The notes beneath the pieces are model-generated. The model was not told the origin of the DNA. It ran no database searches and was given only the letters and a program-made list of their open reading frames with translations. 64,000 nucleotides of DNA from Bacteroidales bacterium (GTDB lineage: Bacteria; Bacteroidota; Bacteroidia; Bacteroidales; UBA932), in NCBI GenBank assembly GCA_022647615.1, contig JALCKZ010000001.1, positions 918,178 through 982,177 of the forward strand. The letters run 5' to 3'. A program made the translations under genes and the position numbers. This document shows positions 1-64,000 of this stretch, in pieces. The number at the start of each line of letters is the position of its first letter. The first letter of the stretch is position 1.

Positions 1-2
1 AT

Positions 3-1169
3 TTTATCGGCAGCGCTCATTATTCTGTAGCGCAGCTTAAGGATGTGAATTTCTTGAAGAAGTATGGACATGCTTCATCTATAATGGATTACGCTCGCTT
101 CAATTATGTTGCTGAGCCTGGTGACAATATTCCGCAGAACCTGTTGTTCCCTTGCATTGGACCTTATGACAAGTGGGCAATTCAGTGGGGCTATAAGAGG
201 TTGCCTAATTTTACTCCCGACAGTGAAATCCCTTACCTGAGCAATGTTGTTAAGGAGAAAATAAAGGATCCTATTTATCAGTTTGGAACAGAGAGCAGCG
301 TAAACGACCCAAGATTGCAGAGTGAGGACCTTGGTGCTAATCAGATGGAAACCAATGAAGTAGGAACGCGCAATCTTAAGTTTATCATGAAGCATTTGGT
401 TGAGTGGACCAACACTCCTAATGAGGGATATGATAATTTGCTGGAACTTTATGATCAGGTATTAGGACAGTATAAGAGATATAACAACCACGTAGCCAAA
501 TGGATAGGAGGTGTTTATCAGGAAGAAAAATATTCTGACCAGCCTGGTGCTCTTTATACTCATGTAGAGAAAGCAAAGCAGAAAGAGGCAATGGCTTATT
601 TAAAGAGAAACACTTTCTCTCCTCAGATGTGGCTGACTCCTAATGATATAATGGAGAAAATTGTCCGCCGTCCGGATGTTGTACTGGAGCAAATCTACAA
701 TTCAACTTTAGACAATCTTGTCTCACGACGGGTTCTTCTTAACTGCTATGAAGATGAAATTTCCAACGGGGCAAAGGCATATACTTTGAGCGATTATTTT
801 GCCGATATGAATTCTATGATTTTTGCACCTGCTGCTGCCGGAGCAAAAGAGGCATCAGCTCAGAGAATCATGCAAAAGGCTTATGTTAAGCATCTTGTAG
901 ATTTGTACACCGGAGCAAATGCAATGACATTTAGGATGGGAGACAGAACAATCGCTACAGGAATGGCTGCTGATAAAGACAATTCAGACATAGGTTCAAT
1001 GGTATATTATCAGCTGACACAGCTTCAGCAAAAATGTCTTGCAGCATCCGCTGCCGGAACAGTTGTGCAAAAAGCTCACTACAAATTTTTGTATGACAAA
1101 ATCCACAAAGCATTAACAGAGCAAAAGATAAAAACTGAAGGCTCTTCTGTAGTAAACCTTGGTTTCTAA
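3..1169 (+). CDS. Zinc-dependent metalloprotease, C-terminal part (5' end outside window)
   Basis: The reading frame is open from base 3, so the gene starts upstream; the GTG at 45 is not a true start. The stretch KKYGHASSIMDYARFNYVAE near the beginning matches the region after the metal site in the Bacteroidetes DUF5117/DUF5118 zinc metalloproteases (a large reprolysin-like family, usually above 800 residues). The HExxH motif itself is not in the window. The remaining 374+ residues are the helical C-terminal part, without membrane segments. The family is usually exported. The substrate is unknown. The gene carries one copy of the dispersed 9-mer TCCCGACAG at 215-223 (coding for PDS). The next gene converges on it, 4 bp away. 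Confidence 0.8.
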   Translation, partial: FIGSAHYSVAQLKDVNFLKKYGHASSIMDYARFNYVAEPGDNIPQNLLFPCIGPYDKWAIQWGYKRLPNFTPDSEIPYLSNVVKEKIKDPIYQFGTESSVNDPRLQSEDLGANQMETNEVGTRNLKFIMKHLVEWTNTPNEGYDNLLELYDQVLGQYKRYNNHVAKWIGGVYQEEKYSDQPGALYTHVEKAKQKEAMAYLKRNTFSPQMWLTPNDIMEKIVRRPDVVLEQIYNSTLDNLVSRRVLLNCYEDEISNGAKAYTLSDYFADMNSMIFAPAAAGAKEASAQRIMQKAYVKHLVDLYTGANAMTFRMGDRTIATGMAADKDNSDIGSMVYYQLTQLQQKCLAASAAGTVVQKAHYKFLYDKIHKALTEQKIKTEGSSVVNLGF

Positions 1170-1173
1170 AAAT

Positions 1174-1722
1174 TTATTTCCGCAATCTTTGGAAAAACTC
1201 CCAGAGAACAACTCCCACGGAGACGGAAACGTTGATTGAATGTTTGGTGCCGCATTGAGGAATCTCAATGACGGCATCACTCATATCTACCACAGACTGT
1301 TGAACGCCGGCAACTTCATTGCCAAATACAAGCGCATATTTGTAAAAAGTTCCTTCGCAACTTTTTACAAGATTCAGCTTGTCAAGCATAATTGAGCCTT
1401 CAGCCTGCTCTATGCTTATAATGGTATATCCTTGAGCCTTAAGCTTTTGTATGGCATCCGGCGTTTCATCAAAATGCTCCCACTCCATGGAAAGCTCTGC
1501 GCCAAGGGCGGACTTGTGAATTTCTGCGGATGGCGGAGTGGCGCAAATGCCGCACAGATAGAGCTTTTCTGCGGCAAAGGCATCTGCAGTACGGAAAGCT
1601 GCTCCAATATTAAACTGCGAGCGGATGTTGTCCAGCACCAGTACTACGGGAATACGAGGCACCTGCTTAAATTCCTCAACGCTAGGCCTGCCCAATTCAC
1701 TATTTAAAAGTTTCCTGCCCAT
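1174..1722 (-). CDS. TrmH/SpoU family RNA 2'-O-methyltransferase
   Basis: This is an AdoMet-dependent RNA ribose methyltransferase of the trefoil-knot SPOUT class. All three family motifs are visible: LDNIRSQFNIGAAFRTADAF (motif 1, with the catalytic Arg), FGNEVAGV (motif 2) and IPQCGTKHSINVSVSVGV (motif 3, knot and cofactor binding). I chose the start at 1722 (MGRKLLNSELGRPSVEEF), giving 182 residues. A longer frame opens at 1770, but a -7 promoter box lies at 1768-1775, so that ATG would be upstream of the transcript. The target RNA (23S rRNA or tRNA) cannot be told. It converges with the metalloprotease gene. Confidence 0.9.
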   Translation of the reverse strand: MGRKLLNSELGRPSVEEFKQVPRIPVVLVLDNIRSQFNIGAAFRTADAFAAEKLYLCGICATPPSAEIHKSALGAELSMEWEHFDETPDAIQKLKAQGYTIISIEQAEGSIMLDKLNLVKSCEGTFYKYALVFGNEVAGVQQSVVDMSDAVIEIPQCGTKHSINVSVSVGVVLWEFFQRLRK

Positions 1723-1767
1723 TAGTTTAAAATTGTTAAGAAACGGCCTTAAAAATGATAAGTTTTG

Positions 1768-1775
1768 CAAAGATA
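1768..1775 (-). promoter_or_regulatory. -7 box (TATCTTTG) of the TrmH-family gene
   Basis: On the minus strand the sequence reads TATCTTTG, an exact match to the Bacteroidetes -7 consensus TAnnTTTG. No TTTG is found 19 bp upstream, so only half of the promoter is recognised. Confidence 0.5.
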
Positions 1776-1942
1776 TTAATAATGGACAAAAAGATACATC
1801 AGGAATTCTTCCAAAAGCGATTAAATTTTTTTACATTTGCAAATTACGTCTTTTGGGAAAAGGCAAATTTGTAGCTGAAATAATAATTAAAATAATAATA
1901 ACGCCGGAGGGGTTACCGACGGAGAAAAATAAAGCTTAAGTT

Positions 1943-3220
1943 ATGAAACAGGATTTAGAGATATCTGAGTACATTAAAAGAGAGGAAAACCGCCAGATGC
2001 GTGGCGTTGAGTTAATTGCCTCTGAGAACTTTGTGAGCCCGCAAGTCCTTGCTGCGTTGGGTTCTGTATGCACCAACAAGTATGCGGAAGGTTATCCGGG
2101 TCACAGATATTATGGCGGATGCCAGGAGGTTGACAAGATTGAGCAGTGCGCTATTGACAGACTTTGCAAACTGTTTGACGCGCAGTATGCTAATGTTCAG
2201 CCACATTCAGGAGCACAAGCTAATATGGCAGTTATGCTGGCTTGCTTAAAGCCGGGTGATACTTTCATGGGATTGCATTTGGATATGGGCGGTCACTTGA
2301 CGCACGGTTCTCCCGTAAACATCTCAGGTAAAATGTTTCATGCTGTTCCTTACGGTCTTACTCCCGATGGTTATGTAGATTATGACCAGATGGAGAAGAC
2401 AGCTTTGGAGTGCAAGCCAAAACTTATAATTGGCGGCGCATCAGCATATTCCAGAGAGTGGGAGTGGGAGAGAATGAGAGCTATCGCTGATAAAGTTGGT
2501 GCTCTTCTTTGGGTTGATATGGCTCATCCTGCAGGACTAATTGCAAAGGGTCTTTTGAAGAACCCTGTAAAATATGCTCACATAGTAACTTCCACAACCC
2601 ACAAGACCTTGAGAGGCCCGCGCGGTGGTGTGATTTTGCTTGGTCAGGATTTTGAAAATCCTTGGGGAGAGAAAACTCCAAAGGGTGAAATTAAGATGAT
2701 GTCTGCAGTTCTTAACTCTTCCGTATTCCCTGGTATTCAGGGCGGTCCGCTAGAGCACTGCATTGCAGCAAAAGCAGTTTCATTCTTTGAGGATTTGCAG
2801 CCGGAGTTTAAAGATTATGTTGAGCAGGTTAAGAAGAATGCAAAGGTAATGGCGGATGAATTTATGAGCCGCGGTTACAAAGTTGTCAGCGGCGGAACAG
2901 ATAACCACATGATGCTGATAGATTTGCGCACCAAGTTCCCTGATATGACCGGTAAGGTTGTAGAAAACACTTTGGTTCAGGCGGATATCACGGTTAACAA
3001 GAACATGGTTCCTAATGATTCACGCTCTCCGTTCCAGACTTCAGGTTTAAGAGTAGGTACTCCTGCCGTAACAACCAGAGGTTTGAAAGAGAATGATATT
3101 AAGGAGATTGTAAGGCTTATAGATAAAGTTTTGTGCGACATCAGCAACCCTCAGGTTTTGGAGGAAGTCAAGCACGATGTTGGGCAAATGATGGCGGGAC
3201 GCCCTCTATACAACTGGTAG
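1943..3220 (+). CDS. glyA: Serine hydroxymethyltransferase
   Basis: This PLP enzyme converts serine and tetrahydrofolate to glycine and 5,10-methylenetetrahydrofolate. At 425 residues it has the normal bacterial length. Visible motifs are the N-terminal [26 protein letters not shown], and [14 protein letters not shown] with the PLP lysine at about residue 221. The ATG at 1943 is the first in frame. A TACATTTG -7 box lies at 1832-1839, giving a leader of about 100 nt that contains AT-rich and CG-rich stretches. A terminator follows the stop codon. It is a housekeeping gene with nothing odd in it. Confidence 0.97.
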
Positions 3221-3231
3221 CCAACAGATTA

Positions 3232-3266
3232 AAGCGGTGCAGCAAAAAGCTAAGCCGCTTTTTTTA
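3232..3266 (+). terminator. glyA intrinsic terminator
   Basis: An inverted repeat AAAGCGG...CCGCTTT with a 17-nt loop is followed by a T run, 12 bp after the glyA stop. Confidence 0.75.
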
Positions 3267-3321
3267 AAGGTCGCGACAGATGGTCTGTCGGGATTATAAA
3301 GAAGACATTTAAGAAGACGAT

Positions 3322-5733
3322 ATGAATATAATTACAAAAACCATCCAGCTGAGTGATGGCAGAACAATTGAAATTGAGACCGGTAAAGTAGCCAAACAGG
3401 CTGACGGCGCAGTGGTTGTGAAGATGGGGGGCACGATGCTCCTGGCCACTGTTACATGCGCAAAAGACGCAGAAGAGGATGTTGATTTCTTACCTCTTCA
3501 GGTAGACTACAAAGAAAAATTCGCGGCAGCAGGAAGATTCCCCGGCGGATTTATGAAAAGAGAGGGGAAAGCTTCAGATTATGAAATTTTAATTGCCCGT
3601 CTGGTAGACAGGGCTTTAAGACCTTTGTTCCCGGAGGATTTCCACGCAGCAGTTTTTGTTAACGTGATGCTAATTTCCGCAGACAAAGATACACAGCCGG
3701 ATGCGCTTGCAGGACTTGCAGCAGCCGGTGCTCTTGCAGTAAGTGATATTCCTTTCCAGGGACCTATCTCTGAGGTTAGAGTTGCACGTAAAAACGGGCA
3801 GTACTGTATCAACCCTGCATTCTCAGAAATGACTGATACAGACCTTGATATAATGGTGGCCGCTACATCTGAAAACATAATGATGGTAGAGGGTGAGATG
3901 AATGAGGTTAGTGAAGACGTTATGCTGGGCGCAATCAAATTTGCTCATGAGGAGATTAAAAAGCAATGCGCAGTACTTAAAGAATTAACTGTCGCAGTAG
4001 GTAAAGAGACAAAGAGAACCTATTGCCATGAGACTAATGATGAGGCAGTTAAAGAGGCATGCCATAAATTCTGCTATGACAAGTGCTATGAAATAGCAAG
4101 CGCGGCAATGATGAAGCATCAGAGAGATGATGCGTTAGATGCTCTAAAAGAGCAGTTTATGGAGACTATTCCGGAAGAGGAGAGAGAAGATAAGACCGTA
4201 ATGGTCAACAGATATTTTGCAGCAGTTGAGAAAGAGGCAATGCGCGCCCTGATTCTTAATGAGAGAAAAAGAATGGACGGCAGAGGAACAAAAGACGTTC
4301 GCCCAATTTGGTGCGAGGTTGATTGCCTTCCTTGCGCTCACGGCTCTGCAATCTTTACAAGAGGTGAGACTCAGGCACTTGCAACTGTTACCCTTGGAAC
4401 AAAACTAGACATGAAATCTAAAGATGAGGTTTTGATTCAGGGCAGCGATGCATTTGTTTTGCATTACAATTTCCCTCCGTTTGCAACGGGCGAGGCTAAG
4501 GCTCAGCGCGGCGTAGGCAGAAGAGAGATTGGTCACGGCAACCTGGCTATGAGGGCTTTAAAGCCTATGGTCCCGACAGGTGAAGAAAATCCTTATGCAG
4601 TCAGAGTTGTTTCAGATATTTTGGAGAGCAACGGAAGCTCCTCAATGGCAACTGTTTGCGCAGGATGTCTTGCATTGATGGATGCCGGAATTCAACTTAA
4701 GAAACCTGTTGCAGGTTGTGCAATGGGTCTTATAGCGGATTCAAAGACAGGTAAATACGCAATCCTTTCTGATATACTTGGAGATGAGGACCATCTTGGA
4801 GATATGGACTTTAAAGTTGCAGGTACCAAGGATGGTATCACAGCAACTCAAATGGATATTAAGTGTGACGGTCTTTCAGAAGAGATTATGGCTGAGGCAC
4901 TTGCACAGGCACATGAAGCCCGCATGCACATCATGGGAGAGATGATGAAGACTCTTCCTGCACCGCGTCCGGACTTGAAGCCTTATGCACCTCGCATTGT
5001 ACAGTTGAGAATTCCTGGAGAGTTTATTGGTGCCGTTATTGGAACAGGCGGAAAAGTTATTCAGGAGATTCAGAAAGTTACCGGTACAACTGTCACAGTT
5101 ACAGAAGAAAAGCAGCCGGACGGAACAACAGTTGGAGCAGTTGATATCTTTGGAGAGAATAAAGAGGGTATGGATAAGGCACTTGCATGGGTTAAGGGTA
5201 TTACCACAGTTCCTGAGGTTGGTACAACTTATCACGGCAAAGTAGTTTCCATTCTTGAGTTTGGAGCATTTGTAGAAATTCTTCCGGGCAAAGAGGGACT
5301 TCTTCACATCTCTGAAATTGCATGGGGCAAGACAGAGAAGGTAGAGGACGTTCTAAAGGTTGGAGATGAAGTTGACGTCAAGCTTCTGGAGATTGATGAG
5401 AAGAGCGGCAAGATGCGCTTGTCAATGAGAGCATTACAGCCAAAACCGGAGGGCTATGTAGAGCCGGTTCGCAGACCTCGTCCGGAGGGTGGCCGTGGTG
5501 GTTTTGGAGGTCACGACAGACGTGATGACCGCAGAGGCGGCGATGACAGACGCGGCGGTTCCCGTGGAGGTTATGGTCATGACAGACGTGACGGTGACCG
5601 CAGAGATTCCCGTGACGGTGACCGCAGAGATTCCCGTGACGGTGACCGTGGTCCCCGCAGAGATTTCCATCGCGATGACCGCCATGATGATCACGCACCT
5701 GAAAGCCACACAGATAATGCTCCAACGGAGTAA
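3322..5733 (+). CDS. pnp: Polyribonucleotide nucleotidyltransferase (PNPase) with charged C-terminal tail
   Basis: PNPase is a phosphorolytic 3'-5' exoribonuclease. Domain order: first RNase PH fold (about 10-220), helical linker, second RNase PH fold (from about 318, [12 protein letters not shown], with the catalytic [15 protein letters not shown] near 488), KH domain ([15 protein letters not shown] from about 569) and S1 domain (from about 634, [20 protein letters not shown]). From about residue 714 to 803 there is an extra tail rich in Arg, Asp and Gly, with a repeated DRRDSRDG unit and RGG-like clusters. Typical PNPases end near 700-720. The tail is probably an intrinsically disordered RNA-binding or protein-binding segment; that is an inference. 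An inverted pair CGACAGA/TCTGTCG lies 30-50 bp upstream of the start. Confidence 0.97.
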
Positions 5734-5742
5734 ATTATAAGG

Positions 5743-5864
5743 CAGGCTGGATTTTGCAAAATTGATTGCAAATCAAGCACATACAAAAAGGCGCTCGGCT
5801 GATTTAGGCCGAGCGCTTTTTTATAATTATTTACATATCAGGCTGTTTTGCAAAATCCAGCCTG
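5743..5864 (+). repeat. 122-bp palindromic element (family 2), full copy
   Basis: It is bounded by 19-bp perfect inverted ends (CAGGCTGGATTTTGCAAAA and its complement). It fills the gap between the convergent pnp and lipoprotein genes. The same element in the other orientation is at 14568-14689, also 122 bp. Its centre is a strong hairpin that acts as a terminator. Confidence 0.85.
5787..5823. terminator. Bidirectional terminator inside the 122-bp element
   Basis: The stem GCGCTCGGC/GCCGAGCGC (5791-5799 with 5808-5816) has an A run on the left and a T run on the right. It could stop pnp from the left and the lipoprotein gene from the right. Confidence 0.85.
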
Positions 5865-5875
5865 CGCTTTTAAAA

Positions 5876-7441
5876 TTAATCCATGAACGTGATGCTCTTA
5901 AACGTAATGCCATTAAACGTATTGCCGGAAACTCCCGTCTGGCCGGTCTTTAGCACAAGATCTATGTTCCCTGGAACTGTAAACCCAGACGCCGCTACAG
6001 TACCAAACGCTAAATACCAATTTGTATCCGTTATAATAGAACCAAATCTTAATTTAGTTAAATTAGGCATCCACGCCAAGGCGCGATCTGCTAAAGTGGT
6101 TACACTTGGGAAAAATAGTGACTCTATGCCTAAGCAATTAGTGAAAGTATAAGAAGGAATTGCCTTTACATATTCCAAAGAAACATACTTAAGGGCTCGG
6201 CAATTCATAAACATTTTTTCTGGAATTGTGTTTGAACGATTGTTTATATATGCAGCAAGAGTGGAGTCATAATAACTTACATTGTTGGCTTTGATAAATA
6301 TTGCCGGTACGTCTGTTGTAGACGCAGGGATTGTCTGAATTATTGTAACGCCTTTCGTTCTGACAGTAGCATTTCTACTATTAACGTTATACAGCGAATC
6401 CCTTAATCTCGTATCAGATACTGCTAATTGATTAATCCAAACTTCTGATTCTCCTAGATTGCCAATAACGCTGGAGGAACTAAGAACAGCAGCTTTTCCC
6501 ATAGGTTTATTCATGCTATAAGATTTGCCCGCCTCAAGTGATACTTTTCCGTCTGTCTTAATATAAAAAACATTGCTTGCTGTTTCAAGAAGGTCATTGC
6601 TTACTATACAATATAGGGGACCATAAGTACCCGGGATTGCTACATTACCATAAGAATATGAAAAATCATAATAACCCGTCGACAATCCCGAGACTCTGTA
6701 CTCATCATAGTTTAAATTTGACCACTTAATTTTGGTTTCACCACCCTCAATATAAACCGTTGCCTTACCTGTTTGTGGAAATTGGCCGTCGGCAGACAAA
6801 AGTGTCAAATACTTGGTGGCGTTATAACTTGCGGGGATAGGGCTACCAAATGTAAATTTTATTATTGCATTGGCGTTCTTGAAATTAAACAATGGGATGG
6901 TTCCGTTTGCTCCGGCCGTTGCACTGGCGTACATCAATGCACGTTGAGGTGAATATGCAGATGCAGATGTTTTTTCTCCCGGAACAATCTTCCAAACAGA
7001 ATGAAAAGGAACAAAAGTAAGGCTATTATTATTCCAATCAACAGTAGTGTTAGGGTCAGGGTAATAACATGCAAATAGCTGATCACCTGCTTTTGCAGAC
7101 AAACTTCCTTTGAACTCCCCAATCTTTGCATTATCTGTTCCGTTATAAGTAAAAGTCGTATTGTCATTTTGGGTATCATTAATGACATGAATCTTATCAT
7201 CGGTATGCCAGGTAACGTGAAAAATATTTCCATCCCCCGGTGTAAAATAAACCTTGGTCTGGTCATCCCCGCCTGTAGAAGCTCTGACAGTTGTAATCAC
7301 ATTTCCTTTTTCTCCCGACAGATCTGTTTTGGTTTCCGACAGTTCATCTGATTTTGCACAGGATGTTGCCGTCAGCGCCATAATCACCGCACCGGCAGCC
7401 ATTGCCGCCATTGCGTATCTTTTTGTAAATATCTTTTTCAT
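5876..7441 (-). CDS. Fimbrillin/BspA-like surface lipoprotein A
   Basis: A 521-residue exported lipoprotein. The signal peptide MKKIFTKRYAMAAMAAGAVI ends in a lipobox LTATSC with Cys near residue 29. The N-terminal half has the shared motif TKVYFTP...VTWHTDDKIHVIND...YNGTDNAKIGEFKG and resembles Bacteroidetes fimbrillin-like proteins. The C-terminal part has BspA-type leucine-rich repeats (MFMNCRALKYVSLEYVKAIP, TNCLGIESLFFPSVTTLADR) and the family end motif DLVLKTGQTGVSGNTFNG. I chose the start at 7441 because it matches the paralogs; an ATG at 7462 adds seven residues taken from a GTGCCACAA-like repeat. It lies 26 bp downstream of lipoprotein B, probably cotranscribed. Function in adhesion or binding is inferred from the family only. 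Confidence 0.85.
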   Translation of the reverse strand: MKKIFTKRYAMAAMAAGAVIMALTATSCAKSDELSETKTDLSGEKGNVITTVRASTGGDDQTKVYFTPGDGNIFHVTWHTDDKIHVINDTQNDNTTFTYNGTDNAKIGEFKGSLSAKAGDQLFACYYPDPNTTVDWNNNSLTFVPFHSVWKIVPGEKTSASAYSPQRALMYASATAGANGTIPLFNFKNANAIIKFTFGSPIPASYNATKYLTLLSADGQFPQTGKATVYIEGGETKIKWSNLNYDEYRVSGLSTGYYDFSYSYGNVAIPGTYGPLYCIVSNDLLETASNVFYIKTDGKVSLEAGKSYSMNKPMGKAAVLSSSSVIGNLGESEVWINQLAVSDTRLRDSLYNVNSRNATVRTKGVTIIQTIPASTTDVPAIFIKANNVSYYDSTLAAYINNRSNTIPEKMFMNCRALKYVSLEYVKAIPSYTFTNCLGIESLFFPSVTTLADRALAWMPNLTKLRFGSIITDTNWYLAFGTVAASGFTVPGNIDLVLKTGQTGVSGNTFNGITFKSITFMD

Positions 7442-7467
7442 AAAAAATTTCTTGTGCCACAATCTTG

Positions 7468-9057
7468 TTAATCCATGAACGTGATGCTCTTAAACGTAAC
7501 GCCGTGGAATGTTGTCCCTGATATTTCGGTGCCGTTATTGTCTTTCTGGCCGGTCTTTAGTACAAGGTCTATTTCTCCTGCTGCATCTCTATTCCAAAAC
7601 ACGTTGTTTGTTCCCCAATCACCGTTCTCTAGAATAGAACCAAACATTATTTTAGTTAACTTTTTAGTGTTCTGAAATGCGTTAGAGCCAACTGTTGTGA
7701 CCTTTGGAAGGAATATTGACTGTAGTATGCTGCAATCTTGGAAAGCAGATGAAGTAAGTGCCGTTACTTTTCCCAAGGAAACATACTTAAGGCCTGAGTA
7801 AAAGGAAAACATAGAGGTGCCAATTGCTGTTGAATAATTGTTAATGTATGTACCTATTTTCGTACAAAAGTAATTCTCACGGGTAGCAGCTGCAGGATCT
7901 GGATTTGCCTGAATTATTGTAATGTTAGATGGTGTTGTATCAAGGTGCAGTGCTACATCTCCTATATACTGGGTAAAAGAAGCAGGTGCTTGGTTAATCC
8001 AAACCATCTTAGTGTTATCACTAACAGCGACGCTACTAGTGCCGTTGGTAGTTATAATAGCAGCTTCTTGTACTTCCTTGTTCAAGCCGTAAGATTTGCC
8101 CGCCTCAAATACTGTAAGACTGGATGATAAGTTACCATCTGCTTTTATGTAATAAACCTTGGTTGCAGTGGCAAGAGGCGCATCACTGAACAAGTAGTAT
8201 ATTGGTCCTATATCAGCCTTGGTGCTGGCGACAGTTCCGTCTGCATTATAAAACTGCATGCTAGGAATTACCAGTTGATTCCATGTGTTGTTTGCAGAGA
8301 GATTTAAAGTGCTTGCAGAATGATATTCAACAGCGCCAAATTTTCTTTCTGACCATTTTAACGTTGCTGCATCTCCGGTACCGGAAATGGTTGCGGTGCC
8401 TGCTATTGGCATCATGCCGTTTCCTGAAACAACTGTTATGTATTTGAATTCTTGTGCTGCCGTTCCGCCTGTTACGGTACTCTTGATGATGGCATTTGCA
8501 TTTTTAAAAGTGACAAGTGGAACAGCATTGTCTGACGCTACGGACGCACCGGCATACATCAGTGAATTATTTGTTGCATCTCCGGAGGTTGTGTTTCCGT
8601 CCCAAATTGCTTGGTCATTGGCAGTTGCACCTGTATAGCTCACAGATATTGCATTTTTAGCTGCGTCAACGGTGCCATTTGCATTATAGAAAGCATACAC
8701 CTGGTTTCCGGCGCTTGCGTTCAAACTGCCGCTGGTGTTTTTAAAACTTCCTCTTTGTGCATTGTCAGTACCATCATAAGTATAAACAGCAGAGGCATTT
8801 GTAGCATCATTGATTACAGTTATTGCATCACTTGTCTTCCACGTAACCTTCTTCCCGTTTGTAGTTGACCCGTCGGGAGCAATATAAACTTTAGTCAAAC
8901 CCTCATCAATATTTGCGTTGATGGATGTAATGGCATTTTTTGTTTTGGTTTCCGACAGTTCATCTGTCTTTGTGCAGGATGTTGCCGTCAGCGCCATAAT
9001 CACCGCTCCGGCAGCCATTGCCGCCATTGCGTATCTTTTTGTAAATATTTTTTTCAT
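7468..9057 (-). CDS. Fimbrillin/BspA-like surface lipoprotein B
   Basis: A 529-residue paralog of lipoprotein A with an almost identical first 28 residues and lipobox TATSC. The N-terminal module has TKVYIAPDGST, KKVTWKTSDAITVINDATNA and YDGTDNAQRGSFKNTSG. The C-terminal LRR module has SMFSFYSGLKYVSLGKVTAL and SAFQDCSILQSIFLPKVTTV, then the family end DLVLKTGQ...GTTFHGVTFKSITFMD. Near-identity of the signal region beside divergent bodies suggests gene conversion or recent duplication. It is preceded by the small-protein gene and the 126-bp element, in the same order as at the two plus-strand loci. Confidence 0.85.
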   Translation of the reverse strand: MKKIFTKRYAMAAMAAGAVIMALTATSCTKTDELSETKTKNAITSINANIDEGLTKVYIAPDGSTTNGKKVTWKTSDAITVINDATNASAVYTYDGTDNAQRGSFKNTSGSLNASAGNQVYAFYNANGTVDAAKNAISVSYTGATANDQAIWDGNTTSGDATNNSLMYAGASVASDNAVPLVTFKNANAIIKSTVTGGTAAQEFKYITVVSGNGMMPIAGTATISGTGDAATLKWSERKFGAVEYHSASTLNLSANNTWNQLVIPSMQFYNADGTVASTKADIGPIYYLFSDAPLATATKVYYIKADGNLSSSLTVFEAGKSYGLNKEVQEAAIITTNGTSSVAVSDNTKMVWINQAPASFTQYIGDVALHLDTTPSNITIIQANPDPAAATRENYFCTKIGTYINNYSTAIGTSMFSFYSGLKYVSLGKVTALTSSAFQDCSILQSIFLPKVTTVGSNAFQNTKKLTKIMFGSILENGDWGTNNVFWNRDAAGEIDLVLKTGQKDNNGTEISGTTFHGVTFKSITFMD

Positions 9058-9073
9058 ATAATATATAGTCTTT

Positions 9074-9199
9074 TACTTGAGGACTTTTTCATAATTTGTT
9101 CATTTTAAATTACTTGATTTTTGGATTTAATGATCATGCATAAACATACATAAACATAAAACACATATAATCAAATGATTATGAAAAAGTCCTCAAGTA
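9074..9199 (-). repeat. 126-bp palindromic element (family 1), copy 1
   Basis: The ends are inverted 22-bp repeats starting TACTTGAGGACTTTTTC; the interior is AT-rich and itself partly palindromic. It lies 2 bp after the small-protein stop (9202) and 16 bp before the lipoprotein B start (9057). Copies 2 and 3 occupy the same place in the other two cassettes, at exactly the same length. Confidence 0.9.
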
Positions 9200-9201
9200 C
9201 G

Positions 9202-9393
9202 TTATCCTATAAGTTTATTCTTATCCGGTTTTGGATTGTACATCTGGGTCAGCTCACCGCCGTCACCGTAATCAGGCGCTTCTCCGCTGGTGGCAATAAA
9301 GCCCTCAGACTCCATCTTAATAACGTTTGATTGAGGTTTTTCATAAGACTGCTTATGCATGCAGCTAGCTGTCGGGATTAAATTTCTTTTCAT
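9202..9393 (-). CDS. Small conserved protein of unknown function (cassette protein 1)
   Basis: A 63-residue protein, one of three relatives in the window. The N-terminal 25 residues vary among copies. The last ~36 residues are nearly invariant: ESEGFIATSG, then xxPDYGDGGELTQ, then MYNPKPDKNKLIG. There is no signal peptide or membrane segment. The conserved part is acidic and glycine-rich, and ends Leu-Ile-Gly. It is the first gene of a cassette with the 126-bp element and lipoprotein B. I do not recognise the family. It could be an assembly partner, a peptide precursor or a leader protein; none of these is supported beyond position and conservation. Confidence 0.75.
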   Translation of the reverse strand: MKRNLIPTASCMHKQSYEKPQSNVIKMESEGFIATSGEAPDYGDGGELTQMYNPKPDKNKLIG

Positions 9394-9433
9394 AATTTTT
9401 TAAATTGTGTATTGTTTAATTTTATATTCACCC

Positions 9434-9530
9434 AAAATGACGCCGTTATCTCCAATATGACGTTGTCATCTCCAATATAACGCTGTCATATCCGATATAA
9501 CGTTGTTATCTCCAAAATGACGTCGTCATT
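9434..9530. repeat. 20-bp palindromic iterons, locus P1 (4.9 units)
   Basis: Tandem 20-bp units of the form AATATAACGNCGTCATATCC. Each has a near-palindromic core (T[GA]ACGNCGTCA). The array lies upstream of the small-protein gene at 9393 and downstream of lipoprotein C. Related arrays are at 11244, 16695 and 21689. Confidence 0.85.
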
Positions 9531-9538
9531 AAAATTAA

Positions 9539-11104
9539 TTATAACGTTGCGTAAATATTTTTGAAGGTATACGTGGTGCTGCCGCAAGTAATTGTATTGC
9601 CGCTCACGCCCGTTTGGCCGGTATTAACGTACAAATCAACATTCCCGGTATTTACGCCGTCAAATACAGTAACTCCCCAATTATATACACGTTGATATAT
9701 TTTAAGAGTTGTTAATGCCGTACAACCGCTAAATGCATAATCTCCAATGGTATCCATACCACCACTTGCAGTTAAATTCAAATGTGTCAGGGATGTACAT
9801 CCTGTGAACGCATTTGCCGGCAGGGATGTAACGCCATCTATAGAGACGTTCTGAAGATTTGTACATCCGTTAAACATGTTAGCAGACAGGGCTGTACAAT
9901 CATTATCAATAAATGTTTGCAGACGGTTGCAACCTTGCAGTGCTGCAGGAGTTTCCGTGAAGCCCTCTGCAACAGCCACAATATTTCTTGCAGTATTTCC
10001 ATTAACTGCAGTCAGATATGTCTTAAGTTCTGTACCCTGGGGATTTTTATTGCAATACCAAAAATCGGACGTACCTCTTTGAGTTTCATTAGAAAGCAAT
10101 GCTCCGGTTTTGAATGCAGATGCAGGTATCACGTAGTACTTGCTGCTTTCAATAGCTGTTGTTCCGGTAAGCATATAATAATAAACATCTGTTGCGCTGA
10201 CATTTAAACCTCCGGCTGTAAGTACAATTGTTAAACCTTTGCAGGAGGTTTGCGGCAACATCGTAAAATAGAATCTATAATCTGACTGATCGAAAGAACA
10301 ATTGCCTGTCCAGTTCATAATTTCTCTAGTTCCAAAGCGTGTTTGGCCAGTCCATACAGGATAAACACTTGTTCCTGTCCCCTTAACTTCCATAACAGCT
10401 GAGTTGCAAATAGATGCATCCGCAGAATAACTTCTGATTTTTTGGTAAAAACGCCATACGTCACTAGGCAGATTTACCCTGATTGCCCCCATCGCATTGT
10501 GAAATGTCAAAGCTGGAATTGAATCCCCTGAATAAGTTGCTCCGGCATACATATAGGATGTTGCCCTAAGTTCGTTTGCCTGATTGTATAATAAGCTGTA
10601 ACTACCTTGGGTAGTTGAAACATCTATGCCACATCCGTTAATTTTAGCGCTACCACCATAATAAGAACTTTCGTTACCTTGCGCAATAGCATAAATCTGA
10701 TGCCCATTTGTAATTGTAGAGGCGAGTGTTCCGGTAAATTTTCCGCTTTTTGCGTTGTCAGTACCGGCATAGGTAAATATGTCAAAATTTGCACTATTAG
10801 CATTGCCGTCATACACAAACATCTTGTCACTAGTCGCCCATGTAACACTCATAGTATGATGAGCATCATCGCCATTCTCTGTATAATATACCTTTGTGCC
10901 ATCCACAAGACTTGCCTCTGCTTTTGTGCCGCTGTCAATGTTTGCGTTAATGGTCATCAGCTTATTTTTTTCTCCCGACAGTTCATCTGTCTTGGCGCAG
11001 GATGTTGCCGTAAGCGCAAAAAACGCAAAAGCGATAATTGCTGCAAATGCCAAAATTGCAGCTTGCGCAAATTCATTTGTGAAAAATCTTTTCATAATTT
11101 TCAA
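9539..11104 (-). CDS. Fimbrillin/BspA-like surface lipoprotein C
   Basis: A 521-residue lipoprotein with signal peptide and lipobox LTATSC (Cys near residue 36), followed by AKTDELSGEKNKLMTINANI. It belongs to the second subfamily (C, D, E), marked by SYSADASICNSAVMEVKG, YFTMLPQTSCKGLTIVLTAG and DFWYCN. The C-terminal LRRs are regular: MFNGCTNLQNVSIDGVTSLP, AFTGCTSLTHLNL, AFSGCTALTTLKI. The end motif is DLYVNTGQTGVSGNTI. It has no small-protein gene or 126-bp element in front; instead an iteron array (11244-11363) lies 140-260 bp upstream. A minus-strand TATTTTTG box at 11181-11188 is a possible -7 site. Surface location is inferred from the family. Confidence 0.85.
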   Translation of the reverse strand: MKIMKRFFTNEFAQAAILAFAAIIAFAFFALTATSCAKTDELSGEKNKLMTINANIDSGTKAEASLVDGTKVYYTENGDDAHHTMSVTWATSDKMFVYDGNANSANFDIFTYAGTDNAKSGKFTGTLASTITNGHQIYAIAQGNESSYYGGSAKINGCGIDVSTTQGSYSLLYNQANELRATSYMYAGATYSGDSIPALTFHNAMGAIRVNLPSDVWRFYQKIRSYSADASICNSAVMEVKGTGTSVYPVWTGQTRFGTREIMNWTGNCSFDQSDYRFYFTMLPQTSCKGLTIVLTAGGLNVSATDVYYYMLTGTTAIESSKYYVIPASAFKTGALLSNETQRGTSDFWYCNKNPQGTELKTYLTAVNGNTARNIVAVAEGFTETPAALQGCNRLQTFIDNDCTALSANMFNGCTNLQNVSIDGVTSLPANAFTGCTSLTHLNLTASGGMDTIGDYAFSGCTALTTLKIYQRVYNWGVTVFDGVNTGNVDLYVNTGQTGVSGNTITCGSTTYTFKNIYATL

Positions 11105-11243
11105 ATAGTGTATTGTTTAAATTTAGATTCTGCAAACCTCCACTCCGGGAAAAAGCAAATTTTTCCCTCTGGGAAATTGGCAAAAATACCCCCTTCGGCG
11201 CCGGACGATGTATCAAAACGCCAAAACTTTCAAAATTTCACCC

Positions 11244-11363
11244 AAAATGACGCTGTATTACCGGTTATTACGCCGTATTATTGGTTATAACGTTGTCATA
11301 TCCGGTATAACGCCGTCATATCCGATATCACGTTGTCATATCCAATATAACGGCGTCATATTA
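11244..11363. repeat. 20-bp palindromic iterons, locus P2 (6 units)
   Basis: Six consecutive 20-bp units with cores such as AACGTTGTCATATCC and AACGCCGTCATATCC. It fills most of the 340-bp gap between lipoprotein C (start 11104) and rpsO (end 11452). P1 and P2 share the left flank TTCACCCAAAATGACG. The gap otherwise holds only the lipoprotein C leader and the rpsO terminator. Confidence 0.85.
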
Positions 11364-11372
11364 GAGGGACAC

Positions 11373-11411
11373 AAAAAAAATCCCGGCAGGGTATTATCCT
11401 GTCGGGATTAT
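11373..11411 (-). terminator. rpsO terminator built from an inverted TCCCGACAG-type pair
   Basis: On the minus strand AATCCCGACAGG pairs with CCTGCCGGGATT (one G-T-type position) around a 7-nt loop, followed by eight T. One arm is an exact copy of the dispersed 9-mer (11399-11407) and the other arm is a one-base variant. Confidence 0.8.
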
Positions 11412-11451
11412 TAAAAATAAGAACCTAAAAGTGTTTAGGAAAAATCCTAAA

Positions 11452-11727
11452 TTATTTACGTAGGTCTAGGTCCTTAACGATTTTCCTGTATCTCTCAATA
11501 TCGCGTTCCTTTAAGAAATCAAGGAAGCGGCGTCTTTTACCAACCAACATCATAAGGGCGCGCTGAGTTGCGTGGTCCTTTTTGTTGCGCTGCATGTGAC
11601 CGGTAAGGTGAGCGATACGGTAGGAGAATAAAGCAATCTGACTCTCTGCGGAGCCGGTGTCCTTATTGGACTTCCCGTACTTTCCAAAGATATCCTGCTT
11701 TTTGTCTGAAGCTAAATACTCTGACAT
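11452..11727 (-). CDS. rpsO: 30S ribosomal protein S15
   Basis: A 91-residue S15 with the family signature GSAESQIALFSYRIAHLTGH, then KKDHATQRALMMLVGKRRRF and a C-terminal helix. It binds the central domain of 16S rRNA. The protein is slightly longer than the E. coli one at the N-terminus (MSEYLASDKKQDIFGKYGKS), as is common in Bacteroidetes. It has a perfect promoter and a leader of about 120 nt, which may host autoregulation as in other rpsO genes (inference). The leader contains one TCCCGACAG 9-mer at 11769-11777. Confidence 0.97.
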   Translation of the reverse strand: MSEYLASDKKQDIFGKYGKSNKDTGSAESQIALFSYRIAHLTGHMQRNKKDHATQRALMMLVGKRRRFLDFLKERDIERYRKIVKDLDLRK

Positions 11728-11854
11728 AATTGCTAAGATTTTAATTATTTTTGTTACCCCTTTGAAGCTCCCGACAGTTTATCTGGTTGTCTTGCATATT
11801 TTTTGTACGCCAGCCACAGAGCATCTGCGGATATGCTTCTCTTTTTGGGGAGTG

Positions 11855-11885
11855 CAAAGGTATAAGTTTTTTTTATTTGAGCAAA
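11855..11885 (-). promoter_or_regulatory. rpsO promoter, exact Bacteroidetes consensus
   Basis: On the minus strand TTTG (11885-11882), then 19 bp, then TACCTTTG (11862-11855). This is exactly TTTG-N19-TAnnTTTG and anchors the taxon assignment. Confidence 0.9.
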
Positions 11886-11946
11886 AATAAATTTACTGGC
11901 TTATTATTTGTCTGCGGATTTTGCAGATTTTGATTTTTTGTGAGCC

Positions 11947-12561
11947 GTGAGCAAAAAAATAATTTCATATAGCAACGGGCTGGGGGATGTGATCTTTGAG
12001 AAAAGACCGCAGAGCCGCTCTATATCAGTGAGTGTCAGCGCTCGCGGGGTGGTGAAGGTGACGCTGCCCAACTATGTGAGCTACCTAGAAGCGCAACAAT
12101 TCCTAAAAACTGTCGAGAACAAAATAATGGCCACAAAGCGGGAGATGGCAGCTAAATATCCTGCCGCCACGCTGCCCACAAAGGCTCAGCTGCAGGCACT
12201 TAGCAAACGCGCGCATGAGATTCTGCCTGCAAGAACCCGGGCGCTTTATGAACTGCTCACCGGTAAGGTAGTCATCCGTAACAGGCTGGGAATCATAGAA
12301 AAAGACCCGTTCCGATACAATCGCGTGGCTATCAAGGACAACAAGACCAACTGGGGCAGCTGCTCCACAATCCGCAACCTCAACCTCAACATGCACCTTG
12401 TGGAACTCCCTGTGGATCTGATGGATTTTGTGATTGTCCATGAACTTTGCCACCTGGTCTACAGCAATCACGGCGCCCGCTTTCACGCCCTTGTCAATGC
12501 TGCCACAGATGGCCGTGAAAAGGAGCTTTCCGCCCGGCTGCAAAAGGTTAAATTAATCTAA
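11947..12561 (+). CDS. YgjP-like zinc metallopeptidase (DUF45)
   Basis: A 204-residue protein of the YgjP/SprT-like metallopeptidase family. The metal site HELCHLVYSNHGARFH starts at His165, with Glu166, His169 and a downstream His as likely ligands. A second family motif, NWGSCSTIRNLNLNMHLVEL, precedes it. The start is GTG at 11947; no better in-frame ATG lies near the N-terminal motif. It has no signal peptide, so it is probably cytoplasmic. The cellular substrate is not known for the family. Base composition is higher in GC than the lipoprotein genes around it. Confidence 0.88.
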   Translation: MSKKIISYSNGLGDVIFEKRPQSRSISVSVSARGVVKVTLPNYVSYLEAQQFLKTVENKIMATKREMAAKYPAATLPTKAQLQALSKRAHEILPARTRALYELLTGKVVIRNRLGIIEKDPFRYNRVAIKDNKTNWGSCSTIRNLNLNMHLVELPVDLMDFVIVHELCHLVYSNHGARFHALVNAATDGREKELSARLQKVKLI

Positions 12562-12573
12562 TTTTGAATATGT

Positions 12574-12611
12574 CAGGCTGGATTTTGCAAAACAGTTTTG
12601 CATAAGCCAGC
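12574..12611. repeat. Family 2 palindromic element, short degenerate copy
   Basis: The left end CAGGCTGGATTTTGCAAAA is intact (12574-12592). The right end is degenerate (TTTTGCATAAGCCAGC). The internal part is missing. Confidence 0.65.
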
Positions 12612-12727
12612 TCAACCTCCTTTCTGTAATTTAGGTATAATTACTCATTGGTGAGAATCAATGAGTTAACTACTTTTGTCATAATGTTTTCATGGAGCAA
12701 ATAAACCTAAAAATTTAACCAAAAAAT

Positions 12728-12907
12728 ATGAAGAAAATAATTTCAAGTATTGGGAAGCATAAATATTTAGCTCCCGACAGTAAGGTAATCACAATGGAAT
12801 CAGAGGGTTTCATTGCAACCAGCGGTGATGTGCCTGATTATGGTGATGGCGGCGAGCTGACCCAGATGTACAATCCAAAACCGGATAAGAATAAATTGAT
12901 AGGATAA
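12728..12907 (+). CDS. Small conserved protein of unknown function (cassette protein 2)
   Basis: A 59-residue gene. It starts ATG at 12728 (MKKIISSIGKHKYLAPDSKV) and continues with the same invariant C-terminal block as cassette protein 1 (ESEGFIATSG, PDYGDGGELTQ, MYNPKPDKNKLIG). Its variable N-terminus carries the TCCCGACAG 9-mer (12772-12780) as codons for APDS; cassette protein 3 has it at the equivalent place. It ends 2 bp before the 126-bp element and shares an apparent transcript with lipoprotein D. Function is unknown. Confidence 0.75.
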   Translation: MKKIISSIGKHKYLAPDSKVITMESEGFIATSGDVPDYGDGGELTQMYNPKPDKNKLIG

Positions 12908-12909
12908 CG

Positions 12910-13035
12910 TACTTGAGGACTTTTTCATAATCATTTGATTATATGTGTTTTATGTTTATGTGTATTTATGCATAACCAGTAAATTCAAAAATTAAATAAT
13001 TTAAAATGAATGAATTATGAAAAAGTCCTCAAGTA
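12910..13035 (+). repeat. 126-bp palindromic element (family 1), copy 2
   Basis: Same length and ends as copy 1, between cassette protein 2 and lipoprotein D. The right end carries an ATG (ATGAAAAAGTCCTCAAGT), which could prime a short extra N-terminus. Confidence 0.9.
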
Positions 13036-13051
13036 GAAAATTTATATGTAT

Positions 13052-14533
13052 ATGAAAAAGATATTTACAATAATAGCAGTTGCGGCAACAGTTGTTGCAA
13101 CTGCATCCTGCAGCAAAACAGATGAACTGTCGGGGACAAAAAATAAGATTACAACCATTAATGCAAGCATTGATGACGGTACCAAAGCTGAGGCAAATCT
13201 TGCGGACGGTACTAAGGTAACACTTACAGATAACACTACTACAATGGGAGTTACGTGGAAAACAGGAGACGAGATGTTTGTGTTTGACGGTGACAATAAT
13301 TCAAGCACTAATACAGCGTTTACTTACGCCGGTACAGATGGTGCGGCCAGCGGTCCGTTCACCGGGACATTTTCTTCTACAAACGGTCATAATATTTATG
13401 CAATAGCAGGTACTTCTTCCTCTTCATTTCAGCCCGCTGTAAATGGGTCAATTATTGATTTAAAAAATATTACTTCTTCTGTAATAAACACAGTCGAATC
13501 ATGTGTTTATAACTATTCTGTTATGTATGCCGGGGCAGTGTATGCATCCGATGCAATTCCTCATTTGACATTCAGCAATGCAATGGCGGCAGTCAAGTTG
13601 ACACTTCCTAATACATCAGCAACGTTTATGGTGATAAAGGGTTACTCTGCGGACGCCTCTATAAGAAATAAGGCAACAATGACTATCAGCGGAGGAGCAT
13701 CTCCAGTTATTAGCTGGTCAAAATCAGGTGAATATGGTACAAGAACGATGGGCACCTGGCTTACCGAATATACTTTCAGCGCTGCGAAAAAAATTTACTT
13801 AATGATGTTGCCGCAGGCAAGCAGCAAAGGAATGATAATCACTTTTACAGCAGGTGGTGAGGGGGCCTCTGCGACAGCTGTTAATTACGTTATGCTTACA
13901 GATGCAACCAAAAAAATTGAGTCCGGCAAATATTATAGAATTCCCTCAACTTCTGTCTTGACAGGTGCTGTTCTTTCAGTTAATTCTCAAACTGATGCTT
14001 CAGATTTTTGGTATTGCAATGTAAACCCTACGGCCGGAAACTTGTACAATCGCCTGACAGCTTTAAATGGTACTACAAGAAATATAACAGTTGTAATTGA
14101 CGGATTTAATCAAGTACCGGCAAAACTTGAGGGTTGCACTAGGTTGCAGACCTTTGTTGATAATGACTGTCCTTCTATAGAAGGTGCAATGTTCAAAGGC
14201 TGCACAAATTTACAGAATGTTTCAATAGCAGGTACCACATATATCGGCACCTCAGCATTTGAAGGTTGCTCAAGTTTAACATCCATAAATTTACCATCAG
14301 CAACTACTCTTACAGACTCTGCCTTTAAAGATTGCCCTGCGCTGACTAAGGTAACTTTTAATAGCATTATAACTTCATTCTCATGGTCGTCTCTCAATGT
14401 ATTTGGCGGAACCACCGTACCGGCAAATATTGACTTGGTTTTGAAAACCGGTCAGAAGGATGACGGCGGTGCTACTATCACTGGAAATACATTCTCCGGC
14501 GTTACGTTCAATCACATTACTTTTGCAGATTAA
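13052..14533 (+). CDS. Fimbrillin/BspA-like surface lipoprotein D
   Basis: A 493-residue lipoprotein of the C/D/E subfamily. The signal peptide MKKIFTIIAVAATVVATASC carries the lipobox Cys at about residue 20, then SKTDELSGTKNKITTINASI. Shared motifs include GYSADASIRNKATMTISGG, LMMLPQASSKGMIITFTAGG and DFWYCN. The C-terminal LRRs are MFKGCTNLQNVSIAGTTYIG, AFEGCSSLTSINLPSATTLT and AFKDCPALTKVTF, with end motif NIDLVLKTGQKDDGG. ATG at 13052 matches the paralogs; one at 13046 adds two residues. It lies directly after the 126-bp element. Surface function is inferred. Confidence 0.85.
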   Translation: MKKIFTIIAVAATVVATASCSKTDELSGTKNKITTINASIDDGTKAEANLADGTKVTLTDNTTTMGVTWKTGDEMFVFDGDNNSSTNTAFTYAGTDGAASGPFTGTFSSTNGHNIYAIAGTSSSSFQPAVNGSIIDLKNITSSVINTVESCVYNYSVMYAGAVYASDAIPHLTFSNAMAAVKLTLPNTSATFMVIKGYSADASIRNKATMTISGGASPVISWSKSGEYGTRTMGTWLTEYTFSAAKKIYLMMLPQASSKGMIITFTAGGEGASATAVNYVMLTDATKKIESGKYYRIPSTSVLTGAVLSVNSQTDASDFWYCNVNPTAGNLYNRLTALNGTTRNITVVIDGFNQVPAKLEGCTRLQTFVDNDCPSIEGAMFKGCTNLQNVSIAGTTYIGTSAFEGCSSLTSINLPSATTLTDSAFKDCPALTKVTFNSIITSFSWSSLNVFGGTTVPANIDLVLKTGQKDDGGATITGNTFSGVTFNHITFAD

Positions 14534-14567
14534 TTTTGAAAAAAGACGGCGTGCAATTTTAAAAGGT

Positions 14568-14689
14568 CAGGCTGGATTTTGCAAAAAAACCTGATATATA
14601 AATAGTTATAAAATGACGCTCGGTCAACAGTGGCCGGGCGTCTTTTTGTATATGCTTGATTTGCAATTGATTTTGCAAAATCCAGCCTG
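14568..14689 (-). repeat. 122-bp palindromic element (family 2), full copy, inverted
   Basis: Same ends and length as 5743-5864, with the interior matching it as the reverse complement. It lies 34 bp after the lipoprotein D stop and contains a hairpin (GACGCTCGG...CCGGGCGTC plus T run) that can serve as terminator. A one-unit iteron remnant (GACGGCGTGCA) precedes it. Confidence 0.85.
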
Positions 14690-14706
14690 CGTTAAATTAT
14701 TATTAT

Positions 14707-14714
14707 TACCTTTG
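14707..14714 (+). promoter_or_regulatory. -7 box (TACCTTTG) of cassette 3
   Basis: Exact TAnnTTTG about 64 bp upstream of the cassette protein 3 start. No good -33 box is seen at 19 bp. Confidence 0.5.
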
Positions 14715-14777
14715 CCCCCGTTCAGCCCTAGCCGTTCAGGCATAAGGCATTACCTAGACAAAGAAACAATTTATTAT

Positions 14778-14975
14778 ATGAAGAAAACAATTAATTCAGT
14801 TGCAGAGGGAGCATGCACTGTTAAGAAAAATTATTTGTCTCCCGACAGCAAGTTAATTACAATGGAGCCGGAGGGTTTCATTGCCACCAGCGGAGAACTG
14901 CCTGATTATGGTGACGGCGGCTCGCTTTCCCAGATGTATAATCCAAAACCGGATAAGAATAAACTAATAGGATAA
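14778..14975 (+). CDS. Small conserved protein of unknown function (cassette protein 3)
   Basis: A 65-residue relative of the two other cassette proteins. ATG at 14778 gives MKKTINSVAEGACTVKKNYL, then SPDSKLITMEPEGFIATSG and the common end PDYGDGGSLSQ, MYNPKPDKNKLIG. The frame also runs upstream to 14613, but a -7 box at 14707-14714 and the paralogs support 14778. It has the TCCCGACAG 9-mer at 14840-14848. It is followed after 6 bp by the 126-bp element and then lipoprotein E. Function is unknown. Confidence 0.75.
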   Translation: MKKTINSVAEGACTVKKNYLSPDSKLITMEPEGFIATSGELPDYGDGGSLSQMYNPKPDKNKLIG

Positions 14976-14981
14976 ACCCCG

Positions 14982-15107
14982 TACTTGAGGACTTTTTCAT
15001 AATCATTTGATTATATGTGTTTTAAGTTTATATGTATTTATGCATAACCAATAAATTTAAAAATTAAATAATTGAAAATGAATAAATTATGAAAAAGTCC
15101 TCAAGTA
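14982..15107 (+). repeat. 126-bp palindromic element (family 1), copy 3
   Basis: Same ends and same length as copies 1 and 2, between cassette protein 3 and lipoprotein E. Its terminal ATG at 15089 opens in frame with lipoprotein E and would add 11 residues in front of the signal peptide. Confidence 0.9.
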
Positions 15108-15121
15108 AAAGATTTATATAT

Positions 15122-16687
15122 ATGAAAAAGATATTTACAATAAGATATGCAATGGCGGCAATAACTGCCAGTGCGGTGATTGTAGCGTTGACAGTAGCAT
15201 CCTGCACCAAAACAGAAGAACTGTCGGGAGCAAAAGAAAAAATTACAACACTTGATGCGTCGCTTGCCGGAGGCACTAAGGCTGAGGCAGTTCTGGGCGG
15301 TGATGAGATAGACCTTGCCACAGGAACCAAGGTTACCTTGACGGATAACGCTAATTCTTTGGGAGTTGGCGGAATGGGAGTTGTATGGAAAACAGGAGAT
15401 GCCTTTTATGTATTTGACGGTCCATTAGCTTCAAGTGTTCCATCAAAGTTTACATTAACGGATGGTAGCGCAACAGCATCTGCCAAGTTCTCAGGATCAT
15501 TTTCATCAACAAATGGGAATCAGTTGTACGCAATTTATGCACCGTGGGCACCTCAAGAGACAAAACCTGCAAATTGGGTAGCTAACGGGCATGTCGTAGA
15601 ACTTACTGGCGTAGAAGCCGGCGGCTCTTTTAAGACTCCAATGACAAATTCATCTCTTGGCAATTATTCAATTATGTATGGCGGTGTAAAGTATACCTCC
15701 GGCTCAATACCCAAGATAACGTTCAAAAATGCATTAGTAGCCATTAAGATTACATTTCCAACAACAGGTGGGTTTAGGTATGTTAGAGCATGTTCGGCGG
15801 ATGGTTCCATGTGCAATACAGCCACAATGAAATTGTCCGGTGGAGGTACAGATGGAAAATCTCCGGATATAAGTTGGTCAAATAAAGGCATGTACGGGAC
15901 TAGACAACTTTGGAATCAAACAACTGACGCAAACTTTGCGCAATTCCCAACTTTTTATTTTCTGATGTTGCCACAATCAACAAGCAAAGGTTTAACCATT
16001 GTATTCACTAAAGGTGGTACGGGTGCCACAGCAACAGAAGTCTACTATACTATGCTTACCGGTTCAACAGAATTAGTGGGAGGTAACTATTATAAAATTC
16101 CTTCAACTCTAGTAAAGCAAGGGGCGCTGCTTTCTTCATCAACTGCTCCAAGTTCTGCATTCTGGTACTGCACAGTAGATCCAAGCTCAAGTGATTACAT
16201 CAGGCAGGCTCTTAATAGCGCAACAAGCAATAAAACAGTTGTAATTCCCGACAGTTTTACATCAACTCCAAAATATGTGCAAAATAGCACCTATCTGGAA
16301 ACCTTTATTGCAAACGGCTGCACTTCTCTTGCATCTTCTATGTTCAACGGTTGCACCTCTTTAAAAAATGTTTCAATAGCAAACGTTACAGCACTTCCAG
16401 ATTATGCTTTTAGGGGATGTACAGCACTTGAATCCATATATTTACCATCGGTCACATCTCTTAGCACAACAAACGGATTCACTTTTGCAAACTGTTCCAA
16501 TTTAAAAAAGATAACATTTGGGACTCTTATCAGTTCTTCTCAGAATTGGTACAGCGCAGGCGTTTTTAACGGTATTGATGCTACTACCATAGATCTTGTT
16601 CTTAAGAAAGGACAAACAGGAATTACTGGTACTGGTAATAACATAATTAACGGAATTAAGTTCAATAGCATCACGCTTGTGGATTAA
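15122..16687 (+). CDS. Fimbrillin/BspA-like surface lipoprotein E
   Basis: A 521-residue lipoprotein. The signal peptide MKKIFTIRYAMAAITASAVI ends in the lipobox LTVASC. It has the C/D/E motifs (ACSADGSMCNTATMKLSGG, FLMMLPQ-like FYFLMLPQSTSKGLTIVF, AFWYC) and LRRs MFNGCTSLKNVSIANVTALP, AFRGCTALESIYLPSVTSL, with end motif IDLVLKKGQTG. I take ATG 15122 because it matches the paralogs; the ATG at 15089 belongs to the 126-bp element. The protein is downstream of cassette protein 3. It contains two TCCCGACAG-type 9-mers (15221, 16246). Confidence 0.85.
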   Translation: MKKIFTIRYAMAAITASAVIVALTVASCTKTEELSGAKEKITTLDASLAGGTKAEAVLGGDEIDLATGTKVTLTDNANSLGVGGMGVVWKTGDAFYVFDGPLASSVPSKFTLTDGSATASAKFSGSFSSTNGNQLYAIYAPWAPQETKPANWVANGHVVELTGVEAGGSFKTPMTNSSLGNYSIMYGGVKYTSGSIPKITFKNALVAIKITFPTTGGFRYVRACSADGSMCNTATMKLSGGGTDGKSPDISWSNKGMYGTRQLWNQTTDANFAQFPTFYFLMLPQSTSKGLTIVFTKGGTGATATEVYYTMLTGSTELVGGNYYKIPSTLVKQGALLSSSTAPSSAFWYCTVDPSSSDYIRQALNSATSNKTVVIPDSFTSTPKYVQNSTYLETFIANGCTSLASSMFNGCTSLKNVSIANVTALPDYAFRGCTALESIYLPSVTSLSTTNGFTFANCSNLKKITFGTLISSSQNWYSAGVFNGIDATTIDLVLKKGQTGITGTGNNIINGIKFNSITLVD

Positions 16688-16694
16688 TTTTAAA

Positions 16695-16748
16695 AAAAGG
16701 ACGCCGTCATAACCAATAACACGTCGTAATAACCAATATGACGGCGTG
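16695..16748. repeat. 20-bp palindromic iterons, locus P3 (about 2.7 units)
   Basis: Units ending in ATAACC rather than ATATCC, with cores GACGCCGTCA, CACGTCGTAA and GACGGCGTGC. It follows lipoprotein E and precedes the promoter of lipoprotein F. Confidence 0.7.
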
Positions 16749-16763
16749 CAAATTTTAAAAGGT

Positions 16764-16791
16764 CAGGCTGGATTTTGCAAAATCCAGCCTG
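16764..16791. repeat. Family 2 element, minimal 28-bp palindrome
   Basis: A perfect palindrome with arms CAGGCTGGATTTTG and complement, i.e. the two ends of the 122-bp element joined without the interior. Confidence 0.75.
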
Positions 16792-16829
16792 ACATGGCAT
16801 AAGTTGTGCCACAACTTAGCAAAAAACAG

Positions 16830-16837
16830 TACCTTTG
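16830..16837 (+). promoter_or_regulatory. -7 box (TACCTTTG) of lipoprotein F
   Basis: Exact TAnnTTTG, 63 bp upstream of the chosen start. A palindrome TTGTGCCACAA at 16804-16814 overlaps the expected -33 region. Confidence 0.55.
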
Positions 16838-16899
16838 CAGCGCTATCCGGGGCTTTTGCTTTTCAACAAGGCCCAAGCAAGGAACGTGTACTATATAAA

Positions 16900-18495
16900 A
16901 TGAAGAAATTTTTTGCAATTATTGTAACCGTGACAGCAACGGTTGCTGCAGCAGCATCAGTGGTGCTGACTGCAACAAGCTGCGCCAAAACAGATGAACT
17001 GTCGGGAGTCACAACAAGACACCCGCTTGTCACAATTAATGCGAGTGCTGATGGCGGCGCAAATACCTCAAATGCAAGTGCTGATGGCGGCGCAAATGCC
17101 TCAAAATCAAGCGCTACAGCAAATGCCGGCACTGCGGCAACGCCTGGCACAAAAGTTTATATTACTCCCGACGGGTCCGGAAATGCCAAGAAGGTGACTT
17201 GGCAAACAGGTGATGCTGTGACACTTATCAATGATTCAACAAATGCGGCATCATCTTATTCCTATGCAGGAACAGATAACGCAAAGAAGGGACCGTTTAC
17301 AAGTGCGAGTCCGCTGAGCGCCGGAGTCGGGGACCAAATCTATGCTTTTTACAATGAGCACGGAGCGGTCAATCAGACAAACAACAGCATATCTGTAAGT
17401 TACACTGGGGCAACTGCAAACGACAGAGCGCTTTGGGAAGAAACTACAACTTCCGGCAACGCCACAAATAATTCATTGATGTATGCAGATACAACCATTA
17501 CAACGGACAGCATTGTCCCGGATTTAAAATTTAGGAATGCATGTTCAATTATTAGAGCAAACGGAATGAATATACCGCCCTATAATTCATTCAAATACAT
17601 TACAGTCTTTGCAGGTAACGGATTGCTTGCAAATTCTGGCACTGCAACGCTTTCAGGTACAGGGAGTTCTCTAGAGCTTAATTGGTCAGATTTGAATTTT
17701 GGTCAGGCACAGTACGTATCGGAAAACACGTTAAGTACATCTACAAACAATAAATGGAATCACCTTGTGATACCAACACCTAAGGTGCTTAAAAATATTG
17801 GCGTCTTTACTGGACCGTTGTATTATGTGTTTAGTGATCAACCTCTTGCAACGGCAACGTCTGTTGAATTTCTTTACACAACTGCTCCTGCAAAATTGGA
17901 GGCCGGCAAGTCATACAATATAAGCAGTAATGGTGCGATTTTTCATCCGGCGGCAATCTTTAATACAAGCGGAAATATTATCGGAAGTCTTGTTTATCTG
18001 GTTTTGATTAACCAGGCCCCGCTGGAAAGTAATGCTTTACAAATTTATTTGAGTGATAAATCCTATAACGGAACTATTATTCAGGCAGATGGAGGTGTAG
18101 GTGCAGTATCTCCACTTAGGACAGTTGGCATGTCGGGATTTATAGATGAGACTCTGGAATTTATTCCTGAGTATATGTTTTATCATTGCGATGGTCTTAA
18201 ATATGTTTCCATACCAAAAGTTAATCATATTACCCATAGTGCCTTTGAAGAATGCGGTGCTTTGAGTACAGTTTTCCTTCCAAAAGTAACAAATGTTGAC
18301 AGTAGGGCGTTCTTTGATTGTACTGCTCTGTCAAAGATGATATTCTGCTCCATCATAACAGACACCGACTGGACATCTGTGTTTGGAGGCGTCACCACCA
18401 CTAACATAGACCTTGTTCTAAAACGCGGTCAGACAGGCGTTTCCGGCAACACTTTTCTGGGCGTTACGTTTAAGAGCATTTCGTTTATAGATTAA
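16900..18495 (+). CDS. Fimbrillin/BspA-like surface lipoprotein F
   Basis: A 531-residue lipoprotein close to subfamily A/B. Signal peptide MKKFFAIIVTVTATVAAAAS, lipobox LTATSC, then AKTDELSGVTTRHPLVTINA. Residues about 47-65 contain a tandem duplication of NASADGGAN (33-bp units near 17038-17105). The N-terminal module has KKVTWQTGDAVTLINDSTNA and YAGTDNAKKGPFTSA. LRRs: MFYHCDGLKYVSIPKVNHIT, AFEECGALSTVFLPKVTNVD; end motif IDLVLKRGQTGVSGNTFLG. The open frame extends to 16804, but the -7 box at 16830 and the signal peptide place the start at 16900. It is not preceded by a small-protein gene. Confidence 0.85.
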   Translation: MKKFFAIIVTVTATVAAAASVVLTATSCAKTDELSGVTTRHPLVTINASADGGANTSNASADGGANASKSSATANAGTAATPGTKVYITPDGSGNAKKVTWQTGDAVTLINDSTNAASSYSYAGTDNAKKGPFTSASPLSAGVGDQIYAFYNEHGAVNQTNNSISVSYTGATANDRALWEETTTSGNATNNSLMYADTTITTDSIVPDLKFRNACSIIRANGMNIPPYNSFKYITVFAGNGLLANSGTATLSGTGSSLELNWSDLNFGQAQYVSENTLSTSTNNKWNHLVIPTPKVLKNIGVFTGPLYYVFSDQPLATATSVEFLYTTAPAKLEAGKSYNISSNGAIFHPAAIFNTSGNIIGSLVYLVLINQAPLESNALQIYLSDKSYNGTIIQADGGVGAVSPLRTVGMSGFIDETLEFIPEYMFYHCDGLKYVSIPKVNHITHSAFEECGALSTVFLPKVTNVDSRAFFDCTALSKMIFCSIITDTDWTSVFGGVTTTNIDLVLKRGQTGVSGNTFLGVTFKSISFID

Positions 18496-18511
18496 CGTTG
18501 TGGCACAACCA

Positions 18512-18877
18512 TTATTTCTTTGCACCGCCGCCGGAAAGCTTGCTTAGTTCTGCAAACAGAGCGTCAGTTTTTTCCAGCATCTCTTTGCCAACGGCATTGA
18601 AGTACTTCATTGTGACGGTACTGCGGACGCGATGCTTGCCCTCTGCGCCGGCTTTGCCAGCTGCTGATTTTGCTTTGCCTGCATTAGCCTCACTGTCGCG
18701 AGGATAATCATTAATCTTGCAAACCATCTCATCACGCAAATCTAGCGCGGCGCCAATGATTTTGCTGATCTCTTCCTGATTCTTGTTGTCATTGATTGCC
18801 AGGTAAGTAAGGCAATCGGAAACCACCTCGCTTGCAAGGTAATTGATGTCCTTTTTTATTTCTCTTAAATTTTTCAT
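18512..18877 (-). CDS. Hypothetical protein, 121 residues
   Basis: I do not recognise the family. The protein starts MKNLREIKKDINYLASEVVS, is predicted mainly helical, and has an Ala/Gly/Lys-rich linker (ANAGKAKSAAGKAGAEGKHR, about 64-84) separating two helical parts. There is no signal peptide, so it is probably cytoplasmic. It lies directly downstream of the dipeptide epimerase on the same strand, across a 37-bp palindrome, and converges with lipoprotein F. A pure coding artefact is unlikely because codon use is regular. Confidence 0.7.
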   Translation of the reverse strand: MKNLREIKKDINYLASEVVSDCLTYLAINDNKNQEEISKIIGAALDLRDEMVCKINDYPRDSEANAGKAKSAAGKAGAEGKHRVRSTVTMKYFNAVGKEMLEKTDALFAELSKLSGGGAKK

Positions 18878-18890
18878 GATATAATGTTTT

Positions 18891-18927
18891 TACTTGAGGA
18901 CTTTTTCATTGAAAAAGTCCTCAAGTA
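18891..18927. repeat. Family 1 element, minimal 37-bp palindrome
   Basis: Arms TACTTGAGGACTTTTTC and complement around a 3-bp loop: the two ends of the 126-bp element joined without the interior. The TGA stop codon of the epimerase gene (18921-18923) lies inside it. Confidence 0.8.
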
Positions 18928-20138
18928 TTCGTTTTTATTCTGCCTACAAATTGCAAATCAACGCCTTTGTTCATCTTGGCTCCAATGCCGGGGTCATTAG
19001 ATGGAACTATGCGTCCGTCAACAACTTGAGAACCTGTGAAGCAATCATTTGCAATCAGCCAGTTGCCGTCCAAATCTGACCATTTGGTCTTTGGAGCAAT
19101 CTGAGAAGCGGCGGAAATTGCTACGGAAGTCTCTGTCATACAGCCAACCATAAGCTTCATGCCTAGTGCCTCTGCTAATGATATCATCTCCCGAGCTTCA
19201 TGCAAACCGGTGCATTTCATCAATTTGATGTTGATGCCGGTAAAGTAGCCGTGCAACTTGCGCACATCGGTAAGACGCTGGCAAGACTCATCAGCAATAA
19301 TTGGAAGCGGGCTGTTCTCTGTAACCCATCCTGTATCTTCTAGCATCCCGACAGGCATTGGTTGTTCTATCATGTTGACATTCTTGGTGTTAAGCCAGTT
19401 AATCATGTCAAGAGCATAATGTTTGTCTTTCCATCCTTGATTGGCGTCAACGCAAATTGTATTGTTGCAAACCTCGCGGATTGTGTTAATCATCATCTTG
19501 TCCTGCTCCTCTGTGCGACCAAGCTTTACCTTGATAACTTTATATATAGAGGCCTCTTTTGCTTTCTGAAGTACAACTTCTCGTGTGTCCAATCCTACTG
19601 TGAATGAGTTATTTGGACAATGTGCAGGATCAAAGCCCCAAATCTTCCACCATGGCTGGCCAATCATTTTTCCAACCAAATCATGCAGTGCAATATCAAC
19701 TGAAGCTTTTGCTGCGCAGTTGTGAGTTGTCAGCTCATCCATATCCTGCATGATATCTCCAATCATGAACGGATCACTGAATCTCTCAAGCTCCGGTTTT
19801 GCCTTCTTTAAAAATTCAACCGCAGAGCTGGTGGTTTCTCCAAGATATGGAGGCATTGCTGCCTCGCCGTATCCGGTATATCCGTCATAAGTTATTCTGG
19901 TTAAGACAATTGGAGTGGATGTTCTGGATGAGTGAGAGATGGTGAAAACGTGTTTCATCTTTGCCTCATAAGGGCACCACTCAAGGACAATCTTCTTCTC
20001 TCCTTTGCCGGACAATCCGCGTCCGCCTGCACCGGAGAATCCCATTCCATTGCGTGCAAAAATCTTAGCAGGATCAAACAGTGCTGCTGCAGCTGTCAGA
20101 AGTCCCGCGCTCTTTAAAAATGTTCTTCTGCTTGTCAT
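18921..20138 (-). CDS. Dipeptide epimerase (L-Ala-D/L-Glu type), enolase superfamily
   Basis: It probably epimerises L-Ala-D-Glu from murein peptides to L-Ala-L-Glu. The N-terminus has a twin-arginine-like signal (SRRTFLKSAGLLTAAAALF), so it may be exported. Enolase-superfamily residues are visible in order: KVKLG (second Lys as base), VDANQGW (Asp), MIEQPMP (Glu), IIADES (Asp), and NIKLMKCTG (Lys). Length is 405 residues including the signal. It is 30 bp downstream of an NlpC/P60 peptidase gene on the same strand, an arrangement known from Bacteroides (BT_1313/BT_1314), which supports the function. The stop codon is provided by the 37-bp palindrome. Confidence 0.9.
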   Translation of the reverse strand: MTSRRTFLKSAGLLTAAAALFDPAKIFARNGMGFSGAGGRGLSGKGEKKIVLEWCPYEAKMKHVFTISHSSRTSTPIVLTRITYDGYTGYGEAAMPPYLGETTSSAVEFLKKAKPELERFSDPFMIGDIMQDMDELTTHNCAAKASVDIALHDLVGKMIGQPWWKIWGFDPAHCPNNSFTVGLDTREVVLQKAKEASIYKVIKVKLGRTEEQDKMMINTIREVCNNTICVDANQGWKDKHYALDMINWLNTKNVNMIEQPMPVGMLEDTGWVTENSPLPIIADESCQRLTDVRKLHGYFTGINIKLMKCTGLHEAREMISLAEALGMKLMVGCMTETSVAISAASQIAPKTKWSDLDGNWLIANDCFTGSQVVDGRIVPSNDPGIGAKMNKGVDLQFVGRIKTNT

Positions 20139-20168
20139 TGTGTATCAGTATATTAATTAAATAATCTT

Positions 20169-21635
20169 TCATTTATTAGGATACGGCGCCGGCTTCTCGG
20201 CCTTTGTAAGACCAATCTTCTTAACGGAAATAATTCCTTTGCCTTGGTCTGCATTGCCTATTATTCTGCGGGCCATTAGCAATCTGCCGGAGCCTCTGTA
20301 ATATGGCAGCTTACCGTAATTGTAACCGTCGGGACCAATAAAATCTCCCTCCGCATTTGCATTTGAGCTGTCGGGAATAAGAGTATTAATTCTCACAATA
20401 TCAGACGAATGTATCATTATACCGTTGCCAACATATATTCCTACGTGGGATACGTGAGCCGGTCTCTCCGCTGTTGCCTTGCGTCCAAAGAACAGTAAAT
20501 CACCCGGTTGCAAAGCCTTGAGATTTTCAAGCGTCTGCTCGCCCGCAACATATTTTGCAACATCCACACTGTCTCCGGTCTTGCACTGCTGGGAAGCATC
20601 CCTTCTAAGTACGTAACCATTAAGGAAATAGGAGGTCTTAGCCAGACCGCTGCAATCAATTCCTTTAACTGAAGTGCCGCCCCAAACATAAGGGTATCCG
20701 GTAAATTGCTTTGCAGTTTCAACAATATTTTCAGGCGTAGGATTTGCCGTGCTTATCCATTTATCAAGTCCAATTACCTCTGATGCCCTAATGTAACCTT
20801 CTCTTCCATCGGCAATTGCAACATGCACCCAATTGTTATTGTGCAAACCTTTTCCACCGTTGCGCAAGACCTTTCCCTGCCCGTCATGATTGCCGGCGTT
20901 TTTTCCGTGCGTGCCGGCTACGTCACCTTTCTTAATCAAAATATCTCCCCAAACAGCATCGCTCACAACAAGAGAAGTATAAGAAGGTTCTCTGTAAATG
21001 GTTGTGTATTTGGTGGCTACAATAACCTTAGGTTTTCTCATGTACTCATCATACTCCTGCTCATTCATTGCAGTAACGCTGCGTCCAATCACCCAGGCGG
21101 TATAGCCCTCCATGTTGATGCAGCGATACCAGTCGTCTTCATTTTGCTCCAGAATTTTTACAGGCATTCCCATAAGAGCTTGAGTGCCAGATTCTGCAGA
21201 GAAATCTCCATCACAGTTGAAACTTGCAACGGACATACATATAATGCCGTAAATTTTACCGTTTAACTTGGCGGAAGGCAGAAGGTCAATACTATCTAGA
21301 ACTTGAACATTGGCCCCTGCGTGATTTGCTGCAAGTGCTTCTCTCATTTTTTTCACGATAGTTTCTTTTGCCGCAGTCTCTGTTGTTGAGCCTCTTAGCA
21401 CAAAAGTAAAATTGTTGGTTTGGTCTGACTGGCTCTTAGCCGTCTCCATGCGCACCTGGTAAGTCTTATCCCGCTCATCCGGGGCGTACGCACTGCGCAC
21501 TTCTTTGTTCAACTTTTCAAATGCCTGATTGTCAGGATTCTGATTCTTGCAGCCGCTATGTTCCTGCGCCTGCATCCCCGCCGGAACTGCAATGAAAGCC
21601 GCCGCAGCCAGCGCTAAAAAAGATACGTATCTCAT
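20169..21635 (-). CDS. NlpC/P60 cell-wall peptidase with SH3 domains
   Basis: It probably cleaves the gamma-D-Glu-diamino acid bond in murein peptides. The signal peptide MRYVSFLALAAAAFIAVPAG sets the start at 21635; the frame extends to 21716 but that part has no paralog support. Bacterial SH3-like regions lie at about 150-320 (VKILEQNEDDWYRCINMEGY and VHVAIADGREGYIRASEVIG). The NlpC/P60 domain has the catalytic Cys in GIDCSGLAK, His in HVSHVGIYVG and HSSDI. The downstream epimerase would act on its dipeptide product. It carries a TCCCGACAG 9-mer at 20368-20376. Confidence 0.92.
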   Translation of the reverse strand: MRYVSFLALAAAAFIAVPAGMQAQEHSGCKNQNPDNQAFEKLNKEVRSAYAPDERDKTYQVRMETAKSQSDQTNNFTFVLRGSTTETAAKETIVKKMREALAANHAGANVQVLDSIDLLPSAKLNGKIYGIICMSVASFNCDGDFSAESGTQALMGMPVKILEQNEDDWYRCINMEGYTAWVIGRSVTAMNEQEYDEYMRKPKVIVATKYTTIYREPSYTSLVVSDAVWGDILIKKGDVAGTHGKNAGNHDGQGKVLRNGGKGLHNNNWVHVAIADGREGYIRASEVIGLDKWISTANPTPENIVETAKQFTGYPYVWGGTSVKGIDCSGLAKTSYFLNGYVLRRDASQQCKTGDSVDVAKYVAGEQTLENLKALQPGDLLFFGRKATAERPAHVSHVGIYVGNGIMIHSSDIVRINTLIPDSSNANAEGDFIGPDGYNYGKLPYYRGSGRLLMARRIIGNADQGKGIISVKKIGLTKAEKPAPYPNK

Positions 21636-21688
21636 AATGCACAAAATTGATACGGTAAATTTAAGGATTTTTAAAAGAAAGACAATTA

Positions 21689-21768
21689 TTAATGACGCCG
21701 TCATATCCAATATCACGTTGTTATATCCAATATGACGCTGTCATATCCAATATAACGTCGTCATTTTG
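21689..21768. repeat. 20-bp palindromic iterons, locus P4 (4 units), abutting a promoter
   Basis: Four exact-length 20-bp units with cores GACGCCGTCA, CACGTTGTTA, GACGCTGTCA and AACGTCGTCA. The last unit ends at 21768, immediately before the TATCTTTG box at 21769, so the units occupy the -33 region of the M64 gene. On the other side lies the NlpC/P60 start. Confidence 0.88.
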
Positions 21769-21776
21769 TATCTTTG
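21769..21776 (+). promoter_or_regulatory. -7 box (TATCTTTG) of the M64 peptidase gene
   Basis: Exact TAnnTTTG, 25 bp upstream of ATG 21801. No TTTG -33 box is present; iteron unit 4 takes its place, which suggests activator or operator binding there (inference). Confidence 0.6.
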
Positions 21777-21800
21777 AGTGTTAAACCTAATTTTATATTT

Positions 21801-23411
21801 ATGAAAAGATTTTTGTTAGTGTGCTTTTTTGCAGCGGCGGCGGTCATGACTGCAGCGGCTCAGGATATACAATTTGATAATTATTTTGTTAACAAGACTT
21901 TGCGGCTGGATTATGTGTTCTGCGGTTCAAAAACGCATCAGACAATCGCGGTGGATGAATTGGCAAGCCTTCCAATATGGGCGGGCCGCAGACACAATTT
22001 AGACAGGCTGCCTCTTAAAGGGAACGGTCAGGTTGTTGTCGCCGACAGCGCATCGCATAAGATTATTTATGAGACATCTTTTTCCTCTTTGTTCTTGGAG
22101 TATCTTGATACTGATGAGGCCGCGGGAGGAAAAGAGCGTTCATTCCAGAATACATTCCTGGTACCATTCCCAAAACAACCTGTCGAGATTACAGTTACTA
22201 TTTACAACAAAAGTCAGAAGCCAATCGCAACGCTGACACATTTTGTAAATCCCAAGGATATTTTGATTCATAAAAAAGGAGAGACGCATCTGCTTCCATC
22301 CAAATATATTGTTAAGGGAGGGGACCCGGAAAACTGTATAGATGTGGCAATTGTAGCTGAAGGCTATACAGAGAAGGAGATGGATACTTTCTATAAAGAT
22401 GCGGAAATTGCAGCGGAAAGTTTGTTTGAATATGAGCCGTTCAAATCCAACAAAGAAAAATTCAACATTGTTGCAGTAGCCTCACCGTCAAAAGATTCAG
22501 GAGTCAGCATACCGCGTCTTGGAGAGTGGAAAGACACAAGCTTTGGCTCCAGCTTCTCCACCTTCTACTCTGACAGATACATGACATCGCTGAATGTCAA
22601 GCAGATACATGATGCTCTTGTTGGAGTTCCATACGAGCATATCATAGTTTTGGTCAATACAGAAGAGTACGGCGGGGGCGGAATTTACAATGAGTATGAC
22701 CTTACCGCAGCGCATCATCCGCTGTTCAGACCTGTTGTAGTTCACGAGTTTGGTCACAGTTTTGGCGGCCTGGCTGACGAGTATTTTTATGAACATGACG
22801 TCCTTACAGACTCTTATGATATCTCTGTAGAACCTTGGGAACCAAACATTACCACACGCGTAAACTTCACAGGCAAATGGGAAAATTTAATAAAGCCCAA
22901 TGTTCAGGTCCCGACAGTTGTTGAAAAAGTTCCCGTGGAGATTACAGCAACAGAGGAGCAATTAGTTGCTGAGGCAGAAAAATCTGCGGCTGCTTTACAC
23001 ACTCCTATTAACTCTGCATCTGCCGGCAGCGTAAAACGTTACGGCAACAGCTTCATACCCAAGAATATCCTGCGCGTGACGCTTATGGGCACGCTGGATA
23101 AAAACGGCAAACTAAAAATGCTTAAAGGAACCCCAGAACAAGTCAAAGCAAAAGCGGGCAAACTGGGTTTGGTAATAGAACAATATGAAAGCAGAGAAAA
23201 AGGCGTATTTGTAAATACCCCTGCATTCGGCAACAACAAACTGCAACACCCGGGAGAACTTCCCGTTGGAATGTATGAAGGCGGAGGCTATTTATTTAAA
23301 GGTATTTACAGAGGTAACTATGATTGCCGCATGCGCACAAATCAATACCCAACTTTCTGCCCCGTTTGCCAGCAAGCCATCCAAAGGATAATAGATTTTT
23401 ACACTAAATAA
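21801..23411 (+). CDS. M64-family (IgA peptidase-like) secreted metallopeptidase
   Basis: A 536-residue exported peptidase. The signal peptide MKRFLLVCFFAAAAVMTAAA is followed by a beta-rich N-terminal domain (about 22-150) and the M64 catalytic domain. The zinc site HEFGHSFGGLADEY begins at His315, with Glu316 catalytic and His319 as second ligand. Upstream motifs CIDVAIVAEGYTEKEMDTFY and HIIVLVNTEEYGGGGIYNEY are typical. Family members include the Clostridium ramosum IgA protease, but most are of unknown substrate. ATG 21801 fits the signal peptide better than the in-frame 21774, which lies within the promoter. Confidence 0.9.
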   Translation: MKRFLLVCFFAAAAVMTAAAQDIQFDNYFVNKTLRLDYVFCGSKTHQTIAVDELASLPIWAGRRHNLDRLPLKGNGQVVVADSASHKIIYETSFSSLFLEYLDTDEAAGGKERSFQNTFLVPFPKQPVEITVTIYNKSQKPIATLTHFVNPKDILIHKKGETHLLPSKYIVKGGDPENCIDVAIVAEGYTEKEMDTFYKDAEIAAESLFEYEPFKSNKEKFNIVAVASPSKDSGVSIPRLGEWKDTSFGSSFSTFYSDRYMTSLNVKQIHDALVGVPYEHIIVLVNTEEYGGGGIYNEYDLTAAHHPLFRPVVVHEFGHSFGGLADEYFYEHDVLTDSYDISVEPWEPNITTRVNFTGKWENLIKPNVQVPTVVEKVPVEITATEEQLVAEAEKSAAALHTPINSASAGSVKRYGNSFIPKNILRVTLMGTLDKNGKLKMLKGTPEQVKAKAGKLGLVIEQYESREKGVFVNTPAFGNNKLQHPGELPVGMYEGGGYLFKGIYRGNYDCRMRTNQYPTFCPVCQQAIQRIIDFYTK

Positions 23412-23413
23412 TT

Positions 23414-23457
23414 TTGCTGTGGTGCAATTTTACAAAATTGCACCACAGCCTCTTTTT
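23414..23457 (+). terminator. Terminator of the M64 peptidase gene
   Basis: A long stem GCTGTGGTGCAATTTT/AAATTGCACCACAGC is followed by CC and TCTTTTTT. Confidence 0.8.
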
Positions 23458-23472
23458 TAATACCTTTGTAAC

Positions 23473-23995
23473 ATGCAAGAGAAATTAAAAATACGCGGCT
23501 GGCTCCTTGTTGCATTAACGTGGCTGGCTCCTGGTTCTCCTATTAACACTAGGAGCTTGTTACAATTTATATAACTTGACACCGCGTATTGTCTATTTCA
23601 AGGAGATGGAATATTACCATTACCATCCGCTATTTGGCATCTCAAGTCTTATACTCATAAGCTTCTTTGAACTCCGGATGGTTTATAAATTCATCAAATT
23701 CAAATCTGATGCATTTTTCCTTGGAGAAATGATGTTCTACATTGTAATTTCTCAAAACATCATATCGGTTTTACTCAGCCCTATAGCGTCAAACACTGGT
23801 GTTGCAGGCTTTGCAGTCAACTCGTTCCTGCAGGCGGTATGGTTCTTCTATCTTCAAGGTTCACTGCAAGTTAAGCGCTTATATCCGGAAGAGGAGCGCA
23901 AAGCAACCAAAGCAGATTGGGTCATTTCCGGCATCGCATTTTTTGTCCCTCTTATCTGCTTAACCATTGACTTGTTTGCATTTGTCGGGGAATAA
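23473..23995 (+). pseudogene. DUF2569-like membrane protein, frameshifted by a 25-bp duplication
   Basis: This is the first of three adjacent paralogs. The natural start ATG at 23473 (MQEKLKIRGWLL) has a TACCTTTG -7 box at 23461-23468. Within codons 8-25 a ~25-bp segment containing GGCTGGCTCC is imperfectly repeated, which shifts the frame. Downstream the correct frame reads GWLLVLLLLTLGACYNLYNL and continues to 23995 with three or four membrane segments and the family motif AVWFFYLQGSLQVKRLYPEE. Removing 25 bp restores one frame. It could be a real pseudogene or an assembly error. Confidence 0.65.
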
Positions 23996-24007
23996 AAATT
24001 TGACATA

Positions 24008-24499
24008 ATGGAGTTGGAAAATAAACATAAGGGAATTCACGGCTGGCTGCTGTTTGCTCTCATACTTCTGGCATTTGGAGTAGGCTACAATATTAGGGGT
24101 CTGGTGTATAGTTTGATCTATTTATCATTGCCGGTGAGCTTCTTAGATGTTTATTTTATATTGTCAACGCTTACTCTATGTCTGTTTGAAGTGTATATGA
24201 TTTACTGCTTCTTCAAATTTAAACCTAACGCAATATTTTTTGGAAAAGCTCTATTTTTCATAGTTGTATTTGAGAATCTAATAAATACATTTTTATATCC
24301 TGACTCTTCAATTATAGATATAGTCATTATCTTCATTTTCACACTCTTTCAGGCAATTTGGATATTTTTCCTATACGGTTCAGAACAAGTTAAGCGCCTG
24401 TATCCCAAGGAAAAACGCTATGCCAGCGGCTGGGACTTTTTCATAGTAGGTGTTACATTCGTATTTCCACTCATATTCCTTATCATTGGGCTGCTGTAA
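24008..24499 (+). CDS. DUF2569-like integral membrane protein
   Basis: A 163-residue protein with four hydrophobic segments. The start MELENKHKGIHGWLLFALIL has the GxxGWLL motif of the DUF2569 family. The conserved fourth part is AIWIFFLYGSEQVKRLYPKE, followed by a last membrane helix. Function of the family is not known. It lies 12 bp after the first paralog, so they probably form an operon. Confidence 0.8.
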   Translation: MELENKHKGIHGWLLFALILLAFGVGYNIRGLVYSLIYLSLPVSFLDVYFILSTLTLCLFEVYMIYCFFKFKPNAIFFGKALFFIVVFENLINTFLYPDSSIIDIVIIFIFTLFQAIWIFFLYGSEQVKRLYPKEKRYASGWDFFIVGVTFVFPLIFLIIGLL

Positions 24500-24546
24500 T
24501 TGGCAAATTGCTATATTTGCAAACATAGGAGCAGGATTCCATAATC

Positions 24547-25038
24547 ATGGAAAAAGAACACTTAAAACACAAGGGCATACACGGCTGGCTATTAGTTGCC
24601 CTTATATTGCTTTCCGCCGGTGCATTGAGAAATATCTATGTAGGAGCTAGCAGTTTGATTAAAATGTTGCCAACCTTTGACGCAATATGGATGTTTTCCA
24701 TTTCATCCTTGCTGGTTACAGGCATGTATGAGCTCTATATGGTTTTTTCCTTTATAAAGTTTAAACCAGATTCCGTCTTCCTTGGTAAATCAATATTTTT
24801 TATTGTAGTGTTTCAAAATGTGCTAAGAGGCTTCTTCATGCATACAGCTATTATTTACGCTATTATAATGTTTGTCTTCACGCTCTTCCAAGCCATCTGG
24901 TTCTTCTATCTGGTAGGTTCCACGCAGGTAGCGCAGTTGTATCCCAAAGAAAACCGCCGCGCATCCGCCTTAGATTATACCCTATTTGGTCTCGCATTTT
25001 CTATCCCCATCATCATACTGTTAATAGGCCTTTTGTAG
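24547..25038 (+). CDS. DUF2569-like integral membrane protein
   Basis: The third paralog, 163 residues, with four membrane segments. It has GIHGWLLVALILLSAG near the start and AIWFFYLVGSTQVAQLYPKE before the last helix. A TATATTTG -7 box at 24512-24519 may give it its own transcript. Function is unknown. Confidence 0.8.
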   Translation: MEKEHLKHKGIHGWLLVALILLSAGALRNIYVGASSLIKMLPTFDAIWMFSISSLLVTGMYELYMVFSFIKFKPDSVFLGKSIFFIVVFQNVLRGFFMHTAIIYAIIMFVFTLFQAIWFFYLVGSTQVAQLYPKENRRASALDYTLFGLAFSIPIIILLIGLL

Positions 25039-25106
25039 CTCCCGACAGATTTAAAGAATGAATCCATCGGGATGATGATTACCTTTGAGTACCTAAAATT
25101 TTACGC

Positions 25107-25923
25107 ATAAAAAAAACTGTCCTGCTGTTGCTTAGCATCATGCTGCTGTATTCTTGCAATGAGCATGATTTTCTGCCTCACGACAGAACCACAAGTCCGT
25201 GCATGTGCGCTTTGATGTTCCTGCAGATTGGACAAACATTTAACTTCATTCTGGCGTTCGCTTCAGCATGAATTCATACACATTTGGAATTCAAAAATTA
25301 TCAGGCCAATAGAGCTGGGTCCATTTGATTATCAAAATGTTGTACCATGCAAGATGTTATGGTTTGTAGAGGGGGTAACTGACTATTATACCTTTAAATT
25401 GTTTTTAAAAAATAATGACTTCTCTGATTTTGAATACAAGTTTATTATAAATTATTTCATCAGCTTTACTCAGACCATTGGAGGATATAAAGTAATGCCA
25501 TTGGAGCAGTCCGGAACAGATATCTGGATGTTGTTTTATTCTGACAATCTGGAGTATGATTCTAATGAAATTTTTGCAAATCCTTACAAAAAAGGAGCTA
25601 TTATGGGTCTTTTCATGGATGTCTTTATGGTAAACGCAACAGGAGGCAAGAAGAGTCTGGATGATTTCTTGCATACTCTCGACAGATTCTGTACCTCCAA
25701 CAATCGCGGCTATACCAAGGCAGAGTTTTGGCAAATGTACAAAGAAATGTGCGGGTGCGATATCACTCAACTCCTTAAATATGTGGAGACTACAGAGGAC
25801 CTTGATTATGACAAGATGTTGCAGCCTGTTGGCTGGAAAGTCAATAAAACTACGTGGAAGATAGAAGAAGTTGCCAATCCAACCGCAACACAGCTGAAGT
25901 ACAGGGCGATTGTGGCCAAGTAA
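25107..25923 (+). pseudogene. Decayed M61-like (glycyl aminopeptidase type) lipoprotein
   Basis: The signal peptide and lipobox (KKTVLLLLSIMLLYSCNEHD) are intact at 25107-25180, but the start codon is ATA. Frameshifts follow (SVHVRFDVPADW in another frame), and most of the protein is missing. From 25228 an open frame of 231 residues holds the end of an M61 peptidase: QHEFIHIW (zinc motif), FVEGVTDYYT, and NEIFANPYKKGAIMGLFMDV. TACCTTTG at 25080-25087 is a promoter remnant. A second, more reduced copy with the same two ends is at 43531-43790. Confidence 0.75.
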
Positions 25924-25975
25924 TTTTTTTCTTCCTGACAGAATTATGTAAATTTGCCGCCGCGTTGCATAGATT

Positions 25976-27859
25976 ATGAAGATATTAAATATCAGGCACT
26001 CACATATCATATATTTGTTATTACTGGTCTGCTTTTCATTCGGGATTTTTAGTTCTTGTGTGAAAAATGTCTCGTCTAGTTTTGTAAATCCAAAAGATAC
26101 TGTTGCGTATTGGTTGACAAGAGATAAAAATATTGTATACGTAAATAGAGTCGACATAGATACTGCATGTTATTATATCGGCTTTAGAAATCAAAATCAA
26201 GTGTTTGTTGTCCAGGCAAATAGAAGTACAAGAGCAAAATTGTCTGAAGTAGATATATCTTATAATATAGGAGATAATAATTACATACGCCCTTTGGATA
26301 TAATTCGTGCGACAAAGGATGTGTACCTCATAGTTGCTCCAATAATGAGTCGGAGTACGATAGATAAATACATATCAGGAAAAGACATCCAAAAAGAATT
26401 ACTTATTGTTTTTCACAAAGATTCACAAAAATTAGAAATACCTGAAGTTGGCTCTAACTTCTTTTTTAATGCTACACAAATTTTGCCCAATAATAACATA
26501 TATTGTTATTTGACAGATCAGGAATATGCTAGATTAAATTTAACTAAAACTGTATCGTCTGCTTTATTGGATAAGAATGGTAATTTTTTGACTTCTTTAG
26601 GCAAAATCAGGATTCCGGATAATAATTCTAAAATACTGTATCTTAATGATATAGACTATATACAGGCCAATAATGATTCTATCATAAGAACTTCTTTTGA
26701 TATGTCTAAAAAGACGGTTTGGTCTCATAAACTAGTCAATGTTAAGGGAACGCTTTCTTTGACAAAAGACAATGATTTGCTTTCTGCTTTTTATTCAAAT
26801 TCTGATAGGGTGTACAAGATTTATATAAATATTTCTTCCGGAGAACTGAAACCATTGGCAAAAAAAATAGAGACTAATATTACGCCAAATGATTTAACGT
26901 TACAGCTTAAGACAACCTTCCCGATGACATATTCTATCATCCCCAATAATGTGTATGTTCCTGGTGCTAAGATTTCAGTGGGGGATGATAAAATTATTTC
27001 CGTCTCTTCCTCCGGAGTTATTACTCCGCTGAAAGAGGGTACAAGTACATTGGGTTTAATGAGTAATGATGGTTTTGCAGATACAACATATACCTTTACG
27101 GTTGTCAATAATACAATTACAATTAGTCCCAATAGCCTGTCGTTAATCATAGGTGAGTCACAGCAGTTGTCGTATAATGTTACGGGTACCGTTGATAAAA
27201 ATAATTTAATATGGACATCTACTAAACCTTCTATTGCTCAGGTAGATAATAAGGGTTTTGTTTCAGGCTTGTCCAGGGGCGGTTCATTGGTTATTGCTAA
27301 GAGCCAGGATGGTTTGGCAGCAGATACCTGTGCCGTGACGGTTAAAAGACTAGATGATTTATTTGAATTGGAAAAATGTCAGCTATCTTATTTTGGCAAT
27401 GATACTTCTGGCTATATGGCAATTTCCGTTATTTTTAATAATACGTTACCATATTCTTGTACTTTAAAGAGCTTAAATATTGTAGGTGGTGCTAGTGATA
27501 TTTATCAGATGATTTCTTCTCCTGTGGAATTTGAGACAGGCAAGACATTACAGATTGAGAAGCCTAAATTTGTGATACATCACGGTAATAGCATTATCCT
27601 TGATTGGGTTGTAGTGATTAAAGGTGTAGAGTATTCTAACAGTTTGTCTTTGATGGAATTCTCTTCTAATTCTAGTAGTGCTAAGAGAGTAAAAATCAGT
27701 AAATCGTTTATTAGATATTTTTATTCTTCACAGCAGAATCTATTTGCCGCAGGCCGCGACCGTAGGGAGCGTGCAGCTTCGCGCGAAGCATGCGTGAAAA
27801 ACATGCAAATCAAACAAATTGTTCCAAATCGTAAAAACTTCTCATTAACAGCAGGATAA
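25976..27859 (+). CDS. Lipoprotein with Ig-like Big_2 domains and a repeat-derived C-terminus
   Basis: A 627-residue exported lipoprotein. The signal peptide (HIIYLLLLVCFSFGIFSSC) has its lipobox Cys near residue 27. Residues 30-300 have a beta-propeller-like, unassigned composition. About 310-460 hold two bacterial Ig-like (Big_2) modules: VGDDKIISVSSSGVITPLKE and TSTKPSIAQVDNKGFVSGLS. The last ~37 residues (AAGRDRRERAASREACVKNM...) are Arg/Ala-rich and are encoded by a copy of an interspersed repeat also found at 28938 and 29637, so the native C-terminus was probably lost. A TAAATTTG box lies at 25949-25956. Function is unknown. Confidence 0.75.
   Translation: MKILNIRHSHIIYLLLLVCFSFGIFSSCVKNVSSSFVNPKDTVAYWLTRDKNIVYVNRVDIDTACYYIGFRNQNQVFVVQANRSTRAKLSEVDISYNIGDNNYIRPLDIIRATKDVYLIVAPIMSRSTIDKYISGKDIQKELLIVFHKDSQKLEIPEVGSNFFFNATQILPNNNIYCYLTDQEYARLNLTKTVSSALLDKNGNFLTSLGKIRIPDNNSKILYLNDIDYIQANNDSIIRTSFDMSKKTVWSHKLVNVKGTLSLTKDNDLLSAFYSNSDRVYKIYINISSGELKPLAKKIETNITPNDLTLQLKTTFPMTYSIIPNNVYVPGAKISVGDDKIISVSSSGVITPLKEGTSTLGLMSNDGFADTTYTFTVVNNTITISPNSLSLIIGESQQLSYNVTGTVDKNNLIWTSTKPSIAQVDNKGFVSGLSRGGSLVIAKSQDGLAADTCAVTVKRLDDLFELEKCQLSYFGNDTSGYMAISVIFNNTLPYSCTLKSLNIVGGASDIYQMISSPVEFETGKTLQIEKPKFVIHHGNSIILDWVVVIKGVEYSNSLSLMEFSSNSSSAKRVKISKSFIRYFYSSQQNLFAAGRDRRERAASREACVKNMQIKQIVPNRKNFSLTAG
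27752..27836 (+). repeat. Interspersed repeat R, copy 1 (inside a gene end)
   Basis: The segment from GCCGCAGGCCGCGACC through AACATGCAAATCAAACAAAT to GTTCCAAATCGTAAAAA is repeated with few changes at 28975-29060. Confidence 0.75.
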
Positions 27860-27958
27860 ATATACTATTTGGCTTGGAGAACGCATGGCTCCAATTGTAT
27901 ATTGCGTGAAAAAATATACACTTATAAATTTGGAACTCATGGAAAATTCTAGTACTAT

Positions 27959-27976
27959 TGTACATAATTATGTACA
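27959..27976. promoter_or_regulatory. Operator of the YefM-YoeB module
   Basis: A perfect 18-bp palindrome, TGTACATAATTATGTACA, 17 bp upstream of the antitoxin start. It contains two TGTACA hexamers, the core known from E. coli YefM-YoeB autoregulation. Confidence 0.8.
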
Positions 27977-27992
27977 TAAAATTTTAAGCAAA

Positions 27993-28250
27993 ATGGAGAA
28001 CCTTATAGTTACAACTGCAAACTTTCGTAAGGACATAAAGAGTTATTTTGATGCTGCCGAGGCAGGTAAGAAAGTGCTTATTAGGCGTGGTAATCAATTA
28101 TTTACCCTTGTACCACTGTCGGATGATGATGTTGACTTTTCTCCAAAAATGATAGACAAAATAAAGAAGTCAATAGACCAAATTCACAAAGGTAAGAGCA
28201 TCCAAGTCAGTACTCCGGAAGAGCTAAATAATCTTCTTAAAAAGTTATGA
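27993..28250 (+). CDS. YefM/Phd-type antitoxin
   Basis: An 85-residue antitoxin starting MENLIVTTANFRKDIKSYFD, with the Phd/YefM fold motif VLIRRGNQLFTLVPLSDDD. It should bind and neutralise the YoeB-like toxin and repress the operon. The frame extends upstream to 27885, but that would include the operator; ATG 27993 just after the palindrome is the better start. The stop codon overlaps the toxin start (ATGATG at 28247), which indicates translational coupling. Confidence 0.85.
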   Translation: MENLIVTTANFRKDIKSYFDAAEAGKKVLIRRGNQLFTLVPLSDDDVDFSPKMIDKIKKSIDQIHKGKSIQVSTPEELNNLLKKL

Positions 28251-28519
28251 TGTACAAGTTGACCTTTTCCAAAAGTGCACTTAAGGATATTTCTTTATTG
28301 CGCAAATCTGCTCCGCAAGTCTTTGATAAATTACAACTTCTTTTGTTGGAGCTTATGAAAAATCCACGGAGTGGTACAGGCAAGGTTGAACTTTTAAAGT
28401 ACGGATTAAAAGGCTGTTATTCAAGGAGGATAACTAAGGAACACAGACTTGTTTATTCTATTAACGATGATTTAATAACTGTTTATATAATTTCTGTTGT
28501 TGGACATTATAGTGAGTAG
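28247..28519 (+). CDS. YoeB-family mRNA interferase toxin
   Basis: A 90-residue toxin of the RelE/YoeB superfamily that cleaves mRNA on the ribosome. It has the typical start YKLTFSKSALKDISLLRKSA and the C-terminal GLKGCYSRRITKEHRLVYSI, VVGHYSE, with the catalytic Arg/His region and the terminal His-Tyr of YoeB. It overlaps the antitoxin by 4 bp. The pair is a standard type II toxin-antitoxin module in the accessory region. Confidence 0.9.
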   Translation: MMYKLTFSKSALKDISLLRKSAPQVFDKLQLLLLELMKNPRSGTGKVELLKYGLKGCYSRRITKEHRLVYSINDDLITVYIISVVGHYSE

Positions 28520-28719
28520 ACATATAAATCAAATTACCTTGCCGTACGCATGCAAGCGTAGTGTAGCATGCAGAACATGCAAATGAAAAAGGGCAGATTG
28601 CCAAACCCTATCAGAATACCAAATCTGAATCGGGAAAAACAATCAGCCCCAACTGGTTCCCAAGGTAAAAGATTAACTTCTATGTTGCAAAATAATTCTC
28701 CAAACAAGCCTTGCCAAAT

Positions 28720-28750
28720 TTTGATGTTCACTTCATAGTAGTTACCTTTG
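28720..28750 (+). promoter_or_regulatory. Promoter of small RNA copy 1
   Basis: TTTG (28720-28723), 19 bp, TACCTTTG (28743-28750): an exact Bacteroidetes consensus promoter. Confidence 0.88.
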
Positions 28751-28754
28751 CATT

Positions 28755-28909
28755 ACGTTTGCCAGAAGAGGAGTGGAGATTGTACTGATGGCGCACTTGA
28801 TATTGTGCTGGATGTTCCACTTATGTTTCTGGCAACGTCTTTTAAGCCGAGTTGCTTTTTAACGTCAGCGGAATTGTACCGCTGTTTAAAAAGTAGCTCG
28901 GTTTTTTTT
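28755..28909 (+). ncRNA. Structured small RNA candidate, copy 1
   Basis: About 155 nt between a consensus promoter and a strong terminator. The 5' end ACGTTTGCCAGAA (28755-28767) pairs with TTCTGGCAACGT (28827-28838): 12 bp with one bulged T. Inside are smaller stems GTGGA/TCCAC and GCAC/GTGC separated by large internal loops. The terminator is a branched-free long hairpin: CCGAGTTGCTTTTTAA pairs with TTAAAAAGTAGCTCGG (two wobbles), capped by CAGCGG/CCGCTG, then eight T. The long rod with open bubbles recalls 6S RNA, but size and duplication differ, so I leave it unassigned. A second copy is at 30949. Confidence 0.7.
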
Positions 28910-28937
28910 CTTCTTCACGACAGAAATTAATGTTGTA

Positions 28938-29060
28938 GGAAATTCACAAGGCAAAAATACGCGCAGCGTTTTTTTGCCCGCGACCAGAAGGAGCGTGCAG
29001 CTCCGCGCGAAGCATGCGTGAAAAACATGCAAATCAAACAAATTGTTCCAAATCGTAAAA
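28938..29060 (+). repeat. Interspersed repeat R, copy 2 (left of the HigA-like gene)
   Basis: It begins TTCACAAGGCAAAAATACGC and includes a GGCAAAAA...TTTTTTTGCC hairpin followed by the part shared with 27752-27836. The first ~70 bp recur at 29637-29712, so the HigA-like gene is flanked by direct repeats. Confidence 0.75.
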
Positions 29061-29105
29061 AACGATTTATATTTATAGCATTAAGAATATAGAGAACATT
29101 TAGTC

Positions 29106-29471
29106 ATGGCAAAAATTGAGAATGAGAAACAATATGCCGCTGCTACAAAGCGCATAGAACAACTGTTAAAGGTTGTTGATGAGAATACTCCGGATGATGA
29201 TATCAAATCCGTAGAGCTTGTTTTACTCTCAAATCTAGTAGCCGACTATGATGAAAAACATTATCCAATAAAAGCTCCATCTTTATCGGACGTACTTAAA
29301 CTGCGCATGTATGAACGCAAAATGTCACAAAAAGATCTTGCTAAAACACTAAACGTCAGCCCTTCACGTGTAAGCGAATACATGACTGGAAAAAGCGAGC
29401 CAACTCTTTCAATAGCACGCGCAATGGTTAAGAAACTTGCAATATCTCCTGAGGTTGTATTGGGTTTGTAA
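29106..29471 (+). CDS. HigA-like XRE-family antitoxin/regulator (orphan)
   Basis: A 121-residue protein. The N-terminal helical part (about 1-55, YAAATKRIEQLLKVVDENTP) and the C-terminal HTH (about 65-115, MSQKDLAKTLNVSPSRVSEY, SEPTLSIARAMVKKL) match HigA-type antitoxins. No HigB toxin gene lies upstream (28925-29105) or downstream. It is bounded by direct repeats R and sits inside what looks like an older small-RNA plus repeat-S unit. It may be an orphan antitoxin or a free-standing regulator. Confidence 0.85.
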   Translation: MAKIENEKQYAAATKRIEQLLKVVDENTPDDDIKSVELVLLSNLVADYDEKHYPIKAPSLSDVLKLRMYERKMSQKDLAKTLNVSPSRVSEYMTGKSEPTLSIARAMVKKLAISPEVVLGL

Positions 29472-29513
29472 GTTATGAATTGCTTTCAGTTTTTTCATCC
29501 CGACAGGATTCAT

Positions 29514-29640
29514 GGGCTTTAAAAAACTCAATCAGCTTATTATTAGACAGTTGCATGGTTGCGTTCTGCTTAAAATGCTACAACGTATCGTTGTAACGTG
29601 CAGACAATGTGGCAATTGAGTTTTTTAAAGGCGATGAAAA
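29514..29640 (+). repeat. Repeat S, copy 1 (inverted ends)
   Basis: The ends TTTAAAAAACTCAAT (29519) and ATTGAGTTTTTTAAA (about 29619) are inverted; the centre has the stem CAACGTATCGTTG. A diverged copy follows small RNA copy 2 at 31121-31250. Confidence 0.7.
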
Positions 29641-29714
29641 GCTCACAAGGCAAAAAATAGCGCAGCCTTTTTTTGCCCGCGACCGGAGGGAGCGTGCAGC
29701 TCCGCGCGACTGCG
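29637..29714 (+). repeat. Interspersed repeat R, copy 3 (right of the HigA-like gene)
   Basis: It matches 28938-29008: CACAAGGCAAAAAATAGCGC, then TTTTTTTGCCCGCGACCGGA and GGAGCGTGCAGCTCCGCGCG. Confidence 0.75.
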
Positions 29715-29873
29715 CGTTGACCACTAGGCGGTGCGGTGCTTTGTGCCGCACCGCTTGATTTTAATGACACAAATTGTCACTCAGCTGTTTTATCTTTGCA
29801 AAATTAAGAGACAGCGCATGATACTCTTGAACGCAATATAGCGGTATAAGAAATTTTTAAAAAATAAAGTCAG

Positions 29874-30287
29874 ATGAAAACAAATGACTATTCTAAGAAT
29901 AGTGCAATCTGCAGAATAATAGCAAGTTGCAATCCTCGTTTCGCTAAAAGGCATTATCATGGAGAAGAAGTGTTGCAGAGGGACGGGACAATACCTGTGC
30001 GTTGGGTACATGATGACAATTTTGGACATCTGTATACGAGGGAAGAAGCACATGAGAAACTAATTGGATATGCGAGAAAATATTATTTAGGGGGGAATGA
30101 TGCACAGGAATTTAAAAGTATTCAGGATGCAAAAGATTATTATAGAGAGATTGGTGACCCAGAAAGTGAATGGGATTTTTCTTGGTATGAAGGACCTGGA
30201 TTTTATGAAAATGAAATACCGGATTGGTTGTATAGCGAAGTAGAACACAAAGAAGGCGCTATGACATGGAGCATTGAAGAAGTTTAA
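29874..30287 (+). CDS. Hypothetical protein, 137 residues
   Basis: Not recognised. It is a soluble acidic protein starting MKTNDYSKNSAICRIIASCN, rich in aromatic residues at the C-terminus (SEWDFSWYEGPGFYENEIPD). There is no signal peptide. A TATCTTTG -7 box is at 29791-29798. It lies 67 bp upstream of another unknown gene; both are between the two small-RNA copies and next to the CRISPR array. AT-rich codon use is like that of the CRISPR region. No function is proposed. Confidence 0.7.
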   Translation: MKTNDYSKNSAICRIIASCNPRFAKRHYHGEEVLQRDGTIPVRWVHDDNFGHLYTREEAHEKLIGYARKYYLGGNDAQEFKSIQDAKDYYREIGDPESEWDFSWYEGPGFYENEIPDWLYSEVEHKEGAMTWSIEEV

Positions 30288-30354
30288 GGCCGTACATGGC
30301 CTCTAAAAGCAGCAATTAAACGGCGGCAACGGATAAGCGGCATACATCATTATT

Positions 30355-30888
30355 ATGAAAGAAATTTATGATAATTTACTGACAGAATATAAGGGTCTTA
30401 AGTACATAGAAACGACATCGGATATGAACGGCAAACCGGCAGACGTGCAAGGTGCAGTAATTGGATTTAGTGATTTTGCAAAAGCTAAACAATTGGCAAA
30501 GAAATACAATTTAAAGATTGAAATATTCACAAAACAAAAAGATTGCAAGTTTTGGTATAGAACTGGTAAAAAAGCACTTAACGCATTTGAACGCTCTTCA
30601 AAAGAATATGGAAAGGAATATTCTCAATATAGACGTGGCGATGCTAAGTATTACATCAAAGATGAGCTTGAAATGTTAAAAGAAATAATAGAGAATTTTG
30701 ACGATTTTGAAACAATTGAGGAATACATATCTAATTCTAAAAGAATCGCTGGGCAAATGGAGAATCTTAAAGATAATCAATTGCTTATAGTAGGCGATTG
30801 CGATAATACAGAGATTGTAGACAAATTAACAATGAATTATGAGCATAATTCACTGTGTCATGCAATTGGGCTTATAGAGAGGGTTTAA
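30355..30888 (+). CDS. Hypothetical protein, 177 residues
   Basis: Not recognised. It is a soluble, lysine-rich protein with alternating alpha/beta character in the first half (VIGFSDFAKAKQLAKKYNLK, IEIFTKQKDCKFWYRTGKKA) and a helical acidic middle (DELEMLKEIIENFDDFETIE). There are no membrane segments. It probably shares a transcript with the 137-residue gene. It ends 9 bp before the start of the duplicated small-RNA segment. Confidence 0.7.
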   Translation: MKEIYDNLLTEYKGLKYIETTSDMNGKPADVQGAVIGFSDFAKAKQLAKKYNLKIEIFTKQKDCKFWYRTGKKALNAFERSSKEYGKEYSQYRRGDAKYYIKDELEMLKEIIENFDDFETIEEYISNSKRIAGQMENLKDNQLLIVGDCDNTEIVDKLTMNYEHNSLCHAIGLIERV

Positions 30889-30913
30889 AAAACCTCAACA
30901 AGCCTTGCCAAAT

Positions 30914-30944
30914 TTTGATGTTCACTTCATAGTAGTTACCTTTG
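30914..30944 (+). promoter_or_regulatory. Promoter of small RNA copy 2
   Basis: TTTG (30914-30917), 19 bp, TACCTTTG (30937-30944), identical to copy 1. Confidence 0.88.
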
Positions 30945-30948
30945 CATT

Positions 30949-31103
30949 ACGTTTGCTAGAAGATGAGTGGAGATTATACTGATGGCGCACTTGATATTGT
31001 GCTGGATGTTCCACTTATGTTTCTGGCAACGTCCTTTAAGCCGAGTTGCTTTTTAACGTCAGCGGAATTGTACCGCTGTTTAAAAAGTAGCTCGGTTTTT
31101 TTT
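30949..31103 (+). ncRNA. Structured small RNA candidate, copy 2
   Basis: It is about 97 percent identical to 28755-28909. The few changes respect the structure: GCCAGAA becomes GCTAGAA, turning a G-C pair into G-U in the 5' helix. Promoter, terminator hairpin and T run are preserved. The last base lies about 150 bp before the degenerate first CRISPR repeat. A possible ATG at 30963 opens a 80-codon frame, but copy 1 has AGG there and the frame runs through the terminator, so I consider it non-coding. Confidence 0.7.
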
Positions 31104-31120
31104 CTTCACGACAGAAGGTT

Positions 31121-31250
31121 ATGGGCGATAAAAAAGACAATCAACTTATTATTAGACAGTTGCAAGGTTGCGCTCTGCCTAAAATGCCGCAACGTGCCGT
31201 TGTAATATGCGGATAATGTGGTGAATAACATTTTTAAAGGCGATGAAAAA
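31121..31250 (+). repeat. Repeat S, copy 2, between small RNA and CRISPR array
   Basis: A diverged copy of 29514-29640 (shared CTTATTATTAGACAGTTGCA, GGTTGCG, AAAATGC, CGTTGTAA and TTTTTAAAGGCGATGAAAA). It occupies the place where a CRISPR leader would be expected. Confidence 0.65.
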
Positions 31251-31251
31251 A

Positions 31252-34200
31252 AATTTGTATTTTAGATTATTGATATACACCGTTGACTTGCTTCACCCTG
31301 CAGACCGTGCTGTTGTGAATTGCTTTCAGTTTTGTAATTTAGATCATTGATATACACCGCAACAGCCTCATAACCAAGCTGACGGCAGGTTGTGAATTGC
31401 TTTCAGTTTTGTAATTTAGATCATTGATATACACCTTAGCGTAACCGGTAATCATTATAGAGCCGGTTGTGAATTGCTTTCAGTTTTGTAATTTAGATCA
31501 TTGATATACACCACGTGGAAGTATCTTTAATCACCTTGGTTAGTTGTGAATTGCTTTCAGTTTTGTAATTTAGATCATTGATATACACCCACATAATGCG
31601 TTGGTATTGCAAACGTCTAGTTGTGAATTGCTTTCAGTTTTGTAATTTAGATCATTGATATACACCTGCTTAGCCTTGCTCCGCCCATACTGTAGAGTTG
31701 TGAATTGCTTTCAGTTTTGTAATTTAGATCATTGATATACACCAGATGACTGCAGCATAGATTGCGTTTGCACGTTGTGAATTGCTTTCAGTTTTGTAAT
31801 TTAGATCATTGATATACACCGAATCCGGATGATAATGGTGACGGCGCAGGGTTGTGAATTGCTTTCAGTTTTGTAATTTAGATCATTGATATACACCAAA
31901 CTCAATTGTTTGTGAAACACTGGCTGTGTTGTGAATTGCTTTCAGTTTTGTAATTTAGATCATTGATATACACCACAATAGCTGTGGGATCATTGGAATA
32001 TCCAGTTGTGAATTGCTTTCAGTTTTGTAATTTAGATCATTGATATACACCGAACAAGATGCAGGTGCTTGCCACGCTTGTGTTGTGAATTGCTTTCAGT
32101 TTTGTAATTTAGATCATTGATATACACCCTTCATCAGATAACGCTTATAGTCATCCTCGTTGTGAATTGCTTTCAGTTTTGTAATTTAGATCATTGATAT
32201 ACACCGAGTGAGATGCTACAACGGTTACAGGACACGTTGTGAATTGCTTTCAGTTTTGTAATTTAGATCATTGATATACACCCCTTAAAATCAGATGAAT
32301 AACCTTTGTTGTGTTGTGAATTGCTTTCAGTTTTGTAATTTAGATCATTGATATACACCACCAATATTATCACCAACCATAGCCAATGTGTTGTGAATTG
32401 CTTTCAGTTTTGTAATTTAGATCATTGATATACACCGTTGATTATCTTTTTTTAGATAAAAATGATGTTGTGAATTGCTTTCAGTTTTGTAATTTAGATC
32501 ATTGATATACACCTCGTTGTATTTGAACTGCTGGAGGTACTTGGTTGTGAATTGCTTTCAGTTTTGTAATTTAGATCATTGATATACACCCGCAAATGAT
32601 TCGGATTCTTCCGCAGTATAGTTGTGAATTGCTTTCAGTTTTGTAATTTAGATCATTGATATACACCCACTTTCATTTGGAGTGTCATTGACAAGTTGTT
32701 GTGAATTGCTTTCAGTTTTGTAATTTAGATCATTGATATACACCATGAAGTGCACTGATAACAGTTCCTCTGCTGTTGTGAATTGCTTTCAGTTTTGTAA
32801 TTTAGATCATTGATATACACCCTTCTTGCAAACGTTTATCACGTTGCATCTGTTGTGAATTGCTTTCAGTTTTGTAATTTAGATCATTGATATACACCTA
32901 TTTGGAATCCAGCAGTATCAAACGGTATGTTGTGAATTGCTTTCAGTTTTGTAATTTAGATCATTGATATACACCGCTTGGGCTATTACAGCCAAGAAAA
33001 GCGAGTTGTGAATTGCTTTCAGTTTTGTAATTTAGATCATTGATATACACCTTACAGAGACGAGAGAACCTGACAACTCGGTTGTGAATTGCTTTCAGTT
33101 TTGTAATTTAGATCATTGATATACACCTAAAGCAAAGTTTAACCTTGTAGACAAAGGGTTGTGAATTGCTTTCAGTTTTGTAATTTAGATCATTGATATA
33201 CACCACTTTATTCTCAGGATGTAACTGTAACGGTGTTGTGAATTGCTTTCAGTTTTGTAATTTAGATCATTGATATACACCATTTGACTGAGTAAACATT
33301 ATTCCAGAACGTTGTGAATTGCTTTCAGTTTTGTAATTTAGATCATTGATATACACCTAATGCTACACGAATATCATCATAAAAAGTGTTGTGAATTGCT
33401 TTCAGTTTTGTAATTTAGATCATTGATATACACCCGCAAATTGATGGGGATAAATCTCAAACAGTTGTGAATTGCTTTCAGTTTTGTAATTTAGATCATT
33501 GATATACACCTATAACGGTATTGTGCATTGTACGTTTATTGTTGTGAATTGCTTTCAGTTTTGTAATTTAGATCATTGATATACACCACACTCAAAAACA
33601 TTACGTTTCCAAGTCCTGTTGTGAATTGCTTTCAGTTTTGTAATTTAGATCATTGATATACACCCATGGCGATAAAAACAAGTCATTAATCAAGGTTGTG
33701 AATTGCTTTCAGTTTTGTAATTTAGATCATTGATATACACCTAGAAAAATGCAAGGCAGAGCAGCAGGAGCGTTGTGAATTGCTTTCAGTTTTGTAATTT
33801 AGATCATTGATATACACCAGAGTGTTATTCTCAGAGTATAACAAAGGTGTTGTGAATTGCTTTCAGTTTTGTAATTTAGATCATTGATATACACCGTGTC
33901 CTTGTCGGTAATCATCTCCGGCAATGTTGTGAATTGCTTTCAGTTTTGTAATTTAGATCATTGATATACACCTTTAGATATTTTAAATCAAGCTCAATGC
34001 CTGTTGTGAATTGCTTTCAGTTTTGTAATTTAGATCATTGATATACACCGCATCATCTGTCGTGTAATAATTCTCTGAGGTTGTGAATTGCTTTCAGTTT
34101 TGTAATTTAGATCATTGATATACACCAATTTGGAAGCAGCGCAAATGCTTCCGGGAGTTGTGAATTGCTTTCAGTTTTGTAATTTAGATCATTGATATAC

Positions 34201-35173
34201 ACCTCCCTCAAAAATTCGTGTTGGATTGGAATAGTTGTGAATTGCTTTCAGTTTTGTAATTTAGATCATTGATATACACCCTTAAATTCAATTGCGATGT
34301 ACGCGCCGTAGTTGTGAATTGCTTTCAGTTTTGTAATTTAGATCATTGATATACACCCCTAAATAATAGTGAGTTCCATTGGTGTGGTTGTGAATTGCTT
34401 TCAGTTTTGTAATTTAGATCATTGATATACACCGCTGAAACTTGTAACGATGCAGCAAAGGCTGTTGTGAATTGCTTTCAGTTTTGTAATTTAGATCATT
34501 GATATACACCACCATTGCAGAGACTTCCGGGTTCATTCTTGTTGTGAATTGCTTTCAGTTTTGTAATTTAGATCATTGATATACACCTGCTGTCAGAAGA
34601 TGGAAACTTTCTGATGGGTTGTGAATTGCTTTCAGTTTTGTAATTTAGATCATTGATATACACCTTCACAGATTGTGAATGGAGGAGTTGAGGCGTTGTG
34701 AATTGCTTTCAGTTTTGTAATTTAGATCATTGATATACACCTAGCGGTAGAAGAACTAAAACCATTAAAGGGTTGTGAATTGCTTTCAGTTTTGTAATTT
34801 AGATCATTGATATACACCTGCTTCTTCATATTCCCTGTAACGGCATTGATATATTCAGTGGCAGTTGTGAATTGCTTTCAGTTTTGTAATTTAGATCATT
34901 GATATACACCTTAAAATAGACGAATGATAACTCCCGGTTATCATGTTGTGAATTGCTTTCAGTTTTGTAATTTAGATCATTGATATACACCACCGCTTCA
35001 TTGATATACACCCAAGAACTTGCAGAGCCACCTCGTAAGGATCGTTGTGAATTGCTTTCAGTTTTGTAATTTAGATCATTGATATACACCTTACGAGCTC
35101 TGTTCTCAGGTAATCATCAACACTTGGTTGTGAATTGCTTTCAGTTTTGTAATTTAGATCATTGATATACACC
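31252..35173 (+). CRISPR. Type II-C CRISPR array, 50 full 47-bp repeats plus one degenerate repeat
   Basis: The repeat is 47 bp, starting GTTGTGAATTGCTTTCAGTT and ending GATCATTGATATACACC. Full copies start at 31312, 31389, 31466 and so on to 35127, with a 76-77 bp period; spacers are 29-30 bp. At the left, 31252-31281 is only the 3' part of a repeat with changes. The four spacers nearest cas2 are irregular: 45, 34, 52 and 36 bp. The crRNA strand is plus, because the repeat 5' end pairs with the tracrRNA anti-repeat. Each repeat carries GTTG-N19-TAATTTAG, close to the Bacteroidetes promoter. Confidence 0.98.
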
Positions 35174-35245
35174 ACAATTTGAGTAATATACTATTAATCA
35201 AATAATTATATGTGGCAACAACGATTTAAAAAATGGTGTATTTCT

Positions 35246-35276
35246 AAAAAACCCCATCTGTAAGGATGGGGTTTTT
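35246..35276. terminator. Bidirectional terminator between the CRISPR array and cas2
   Basis: AAAAACCCCATC pairs with GATGGGGTTTTT around a 6-nt loop. It can stop array transcription from the left and the cas operon from the right. Confidence 0.85.
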
Positions 35277-35281
35277 CTTTT

Positions 35282-35617
35282 TTAAAATAATGATAATTGG
35301 ATGTCCTCGCATTCTACCTTCTTTCGTTTCTTGCATGAGAACAATTGAATATCTTCAAATTGCTTATCGGTAATACAAAAGATTCCAACTTCTCCTGTAG
35401 GCGGTAAAACTCTCTTCACTCGCTTCATATGAACTTCTGCATTTTCTTTTGAAGCGCATTGTCTTATATAAATTGAGAATTGGAACATTAGGAAACCATC
35501 CTTTATAAGGTCCTTCCTAAATATTGCATAATTCTTTCTATCTGCCTTAGTTTCAGTAGGCAAATCGAATAATACGAGCACCCACATAATTCTATATTGA
35601 CTAATTCGTTCATCCAT
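35282..35617 (-). CDS. cas2: CRISPR-associated endoribonuclease Cas2
   Basis: A 111-residue protein of the Cas2 type found in type II-C systems. It has the ferredoxin-like fold start MWVLVLFDLPTETKADRKNY, with the conserved Asp at the end of strand 1, then FRKDLIKDGFLMFQFSIYIR. It forms the Cas1-Cas2 integrase that adds spacers. It overlaps the cas1 stop codon by one base and is the last gene of the operon. Confidence 0.96.
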   Translation of the reverse strand: MDERISQYRIMWVLVLFDLPTETKADRKNYAIFRKDLIKDGFLMFQFSIYIRQCASKENAEVHMKRVKRVLPPTGEVGIFCITDKQFEDIQLFSCKKRKKVECEDIQLSLF

Positions 35618-36546
35618 TATATATCTGGGTAAACAACTTTTTTAAGTTCGCCGGAGAAACATTTATATAGTGATGCCGTTGTAATTGTCGCGGCTACTTG
35701 TAAAGGACTTTTTTGACCATTTATAATTACGTCTTCTGTGGCTAGTTTAAGTAATTCGACCTTAATCTCATGTGTTATTAATGTGTAATCTTTTGTCGTG
35801 GAAATGATTCCCAGTACTTTCTTATCAACAAATGGTCTGTATGGTTCCATTATATCGTCTGCAAGACAATATGCATTGTATCTGTTTTTATGGTGTATTC
35901 CCAATGTAGGCAGCATGCCGCTACCCACAAGAGCTCTTGCTATTATTGCCCTAAGTAGAGCATATCCATAATTGAGCAGATTGTTTGGAGGTATTCCATT
36001 TCTATTTCTTGTAAAATTTGGTATCGCAGGAAACAGATGGCTCCAATAATACGCTGCCGCCCTTGCCTCATAATTATCAGGGTCTCCGCTTCTTACTGAA
36101 TTAGCACAAATAATCATATTCTTTTGTTCTTCTTGTAATATGGATTTTAATATAACTGCTTGATGTATAATTTTTGCCTGTACAGTTTGTTGCCAAAGCT
36201 GTTTCTTTAGTGGGAGACTTGCTTCTATCTGGTCCCTAAATCTCTCACTCTGAATGCTGTTGCCTTCAAGAGGTAATAGCAAACCAACAGGCATTCTGGA
36301 ATCATCGCAAGTTATTATTGCAGCATTATTATTTAGCAGTTGTGATATTGCATTTTGACTGATAGTAATCTGCTTATTGTCAAGGACGACTATCCCAATA
36401 TCTTCAATAGGGATTGTCCTAATTGCGCTGTTTTTAACAAACCCCGGGAGGTTAGATTTTTCTACCTCAGGCATTTTAATAACCAGCTGATTATCTGTAG
36501 AGGACAAGTATGCCGGATTGCCAAAGTATAATGTTTTCTTTATCAA
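35617..36546 (-). CDS. cas1: CRISPR-associated integrase Cas1
   Basis: A 309-residue Cas1. The C-terminal helical domain has the metal-binding residues: Glu in NYEARAAAYYW, His in LPTLGIHHKNRYNAYCLADD, and Glu/Asp in DDIMEPYRPFVDKKV. The length is normal. It integrates new spacers together with Cas2 and lies 11 bp downstream of cas9. Confidence 0.97.
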   Translation of the reverse strand: MIKKTLYFGNPAYLSSTDNQLVIKMPEVEKSNLPGFVKNSAIRTIPIEDIGIVVLDNKQITISQNAISQLLNNNAAIITCDDSRMPVGLLLPLEGNSIQSERFRDQIEASLPLKKQLWQQTVQAKIIHQAVILKSILQEEQKNMIICANSVRSGDPDNYEARAAAYYWSHLFPAIPNFTRNRNGIPPNNLLNYGYALLRAIIARALVGSGMLPTLGIHHKNRYNAYCLADDIMEPYRPFVDKKVLGIISTTKDYTLITHEIKVELLKLATEDVIINGQKSPLQVAATITTASLYKCFSGELKKVVYPDI

Positions 36547-36557
36547 TGCATATTTAT

Positions 36558-39500
36558 TTATTCACCGATTTCCACAATTTCTCCAATATGGTTTAGTCTA
36601 ACTTTTATTAGTCCGTTTAGACTTGAAATAGTACGTATTCTTTTAAATGTCAGTCCCATTAGAAGGCTAAAGTCATTCACATTTGTTTCTAGATGATGGC
36701 GAAAAACATAGTCTTTAGATGCAATCTTTTGAACTCTATATAAATTGGGACTAATTAGAGAATAATTACTGGGGTCCTTTAGATCTATTTGACTAGGATC
36801 AAATCCTGTTTCAGGATTAGGGAAAACGAAATATTCATTTTGTTTTAAAGTAAACATAAACCTCCAACCTTCTGATTGTTTGTAAGTTTTATCAATAATT
36901 GGAAGATTGTTGTTTGCTCTGACGGTTGCTTCAAAAAATGAAACAGGCACTTCCTGCAGCTCTCCTTTCTCGTCCTTATAAATTGCAATATGATGGTTGT
37001 TGCCAGTACTAACAAAATCTGTTGGCTGTGTGTTGTTGTTTTTATCTAAGATTAATTTCCCGTCTTTGTCTTTTTTGTCGTGAAGCGCCACAACATTATT
37101 TACTCCCTTAATTGTCACCCTCTTAATAGAAATTCCTTTTTCTCGATTAAGCCATATAGGATTTTCATCAAGGTTAGAGAATGCCTTATTTGCATCTCCG
37201 CCAAATTCTTTTAGTCGACTTTCTAATATTGCTTTTACATGTGCGTCAACAACCTTATCAACGCTCAAGTCTTTATCGACTGCTTTTCTTATTGTATAAA
37301 GGTCTGTAATTTGCGTAGTTGCAACTTTGTCCGGAACTTTTATTGAATGCGCTGCATCTGTAAACAATGGATTCTTGACTAAAGAATTTTTAGCGGTGAA
37401 TGCCTTCTTAGCATTTCCGTCAAATTCTTTTAATCTGTTTAAAAGTGCAACCCTATATGCCTTGTTTGCTACAGTTGATATTTTTGTTTCATCAAATGTG
37501 GCACCTACTTTTTCTTCTTTTGTAGAATATTGTTTAATGTGGCCGTAGATACTTTCATTATGTAGCTGACCCCTAGGTGTCGCCTGGATTTTTTTATTTA
37601 CTCCACCTTTCTTCTTTGTAATATTAACATTATCAGTAACAACTTTGTTTTTGGGCTTGATGGATACAAGTATATTTTCAAGTTGTTTCTTTGCTTCTGT
37701 TCTAAATTCATTCAGCGGAATAGGAGGATTAAATACTAACTTATCATGATTATTTTTTGTTAGTTCTTTTTGTTCAATCGCATAAATACTGCTAGATTTA
37801 TCCGAATGCGCGTTCAAATTATTTAAGTATTGTATGTAACTATGTTTTGTAAAGGCAATAGTCAAAGCATCCATGGCGTGGTGTCTATTGTCATTTCTTT
37901 TAGTCCAATCTTTAATTCTCCTAATTTGTTTGCCATCCCTGTTGGCAAAAGTCTCTGTTAAACCCAGTTTATCATATTTATCCCAATTAAGTTCTTGCAT
38001 TACATTAATTAGTTGCCAGTCTTCCCTTAATCTATCAGTAATGGAACCGGTCGTTGGCACAACTGTCTTGACATATGTGCTAAGAATTTCATTTGCTTTC
38101 CTTGCAATATATTGAGTGTTGCCTAAGTCTCTGTTTAAGAAATCATCCGGAATATCACTCTCATGCATTTTCAATTTGTTGTACTTTGCTCTGGAGATAG
38201 CACCAGACTTCATTAGCTGTTCAATTCTATTAAGATATTCATCGCTATGGCCTTTTGATTCAACATAATCCATGGCGGTCCTATTGTTTTTTTCCCTATT
38301 ACAAGATGAACTTTCTAATGTTTTGTTGGAAAAAGAATCATCAAATAATTTAACTTTAGGAATTATGTGTTCTACTTCAAAATCTCCGATAAACAACTCA
38401 TTCTTAGGGATATAAGTGTTTGAATAAAGCGTTTTAAAGCCATTATCCTTTAATTCAAGGTAAAGCTTGTATTTAATTAAATCTTTTCTGCTTATATAAC
38501 TTCCATGTAAATGAAAATCTGGATCTGAAGTTAATAGTTTTTTATATTCATCATATTCAGCTGAAGACTTGTTAATTGCATCTGTTAATTCTTGTCTATC
38601 TTCAGCACTCTTTTTTAATTCTCGTGCTAGTTCAATTCTTATCTCATCAGGTTTACCATATGTATCGTCTAGTTGATTAATGACATTAATCATTTGATTA
38701 AGAATCTTTTCAACAACTGGATTCCTCAATGTATTTTTAGGTAGAATCTGTAATTTCTTAATCAAGTTTTTATTTTCAATTTCCTCTTTGGTTAGAGAGC
38801 GTTTGGAGTGGTTGTAACCAGCGAGTTCACAGGCTGAACTATAGTTATTCCCTTTTATTAGAAATGGTAGGATTTTGCGAATAGCTTTTGTGCTTAATTC
38901 ACCATAGTCGGGTTCAAATTTGACCTTTGATAAAATTATTGCAAATTCTTTTGGAAGGCCAGTAATAGTTTGTATATCAGCAATTAGTTTTTCATCTCCG
39001 GTTTTAGAATTATCACCTTCGTATGAATATAGCAAATGCCACAGCTTGTAATATGGTTGTACATCTGGATTCCCTTGTATTTTTGTATCAAAAGTCAAGC
39101 AGTTTGTTTTGTACCCGAGTCCATTAAATATTTCGCTAGTTACTCTATTTATTTCATCCGCATTTGTCTTTGAAAAGTCATAATCACCATTTCCGCTTTC
39201 AGAAATAATTAAAGATAACGCTTGATAAATTGATGAATTTGTTCTATTCCCGATGAGTTCTTTAAAGTTTGCATCATAGCTCCTATAATTCTTGAATAAT
39301 ATTTTAAGAATATCAGTTTTAGATAGTTTTTCTTTATAATTTAATTCATTGGCTATCAAATGCTTCTCATCTTGTGTTAGCACTCTTTGTTCTTCTTCTT
39401 TTTCATTAATAACAATAAAATCATTTAACTTCTGCCATATCCTATATTCTTGATAAAATGGAGATGATTTTGGGCATACCTTACTTCCTATTGTGATTAT

Positions 39501-40676
39501 TTTTTTCTTTCCATCTATTATCTTTTCTACTTGTTTGCTCTCTAACTCACAGTAACCAACCAATCCCTTTTGGGATTTTAAGTTTCTTTGATAAAAAATA
39601 ATTATATCTCGAATTTCTTTTTTTAAATCAGGAGTTAATTCTTTATGAAATTTTGCCTGTGTCTCCCAAATAATTTCAAATTCATCTAAATAATCTTGTC
39701 TGTAAAATGTTTTGTTTTTAAGGCTGTAATTAGGATTCTCACTCAATTTCAGAATTTTGTACTGTCCTACCGTTATCTTCTTAAAGAATAGCTCTTTGCT
39801 TCTATCGCTTATGCCGCCAAGATAGCCGCTTGATGATGTAATATCTCCATTTACATCACTTACCACGTATGCTAACTGGTTAATATCTAATTTCTCTTTT
39901 AGAGCCTTGACTCTCCATTGGTATGCCTGCAACTTTTTATCTTTTCCTTTATTATCAGCGGTAAATATTTTATATTTTCCCAGGAAGATTTTATTAGTTT
40001 GAGTTTTGCTTTTATTAGAAATCTGTTTTTTAAAATCTTGTGTCAAATACTCAGCATAATATGGTGCCTGTTTATTCCATATTTTATCAAATTCATTTTG
40101 CAAATCAGACCTGTAAAAATCTGGTATATAATGTTTCCCTTCCTTTAATAATTCAAGAACAAATTCGCCTGGAGTCATATTTTCATCATAAAGTTTTTTG
40201 GCGATGTCCATCCCATTAATGAGAGATCCTTCCTCTTGATTATTAGCTTTTCTATTGCTCTTGTATCCCCTTTTCTTATTGATCATCAATAGGACCCTAG
40301 CAAATTGTTCAAGTGATATTTCTTTAGTTGCAGCCTGTGCTCTTAGCTTATAGGTTTCAAATGTTGTTCTGTTACCATTTTCCGAAAGGATTGTTTCATC
40401 TGTAATGATGTGATTGGATTTTAGAACATCAATTAAGTTTTTCCTTCTCAATTTATAGCGTTGCAAATTTCTTCGCATGCCCCTTTTGAGTGTTCTGTCC
40501 GCTTCTGTTGTTATGCTTTTTCCTTTTTCAAAGTTTTGAATCTCATCAGTAGATAATGGGACAACTCTTACTCCCAGCTTTACAATTGATGACTTTTCAT
40601 CTTTGTTTTCGGCTTCATTGACCAATGCCCAGCCAATACTGGTTGTTCCCAGATCTAACCCTAATATCCTTTTCAT
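36558..40676 (-). CDS. cas9: CRISPR-associated endonuclease Cas9 (type II-C)
   Basis: A 1372-residue Cas9. RuvC-I has KRILGLDLGTTSIGWALVNE with catalytic Asp8. The arginine-rich bridge helix is RTLKRGMRRNLQRYKLRRKN (about 62-82). RuvC-II has EIRIELAREL with Glu682. The HNH domain has EVEHIIPKVKLFDD with His770 and CNREKNN with Asn793. RuvC-III has HHAMDALTIAF with His933 and Asp936. All catalytic residues are intact, so both strands should be cut. The absence of csn2 or cas4 and the gene order cas9-cas1-cas2 place it in II-C. The length is at the large end for II-C, as in other Bacteroidetes. The PAM cannot be read from the window. Confidence 0.98.
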   Translation of the reverse strand: MKRILGLDLGTTSIGWALVNEAENKDEKSSIVKLGVRVVPLSTDEIQNFEKGKSITTEADRTLKRGMRRNLQRYKLRRKNLIDVLKSNHIITDETILSENGNRTTFETYKLRAQAATKEISLEQFARVLLMINKKRGYKSNRKANNQEEGSLINGMDIAKKLYDENMTPGEFVLELLKEGKHYIPDFYRSDLQNEFDKIWNKQAPYYAEYLTQDFKKQISNKSKTQTNKIFLGKYKIFTADNKGKDKKLQAYQWRVKALKEKLDINQLAYVVSDVNGDITSSSGYLGGISDRSKELFFKKITVGQYKILKLSENPNYSLKNKTFYRQDYLDEFEIIWETQAKFHKELTPDLKKEIRDIIIFYQRNLKSQKGLVGYCELESKQVEKIIDGKKKIITIGSKVCPKSSPFYQEYRIWQKLNDFIVINEKEEEQRVLTQDEKHLIANELNYKEKLSKTDILKILFKNYRSYDANFKELIGNRTNSSIYQALSLIISESGNGDYDFSKTNADEINRVTSEIFNGLGYKTNCLTFDTKIQGNPDVQPYYKLWHLLYSYEGDNSKTGDEKLIADIQTITGLPKEFAIILSKVKFEPDYGELSTKAIRKILPFLIKGNNYSSACELAGYNHSKRSLTKEEIENKNLIKKLQILPKNTLRNPVVEKILNQMINVINQLDDTYGKPDEIRIELARELKKSAEDRQELTDAINKSSAEYDEYKKLLTSDPDFHLHGSYISRKDLIKYKLYLELKDNGFKTLYSNTYIPKNELFIGDFEVEHIIPKVKLFDDSFSNKTLESSSCNREKNNRTAMDYVESKGHSDEYLNRIEQLMKSGAISRAKYNKLKMHESDIPDDFLNRDLGNTQYIARKANEILSTYVKTVVPTTGSITDRLREDWQLINVMQELNWDKYDKLGLTETFANRDGKQIRRIKDWTKRNDNRHHAMDALTIAFTKHSYIQYLNNLNAHSDKSSSIYAIEQKELTKNNHDKLVFNPPIPLNEFRTEAKKQLENILVSIKPKNKVVTDNVNITKKKGGVNKKIQATPRGQLHNESIYGHIKQYSTKEEKVGATFDETKISTVANKAYRVALLNRLKEFDGNAKKAFTAKNSLVKNPLFTDAAHSIKVPDKVATTQITDLYTIRKAVDKDLSVDKVVDAHVKAILESRLKEFGGDANKAFSNLDENPIWLNREKGISIKRVTIKGVNNVVALHDKKDKDGKLILDKNNNTQPTDFVSTGNNHHIAIYKDEKGELQEVPVSFFEATVRANNNLPIIDKTYKQSEGWRFMFTLKQNEYFVFPNPETGFDPSQIDLKDPSNYSLISPNLYRVQKIASKDYVFRHHLETNVNDFSLLMGLTFKRIRTISSLNGLIKVRLNHIGEIVEIGE

Positions 40677-40701
40677 AATGACCTGTTTAAGTTTGTTACT
40701 T

Positions 40702-40709
40702 CAAAGTTA
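40702..40709 (-). promoter_or_regulatory. -7 box (TAACTTTG) of the cas9 operon
   Basis: On the minus strand, TAnnTTTG 25 bp upstream of the cas9 start; the -33 box is not clear. It faces the tracrRNA promoter in the same intergenic region. Confidence 0.55.
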
Positions 40710-40724
40710 TAAATATTTATTCTT

Positions 40725-40755
40725 TTTGGTATAATCAAAGTTCTTATTATATTTG
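40725..40755 (+). promoter_or_regulatory. tracrRNA promoter
   Basis: TTTG (40725-40728), 19 bp, TATATTTG (40748-40755), an exact consensus immediately before the anti-repeat. Confidence 0.88.
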
Positions 40756-40756
40756 T

Positions 40757-40843
40757 AATACAAAACGAAGCAATTCACAATAAGGATTATTCCGTTGTGA
40801 AAACATTTAAGAAGGGGGGCAGAAATGCTCCTCGTCTTTTTTT
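40757..40843 (+). ncRNA. tracrRNA
   Basis: The anti-repeat AATACAAAACGAAGCAATTC through CACAA (40757-40780) is complementary to the first ~25 nt of the CRISPR repeat, with a small internal loop. A short nexus-like stem (GGA/TCC, 40784-40793) follows, then a terminator: GGGGGGCA pairs with TGCTCCTC around a GAAA tetraloop (40814-40833), followed by GTC and seven T. It is transcribed away from cas9 on the plus strand, the same strand as the crRNAs. Confidence 0.92.
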
Positions 40844-41003
40844 ATTCAAACCTTGCGCTACCATTGTGATATCCATTTTAGGCAGCAAGTATAAAATTCT
40901 TCTGTGACATTTTCTGTCGCGATACAAAAAATAATTTTACCAATGACAAAAACTGTCGCGAACAAAAAAGAGTTTTGCATAAAACTTTTAAAAACATTTG
41001 ACT

Positions 41004-41183
41004 ATGGAAGAAGTGGATTATACAGAACAAATTAAGGAGTACTGCAAAGAAAAGGGGAAGGCATTTAAGGACATGACGCGTCAGGAAAAAATTGTTTGCC
41101 TGTGTTGCGTTGCTGCATTGACTAAGGCTGAGGCGGATGAGTACTTGTGTTATCTGGATAATGATTTGTCACTGAATAGTTAA
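41004..41183 (+). CDS. Small hypothetical protein, 59 residues
   Basis: ATG at 41004 gives MEEVDYTEQIKEYCKEKGKA, then a helical, Cys-containing part (IVCLCCVAALTKAEADEYLC). The family is not recognised. The last ~10 codons and the next 50 bp recur as non-coding fragments at 41605 and 42975, so this may be the parent copy of a spreading segment. It may or may not be expressed. Confidence 0.45.
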   Translation: MEEVDYTEQIKEYCKEKGKAFKDMTRQEKIVCLCCVAALTKAEADEYLCYLDNDLSLNS

Positions 41184-41474
41184 CGCAGTTGTTGCGATGC
41201 AAAGAGAGTTATTGTTGTGGATTCCAGATGGAAAGGCTACAAAAACACAAAGGCCGTAAAAACGGCCTTTGCAGTTTTGCAGCTTCGCAAGTTGCTTTCA
41301 GCGGTTTTATGTCTCTCCGCTGGTGCAAATGTAAAAAACATTTTTATAGTGACAAAATTATTTAAGGACGCAATATGCGACCTTATACTGGTATTCAGGG
41401 TGTTATACTCTAGTTTTGTTGCATGCACTGTTGTGCAGTGCATGCGTAAAAGGCGGCACAAAGCGCCGCATTTT

Positions 41475-42071
41475 TTTGTGGTTTACATGGCTACCGCCAT
41501 GAGGAGGCACTGGCGCTACGCGCCAGGCGTTCGCGGCCTGCGGCCGCTCCGCTTGGGATTTTTCTTTGCTGCTTTGCCGCTCCGCTTGGGAGTCTTGTAC
41601 TGGATAATGATTTGTCACTGAATAGTTAACGCAGTTGTTGCGATGCAAAGAGAGTTAATGTTGTGGATTTTAGATGGAAGGACTATAAAAACAAAAAGGC
41701 TGTAAAAAACATTTTTATTACAACAAATTTTAAAAGGATTTTGGGATGGTGCGTGACGCTGAGTTTTTGGGGGTGTGATGAGGGGGCACTGGAAAATAAG
41801 GGTCGGGGTGAAGTCTGATAATCAGAGTGTTGCGGATTATCCGTGTCTGCAGGGAACGGACAAAATGTAAATACTTGATTGTCAGTGGCGAATGTATGCC
41901 TTGTTGCGCAGGCATGAGTTTCCTGGCGTGAGCTTATTTGCATGCTCACTGCGCTCGCATGCAGAGCATTCCGCCACAAAGCGGCGTAATGCCTTGTGGT
42001 TTACATGGCTGCCGCCATGAGGAGGCACTGGCGCTACGCGCCAGGCTGCGCGGCCTGCGGCCGCTCCGCTT
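41475..42071 (+). repeat. ~595-bp direct repeat X, left copy
   Basis: It is nearly identical to 42842-43435. Each copy begins and ends with the same ~77-bp GC-rich segment (TTTGTGGTTTACATGGCT ... CGCGCCAGGC, GCGGCCTGCGGCCGCTCCGC). No gene is supported inside; the open frames found there are on repeated, low-complexity DNA. Repeat X flanks an ORF6N gene. Confidence 0.85.
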
Positions 42072-42096
42072 TAGGGGATTATGTACTTGAGGACCG

Positions 42097-42672
42097 TTAT
42101 TTTTTAGTGATGCTTTGTTTAAAACCTATGGGATTGTTTGGTTTGGGTTTAGGGGCGGACGGAGCGGTAACGGACAAAGCAGCTATCGCGAGATAAATAT
42201 TATCTATGTCTTTGCTAATTTTGCTGATTGCCAATTGATTATTTGAATCACTGCGTTCCAGCATTGTCAATTTTTTTTTGAGTTCTTCAAGTTCTGCAGT
42301 GAGGTTGGCGGTGGTTGCCAGATAGTTGCGCATTTGAACAAAGGCGCGCATGATCTGAATGTTTACTTGAATTGCGATATCACTTTTAAGAAGCCCAGAT
42401 AGCATGGCTAACCCTTGCTCGGTAAATGCTACGGGTCTCCATCTCCTTCCTCCCCAACTTGAAATCACAATCTGTGATTTCAAGTTTGCAAGCTCTGCGT
42501 CATCCAATTTGAACATGAAGTCTGTCGGGAATCTTTTCATATTTCTCTTAACTGCTTGATTTATAGCTCTTGTCTCTACCCCATATAATGATGCCAGTTC
42601 ACAATCTAACATTACTTTTACACCTCTGATGGTGTAGATTTTACTACTGATGTTCTCCAATTCATTTTCCAT
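42097..42672 (-). CDS. ORF6N-domain DNA-binding protein
   Basis: A 191-residue protein. ATG 42672 (MENELENISSKIYTIRGVKV) is preferred to the in-frame 42702. Residues about 10-95 are an ORF6N domain: ELASLYGVETRAINQAVKRN, KRFPTDFMFKLDDAELANLK, RRWRPVAFTEQGLAMLSGLL. A coiled-coil follows (TANLTAELEELKKKLTMLER, about 120-150). ORF6N proteins are common in phages and Bacteroidetes genomic islands; their precise role is unknown. It lies between the two ~595-bp direct repeats and within a segment bounded by short inverted ends of the family 1 element (42084-42094 and 43439-43449). Confidence 0.88.
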   Translation of the reverse strand: MENELENISSKIYTIRGVKVMLDCELASLYGVETRAINQAVKRNMKRFPTDFMFKLDDAELANLKSQIVISSWGGRRWRPVAFTEQGLAMLSGLLKSDIAIQVNIQIMRAFVQMRNYLATTANLTAELEELKKKLTMLERSDSNNQLAISKISKDIDNIYLAIAALSVTAPSAPKPKPNNPIGFKQSITKK

Positions 42673-42841
42673 AATTTGTTGCTTTATAAAATCAGGGAAC
42701 AATTATATGTAACCAGATCGTCAATTCTGTGTCATATCGTAAAAATTTTTTCCGGAAAAGTAAAAAGTTTGTGCGATAGGAACAATTTGCATGCTTGCTG
42801 CGCTCGCATGCAGAGCATTCCGCCACAAAGCGGCGTAATGC

Positions 42842-43435
42842 TTTGTGGTTTACATGGCTGCCGCCATGAGGAGGCACTGGCGCTACGCGCCAGGCGTTCG
42901 CGGCCTGCGGCCGCTCCGCTTGGATTTTTCTTTGCTGCTTTGCCGCTCCGCTTGGGAGTCTTGTATTGAATAATGATTTGTCACTGAATAGTTAACGCAG
43001 TTGTTGCTATGCAGAGAGAGTTAATGTTGTGGATTCCAGATGGAAGGACTATAAAAACAAAAAGGCTGTAAAAAACATATTTATTACAACAAATTTTAAA
43101 AGGATTTTGGGATGGTGCGTGACGCTGAGTTTTTGGGGGTGTGATGAGGGGGCACTGGAAAATAAGGGTCGGGGTGAAGTCTGATAATCAGAGTGTTGCG
43201 GATTATCCGTGTCTGCAGGGAACGGACAAAATGTAAATACTTGATTGTCAGTGGCGAATGTATGCCTTGTTGCGCAGGCATGAGTTTCCTGGCGTGAGCT
43301 TATTTGCATGCTTGCTGCGCTCGCATGCAGAGCATTCCGCCACAAAGCGGCGTAATGCCTTGTGGTTTACATGGCTGCCGCCATGAGGAGGCACTGGCGC
43401 TACGCGCCAGGCTCCGCGGCTTGCTGCCGCTCCGC
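42842..43435 (+). repeat. ~595-bp direct repeat X, right copy
   Basis: Right copy of the direct repeat that flanks the ORF6N gene; see 41475-42071. The stretch 42703-42841 before it holds the ORF6N upstream region and another GC-rich hairpin (GCATGCTTGCTGCGCTCGCATGC-like, 42790-42812). Confidence 0.85.
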
Positions 43436-43438
43436 TAT

Positions 43439-43449
43439 GTCCTCAAGTA
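43439..43449. repeat. Family 1 element, terminal fragment
   Basis: GTCCTCAAGTA, inverted relative to TACTTGAGGAC at 42084-42094; together they bound a 1366-bp segment with the ORF6N gene. Confidence 0.6.
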
Positions 43450-43530
43450 AGATCTTGGAATTGAAGTGGTTGAAAATGGGGGGATTAATCTGTCGGGATT
43501 ATGAGTATCTTTGACAATTAAAATTTAGCT

Positions 43531-43790
43531 ATTAAGAAAATCATCCTGATGTTATTGGGCGCTGTGCTGTTGTGGTCTTGCAATGAGCATGATTTTTTGC
43601 CGAACGACAGAGCGACTGTTTAGTATTCTTCTTTTACGGTGAGCGTGGATACTGTAAATAAGTTTTTTTCTAACGTCTAGACTAAATTATATCAAGAGGC
43701 GGGGAGGTGAACAATTTCACTTGGGAGATAGAAGAAGTTGATAATCCTACCGCTACCCAACTGAAGTACAGGAGCATTGTAGCAAAATAG
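43531..43790 (+). pseudogene. Remnant of the M61-like lipoprotein, second copy
   Basis: The signal peptide KKIILMLLGAVLLWSCNEHD (start codon ATT) is followed after ~20 codons by a stop, then ~80 bp of noise, then the C-terminal end TWEIEEVDNPTATQLKYRSI VAK, which matches the last residues of 25107-25923. Everything between is deleted. TATCTTTG at 43505-43512 is a promoter remnant and CTGTCGGGA lies at 43490-43498. Confidence 0.75.
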
Positions 43791-43821
43791 TTTTAATTAG
43801 TATTCAATTACAAATCAAGAT

Positions 43822-43843
43822 ATTATGAAAAAGTCCTCAAGTA
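43822..43843 (+). repeat. Family 1 element, single 22-bp end
   Basis: One complete terminal repeat (ending GTCCTCAAGTA). It supplies the start codon of the downstream lipoprotein. Confidence 0.75.
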
Positions 43844-44925
43844 AGATCCTTCTTCTTTTGTTGCTGTTTGGTGCGGTATTGGCCGGCGCATGCTCCAAGA
43901 GCGATGCAGATTCTGATGCGGGCGCCAAAACCCAAAAATATGTGATAAAACTGTCGGCGACACTAGATGATGACGGGAATAGTTCTGCCAATGGTGTTAG
44001 CGGTGCTGCGGGTGCTACAGGTGCTACAGGTGTTGCAGGCGTTGCCGGATTGTTGGGCGGTCAGGAGATTGACCTGGAGAGCGGCCTGCCTACAAAGGTC
44101 TCACTAGAAGACCCGGGGAGCGGTATGAATGTTTACTGGTCTCCGACGGATTCTATTAAGGTTGGGTATCCTTATTACTATAGCACTAGTTTTGATAGGG
44201 CTTCAAAGACTCTATTAACCACAAATAATTCTGGAACGTCTAAGTCTGCGAAATTTCAGGGGGAGCTTAGCATTTCTGTTGCTAACTATCCAATAACTCA
44301 AGATGATTCAGAAATAGATGCTTTTTATCCGGCCTCATTGACACTTGATACTCATTATTATAAATATGCAATTTTTAATCTTTCTTCTCAGTCCGGAAGA
44401 TTGCTCTCTTTTGGTATTCCAAGAAATGATGATGTGTACTCAAAAATTATTATGGGGGCTTCTTTTTCGTACATCGTATCTGGTTCTGACCAAAATACAA
44501 CAAAAGAAATTTCCGGGAATCTGAATTTCAAGCACTTAACGGCAATCCTCAAGATTAATGTTACCTTTGGTAGTGATTGTGCGTTCCTAGGGAATTTAAC
44601 TATCTCAACATCTGATAGCAATAATAAATTGATTGTTGCGGGCCAAACGGATGTTGCGGGAAACATTATCGGTACGCCAACGCGCGGAGATATGAACGTA
44701 AGTATAGGAACTTCCTCTATTATTTCTGCAAATGATAAACTTAATCCAATTTATGTTGCGGTATTTGGGCAAACACTTAATTCAGAGATAGTTATCACGG
44801 CGCATACAAGTGACAAAGGAGATTTGACCTATAAAACTTCATCAGTTTCAGGGAAGACGTTAGTGGGTGGAAATGTTTATACAATCAATCCATACGTGCA
44901 GGTTCCAAATACGCCTACTCCGTAA
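43825..44925 (+). CDS. Fimbrillin-like lipoprotein
   Basis: A 366-residue exported lipoprotein. The signal peptide MKKSSSKILLLLLLFGAVLA ends in a lipobox AGAC (Cys about 23). Residues about 58-78 are a Gly-x-y stretch (GAAGATGATGVAGVAGLLG), which is collagen-like but short. The body resembles FimA/Mfa-type fimbrillins: MNVYWSPTDSIKVGYPYYYS, NLNFKHLTAILKINVTFGSD, and a C-terminal GGNVYTINPYVQV strand. The first residues MKKSSSK are encoded by the end of a family 1 element, so the insertion reshaped the N-terminus or the element travels with it. It has no LRR part, unlike lipoproteins A-F. Confidence 0.8.
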   Translation: MKKSSSKILLLLLLFGAVLAGACSKSDADSDAGAKTQKYVIKLSATLDDDGNSSANGVSGAAGATGATGVAGVAGLLGGQEIDLESGLPTKVSLEDPGSGMNVYWSPTDSIKVGYPYYYSTSFDRASKTLLTTNNSGTSKSAKFQGELSISVANYPITQDDSEIDAFYPASLTLDTHYYKYAIFNLSSQSGRLLSFGIPRNDDVYSKIIMGASFSYIVSGSDQNTTKEISGNLNFKHLTAILKINVTFGSDCAFLGNLTISTSDSNNKLIVAGQTDVAGNIIGTPTRGDMNVSIGTSSIISANDKLNPIYVAVFGQTLNSEIVITAHTSDKGDLTYKTSSVSGKTLVGGNVYTINPYVQVPNTPTP

Positions 44926-44957
44926 AAACCCGCCAACTGCGGAAGTAAAAAAAATAA

Positions 44958-45515
44958 TTAATCCTCCAGTGCGTCAATCATGAATTCTGCAATGTCCTTG
45001 TAAAGGATGCCAAGGCGCTTGTTGTCCTTGACGCGGCTGTGGGCTTTGAATTTGTCTATGGACATGGTAATTACGGGATTACCTGTCGCGACCTCAACTA
45101 TTTCCGCAGTGCCGTCCATGATGCAGCCGCCGGCCGTGAAGGTTACTGCAAACTGGGATGCTATTCCGCTGCCAAGGTCTAAATGTGCAACGTGAATTAC
45201 TAATTTATATTTGGCGTCTTTAACTTGAGCAAGGTTTGAATTGCTTGTTGTTGAGATACCCAATTTTTTGCTCTTAAATGCATCTATAAAATATTCATAA
45301 CTCTGAATAGTCTCTTCATTTTTGCCTTGCGCCTTAATGAAAACATCTGAGCCTTGGCCTGTTACAGCTGTTTTAGTGTAATCAAATTCAAACGGGATTA
45401 CGCCGGCGTCTTTGATGGCGCTTGCGTTGCCTTTTGTGATTTTTACAGGATTGCCTGCAAATGAAGTTGTTGCAGCAATTAGTAATGCGCTGATAATTAG
45501 AGTTAGTTTTTTCAT
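44958..45515 (-). CDS. Exported hypothetical protein, 185 residues
   Basis: The signal peptide MKKLTLIISALLIAATTSFA is followed by a soluble domain of about 165 residues with alternating strands (DAKYKLVIHVAHLDLGSGIA, FTAGGCIMDGTAEIVEVATG). Periplasmic or secreted. I do not recognise the family. It lies 6 bp downstream of the radical SAM gene on the same strand, so it is probably cotranscribed. Confidence 0.8.
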   Translation of the reverse strand: MKKLTLIISALLIAATTSFAGNPVKITKGNASAIKDAGVIPFEFDYTKTAVTGQGSDVFIKAQGKNEETIQSYEYFIDAFKSKKLGISTTSNSNLAQVKDAKYKLVIHVAHLDLGSGIASQFAVTFTAGGCIMDGTAEIVEVATGNPVITMSIDKFKAHSRVKDNKRLGILYKDIAEFMIDALED

Positions 45516-45521
45516 ATAAGT

Positions 45522-46532
45522 TTATCTTTTTGTAAAGTTACAACCTTGAGTGAGGTTGAGTTCCTCCATCCGTTTCTCCAGCATTGTGCGCAGTTCTTGG
45601 TAACGTATTAGTCCCCAGGGTGTTTCATTGACAAAGCGCGGCGGCACTTCTCCGGCAAAACGGTCTATGTAAAATGTTGGTTTTAGTTTTGCGATGTATT
45701 TTGCAATGAAGTCTATGTATTCTTCTAGCGTGAATGTGATGAAATCCTGTCGCCGAGCTGCAAATTCTTGCTCCATTTGGGTGCCCTTGATGATTTGGAG
45801 CTGATGGAATTTGAGTGCTGTAAGCGGTAATGTATTAATTATTTGCGCTGAGGCATCCATTTCCTGTGCGGTCTCTCCCGGCAGTCCAAAAATGAAGTGC
45901 CCGCATTGCGTGATGCCGCGTTTTGCCGTCTCCTCAATTGCTCTGACTGCCGTTTCAAAATTGTGCCCGCGGTGGATGCGCTCCAGCGTTTTATCATATA
46001 CACTCTCTACGCCGTATTCTATGATTACAATTTTTTTATCAGATAATTCTTGTAGCCAATCAAGCTTCTCATTATCAATACAGTCCGGGCGCGTCCCAAT
46101 TACAATCCCGCGGATATCCGGATGGTTGAGCGCCTCTGTATAAATTTTCTTGAGCTGCTCCAGCGGCGCGTATGTATTTGAAAATGGCTGAAAATATGCA
46201 ATATACTGCTGCGCCTTATGATATCTCACTTTGTGAAATTCAATCCCTTCATCTATTTGCCTCCCGATAGATTTGTCTGGCGTGGAGTAGTTTGGATGGA
46301 ACGCGTCATTGTCACAGTACGTGCAACCACCCAGGCCGCTGCACGTTACCGTCTTATATTGTGGCTTGCTGTTTTTGGTATCATTATTTTGGATTCTATA
46401 CCGCGCGCTCTTTATAGATCCGTCGCGATTAGGACATGTGAATCCTGCATTCACAACAACCTTCTGCAGCCGGCATCCGTACCGCTCCGTAAAATAATTG
46501 ATAAAAGGATTATATCTGAGGTGCTGTTCCAT
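45522..46532 (-). CDS. Radical SAM protein, YhcC/TIGR01212 family
   Basis: A 336-residue enzyme starting MEQHLRYNPFINYFTERYGC. The 4Fe-4S cysteines are in VVVNAGFTCPNRDGS and GLGGCTYCDN, the arrangement specific to the TIGR01212 family. Downstream are GTRPDCIDNEKLDWLQELSD, EYGVESVYDKTLERIHRGHN and HFIFGLPGET. Function is not established for the family; an RNA modification role has been suggested for relatives. The frame opens at 46571, but those 13 residues come from a region next to the palindromic element, so I use 46532. Confidence 0.88.
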   Translation of the reverse strand: MEQHLRYNPFINYFTERYGCRLQKVVVNAGFTCPNRDGSIKSARYRIQNNDTKNSKPQYKTVTCSGLGGCTYCDNDAFHPNYSTPDKSIGRQIDEGIEFHKVRYHKAQQYIAYFQPFSNTYAPLEQLKKIYTEALNHPDIRGIVIGTRPDCIDNEKLDWLQELSDKKIVIIEYGVESVYDKTLERIHRGHNFETAVRAIEETAKRGITQCGHFIFGLPGETAQEMDASAQIINTLPLTALKFHQLQIIKGTQMEQEFAARRQDFITFTLEEYIDFIAKYIAKLKPTFYIDRFAGEVPPRFVNETPWGLIRYQELRTMLEKRMEELNLTQGCNFTKR

Positions 46533-46559
46533 TGGTTTCACAAAGATAATTAGATTCAG

Positions 46560-46688
46560 GTTGTGGCACAACTTTGAAAAAGTAATTGAAAGATAGAGTG
46601 TTACAGAAGGTCGCTATGCGGAAGATGGGGGTAGCGATGTTTTAGAAAGGTTTGATAATGAGGGTGTTTTACAAAGTTGTGCCACAAC
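46560..46688. mobile_element. RAYT-linked palindromic element (family 3), copy A
   Basis: The ends GTTGTGGCACAACTTTG and CAAAGTTGTGCCACAAC are inverted. Length 129 bp. The interior is shared with copies B and C (AATTGAAAGA, GGGTGTT, AGCGATGTTTT, GATAATGAGG). Confidence 0.8.
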
Positions 46689-46736
46689 GGGGGAATCTCT
46701 TGGAATAAGCAACGCTTGACGCGTAGCTTTTCCGCT

Positions 46737-46790
46737 CATATGGGCTACAATAATTTGCGCTGGCGCGCAATATATTGTTTAGCCCATATG
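46737..46790. repeat. Palindrome near the RAYT gene
   Basis: CATATGGGCTA at 46737 pairs with TAGCCCATATG at 46780; the inner part TGCGCTGGCGCGCA is also self-complementary. A neighbouring segment 46707-46738 (AAGCAACGC ... CGCGTAGCTTTTCCGCTCA) is inverted at 47160-47193. Confidence 0.7.
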
Positions 46791-46886
46791 CTTTTTTATT
46801 GGCTGGTAAGGGAAGTGAGGTTATGTGCGTTGTGAGGTGTTGCAATTGAGGGTTGACCTGCTGCGCAGGCAAATATATTTTTAAGA

Positions 46887-47012
46887 TTGTGCCACAACTT
46901 TGCAAAAATAATTGGAAACCAGGGTATTGCAGAAGAGCGCTGTGCAAAAATAAGGAGAACGATATTTTGTGGGATGTTGATAATGAGGAAGTTTTGCAAA
47001 GTTGTGGCAGAA
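46887..47012. mobile_element. RAYT-linked palindromic element (family 3), copy B
   Basis: The ends TTGTGCCACAACTTTGCAAA and TTTTGCAAAGTTGTGGCAGA are slightly degenerate at the right. Length 126 bp. Confidence 0.8.
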
Positions 47013-47107
47013 CATTAATTTAAATATACCTGCGAAGCAGGAACCTCTAAATTGCAATGCTGTTCTGCGCATTGCGGTAAAATTGTTTTTCTAGCGTTTT
47101 TATTTGC

Positions 47108-47161
47108 ATGTGGTCTTGACAACAGATTGTGCGATTTGCATAATTTGTTGAAGACCACATG
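47108..47161. repeat. Inverted repeat upstream of the RAYT gene
   Basis: CATGTGGTCTT and AAGACCACATG enclose 32 bp. The adjacent segment GAGCGGAAAAAGCTACGCG is the inverted partner of 46721-46738, so copy B is enclosed in a larger inverted structure. Confidence 0.65.
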
Positions 47162-47295
47162 AGCGGAAAAAGCTACGCGGACCGCGTTGCTTTTTACAAG
47201 AAATATTAAAAAAGTCAAATATACGAATTGGCTTGACATCAGGCTTTTATGGTTGTATATTGCAAAACTGAAACAAGTAAAAAACTATCGGGATT

Positions 47296-48105
47296 ATGAA
47301 AAGAAAAAGAGGAGAGAAAAGAGAGCAGTCCGGAATTCATCACGTGGCGTTTAGAGGGAATAATAGAAATGTGGTTTTCCTTGATGATTTGGATAGGATT
47401 AAGTTGCTGGAATTTTTGGGCAATGCACTTGAAAAGACGGGGAGCACTTTGATGGAGATTTGCATAATGACAAACCATTGCCATATAATGGTTGAGAGTC
47501 AGTCTATTACAAAGCTAATGAAACAATTCTTGCCGCGGTACAGCTTGTGGCATAATAAAAGATATGGTGAATCTGGAAGCCTTTTTAGTTCTCCCTTTAT
47601 TAGTTATCCAAAAGTGACGGAGGAGAATCTGTTGTATAACTGTGCTTATATTTTAAGGAATCCAATTGCAGCAGGCATGTGTGATGATGTCTGTGATTAT
47701 AAGTGGAGTTCAGTACATGTCCATTTTGGATGTAAAGATGTAGTTAGAGCTCGAATTCTTAAATATGTAGAAATTGATACTTCGCTGATTGATAGCAAGT
47801 TTAAAGATAAAAATGAGTTTGTAAATTATATTAATGCTATTCCGTCCGGGTTAAGAGAAAAATATAAGAGCAGACGTAGCGCATGGAATAAGTTGCCTTT
47901 TCAAGAGTTAATGAGGGCTGCACAGGGGTACATTGATGCTCATTTTGATGGTAAGAGATTGGGTGAGTTATCACTAAGAGAAAGTGATGAACTTGCAGTA
48001 CATTTATATAAAAACGTTGGTGGAACTACAAGCCAGATTGCCAGCATGGTTAAGGATTCTAGATATAGGATAAGAAAGATTTGTGGCACAACTTTGCAAA
48101 AATAA
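47296..48105 (+). CDS. REP-associated tyrosine transposase (RAYT, Y1 family)
   Basis: A 269-residue HUH/Y1 nuclease. The metal-binding HxH is His61/His63 in IMTNHCHIMVES. The likely catalytic Tyr118 is in CAYILRNPIAAGM, the position known from RAYTs. HVAFRGNNRNVVFLDD is the typical N-terminus. The C-terminal ~100 residues contain a DnaA-like helical part (TTSQIASMVKDSRYRIRKIC). RAYTs are single genes that cut and join hairpin-forming REP sequences. The last ~8 codons and the stop lie inside element copy C, and copies A and B are upstream, so enzyme and likely substrates are together. Confidence 0.9.
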   Translation: MKRKRGEKREQSGIHHVAFRGNNRNVVFLDDLDRIKLLEFLGNALEKTGSTLMEICIMTNHCHIMVESQSITKLMKQFLPRYSLWHNKRYGESGSLFSSPFISYPKVTEENLLYNCAYILRNPIAAGMCDDVCDYKWSSVHVHFGCKDVVRARILKYVEIDTSLIDSKFKDKNEFVNYINAIPSGLREKYKSRRSAWNKLPFQELMRAAQGYIDAHFDGKRLGELSLRESDELAVHLYKNVGGTTSQIASMVKDSRYRIRKICGTTLQK

Positions 48106-48207
48106 TTGAAAGACAGGGTGTTATAAAAGCGCGCTATGTTGGAAACGGGGGAGCGATGTTTGGGGAAGGGTTGATAATGAGGGCGTTTTGCAAAGTTGTG
48201 CCACAAC
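48081..48207. mobile_element. RAYT-linked palindromic element (family 3), copy C
   Basis: The ends TTGTGGCACAACTTTGCAAA and complement; length 127 bp. It overlaps the 3' end of the RAYT gene and its right end reaches into the guaB promoter. Confidence 0.85.
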
Positions 48208-48226
48208 AAGGTTTTTATTATCTTTG
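48195..48226 (+). promoter_or_regulatory. guaB promoter using an element-derived -33 box
   Basis: GTTG (48195-48198, in the right end of element C), 20 bp, TATCTTTG (48219-48226). The start codon is 22 bp downstream. Confidence 0.6.
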
Positions 48227-48247
48227 CGCAACTTCAAAAAAAAGCGT

Positions 48248-49800
<1,553 letters not shown>

Positions 49801-49937
49801 AAGGAACAATAATTAATTGACTCACGACAGAAATATTATAGTATAGAGAGGAATAGAAGCGAGCAGTTAATAAGGAGTATAAAAATTGATGGGAGATAAT
49901 AACTGTCGGGATAATAAGTTGAATACAAATATTTTAT

Positions 49938-51356
49938 ATGAATAAGGTTCTTAAAGTTTTTTGCAAGGGGTTATTAAAGAGCAGGCAAAGCGGAGCATTG
50001 TGGCTTGCTGTTGTTTTTGCTGCGGCATTGTTTGGTGCTAGCGGAACGGCGCAGGCGCAGGTGTATAAGAAGGGTCTGATTGACAAGACCGTAGCTATAG
50101 TAGGCAATGAGCCTATTATGTTGAGCCAGCTGGAGGATGAGGTGCAAATGATGCAGGCTCAGGGAGTTACATCTGACAAAAATATGCGCTGCCAGATTTT
50201 AGAGGGCATGCTTTCTGCAAAATTGTTTTTGAATCAGGCAAAGCTGGACAGTTTGAACGTACGTCCGGATCAGGTTGAGTCTGAGCTAAATGAAAGGCTG
50301 GATAAAGTTATGACTCAGCTTGGCGGAGAGAAGGAGACTGAGGCTTATTTTAAGAAACCTATTTTTAAGCTGAAGGAAGATTGGAGAGCGATTTTGAATG
50401 AGCAGAATCTTACTCAGCAAGAGCAGCAGCAAGTGATGAGATCTGTCGGTGAGCTTACACCTTCTGAGGTAAAAAGATTTTATAAGAAAGTTGACAAAGA
50501 TTCTCTTCCTATAGTTTCTACTCAATACAAGCTTAGCCAGATAGTGTTGTATCCTTCTAAGGAACAGGCAACTATGGCTGTGAAGGAGAAACTTTTGGAG
50601 TTCAGGCAGAGGGTTCTTAACGGAGAAAAATTCTCCATGCTTGCGGCACTTTATTCAGAGGATCCGGGCAGTGCGTTGCGCGGCGGTGAGCTGAGGATGG
50701 CTTCAAAAAATATTTATTGGCCTGCATTTTCAGATGCGGCAATGGCTCTAAAGCCGGGGCAGATTTCTCAAATTGTTGAGACTCCGGATGGTTTCCATCT
50801 TATTCAAATGATTGAGAAGGATGGTGATATGTTCAATGTGCGTCATATCCTTCTAAAGCCCAGGTACACAACAGCTGACAGGGATAAGGCATTTAAAACT
50901 TTGGACAGCATAAGGACAAAAGTTCAGCAGGACAGCATTACTTTTGAGAAGGCTGCGCGCTTCTATTCCCAGGATAGCAAGACAAGAGTTAACGGCGGCC
51001 AGATGGTAGATGAAAATAGCGGAAGCACTTATTTTGAGAAGGACCAGCTGAAGCCGGCAGATTATAACGTGCTAAAAGATATGAAGGTGGGCGATATTTC
51101 TGCACCGTTTGAATCTGCTGATAATGAGACTCGTGTAGGACACACTATTTACAAGATAATAAGATTGGACCAGATAATTCCTTCTCATACTGCAAATGCA
51201 AAAGATGACTTTACTGTAATTCAGAATATTGCAAATCAGGATAGGCAAACGGAAGCAATTAAGGAGTTTGTAGCTGAGAAGCAAAAGTCCACTTACATTA
51301 GAATTGATGACATGTTTAAAGACTGTCCGTTTGAAAGCAGCGGGTGGATTAAATAA
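49938..51356 (+). CDS. SurA-like periplasmic peptidyl-prolyl isomerase
   Basis: A 472-residue exported chaperone/PPIase. Signal sequence at about 20-42 (LAVVFAAALFGASGTAQAQ). The SurA N-domain follows (DKTVAIVGNEPIMLSQLEDE), then two parvulin domains at about 190-290 (LSQIVLYPSKEQATMAVKEK ... PGQISQIVETPDGFHLIQMI) and about 300-410 (FNVRHILLKPRY). It helps outer-membrane protein folding. CTGTCGGGA at 49903-49911 precedes it. The next gene overlaps its end by 50 bp, so both are probably translated from one mRNA. Confidence 0.9.
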   Translation: MNKVLKVFCKGLLKSRQSGALWLAVVFAAALFGASGTAQAQVYKKGLIDKTVAIVGNEPIMLSQLEDEVQMMQAQGVTSDKNMRCQILEGMLSAKLFLNQAKLDSLNVRPDQVESELNERLDKVMTQLGGEKETEAYFKKPIFKLKEDWRAILNEQNLTQQEQQQVMRSVGELTPSEVKRFYKKVDKDSLPIVSTQYKLSQIVLYPSKEQATMAVKEKLLEFRQRVLNGEKFSMLAALYSEDPGSALRGGELRMASKNIYWPAFSDAAMALKPGQISQIVETPDGFHLIQMIEKDGDMFNVRHILLKPRYTTADRDKAFKTLDSIRTKVQQDSITFEKAARFYSQDSKTRVNGGQMVDENSGSTYFEKDQLKPADYNVLKDMKVGDISAPFESADNETRVGHTIYKIIRLDQIIPSHTANAKDDFTVIQNIANQDRQTEAIKEFVAEKQKSTYIRIDDMFKDCPFESSGWIK

Positions 51357-53667
51357 ATATTTCAGGTTTTTCCCCTCTCTTTTTTTGTTCTGCATCGCGA
51401 CAGTTTTATTAAACGGCGCGGCAGCGGATAGCGCTTATGCTCAGAAGAATAGAGATAGGGACTCTTTGGTCAGACTTCTGGATGCAAGGTCTGCAGCTCT
51501 GATTGATAACATGAACGGAGTCTACAGGAAAGTTATAGGACCCGCCAGATTTTACCACAATAACACATACTTGCTTTGCGATTCTGCAATTTGGAATGTT
51601 GTCACCAATGTCATTGATGCAATGGGACATGTCCAAATAATACAGCAAACAACATATCTTGTCGGCGACCAGCTTACTTATCTTTCTGACCAAAATCTTG
51701 CTCAGTTTCGCGGGCAGATTGTTCAGCTTTATAATAGAAAGGGAGACCAGCTTAAAACCAAGTTTCTGGATTATAACACAAAGGACAGTATAGCAACGTT
51801 TTACAACGGCGGATGTTTGAGGGACAGCAAGGGAGATATCATAGAAGGAAGTTCCGGAACGTATAATGCAGGGAAGAAAGAGTTTGCATTTTACACAGAT
51901 GTGCAGATGTTTTCAGACTCAGTTTATGTGCGCAGTGACCAGGCTACTTATAATTCTCCGGCGGAACTTGCGACTTTTGGAATGCATACTACCGCATGGA
52001 AAGAGAGAGATACTCTTTACACAAATGATGGAGATTATCTGACAAAAACAGGGATGCTCTCATTCAAAAAAGACAACTACATTGCAACAAAAGATCAGGA
52101 GGTTTGGGGCAACATCATAAATTATTTTCGCAAGACAGGAAACGCGGAAATGTTTGGTAATGTGCAGATTAAGGACACGGCAAATTCTGCGATACTTATG
52201 GGCGACAGAGGAATTTACAATAGAAAACCCATGAGCGCAATAATGACTGAGAAGCCTGTTGCCGCAATGTACTCCCAGGAGAAGAGCGGCTATGATTCTT
52301 TAAAACGGCAGCCGATTTATAAGCTTGATACTTTGTTCCTTGCCGCGGATACTTTGAAAATGAGAGTGTTCCGCAGGTGTGACATTGACACCAATACAGT
52401 CAAGCAGTGCTGGGAGAGGAAGATGCTTGCTGACAGAGACCCTATGATACAGGTGGATTCTCTTAATGCTCAATACCTTGCAGCATACAAGAAAAATAAG
52501 AAGCTATTGGGCACTTTTGTAAATCCGTACAGTTATAAATTAAGTTCCTCCGGGAACAATGATTCAGGCGGAGGCAGAACAAATAATGTACGTGAAAACT
52601 CGGCGCCGGAAATGAAGCGTGATGCCGGTGCTGCGGCAGGTAAAAAGAATTTAAACGGATTAAATAATCCAAACGGACAGCTTGAAAATGATGAGCAGCA
52701 AAAGCCTGATACTGTGGGTAGTGCGGTGAAGATGCGGCTGGATAAAATTAGAAAGGACAGTCTGGCAACGGCAAGAAAGAAAGCTTTAATAGCAGCAGGT
52801 GATACATCCAAAGTTATGTTTATGGATGCGTACCATAAGGTGAAAATTTTCAAGAGCGATTTGCGCGGAAAGTGTGATTCTCTGGTTTATACAGGGATAG
52901 ACAGCATAGCAAGATTTTATTCAAACCCGGCTCTGTGGAATGAAGATAAGAACCAGTTTACCGCAGACAGCATTCAGCTCTCTATCCGTAATAATACAAT
53001 TTACAAAGGGAATCTGATTGAGAACGCATTCATCATTTCGCAAGAGGATTCCATTCATTTTGACCAGATTAAGAGCACGGAGATGGTTGCATATTTTAAG
53101 GATAATGACGTTTACAGATTTGACGCGCTTGGCGGAGCATCTGCGCTTTTATTCTTAAAAGAGAGGGACAGCGCAATCACTTTGATGAACCAGAAGGAGA
53201 GTAAAATTCTCTCCGCACATATAATTAACAGAAAAATTCAGCGCATAAAATATGTGGAGGATTTAAAGAGTGATGTGCGGCCAACTTATAAGCTCGCGAT
53301 AGATAAGCAACGTCTTAAGAATTTCAACTGGAGAATTTCTGAAATGCCGCGCAGCCGCTGGGAGCTGACTGACAGGAAGGTACACCCATCGGAGAGGGGA
53401 AGGCTAAGCAGCATTGCGTTCCCGGATTATCCCCAGACTAAAATTTATTTTCTAAAATCATACGAGGCTATAACCGCGCTAATCAAATCCATCAACAAAA
53501 AAATTGCTGCGGAAAACGCTGCGGAGGCCAAGCAGGCGGCAGAAGAACAGGCACGCAAAACTTCTAATAATAAACAAGTTGTACCAACTGATATTCAAAA
53601 TTCAAAACCTGCGGATGTTGAGAATGCTCAACCTGCAAGTGGTAAAAAGGTGAAACTTGTAAAGTAA
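51307..53667 (+). CDS. OstA-like protein (LptA/LptD N-domain family)
   Basis: About 786 residues. A hydrophobic signal (RFFPSLFLFCIATVLLNGAA) is followed by LptA/OstA-type beta-jellyroll repeats: NVVTNVIDAMGHVQIIQQTT, GDQLTYLSDQNLAQFRGQIV, DYNTKDSIATFYNGG, GTYNAGKKEFAFYTDVQM. Asn/Gly/Ala-rich and Lys-rich linkers lie at about 415-490, and the C-terminal ~60 residues are Ala/Gln/Lys-rich. Bacteroidetes OstA-like proteins are thought to act in LPS transport or outer-membrane assembly. The start at 51307 lies within surA; no other ATG precedes the signal sequence. Confidence 0.85.
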   Translation: MTCLKTVRLKAAGGLNKYFRFFPSLFLFCIATVLLNGAAADSAYAQKNRDRDSLVRLLDARSAALIDNMNGVYRKVIGPARFYHNNTYLLCDSAIWNVVTNVIDAMGHVQIIQQTTYLVGDQLTYLSDQNLAQFRGQIVQLYNRKGDQLKTKFLDYNTKDSIATFYNGGCLRDSKGDIIEGSSGTYNAGKKEFAFYTDVQMFSDSVYVRSDQATYNSPAELATFGMHTTAWKERDTLYTNDGDYLTKTGMLSFKKDNYIATKDQEVWGNIINYFRKTGNAEMFGNVQIKDTANSAILMGDRGIYNRKPMSAIMTEKPVAAMYSQEKSGYDSLKRQPIYKLDTLFLAADTLKMRVFRRCDIDTNTVKQCWERKMLADRDPMIQVDSLNAQYLAAYKKNKKLLGTFVNPYSYKLSSSGNNDSGGGRTNNVRENSAPEMKRDAGAAAGKKNLNGLNNPNGQLENDEQQKPDTVGSAVKMRLDKIRKDSLATARKKALIAAGDTSKVMFMDAYHKVKIFKSDLRGKCDSLVYTGIDSIARFYSNPALWNEDKNQFTADSIQLSIRNNTIYKGNLIENAFIISQEDSIHFDQIKSTEMVAYFKDNDVYRFDALGGASALLFLKERDSAITLMNQKESKILSAHIINRKIQRIKYVEDLKSDVRPTYKLAIDKQRLKNFNWRISEMPRSRWELTDRKVHPSERGRLSSIAFPDYPQTKIYFLKSYEAITALIKSINKKIAAENAAEAKQAAEEQARKTSNNKQVVPTDIQNSKPADVENAQPASGKKVKLVK

Positions 53668-54771
53668 TTACAAGAGATTTTCAATAATATTCTTTGATGG
53701 GTCAAAAGGTTTAACATCATTCAAGTTAAATCCTTTGATAGCCATTTGAATAAGTTCACCCTCAGTGGGTTGCTTCTTGTGACGCGCGGCTGACTCTACA
53801 GCTGCCGTGTTGTTGTAGAAGAAATATTCTCCCGCTGCGGTCATCACTTTCTTAGGCACAAGTCCAATCAGCTCGCAGCCCGTAACTTTAACCCCGTGCT
53901 TTTGCGCGCACTCGCAAACTTTCTTGTATGCAATATGCACCGGCGTCTCGCTGATGTTTGTTACGTTCATGGAAACTTGCGCTATCTTGTACTCATCTAT
54001 GTACCAGCCGATTGCTTTGCATCCTTTTAGCAGTCCGGGAACTCTTTTAATTATAAAATCATTATTATTCCTTCCGGTTTCTTTTATCTCTTTGCCGCTT
54101 TCTTGTGTTTTTTTGCTGTTGCCGGCGGGCACTTTTATTTTGCGTCCGCTCTCCCGCACCTCTCCTGCAATCTCTTTTGCTACAGCAACATCCGGGGTAT
54201 TTAAATTAAAATTGATTGCAATTAAATAATCGCGCGCTCCTATGACGGAAATTCCGCTGCGTGCAACAGTCTCATTATAAACGTTTGGGCCAAAATCGGG
54301 CTTCCACTTTTTGTCCGCCAGCTTATCCTTAATTCCCTCATATTCTCCTGCCCTGCAGTCTGCAAGGTTTTGTCTGTCGGGAGTAAAAGCGGCTGACTCA
54401 TAACAATATACCGGTATCCCCAGCTCTTCTCCAACCATTCGGCCAAGCCGGCGCGCATAAGCTGCGCACTCTTCCAGGGTGACTTCACTCACCGGTACAA
54501 GCGGCACTACATCCGCCGCTCCGATGCGGGGATGAGTTCCATGCTGCTTGCTCATATCTATCAGCTGCTGAGCAGTTTTGATAGCATTGAAAGTAGCGGA
54601 GATAACCTTTTCCGGTTCGCCTACATAAGTGTAAACCGTTCTGTTTGTGGCATCTCCGGGGTCAACATTAAGAAGCTTCACGCCGCATTCTCTGATTGAT
54701 GCGGCAATCTTTTCAATAACAACCTTATCTCTCCCTTCAGAGAAATTAGGCACACATTCTATGATTCTCAT
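53668..54771 (-). CDS. Glutamate formimidoyltransferase with a charged insertion
   Basis: It transfers the formimino group of formiminoglutamate to tetrahydrofolate (histidine degradation). The N-terminal CVPNFSEGRDKVVIEKIAAS and DPGDATNRTVYTYVGEP are the family motifs; HGTHPRIGAADVVPLVPVSE is the active-site region with the catalytic His. The C-terminal subdomain has QVSMNVTNISETPVHIAYK and ELIGLVPKKVM. At about 208-245 there is an insertion rich in Lys, Glu, Ser and Asn (KVPAGNSKKTQESGKEIKET); stand-alone enzymes are usually about 300 residues, this one 367. The cyclodeaminase domain is absent. It lies 2 bp after an MBL-fold hydrolase gene. Confidence 0.92.
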   Translation of the reverse strand: MRIIECVPNFSEGRDKVVIEKIAASIRECGVKLLNVDPGDATNRTVYTYVGEPEKVISATFNAIKTAQQLIDMSKQHGTHPRIGAADVVPLVPVSEVTLEECAAYARRLGRMVGEELGIPVYCYESAAFTPDRQNLADCRAGEYEGIKDKLADKKWKPDFGPNVYNETVARSGISVIGARDYLIAINFNLNTPDVAVAKEIAGEVRESGRKIKVPAGNSKKTQESGKEIKETGRNNNDFIIKRVPGLLKGCKAIGWYIDEYKIAQVSMNVTNISETPVHIAYKKVCECAQKHGVKVTGCELIGLVPKKVMTAAGEYFFYNNTAAVESAARHKKQPTEGELIQMAIKGFNLNDVKPFDPSKNIIENLL

Positions 54772-54773
54772 GA

Positions 54774-55550
54774 TTAGTACTGCTTACCATTAACGTACAA
54801 GCAAATACCTGTATTTGTCTCTTTTGCAAGCTTTTTAGGGTCAATATCAACATAGTGAACCGGGAACAAATTCTTGGGTCCAATCATGTTTGCTGCTTTT
54901 ACAAATTCTTCATCCGACATTGTGAAAGGGGATTCCTTTGGCATGAAGGCAATATCTATGTTCTTGATTTCTTTCATCTCCGGAATCATCTCTGTATCAC
55001 CTGCAAAGTAAAGTCTGAACCCCTGCATGTCCATTATATATCCGTTCCCTTCACCTTTAATATGAAATGGTTTCCCGTTGCTTCTGAGATTTTTAATGTT
55101 GTATGCCGGCACTGCATAAATTGTTAACCCCCTGGATGCTACGTTGTCTCCGTTTTTAAGCACATCTACCTTGCAGTGTTTAAGCTTGTTTATTTTTTTC
55201 ATGTTCTCAAGCGTGGTCCCGGCGTCAACGTTAAGCTTGTTATCATCCAGATTCAAGTGCAGTGAAGGCAGGTCATTATCCAGGCATGTCCCAACTCCTT
55301 TGCTTACCACAAAAGTTGTATGAGGAGTTGCTATTTTTTCTATAGCCCTGCAGTCATAGTGATCTGTATGAGCGTGTGTTATAAGTATTAAATCTGCTTT
55401 GGGAGCGCCGGTGAAATCATAAACGGCGCTGTACGGATCTACGTAAATCTGCATCCCTTCCCAGTCAATATGAATTGAACCGTGAGCAAGGTACTCAACG
55501 TCAACCAGCCCCATTGGCGTGTAAAAAGAATTGTGTACTCTGTTTCCCAT
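54774..55550 (-). CDS. MBL-fold metal-dependent hydrolase (UPF0173/UlaG-like)
   Basis: A 258-residue metallo-beta-lactamase-fold protein. The metal motif LITHAHTDHYDCRAIEK has HxHxDH; further ligands are in LYFAGDTEMIPEM and LFPVHYVDID. There is no signal peptide. The substrate is unknown. It probably forms an operon with the formimidoyltransferase (2-bp gap). Upstream is an inverted pair of TCCCGACAG 9-mers. Confidence 0.88.
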   Translation of the reverse strand: MGNRVHNSFYTPMGLVDVEYLAHGSIHIDWEGMQIYVDPYSAVYDFTGAPKADLILITHAHTDHYDCRAIEKIATPHTTFVVSKGVGTCLDNDLPSLHLNLDDNKLNVDAGTTLENMKKINKLKHCKVDVLKNGDNVASRGLTIYAVPAYNIKNLRSNGKPFHIKGEGNGYIMDMQGFRLYFAGDTEMIPEMKEIKNIDIAFMPKESPFTMSDEEFVKAANMIGPKNLFPVHYVDIDPKKLAKETNTGICLYVNGKQY

Positions 55551-55591
55551 TTCTGAAAGTATTTAATGTAAGTTAAGGTTGCTTTTAATAT

Positions 55592-55684
55592 CTGTCGGGA
55601 GCCAAAAAATCTGCTCCTTCATTTTTATAAAATTAAACATTAAAAAATGAATTTCCAAAAAATAGCTTTTATAGCTCCCGACAG
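55592..55684. repeat. Inverted pair of TCCCGACAG 9-mers, 13-bp arms
   Basis: CTGTCGGGAGC at 55592 and GCTCCCGACAG ending at 55684 face each other across ~70 bp, in the gap between the MBL-fold gene and nifJ. Confidence 0.8.
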
Positions 55685-55699
55685 ATTCTTGTGGAAATA

Positions 55700-55736
55700 A
55701 AAAAGGCGTCCCGTTTGGAACGCCCTTTTTAAATAT
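55700..55736 (-). terminator. nifJ terminator
   Basis: On the minus strand AAAAAGGGCGTTCC and GGGACGCCTTTTT form a hairpin with a T run, 14 bp after the nifJ stop. Confidence 0.85.
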
Positions 55737-55749
55737 TAAAACTTATAGG

Positions 55750-58700
55750 CTATTTGCCTGATAGTTTCTTGTAACCATCATAACGCAGCTTAGCAAACTC
55801 CTCTGTTAGAGAGAATAACTGCTCAGCCTCCTTAGGGAAGGTCTTAAGAAGAGATGCATATCTAACCTCGCCCTTGATGAAGTCTTGGAACTTGCTCCAA
55901 TCTGGCTCCTTGCTGTCCAAAGTGAACGGATTTGTGCCGGCAGGAACATCCGGATTGAATCTGTATAGGTGCCAATAACCGCACTCTACAGCTTTCTTCT
56001 CCTCTAGCTGGCTGTGACCCATTCCGGCCTTTAGACCGTGGTTAATACAAGGTGCATAAGCAATAATCAATGAAGGACCATTATGTGCTTCAGCCTCTTG
56101 AATAGCCTTTAGATATTGAGCTTGGCTAGAACCTGTTGCAACCTGGGCAACATATACATAACCATAACTCATAGCCATCATTCCAAGGTCTTTCTTTCTA
56201 ATCTTCTTGCCGCTGGTTGCAAATTTAGCAACTGCACCTGCAGGAGTAGCCTTGGATGACTGGCCGCCTGTGTTGGAATAAACCTCAGTATCAACAACTA
56301 GAACGTTTACATTCTCGCCTGAAGCAAGAACGTGGTCTAGTCCGCCGTAACCGATATCATATCCCCAGCCGTCTCCGCCGATAATCCACTGGCTTCTTGG
56401 AATGAAGCAATCTTTGTATTCATAAACTGCCTGGCATGCAGGGTGTTTGCAACCCTCAATCATAGGGATAAGCTTAGCTGCAACTTCTTTAGCAACCTCT
56501 ACATTATCCTTATTGTCCAGCCATTTCTGCATAAGCTCTTTAACTTCCGCACCTGTCTTTGCATCAGCGATAGCCTCTTCTACTCTCTTAACAAGAGTTT
56601 CTCTTAATCTTACAAAGCCAAGTCTCTGGCCAAGACCATATTCTGCGTTATCCTCAAACAATGAGTTAGCCCATGCAGGACCGTGACCGTTCTTGTCCTT
56701 GCAATAAGGAGAAGATGGGAATGAACCGCTGTAGATTGATGTACAGCCTGTTGCATTGGCAGCCATAATTCTGTCTCCAAACATCTGAGTGATAAGTTTG
56801 ATATAAGGAGTCTCGCCGCAACCTGCGCAAGCGCCTGAGAATTCAAACAATGGCTGAGCAAACTGAGAGTTCTTAGGGTTAGCGCCCTTAGGAGCAACAG
56901 TATCTTTATATCCAACCTTGTTGTGAAGATATTCAAAGTTAGCCTGCTCACCAAGCTGAGTCTCAGCAGGTTTCATAACAAGAGCTTTCTCCTTTGCAGG
57001 ACATACATCTGCGCAGTTTGCGCAACCTGTACAATCCGCAGGATCTACTTGCATTGTAAAGAAGTAATCTTTTAGATTAGCCTTGCCTTGTGCTTTCTTC
57101 AAACCCTTTGGAGCTTTAGCAGCCTCTGCCTCAGTCATTAAGTAAGGACGGATAGCAGCGTGAGGGCAGATGAATGCGCACTGGTTACATTGGATACAGT
57201 TCTCCGGATTCCACTCAGGTACGTGAGTAGCAACTCCTCTCTTCTCAAATGATGCGGTTCCTGCAGGAATCCAGCCATCGGGGAAGTCTACGAATGTGCT
57301 GACAGGAAGGTCATTGCCGCATTGTGCGTTAACAGGATCTGCAACTTTCCTAACCCAATCCGGAGCCATACGCTTGTAAGAATCAGGGACAAACTTGCAA
57401 GGAGAAATGTTCTTCCACTCAAATGGAATTTCTACTTTCTCAAACTCTACGCCTCTGTCAACAGCTGCATAGTTCATCTTGACAACGTTCTCACCCTTCT
57501 TGCCGTAGCTCTTCTCAATCATCTTCTTCATCTCTTTAACAGCATCCTCATAAGGGATAATGTTTGCAATCTTAAAGAATGCGCTTTGTAGAATAGAGTT
57601 GGTTCTTCCGCCAAGTCCAATCTCCTCTGCAATCTTAGTTGCATTGATGATGTAGAATGTAAGTTTCTTATTAACTATCTGGTATTTAATGAAATCCGGA
57701 AGTCTCTTGCAAGTCTCATTTGCATCCCATAAACTGTTCAACAAGAATGTGCCGCCTTTCTTGATGCCTCTTAAAACATCGTACTTTGTCAAGTATGATG
57801 GAACGTGGCAAGCAACAAAGTCTGGGGTTGAAACCAAGTATGGTGCAGGGATGATAGAATCTCCAAATCTTAAGTGTGAGCAAGTGTAACCGCCTGATTT
57901 CTTTGAATCATAATCAAAGTAAGCCTGGCAATATTTCTTTGTGCTCTCACCAATAATCTTAATAGTATTCTTGTTTGCGCCAACGGTACCATCTGAACCA
58001 AGTCCAAAGAACTTGCACTCATAAGTACCCTTTCTTGCCATAGGGATTTCCTCTTTCTGAGGCAATGACAAGAATGTAACGTCATCTACGATACCAATTG
58101 TAAATGAGTTCTTTGGCTCCTTAAGTTTAAGGTTGTCAAATACTGCAAAAATTTGCGCCGGAGAAGTATCCTTAGATGACAAACCGTAACGTCCGCCAAC
58201 AATCTTAATCTTGTTAGCAGATTCAGCAAGGGTAGTCTTAATATCTTCATATAGAGGCTCGCCGACAGATCCCGGCTCTTTGCATCTATCCAGAACTGCA
58301 ATTTTCTTTACAGTCTTAGGAAGAACTCTTAAGAAATATTTTGCAGAGAATGGTCTGTAAAGTCTAACTACAATGACTCCGACTTTCTCTCCCTTTGCTA
58401 CAAGGTAATCAACAACCTCTCTTGTGGTGTCTGTTACAGAACCCATCGCGATGATAATATTCTCAGCCTTAGGGTCTCCGTAATAGTCAAAAGGAAGATA
58501 ATGGCGGCCGCAAACCTCTCCAATCTCTCCCATATATCTTGCTACGATGTCTGGAACCTCTGTGTAATAAGGGTTTCTGGCTTCAGTCTCCTGGAAGTAA
58601 ACATCTGAATTCTGAGCGGTTCCCTTTGTAACGGGAGCGTTAGGATTAAGAGCTCTTTTTCTGAAAGCTGCCAAAGCCTTGGTACTTACCATCTTCTTTA

Positions 58701-59277
58701 GCTCATCTTCCGGAAGAACTTCTATCTTCTGAATCTCATGAGAGGTTCTAAATCCGTCAAAGAAGTGAACAAACGGAAGGGAAGCTTTAATTGCAGAAAG
58801 ATGGGCAACGGCTCCTAGGTCCATAGCCTCCTGTACGCTTGCGGAAGCAAGCATGCAGAAACCGGTCTGTCTTACTGCCATAACGTCTTGCTGGTCTCCA
58901 AAAATGGAAAGAGCGTGAGTTGCAAGACTTCTTGCTGAAACGTGGAATACAGCAGGAAGCATTTCACCTGCAATCTTATACATGTTAGGAATCATAAGCA
59001 GCAATCCCTGGGATGCTGTAAATGTAGAAGTTAGAACTCCGGCCTGCAGAGAACCGTGAACAGCTCCGGACGCACCGCCTTCGCTCTCCATCTCTATGAC
59101 CTTGACAGTCTCTCCAAACAAGTTTTTCCTTCCAAATGCTGCCCACTCGTCTATGTGCTCAGCCATTGGTGATGACGGGGTAATAGGGTAAATAGCAGCA
59201 AGTTCGCTAAACAAATAGGCTACATGTGCGGCAGCCTGATTACCATCGCAGGTAATAAATTGTTTTTCTTTTGCCAT
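55750..59277 (-). CDS. nifJ: Pyruvate:ferredoxin (flavodoxin) oxidoreductase
   Basis: A 1175-residue single-chain PFOR that converts pyruvate and CoA to acetyl-CoA, CO2 and reduced ferredoxin, the key step of anaerobic pyruvate use. Domains in order: pyrimidine-binding domain (1-250, YPITPSSPMAEHIDEWAAFG), transketolase C-like domain, CoA-binding and gamma domain (about 410-630), two 4Fe-4S clusters (CIQCNQCAFICPHA near 690 and CTGCANCADVCPAKE near 745), and the TPP domain (about 780-1175, GDGWGYDIGYGGLDHVLASG, and the proximal-cluster Cys SGACAGCGETPY). The length is normal. The promoter is TTTG-N20-TACCTTTG at 59350-59319. Confidence 0.97.
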   Translation of the reverse strand: MAKEKQFITCDGNQAAAHVAYLFSELAAIYPITPSSPMAEHIDEWAAFGRKNLFGETVKVIEMESEGGASGAVHGSLQAGVLTSTFTASQGLLLMIPNMYKIAGEMLPAVFHVSARSLATHALSIFGDQQDVMAVRQTGFCMLASASVQEAMDLGAVAHLSAIKASLPFVHFFDGFRTSHEIQKIEVLPEDELKKMVSTKALAAFRKRALNPNAPVTKGTAQNSDVYFQETEARNPYYTEVPDIVARYMGEIGEVCGRHYLPFDYYGDPKAENIIIAMGSVTDTTREVVDYLVAKGEKVGVIVVRLYRPFSAKYFLRVLPKTVKKIAVLDRCKEPGSVGEPLYEDIKTTLAESANKIKIVGGRYGLSSKDTSPAQIFAVFDNLKLKEPKNSFTIGIVDDVTFLSLPQKEEIPMARKGTYECKFFGLGSDGTVGANKNTIKIIGESTKKYCQAYFDYDSKKSGGYTCSHLRFGDSIIPAPYLVSTPDFVACHVPSYLTKYDVLRGIKKGGTFLLNSLWDANETCKRLPDFIKYQIVNKKLTFYIINATKIAEEIGLGGRTNSILQSAFFKIANIIPYEDAVKEMKKMIEKSYGKKGENVVKMNYAAVDRGVEFEKVEIPFEWKNISPCKFVPDSYKRMAPDWVRKVADPVNAQCGNDLPVSTFVDFPDGWIPAGTASFEKRGVATHVPEWNPENCIQCNQCAFICPHAAIRPYLMTEAEAAKAPKGLKKAQGKANLKDYFFTMQVDPADCTGCANCADVCPAKEKALVMKPAETQLGEQANFEYLHNKVGYKDTVAPKGANPKNSQFAQPLFEFSGACAGCGETPYIKLITQMFGDRIMAANATGCTSIYSGSFPSSPYCKDKNGHGPAWANSLFEDNAEYGLGQRLGFVRLRETLVKRVEEAIADAKTGAEVKELMQKWLDNKDNVEVAKEVAAKLIPMIEGCKHPACQAVYEYKDCFIPRSQWIIGGDGWGYDIGYGGLDHVLASGENVNVLVVDTEVYSNTGGQSSKATPAGAVAKFATSGKKIRKKDLGMMAMSYGYVYVAQVATGSSQAQYLKAIQEAEAHNGPSLIIAYAPCINHGLKAGMGHSQLEEKKAVECGYWHLYRFNPDVPAGTNPFTLDSKEPDWSKFQDFIKGEVRYASLLKTFPKEAEQLFSLTEEFAKLRYDGYKKLSGK

Positions 59278-59318
59278 ATCAAAAAATTAGTGTTATTAAT
59301 TCTTACAAATTTGAGGTT

Positions 59319-59350
59319 CAAAGGTAGTCATTTATTAGAGTTAAAGCAAA
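59319..59350 (-). promoter_or_regulatory. nifJ promoter
   Basis: On the minus strand TTTG (59350-59347), 20 bp, TACCTTTG (59326-59319). Confidence 0.8.
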
Positions 59351-59487
59351 GGGCTTTTTGTTCTTTTATGCAGTATTTTTGAAAAGATATCATTTAACGG
59401 AAGGTTTTTATTTAATTTGCGCCGCCGTTCTGTTTTGGCACAATTTTTTAGAGACCTCCGGTACCTTCCGGTGGTAGTAAGGGTTAT

Positions 59488-60768
59488 ATGAAAAATACAG
59501 AAAGAATTCCTTTCAACAAGCCGTATTTTACGGGCTTGGAAGTGAAGTTTATAGAGGACTCCTTCAAAAGGGGCCAGACGAGCGGCAACGGGTATTATAC
59601 CAAGTTGTGCCAGCGGTTTTTTGAGGAAAAGCTTAGCAAGGGTGCCCTGGCCGTGGCTGGCAAAGACGGGGTGCTCCGCACTCCAAAGTGCCTGCTTACT
59701 ACCTCCTGCACGGACGCGCTGGAAATGTGTGCAATCCTGTCGGGAGTCAAAAATGGAGACGAAGTCATAATTCCTTCCTATACTTTTGTTACAAGTGCGC
59801 TTGCCTTTTCCAGGGAGGGGGCCAAGATTGTGTTTGCAGACAGCCGGCCTGATAACCCGAATATTGATGAGAGCAAATTGGAGGCGCTGATTACTCCGCG
59901 CACCAAAGTGATTGTGGTTGTGCATTATGCAGGCGTTGCGTGTGAGATGGACAAAATTATGGAGATTGCGCGCAGACATGGAATTATTGTTGTAGAGGAT
60001 TGTGCACAAGCAATTTACAGCTCTTATAAAGATAGACCGCTGGGAAGCATAGGGGACTTAGCGGCATTTTCATTCCATGAGACTAAGAATATCCAGTGCG
60101 GAGAGGGCGGTCTGCTGGTGGTTAACAATGAGAAGTTTAAGAATGATGCGGAGATTGTTTGGGAGAAGGGGACAAACCGCAGCCAATTTTTCCGCGGAGA
60201 GGTGGATAAATATGGCTGGGTTGGCAACGGCTCTTCTTTCTTGCCGTCGGAATATACCGCAGCATTTTTGTGGGGCCAGCTGCAGAAAGTGGAGGATATT
60301 CAGCGTAGGCGCAGAGAGCTGTGGAGAGCTTATTATAAGGCATTTAAGTATAATCCCGACAGATTTGCAAATAGTAATGTCTCTGCCGGCGCGGAAGGGG
60401 AGAATGTTTTGGAGAGTTATGGAATAAGAATTCCTGCTCTTCCGGTATATGCTTACAATAATGCTCATGTTTTTTACATTGTGTGCCGTTCTCTTGAGCA
60501 GCGTTCCGGTTTAATCAAGTATTTGGCTGACAATGGCATACATGCAACATTCCATTATCTTTCCCTGCACCGCAGCAAGTATGCCGTGCAGAACGGATGG
60601 GACGGGGTGAATCTGCCTCAGGCAGATAATTACTCAAATTGTCTTCTGCGCCTTCCGTTATATAATGCTATGCAACTAGCGGATGTTGAGGATGTTGTGA
60701 GCGAGACTGTGAATTATCTTAGAGAGTCTGAGGCTAAAGTTGCAGAAACTTCTCCTGCAGTTGTATAG
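59488..60768 (+). CDS. rffA: dTDP-4-amino-4,6-dideoxygalactose transaminase (WecE type)
   Basis: A 426-residue PLP aminotransferase of the DegT/DnrJ/EryC1 family. The start MKNTERIPFNKPYFTGLEVK and the pattern TTSCTDALEMCAILSGVKNG, EVIIPSYTFVTSALAFSREG are those of WecE/RffA. The PLP lysine is Lys200 in FSFHETKNIQCGEGG. It forms dTDP-4-amino-4,6-dideoxy-D-galactose, precursor of Fuc4NAc in enterobacterial common antigen. The next gene resembles WecF, which uses that sugar, so they likely make a surface glycan together. It contains two copies of the TCCCGACAG 9-mer (59737, 60354). Confidence 0.92.
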   Translation: MKNTERIPFNKPYFTGLEVKFIEDSFKRGQTSGNGYYTKLCQRFFEEKLSKGALAVAGKDGVLRTPKCLLTTSCTDALEMCAILSGVKNGDEVIIPSYTFVTSALAFSREGAKIVFADSRPDNPNIDESKLEALITPRTKVIVVVHYAGVACEMDKIMEIARRHGIIVVEDCAQAIYSSYKDRPLGSIGDLAAFSFHETKNIQCGEGGLLVVNNEKFKNDAEIVWEKGTNRSQFFRGEVDKYGWVGNGSSFLPSEYTAAFLWGQLQKVEDIQRRRRELWRAYYKAFKYNPDRFANSNVSAGAEGENVLESYGIRIPALPVYAYNNAHVFYIVCRSLEQRSGLIKYLADNGIHATFHYLSLHRSKYAVQNGWDGVNLPQADNYSNCLLRLPLYNAMQLADVEDVVSETVNYLRESEAKVAETSPAVV

Positions 60769-60786
60769 CTGCAATAAAAAAAACTT

Positions 60787-62088
60787 ATGATTCTGCATTT
60801 TGTAAATGACGAGAAAGTCATCAACCGCACGGTTGAGATGTTTGAGGAAGTATATCCCGGTCAGAATCTTTTTGTTGTCGCAAACCGGCTCCATCATCCG
60901 TTCAAATATGTCTCCGGAAAACCATTTATTTTTTCCCGCAGCGAGTTTTTTAAAAACGATTGTTTTAAGGATGTTTTTGGTTTGAGCGATTCTGCGGGGC
61001 TTCTTCCCGGCGGACGTATTGGAGAGGTTCATGCGGAGAAAAATGATAAAATTTTTATACACCTTCTTAATAAGCGGAAGATTAGCCTTTTGCGGTGCAT
61101 GGATTTGAAGCGTCTTAAAGCGTGCGGGGTTAAAATTTATTGGATTATCTGGGGACTGGATTTATACAATAATCTTCTTGAACCGGCCAGCTTTAAAATT
61201 TATGATATAGATTCTCTCTCAATTGCGGGGGTGCGTCCGTCAGTTGGAAATTTCTTTGCTTTTGTTGGAAGATTAAACAGAAAATTTTCTGCGCACATGA
61301 TTGTGCGGTTTGTGCAAAAGCATGTGGATTACATAGTTACAGACACAACAGAAAATGATTATGATTATCTTTTAAAATATTATCCTTCTCTTGCCGGCAA
61401 GCCGCGCAAGGATTTTTTCTATTATCCTGTTGATGTTGTTCTTGGTGAGGATTTGCTTAAGCGGCTGCTGAGGTCTGATAATGAGGGGAAAAACGAGGGC
61501 GGTGTTTGCAGCGGCAGTGGCGGCTCCGACAATGGTAATGGCAGTGGCAATGGCAGTGGCAATGGCAATGGCAGTGGCGGCTCCGGCAATATAATCATTG
61601 GAAATTCCGGTTCCGCATCAAATAATCATCTTTATGCAATGAGGAAAATTGCATCTCTCAATCTTGGCGCAAGAAAAGTTTATGTTCCGTTAAGTTATTC
61701 ATGTATAAAGCGTTATAAGAGGTGCGTGCTGGTAGGCGGGCGCAAGTTGCTCAGCGACAGATTTTGTCCGCTTTTGGATTTTATGCCTTTGGAGGAGTAC
61801 AATAAATTACAGCTGAGCATTGGAGTTGCCTTGTATGGAAACTGGAGGCAAGAAGCTGTCGGGAACATACTGGTATTTCTTTTTATAGGGTCAAAAGTTT
61901 TTCTTTCCAAGCGCAGTCCGGTTTATGAATGGGCGTTGGCTCATAGGCTGAAAGTCTTTGAGCTGGAGGGCATTACGCAAGAGCAGCTGGATACTCCGCT
62001 GACTGTTTCAGAGAAAATTTCTAACAGAGAAATTGTAAAAAATTTATTCACTAAAGAGCGGCTGCTCAAACTTATTAAGGATTTATAG
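60787..62088 (+). CDS. WecF-like Fuc4NAc transferase (glycosyltransferase family 56)
   Basis: A 433-residue GT56 protein: MILHFVNDEKVINRTVEMFE, KIYWIIWGLDLYNNLL, VPLSYSCIKRYKRCVLVGGR and LSIGVALYGNWRQEAVGNIL are typical. WecF transfers Fuc4NAc to the lipid-linked acceptor. At about 238-275 lies a repetitive Gly/Ser/Asn insertion (GSGGSDNGNGSGNGSG), encoded by short GGCAGTGGCAAT-type repeats that may vary in number. The gene follows rffA by 18 bp on the same strand. The actual acceptor in this organism is not known. Confidence 0.85.
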   Translation: MILHFVNDEKVINRTVEMFEEVYPGQNLFVVANRLHHPFKYVSGKPFIFSRSEFFKNDCFKDVFGLSDSAGLLPGGRIGEVHAEKNDKIFIHLLNKRKISLLRCMDLKRLKACGVKIYWIIWGLDLYNNLLEPASFKIYDIDSLSIAGVRPSVGNFFAFVGRLNRKFSAHMIVRFVQKHVDYIVTDTTENDYDYLLKYYPSLAGKPRKDFFYYPVDVVLGEDLLKRLLRSDNEGKNEGGVCSGSGGSDNGNGSGNGSGNGNGSGGSGNIIIGNSGSASNNHLYAMRKIASLNLGARKVYVPLSYSCIKRYKRCVLVGGRKLLSDRFCPLLDFMPLEEYNKLQLSIGVALYGNWRQEAVGNILVFLFIGSKVFLSKRSPVYEWALAHRLKVFELEGITQEQLDTPLTVSEKISNREIVKNLFTKERLLKLIKDL

Positions 62089-62913
62089 TTTATTAATTCC
62101 GTTTGGAGTCTGGATGATGTGATTGAGCTTTGTGTTGTTGCGGATTTCTCTGTTGTGTTGCAATGTCTCCGGCGTTTTGTAAGGGCGCTTGTGATCCAAG
62201 TGCAGCAGTATTGCTGAATAACGTATCTGCTTGGATTTCAATCCCATATTAAAGAGTCTCTCTCCAAATTCCCTGTCTTGTCCGCCGTAATGCATCTCTT
62301 CATTATAGCCGTTGACGGCAAGCATATCTTCTCTCCATCCTGAGGCATTGCAGCCGTTCCATGTTGCCTTTGCAGGCGTTATAAAATTCATGAATTTGCA
62401 AAAGGCGGGACACTTAATCAGCTTGGTGCACTTAAAATTCCATTTGAGCCCCTGCGCTTTTAACCATTTATAACTGAAGGCATTGCCAGATGCGACATCT
62501 GACATTGTGAGCTGCTTGCTAATATCCATCGGGAGCCTAAAATAGCCTCCAGACAGTATATAGTTTTTCTCCGCATAACGCTCATGAGTTGCAATGAAAT
62601 CTTTGCGGGGCACGCAGTCCTGGTCAGTAAAAATCAGGTACTCTGCGGTTGCCGCAACCAGAGCTTTGTTTAAAATTTGCGACTTCTGGAAACCTCTGTC
62701 TTCCTGCCAGATATGTTTGATTGGAAGGGTGCCGTGGTTGCTTGCCGCGGACTTTTCCGTGAAGCTCTCAATCAACTTGCGCGTCTCATCCGTGCTGCCG
62801 TCATCAGCAATCAAAATCTCATCCGCCGGCCTTGTCTGGTTAAGGTAACCCCACAAGGTTTTTTCCAGCCACGCCGGATTATTATACGTAGATATGATTA
62901 CTCCAATTTTCAT
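62083..62913 (-). CDS. Family 2 glycosyltransferase
   Basis: A 276-residue GT-A fold enzyme. VIISTYNNPAWLEKTLWGYL and ADEILIADDGSTDETRKLIE form the nucleotide-sugar site; LIFTDQDCVPRKDFI is the DxD-type motif. WNGCNASGWREDMLAVNGYN with GGQDREFGERL is the C-terminal acceptor part typical of the chondroitin-synthase-like branch. No membrane segments. It overlaps the end of the WecF gene by 6 bp, and abuts fabD. Confidence 0.9.
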   Translation of the reverse strand: MKIGVIISTYNNPAWLEKTLWGYLNQTRPADEILIADDGSTDETRKLIESFTEKSAASNHGTLPIKHIWQEDRGFQKSQILNKALVAATAEYLIFTDQDCVPRKDFIATHERYAEKNYILSGGYFRLPMDISKQLTMSDVASGNAFSYKWLKAQGLKWNFKCTKLIKCPAFCKFMNFITPAKATWNGCNASGWREDMLAVNGYNEEMHYGGQDREFGERLFNMGLKSKQIRYSAILLHLDHKRPYKTPETLQHNREIRNNTKLNHIIQTPNGINKL

Positions 62914-63791
62914 TATTGCTTACCGGAAATAATGGTGCCTTCCGGTGCAAGTTTCTTTACAAGTCCTTGAAGGACAGAGCCTGGCCCAAGTTCTACAAAT
63001 TCATTGGCTCCGTCTTTGACCATGTTTTCAACTATCTGAGCCCAGCGTACCGGATGGGTAAGCTGGATTAACAAGTTCTTCTTAATCTCAGCAGGGTCTG
63101 AATGTGGCTGTGCATCAACATTTTGATATACAGGGCATACGGGCTTGCTGATTTGTGCTTTCTCAATTGCTTCTGCTAGTTCTACGCGTGCTGGTTCCAT
63201 GCAAGGTGAGTGGAATGCGCCTCCAACTACCAATGGAACAACGCGTTTTGCACCCGCTGCTTTCATGGCTTCTCCTGCCTTTGCAACTGCCTCAATTTCA
63301 CCGCTTATCACAACTTGTCCGTGAGAGTTGTAGTTTGCTGCTACAACAATTCCGGGAGTCTGTTTGCAAATTTCTTCAATCTTTGCATCATCCATTCCAA
63401 GAACGGCGGCCATTGTAGATGGCTTAAGTTCACAGGCTTTCTGCATTGCAAACGCACGCTTTGCAACAAGCTGAAGTCCCTCCTCAAAACTCAAACCGCC
63501 GGCTGCCGTTAGTGCGGAAAACTCTCCAAGTGAGTGACCTGCAACCATATCAGGTTTAAAATCCGGAAGACACTTTGCAAGAGCAACGGAGTGAACAAAA
63601 ATTGCAGGCTGTGTAACCTTGGTCTGCTTAAGCTCTTCCGCGGTTCCCTTGAACATGATGTCTACAAGGTTAAATCCCAAAATATCATTTGACTCATCAA
63701 ACAGTTTCTTAGCCAGCGGATTACTGTTGTACAGTTCCTGACCCATTCCTGTAAATTGCGCCCCTTGTCCGGGGAAAACGTATGCTTTCAT
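62913..63791 (-). CDS. fabD: Malonyl-CoA:ACP transacylase
   Basis: A 292-residue FabD. It moves malonyl from CoA to acyl-carrier protein in fatty-acid synthesis. AYVFPGQGAQFTGMGQELYN is the N-terminal signature, VAGHSLGEFSALTAAG holds the nucleophilic Ser (near 90), and VGGAFHSPCMEPA the catalytic His. The last codon shares its base with the start of the glycosyltransferase gene (ATGAAAATTGG at 62913). The leader of about 135 nt carries tandem 29-bp repeats. Confidence 0.96.
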   Translation of the reverse strand: MKAYVFPGQGAQFTGMGQELYNSNPLAKKLFDESNDILGFNLVDIMFKGTAEELKQTKVTQPAIFVHSVALAKCLPDFKPDMVAGHSLGEFSALTAAGGLSFEEGLQLVAKRAFAMQKACELKPSTMAAVLGMDDAKIEEICKQTPGIVVAANYNSHGQVVISGEIEAVAKAGEAMKAAGAKRVVPLVVGGAFHSPCMEPARVELAEAIEKAQISKPVCPVYQNVDAQPHSDPAEIKKNLLIQLTHPVRWAQIVENMVKDGANEFVELGPGSVLQGLVKKLAPEGTIISGKQ

Positions 63792-63820
63792 ATTTTATAA
63801 AATTTTTCTTTTTATCCCGA

Positions 63821-63926
63821 CAGGACATTCCTGCCGCATTTTATTATAACAGGACATTCCTGTCGCATTTTATTATGACAAGACATTCCTGCCGCATTTT
63901 ATTGTGACAGGGCACCCCCTGCCGCA
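63821..63926. repeat. 29-bp tandem repeats in the fabD leader (3.6 units)
   Basis: Units begin CAGGACATTCCTG (arms CAGGA/TCCTG) and continue CCGCATTTTATTATAA. They lie between the TATCTTTG box and the fabD start. Beyond 63940 the sequence is another AT-rich promoter region and a GC-rich end with no gene. Confidence 0.85.
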
Positions 63927-63932
63927 GCTCGG

Positions 63933-63940
63933 CAAAGATA
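63933..63940 (-). promoter_or_regulatory. -7 box (TATCTTTG) of fabD, with a divergent TAACTTTG box
   Basis: The minus-strand TATCTTTG lies 142 bp before the fabD start. On the plus strand TAACTTTG at 63952-63959 may start a gene beyond the window. Confidence 0.55.
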
Positions 63941-64000
63941 AATAAAATATATAACTTTGCCTGCCGCGCAGCGGGAATGCCGCATGCGCCTTGCCCGCCC

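Follow-up and report, generated by a model that had tools for sequence, protein, structure and literature searches.

A probable DNA uptake sequence with several dialects in a genus of Bacteroidales

The 9-mer TCCCGACAG, abundant in the genome of a Bacteroidales bacterium (contig JALCKZ010000001.1), represents the most frequent version of a degenerate motif with the consensus TCNCGAYRG, flanked by T-rich sequence. Its sequence properties suggest that this motif most likely serves as a DNA uptake sequence, marking DNA of the same species for import, and we put the probability of this reading at roughly 60%. To our knowledge, the uptake sequences proven so far belong to two families of proteobacteria, each of which has type IV pilus systems, and in the proven cases the pilus includes a pilin that is sequence-specific. 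No uptake sequence of Bacteroidota was found in the literature searched. If the reading is correct, an uptake-like mark in Bacteroidota with at least four dialects and without pilus genes would mean that the ability to recognize own DNA during import had evolved anew, using different machinery. The host is a relative of rumen and gut bacteria, and the motif makes testable both the way in which Bacteroidota draw DNA through the outer membrane and the way in which a password present at a thousand places is able to change. In practical terms, DNA fragments supplied with the matching word might render these hard-to-handle commensals transformable.

The window, which is the whole 64-kb stretch of DNA analysed, contains 28 exact copies of TCCCGACAG between positions 215 and 63823, 15 on the forward strand and 13 on the reverse strand, compared with a mean of 0.12 and a maximum of 1 in 100 dinucleotide shuffles. 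The original prediction gave 27 copies (15 and 12 of the complement), of which the forward-strand count and the span hold while the reverse-strand count and the total are each one higher. With the region holding the CRISPR array (30,300-35,400) omitted from the ranking, TCCCGACAG is the top 9-mer in the window with its 28 copies. In the whole genome (2.23 Mb), it occurs 717 times (346 forward and 371 reverse; 0.32 per kb), while the control, TCCCGACAG read backwards, occurs 6 times (3 on each strand). In a 458.9-kb genome sample, it ranks first by raw count with 150 copies, against 1.7 expected from an order-3 Markov background, a count of the kind that had been proposed as a check. Enrichment over this background is 23- to 90-fold for the 9-mer and the two leading 8-mers. 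The word is thus a genome-wide mark, as had been predicted, found inside genes as well as between them and enriched well beyond a few repeat families.

The unit of recognition was first taken to be the bare 9-mer and is corrected here to the degenerate core with its flanks. The tolerance of the core is sharply limited: of the 27 one-letter changes of TCCCGACAG, 22 stay near background and five clearly exceed it (position 3 to A, G, or T; position 7 to T; and position 8 to G), and the 150 perfect copies in the sample come close to the 181 for all 27 variants summed. The resulting TCNCGAYRG family has 375 members in the 459-kb sample, where 11.5 are expected, with a density of 0.82 per kb. T occupies 74% of the sites at position -6 and 63% at position +2 (n = 375). 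Past approximately 9 bases upstream and 7 bases downstream, the flanks hold at most 0.09 bits of information per position (n = 150), which indicates that no single repeat family accounts for the copies. HIP1 is a cyanobacterial octamer that is over-represented, and a comparable compositional or methylation-linked excess that arises without any import might be considered, since several species also show an excess of ATCGCGAT-type palindromes. However, the motif and its flanks are both asymmetric, and the 23- to 90-fold enrichment coexists with one-letter neighbors that mostly stay near background, which makes such an origin very unlikely.

The copies in the window occupy diverse contexts (strand given in brackets). 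One exact copy lies in pnp (4571..4579, +), where it spans the codons of V-P-T-G; among the 25 relatives listed, 0 have the word at this site. Two variants, TCACGACAG (5511..5519, +) and TCGCGATGG (5667..5675, -), lie in the variable end of this gene. Exact copies are found at the 5' ends of a BspA-type leucine-rich repeat (LRR) gene (7313..7321, +) and of further LRR genes (10973..10981, +; 15221..15229, -; 16999..17007, -), and in a formiminotransferase gene (54374..54382, -). Intergenic exact copies lie at 9369..9377 (-), 11769..11777 (+), 12772..12780 (+), 43490..43498 (-), 49903..49911 (-), 55592..55600 (-), 55676..55684 (+), and 63815..63823 (+). The other exact copies outside hairpins are at 215..223, 14840..14848, 16246..16254, 19346..19354, 22909..22917, 29498..29506, and 60354..60362 (all +) and at 20368..20376, 42522..42530, 59737..59745, and 61856..61864 (all -). 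The remaining variants are TCACGACGG (723..731, +); TCCCGATGG (2362..2370, +; 62526..62534, -); TCGCGACAG (18693..18701, 40914..40922, 40953..40961, and 45083..45091, all -; 51395..51403, +); TCACGACAG (25178..25186, 28915..28923, 31106..31114, and 49822..49830, all +); TCGCGATGG (58443..58451, -); TCCCGACGG (8870..8878 and 20326..20334, both -; 17166..17174, +); TCTCGACAG (12110..12118 and 22180..22188, both -; 25677..25685, +); TCACGATAG (21353..21361, +); TCGCGATAG (42183..42191, -; 53294..53302, +); TCCCGATAG (46262..46270 and 48468..48476, both +; 47285..47293, -); and TCGCGACGG (46420..46428, -). A Y1 transposase is encoded at 47296-48105.

Some copies are arranged as hairpins. The variant TCGCGACAG at 3271..3279 (+) forms the left arm to the exact copy at 3285..3293 (-), and an exact copy located right after an ORF stop (25040..25048, +) pairs with the variant TCCCGATGG at 25064..25072 (-) as the right arm. 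The exact copy at 11399..11407 (-) has an imperfect inverted copy and then a run of T after it, a terminator-like arrangement. Inverted pairs of the uptake sequence are known from Neisseria. Here hairpin pairs are in excess, with 6 pairs against 1.5 expected and 3 of 1,000 simulations as high.

Most of the 376 family copies fall within ORFs (295, in several frames and both orientations), with 80 outside and 1 at an edge, and the density is 1.74 per kb outside ORFs versus 0.71 per kb inside. Across 21 stretches, the density ranges from 0.40 to 1.10 per kb without clustering in one region, and even spacing was seen in one of two tests. One motif gap of 9.8 kb spans the CRISPR-cas region. Motif density is 0.76 per kb in ORFs that have a match in the sampled relatives and 0.69 per kb in those that lack one, so that this weak test did not reveal depletion in foreign genes. 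With replichores assigned roughly from the GC skew of the sample, the leading strand holds 185 of the 376 copies, so that there is no replichore bias; together with the genome-wide strand counts, this agrees with the earlier view that no strand is preferred. These distributions bear on the possibility of a Chi-like site, which would stop a RecBCD- or AddAB-type nuclease and start recombination and would be enriched through chromosome protection and repair. Chi is not known to combine degenerate positions with flanks rich in T. The likeness lies in short, abundant words with hundreds of copies spread genome-wide, and Chi motifs are also described in part of PMC8022716 as over-represented and somewhat different among related species. 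However, Chi is polarized on the leading strand with replication according to the same part of that paper, and E. coli Chi, given there as one site in 5 kb, is roughly four times sparser than the motif family with its 0.8 copies per kb. An excess in core genes, which is a property of Chi, was not seen either. A Chi-like role is disfavored because the motif has no polarity, and we regard it as quite improbable.

As judged from orthologous sequences, most of the examined coding copies arose in place through substitution. In 67 of 76 orthologous comparisons the alignment is gapless at the site, as at the V-P-T-G codons of pnp, and 70% of the site residues are unchanged. Indels occur at the site in the other 9 comparisons, versus 4 of 335 at control positions, and species differ on average at 3.37 of the 9 bases at sites versus 2.90 at controls, which suggests that sites prefer variable positions or that a few were insertions. 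This indel excess, the hairpins formed by some copies, and the Y1 transposase of the window would be compatible with a family of short repeats, mobile or REP-like, that transposases distribute. Such a family is already disfavored, and is the least probable explanation considered, since conservation ends about 9 flanking bases out, gapless comparisons predominate, and 295 of the 376 copies lie within ORFs in several frames and both orientations. The copies thus do not all lie in one mobile repeat, as the original prediction required.

By analogy, the core length, density, flanks, and dialects of the motif match the uptake sequences of Pasteurellaceae and Neisseriaceae, and the uptake-like density proposed originally is borne out, with clade dialects besides. 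As described in part of PMC1626085, the Pasteurellaceae uptake signal sequences (AAGTGCGGT in H. influenzae and ACAAGCGGT in A. pleuropneumoniae) likewise have a 9-bp core, a density near one copy per kb, flanks rich in AT, a large excess over chance of perfect relative to one-mismatch copies, and clade-specific types, of which Pasteurellaceae have two. The motif here differs in phylum and sequence, in tolerating changes at 3 of the 9 core positions, and in being T-rich on both sides, whereas the Pasteurellaceae sequences have two AT segments 3' of the core. In addition, no type IV pilus genes were found here in searches for secretin and pilus ATPase, and the likeness is one of sequence. With Neisseriaceae the motif shares altered versions of the word in related species, distributed by phylogeny; the dialects of that family have a CTG core in common (parts of PMC3630211). 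The minor pilin ComP binds the neisserial words, while the dialects here share TCN(n)CGAY and are not known to have a pilin receptor.

Genes for transformation are widespread in the genus. ComEC was found in 36 of 37 members, DprA in 22 of 23, and a ComEA-like HHH_3 domain in 37 of 37, with the best HHH_3 matches located in a frame of about 715 amino acids of another kind. The host genome contains all three (ComEC, a ComEA-like HHH protein, and DprA), but they also occur in other families and in genus members that show no motif enrichment, and thus do not discriminate motif carriers. The search for com and pil genes suggested with the original prediction had a divided outcome: none of the 61 genomes gave a secretin match (compared with 6 of 14 control genomes), and matches to the pilus ATPase (PilB/PilT) in the genus were weak and partial, with none convincing; the single match at the cut-off belongs to another family of the order. 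Uptake would consequently need another outer-membrane route, as in Riemerella anatipestifer, a member of Bacteroidota whose transformation, according to part of PMC8459023, involves ComEC, DprA, ComF, and RecA together with an HHH protein and with surface proteins that do not resemble known machinery. The term "uptake sequence" is absent from the main text of that paper. The host genome shares ComEC, the HHH protein, and DprA with Riemerella but lacks a match to its candidate surface protein, DUF5689, which is also without a match in genome G001 and absent from 7 of 10 dialect-B species; a DUF5689 protein is present in 19 of 37 genus members. The literature searched contained no transformation experiment for the genus. 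In the proposed mechanism, a putative surface receptor would bind the motif, reading the core along with the flanking T positions, so that DNA of the same species would be preferentially imported and recombined. DNA would cross the outer membrane without a pilus, by a Riemerella-like route, and pass into ComEC, and the motif would have spread by biased import and recombination.

Sister species carry dialect words, namely TCCCGACRR, TCNCGATRG, and CTCNGCGAY, the last having the same letters with a gap one base longer, so that the dialects have TCN(n)CGAY in common with the spacing changed by one base. Some dialect is present in 28 of 37 genus members by our own cut-offs, and the signal is weak or absent in 9 of 37. 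The exact word reaches at least 125 copies in 12 of 39 members, CTCNGCGAY has 728 to 1,311 copies in 10 of 37 (controls, 67 to 120) and 371 copies versus 35 for the control in genome G014, and the T-flanked degenerate form marks five further members. Genome G008 shows no enrichment relative to controls for the exact word (7 versus 11), CTCNGCGAY (64 versus 56), or the T-flanked form (5 versus 9). A chromosome-organizing or nucleoid protein with thousands of binding sites might account for the protein-site-like core with its tolerated positions and flanking T, for the higher density between genes, and for the half-sites TC and CGAY at two spacings, which suggest one binding protein. However, some species of the genus, such as that of G008, have no enriched version of the words tried, others carry hundreds to a thousand sites of the shifted motif instead, and the sites are not clustered regionally. 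A housekeeping protein would require a joint change of all sites, which biased import would achieve by itself, and we consider such a protein unlikely. For an uptake sequence, the dialects may reflect drift of receptor specificity from TCCCGACRR to TCNCGAYRG and then to TCNCGATRG, with a drift that opened the gap by one base giving rise to CTCNGCGAY. Whether the genus has independently evolved a sequence-selective DNA import free of type IV pili, with a password that evolved stepwise, including the one-base TC/CGAY shift, and with new dialects that genetically isolate sister species, seems to us an even bet. Judged on the pnp tree, the dialects follow descent, with 8 changes needed for seven labels including the outgroup, compared with a mean of 16.5 after shuffling and 0 of 200 shuffles as low.

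The 9-mer TCCCGACAG occurs 28 times in the window (15 copies on the + strand and 13 on the - strand), compared with 0.12 in shuffled sequences. In the whole genome, a single contig of 2,229,011 bases, it occurs 717 times and the reversed word only 6 times (3 on each strand), which bears out the over-representation claimed in the original prediction. A genome sample was composed of the window and 20 evenly spaced 20-kb stretches; k-mers were counted in the 458.9 kb that lie outside the CRISPR region (window 30,300-35,400, with which a variant at 31106 was also excluded). TCCCGACAG is the top-ranked 9-mer of this sample, with 150 copies, 90 times the order-3 Markov expectation, versus 181 copies for all 27 one-letter variants summed. 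The one-letter neighbors clearly exceeding background are those at positions 3 (any base), 7 (C to T), and 8 (A to G), and the remaining changes are near background. Since the tolerated changes are restricted to these three positions, the core is TCNCGAYRG, which was observed 375 times in the sample, against an expectation of 11.5 and at a density of 0.82 per kb, and would number approximately 1,800 genome-wide by extrapolation. The core is flanked by T at positions -6 (74%), -5 and -3 (55% each), and +2 (63%), and every position outside these flanks carries at most 0.09 bits. The T-rich flanks also accompany most variants at the tolerant positions, which therefore appear to be the same signal.

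The exact copies are balanced between strands genome-wide (346 on + and 371 on -), and 185 of the 376 family copies in the sample lie on the leading strand, with replichores judged roughly from the GC skew of the sample. Chi sites are expected to be polarized (PMC8022716), and a Chi-like site is disfavored by this lack of polarity, in agreement with the earlier argument from strand balance. In total, 295 of the 376 copies fall in ORFs of at least 100 amino acids, in either orientation and several reading frames, 80 fall outside, and 1 is at an edge, giving densities of 0.71 per kb inside ORFs versus 1.74 per kb outside. Depletion in unconserved ORFs was not seen in a weak comparison with part-sampled relatives that placed many core genes in the "no match" class. 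Convergent pairs less than 20 bases apart, with at most two mismatches in the arms, number 6 (1.5 expected). Two overlapping head-to-head copies form CTGTCGCGACAG, found five times in the 464-kb sample (sampled stretches L091 at 4465, L092 at 6002 and 19131, L093 at 10709, and L102 at 10424), with a single variant, CCGTCGCGACAG (L103 at 1752). The first 100 exact + strand copies are spaced more evenly than in random placement, with a coefficient of variation (CV) of 0.80 (1.3% of simulations as low); the sampled family copies are not (CV of 0.96; 30% of simulations as low). The longest motif-free gap of the sample, 9.8 kb, spans the CRISPR-cas region of the window (31200-40676), where an array of about 52 repeats of 47 bases with 77-base spacing (approximately 31.2-35.2 kb) adjoins cas1 and a 1,372-amino-acid Cas9. 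TCCCGACAG is not part of the array, and the CRISPR repeat was rejected as its source.

The origin of the copies was examined at orthologous positions in relatives. In pnp (window 4571), the word spans the codons for V-P-T-G. It is absent at this position from every one of 25 listed relatives (out of 80), whose proteins are 74-82% identical, and the proline, preceded by V or I, is conserved in all of them. Of 76 comparisons of coding copies with sampled relatives, covering 54 distinct sites, 67 were gapless, and 70% of the site residues were unchanged, which indicates that most examined copies look like substitutions under protein constraint rather than insertions. Indels were found in 9 of the 76 comparisons versus 4 of 335 control positions, and base differences between species were slightly higher at the sites (3.37 of 9) than at controls (2.90 of 9), so that the sites either favor variable positions or include a few copies that originated otherwise. 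The mostly gapless alignments and the unconserved flanks disfavor a mobile repeat, and the original prediction's concern that all copies might lie in one such element is thus allayed. An IS200-like (Y1) transposase gene is present at window 47296-48105; it was weighed as a possible origin of a REP-type repeat but not retained.

Relatives in the genus set of 39 genomes were sampled for their own enriched words. Dialect A, TCNCGAYRG, is found in the source genome and G001 (448 T-flanked degenerate copies). Dialect B, TCCCGACRR, was characterized in detail in G009 and G010 and, in other members, from exact counts and small samples. Dialect C, characterized in detail in G003, G004, G011, G021, and G028, is mainly RTCGCNGAG, or CTCNGCGAY on the opposite strand, and dialect D (G019 and G030) comprises TCNCGATRG plus cTCCGCGATRG. 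At least 125 exact copies of TCCCGACAG are present in 12 of the 39 members. Whole-genome searches of 37 members found 728 to 1311 copies of CTCNGCGAY in 10 members (controls, 67 to 120) and 371 in G014 (control, 35), and five members (G013, G019, G024, G026, and G030) have an excess of the T-flanked degenerate form (53-181 versus 7-18). By our own cut-offs, 12 + 11 + 5 = 28 of 37 members bear a version of the motif, and the other 9 (G002, G005, G008, G015, G020, G031, G034, G035, and G036) show weak or no signal, with 75 exact copies versus 8 in G002. The samples of G002, G008, G020, and G022 contained no clear enriched word of the motif family; samples below 10 kb (G001, G005, G007, G011, G023, G028, and G033) were left out of one enriched-word analysis. 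The G015 sample in that analysis was dominated by a different repeat, unrelated to the motif, with GTTCAGATGC occurring 29 times in 14.3 kb (stretch L121, contig C1 1-14329). The palindrome ATCGCGAT, often lengthened to TATCGCGATA, is also enriched in samples of G003, G004, G011, G021, G028, and G019 and may represent either a pair of overlapping half motifs or a signal of its own. Strand balance in relatives is of limited value because their contigs are unoriented; it is uneven in G006 (96 and 60 exact copies). Among 80 named loci around pnp, 72 were at least 10 kb long and were pattern-scanned. At least 10 have a motif excess, the clearest six being L010 and L011 for CTCNGCGAY and L012, L013, L014, and L018 for TCCCGACRR; the remaining four are L050, L056, L059, and L061, three of them GC-rich. 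No comparable enrichment was found in 24 other families of the order, represented by one genome each, in which the highest counts were 59 versus 23 for the exact word and 252 versus 134 for CTCNGCGAY.

The four dialects are one family. Dialects A and B are distinguished by their sets of tolerant positions; dialect C retains TC, the free base, and CGAY but adds a G between the two halves and has a C before the TC; and dialect D has both spacings, with the leading C in 81% of its longer form (n = 21). In a pnp tree of 23 genus members and 3 outgroups, A, D, and C fall into one clade (100/100), with B on branches outside and D as a grade below C, the C clade itself being supported at only 81/65. 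With labels that we assigned on the basis of the counts and samples (seven, including one for the outgroup), the tree requires 8 changes, versus a shuffled mean of 16.5 (0 of 200 as low). The simplest reading is that B would have given rise to A, A to D, and D to C, the motif weakening in some lineages.

The combination of core, density, flanks, clade types, and phylogenetic dialects matches uptake sequences, and we consider it probable (roughly 0.6) that the motif works like one. Pasteurellaceae uptake sequences have a 9-base core that recurs close to once per kb, is flanked by AT-rich sequence, and comes in clade-specific types (PMC1626085), all of which are paralleled here, and the distribution of dialects by phylogeny resembles that in Neisseriaceae (PMC3630211). 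Binding sites of a nucleoid protein could also be proposed, but about a thousand sites would then have to change together, whereas biased import and recombination would shift copies genome-wide unaided. We do not assign the motif to the uptake sequences themselves; a search for their pilus feature by way of secretin and pilus ATPase gave nothing convincing.

The transformation genes that the original prediction had suggested looking for were recovered in part: ComEC, a ComEA-like HHH protein, and DprA are present, but neither a secretin (no match in 61 genomes, compared with matches in 6 of 14 controls) nor a convincing pilus ATPase (only partial weak family matches in the genus) was found. 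Of 37 genus members, 36 encode ComEC. It is a 445-amino-acid ORF in the source genome, and its frames across the genus are short, at 357-479 amino acids with one of 575 (cf. locus L294, 1033-2370), compared with 690-771 amino acids in 13 of the 23 other families that gave a match. A 394-amino-acid ORF that begins with a hydrophobic stretch contains ComEA-type HHH motifs, stronger HHH_3 matches lie in a different frame of about 715 amino acids, and DprA was found in 22 of 23 members searched. These genes also occur in motif-less members and other families, which indicates that uptake is permitted, not proven. Riemerella anatipestifer, also of the Bacteroidota, is transformable with ComEC, DprA, ComF, RecA, an HHH protein, and unfamiliar surface proteins (PMC8459023), so a non-pilus-like route exists within the phylum. 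Its DUF5689 surface protein had no match in the source genome. A DUF5689 protein of approximately 340 amino acids occurs in dialect C species and in the D species G019 and G030, and not in A (carriers: G003, G004, G011, G014, G017, G019, G021, G027-G030, G032, and G033). It was rejected as the receptor, since its distribution does not track the motif, and may mark a clade or reside at the cell surface. The open-access literature searched, covered by top entries for larger result sets, yielded no uptake sequence from Bacteroidota. If uptake is confirmed, the phylum, the word, the receptor, and the spacing change among dialects would be new, the kind of system being already known.

RNA families were also considered and rejected, as the window has no Rfam match at gathering level and no tRNA gene. 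A cluster at window 5876-18495 contains six BspA-type leucine-rich-repeat paralogues, in four of which TCCCGACAG falls within the 5' end.
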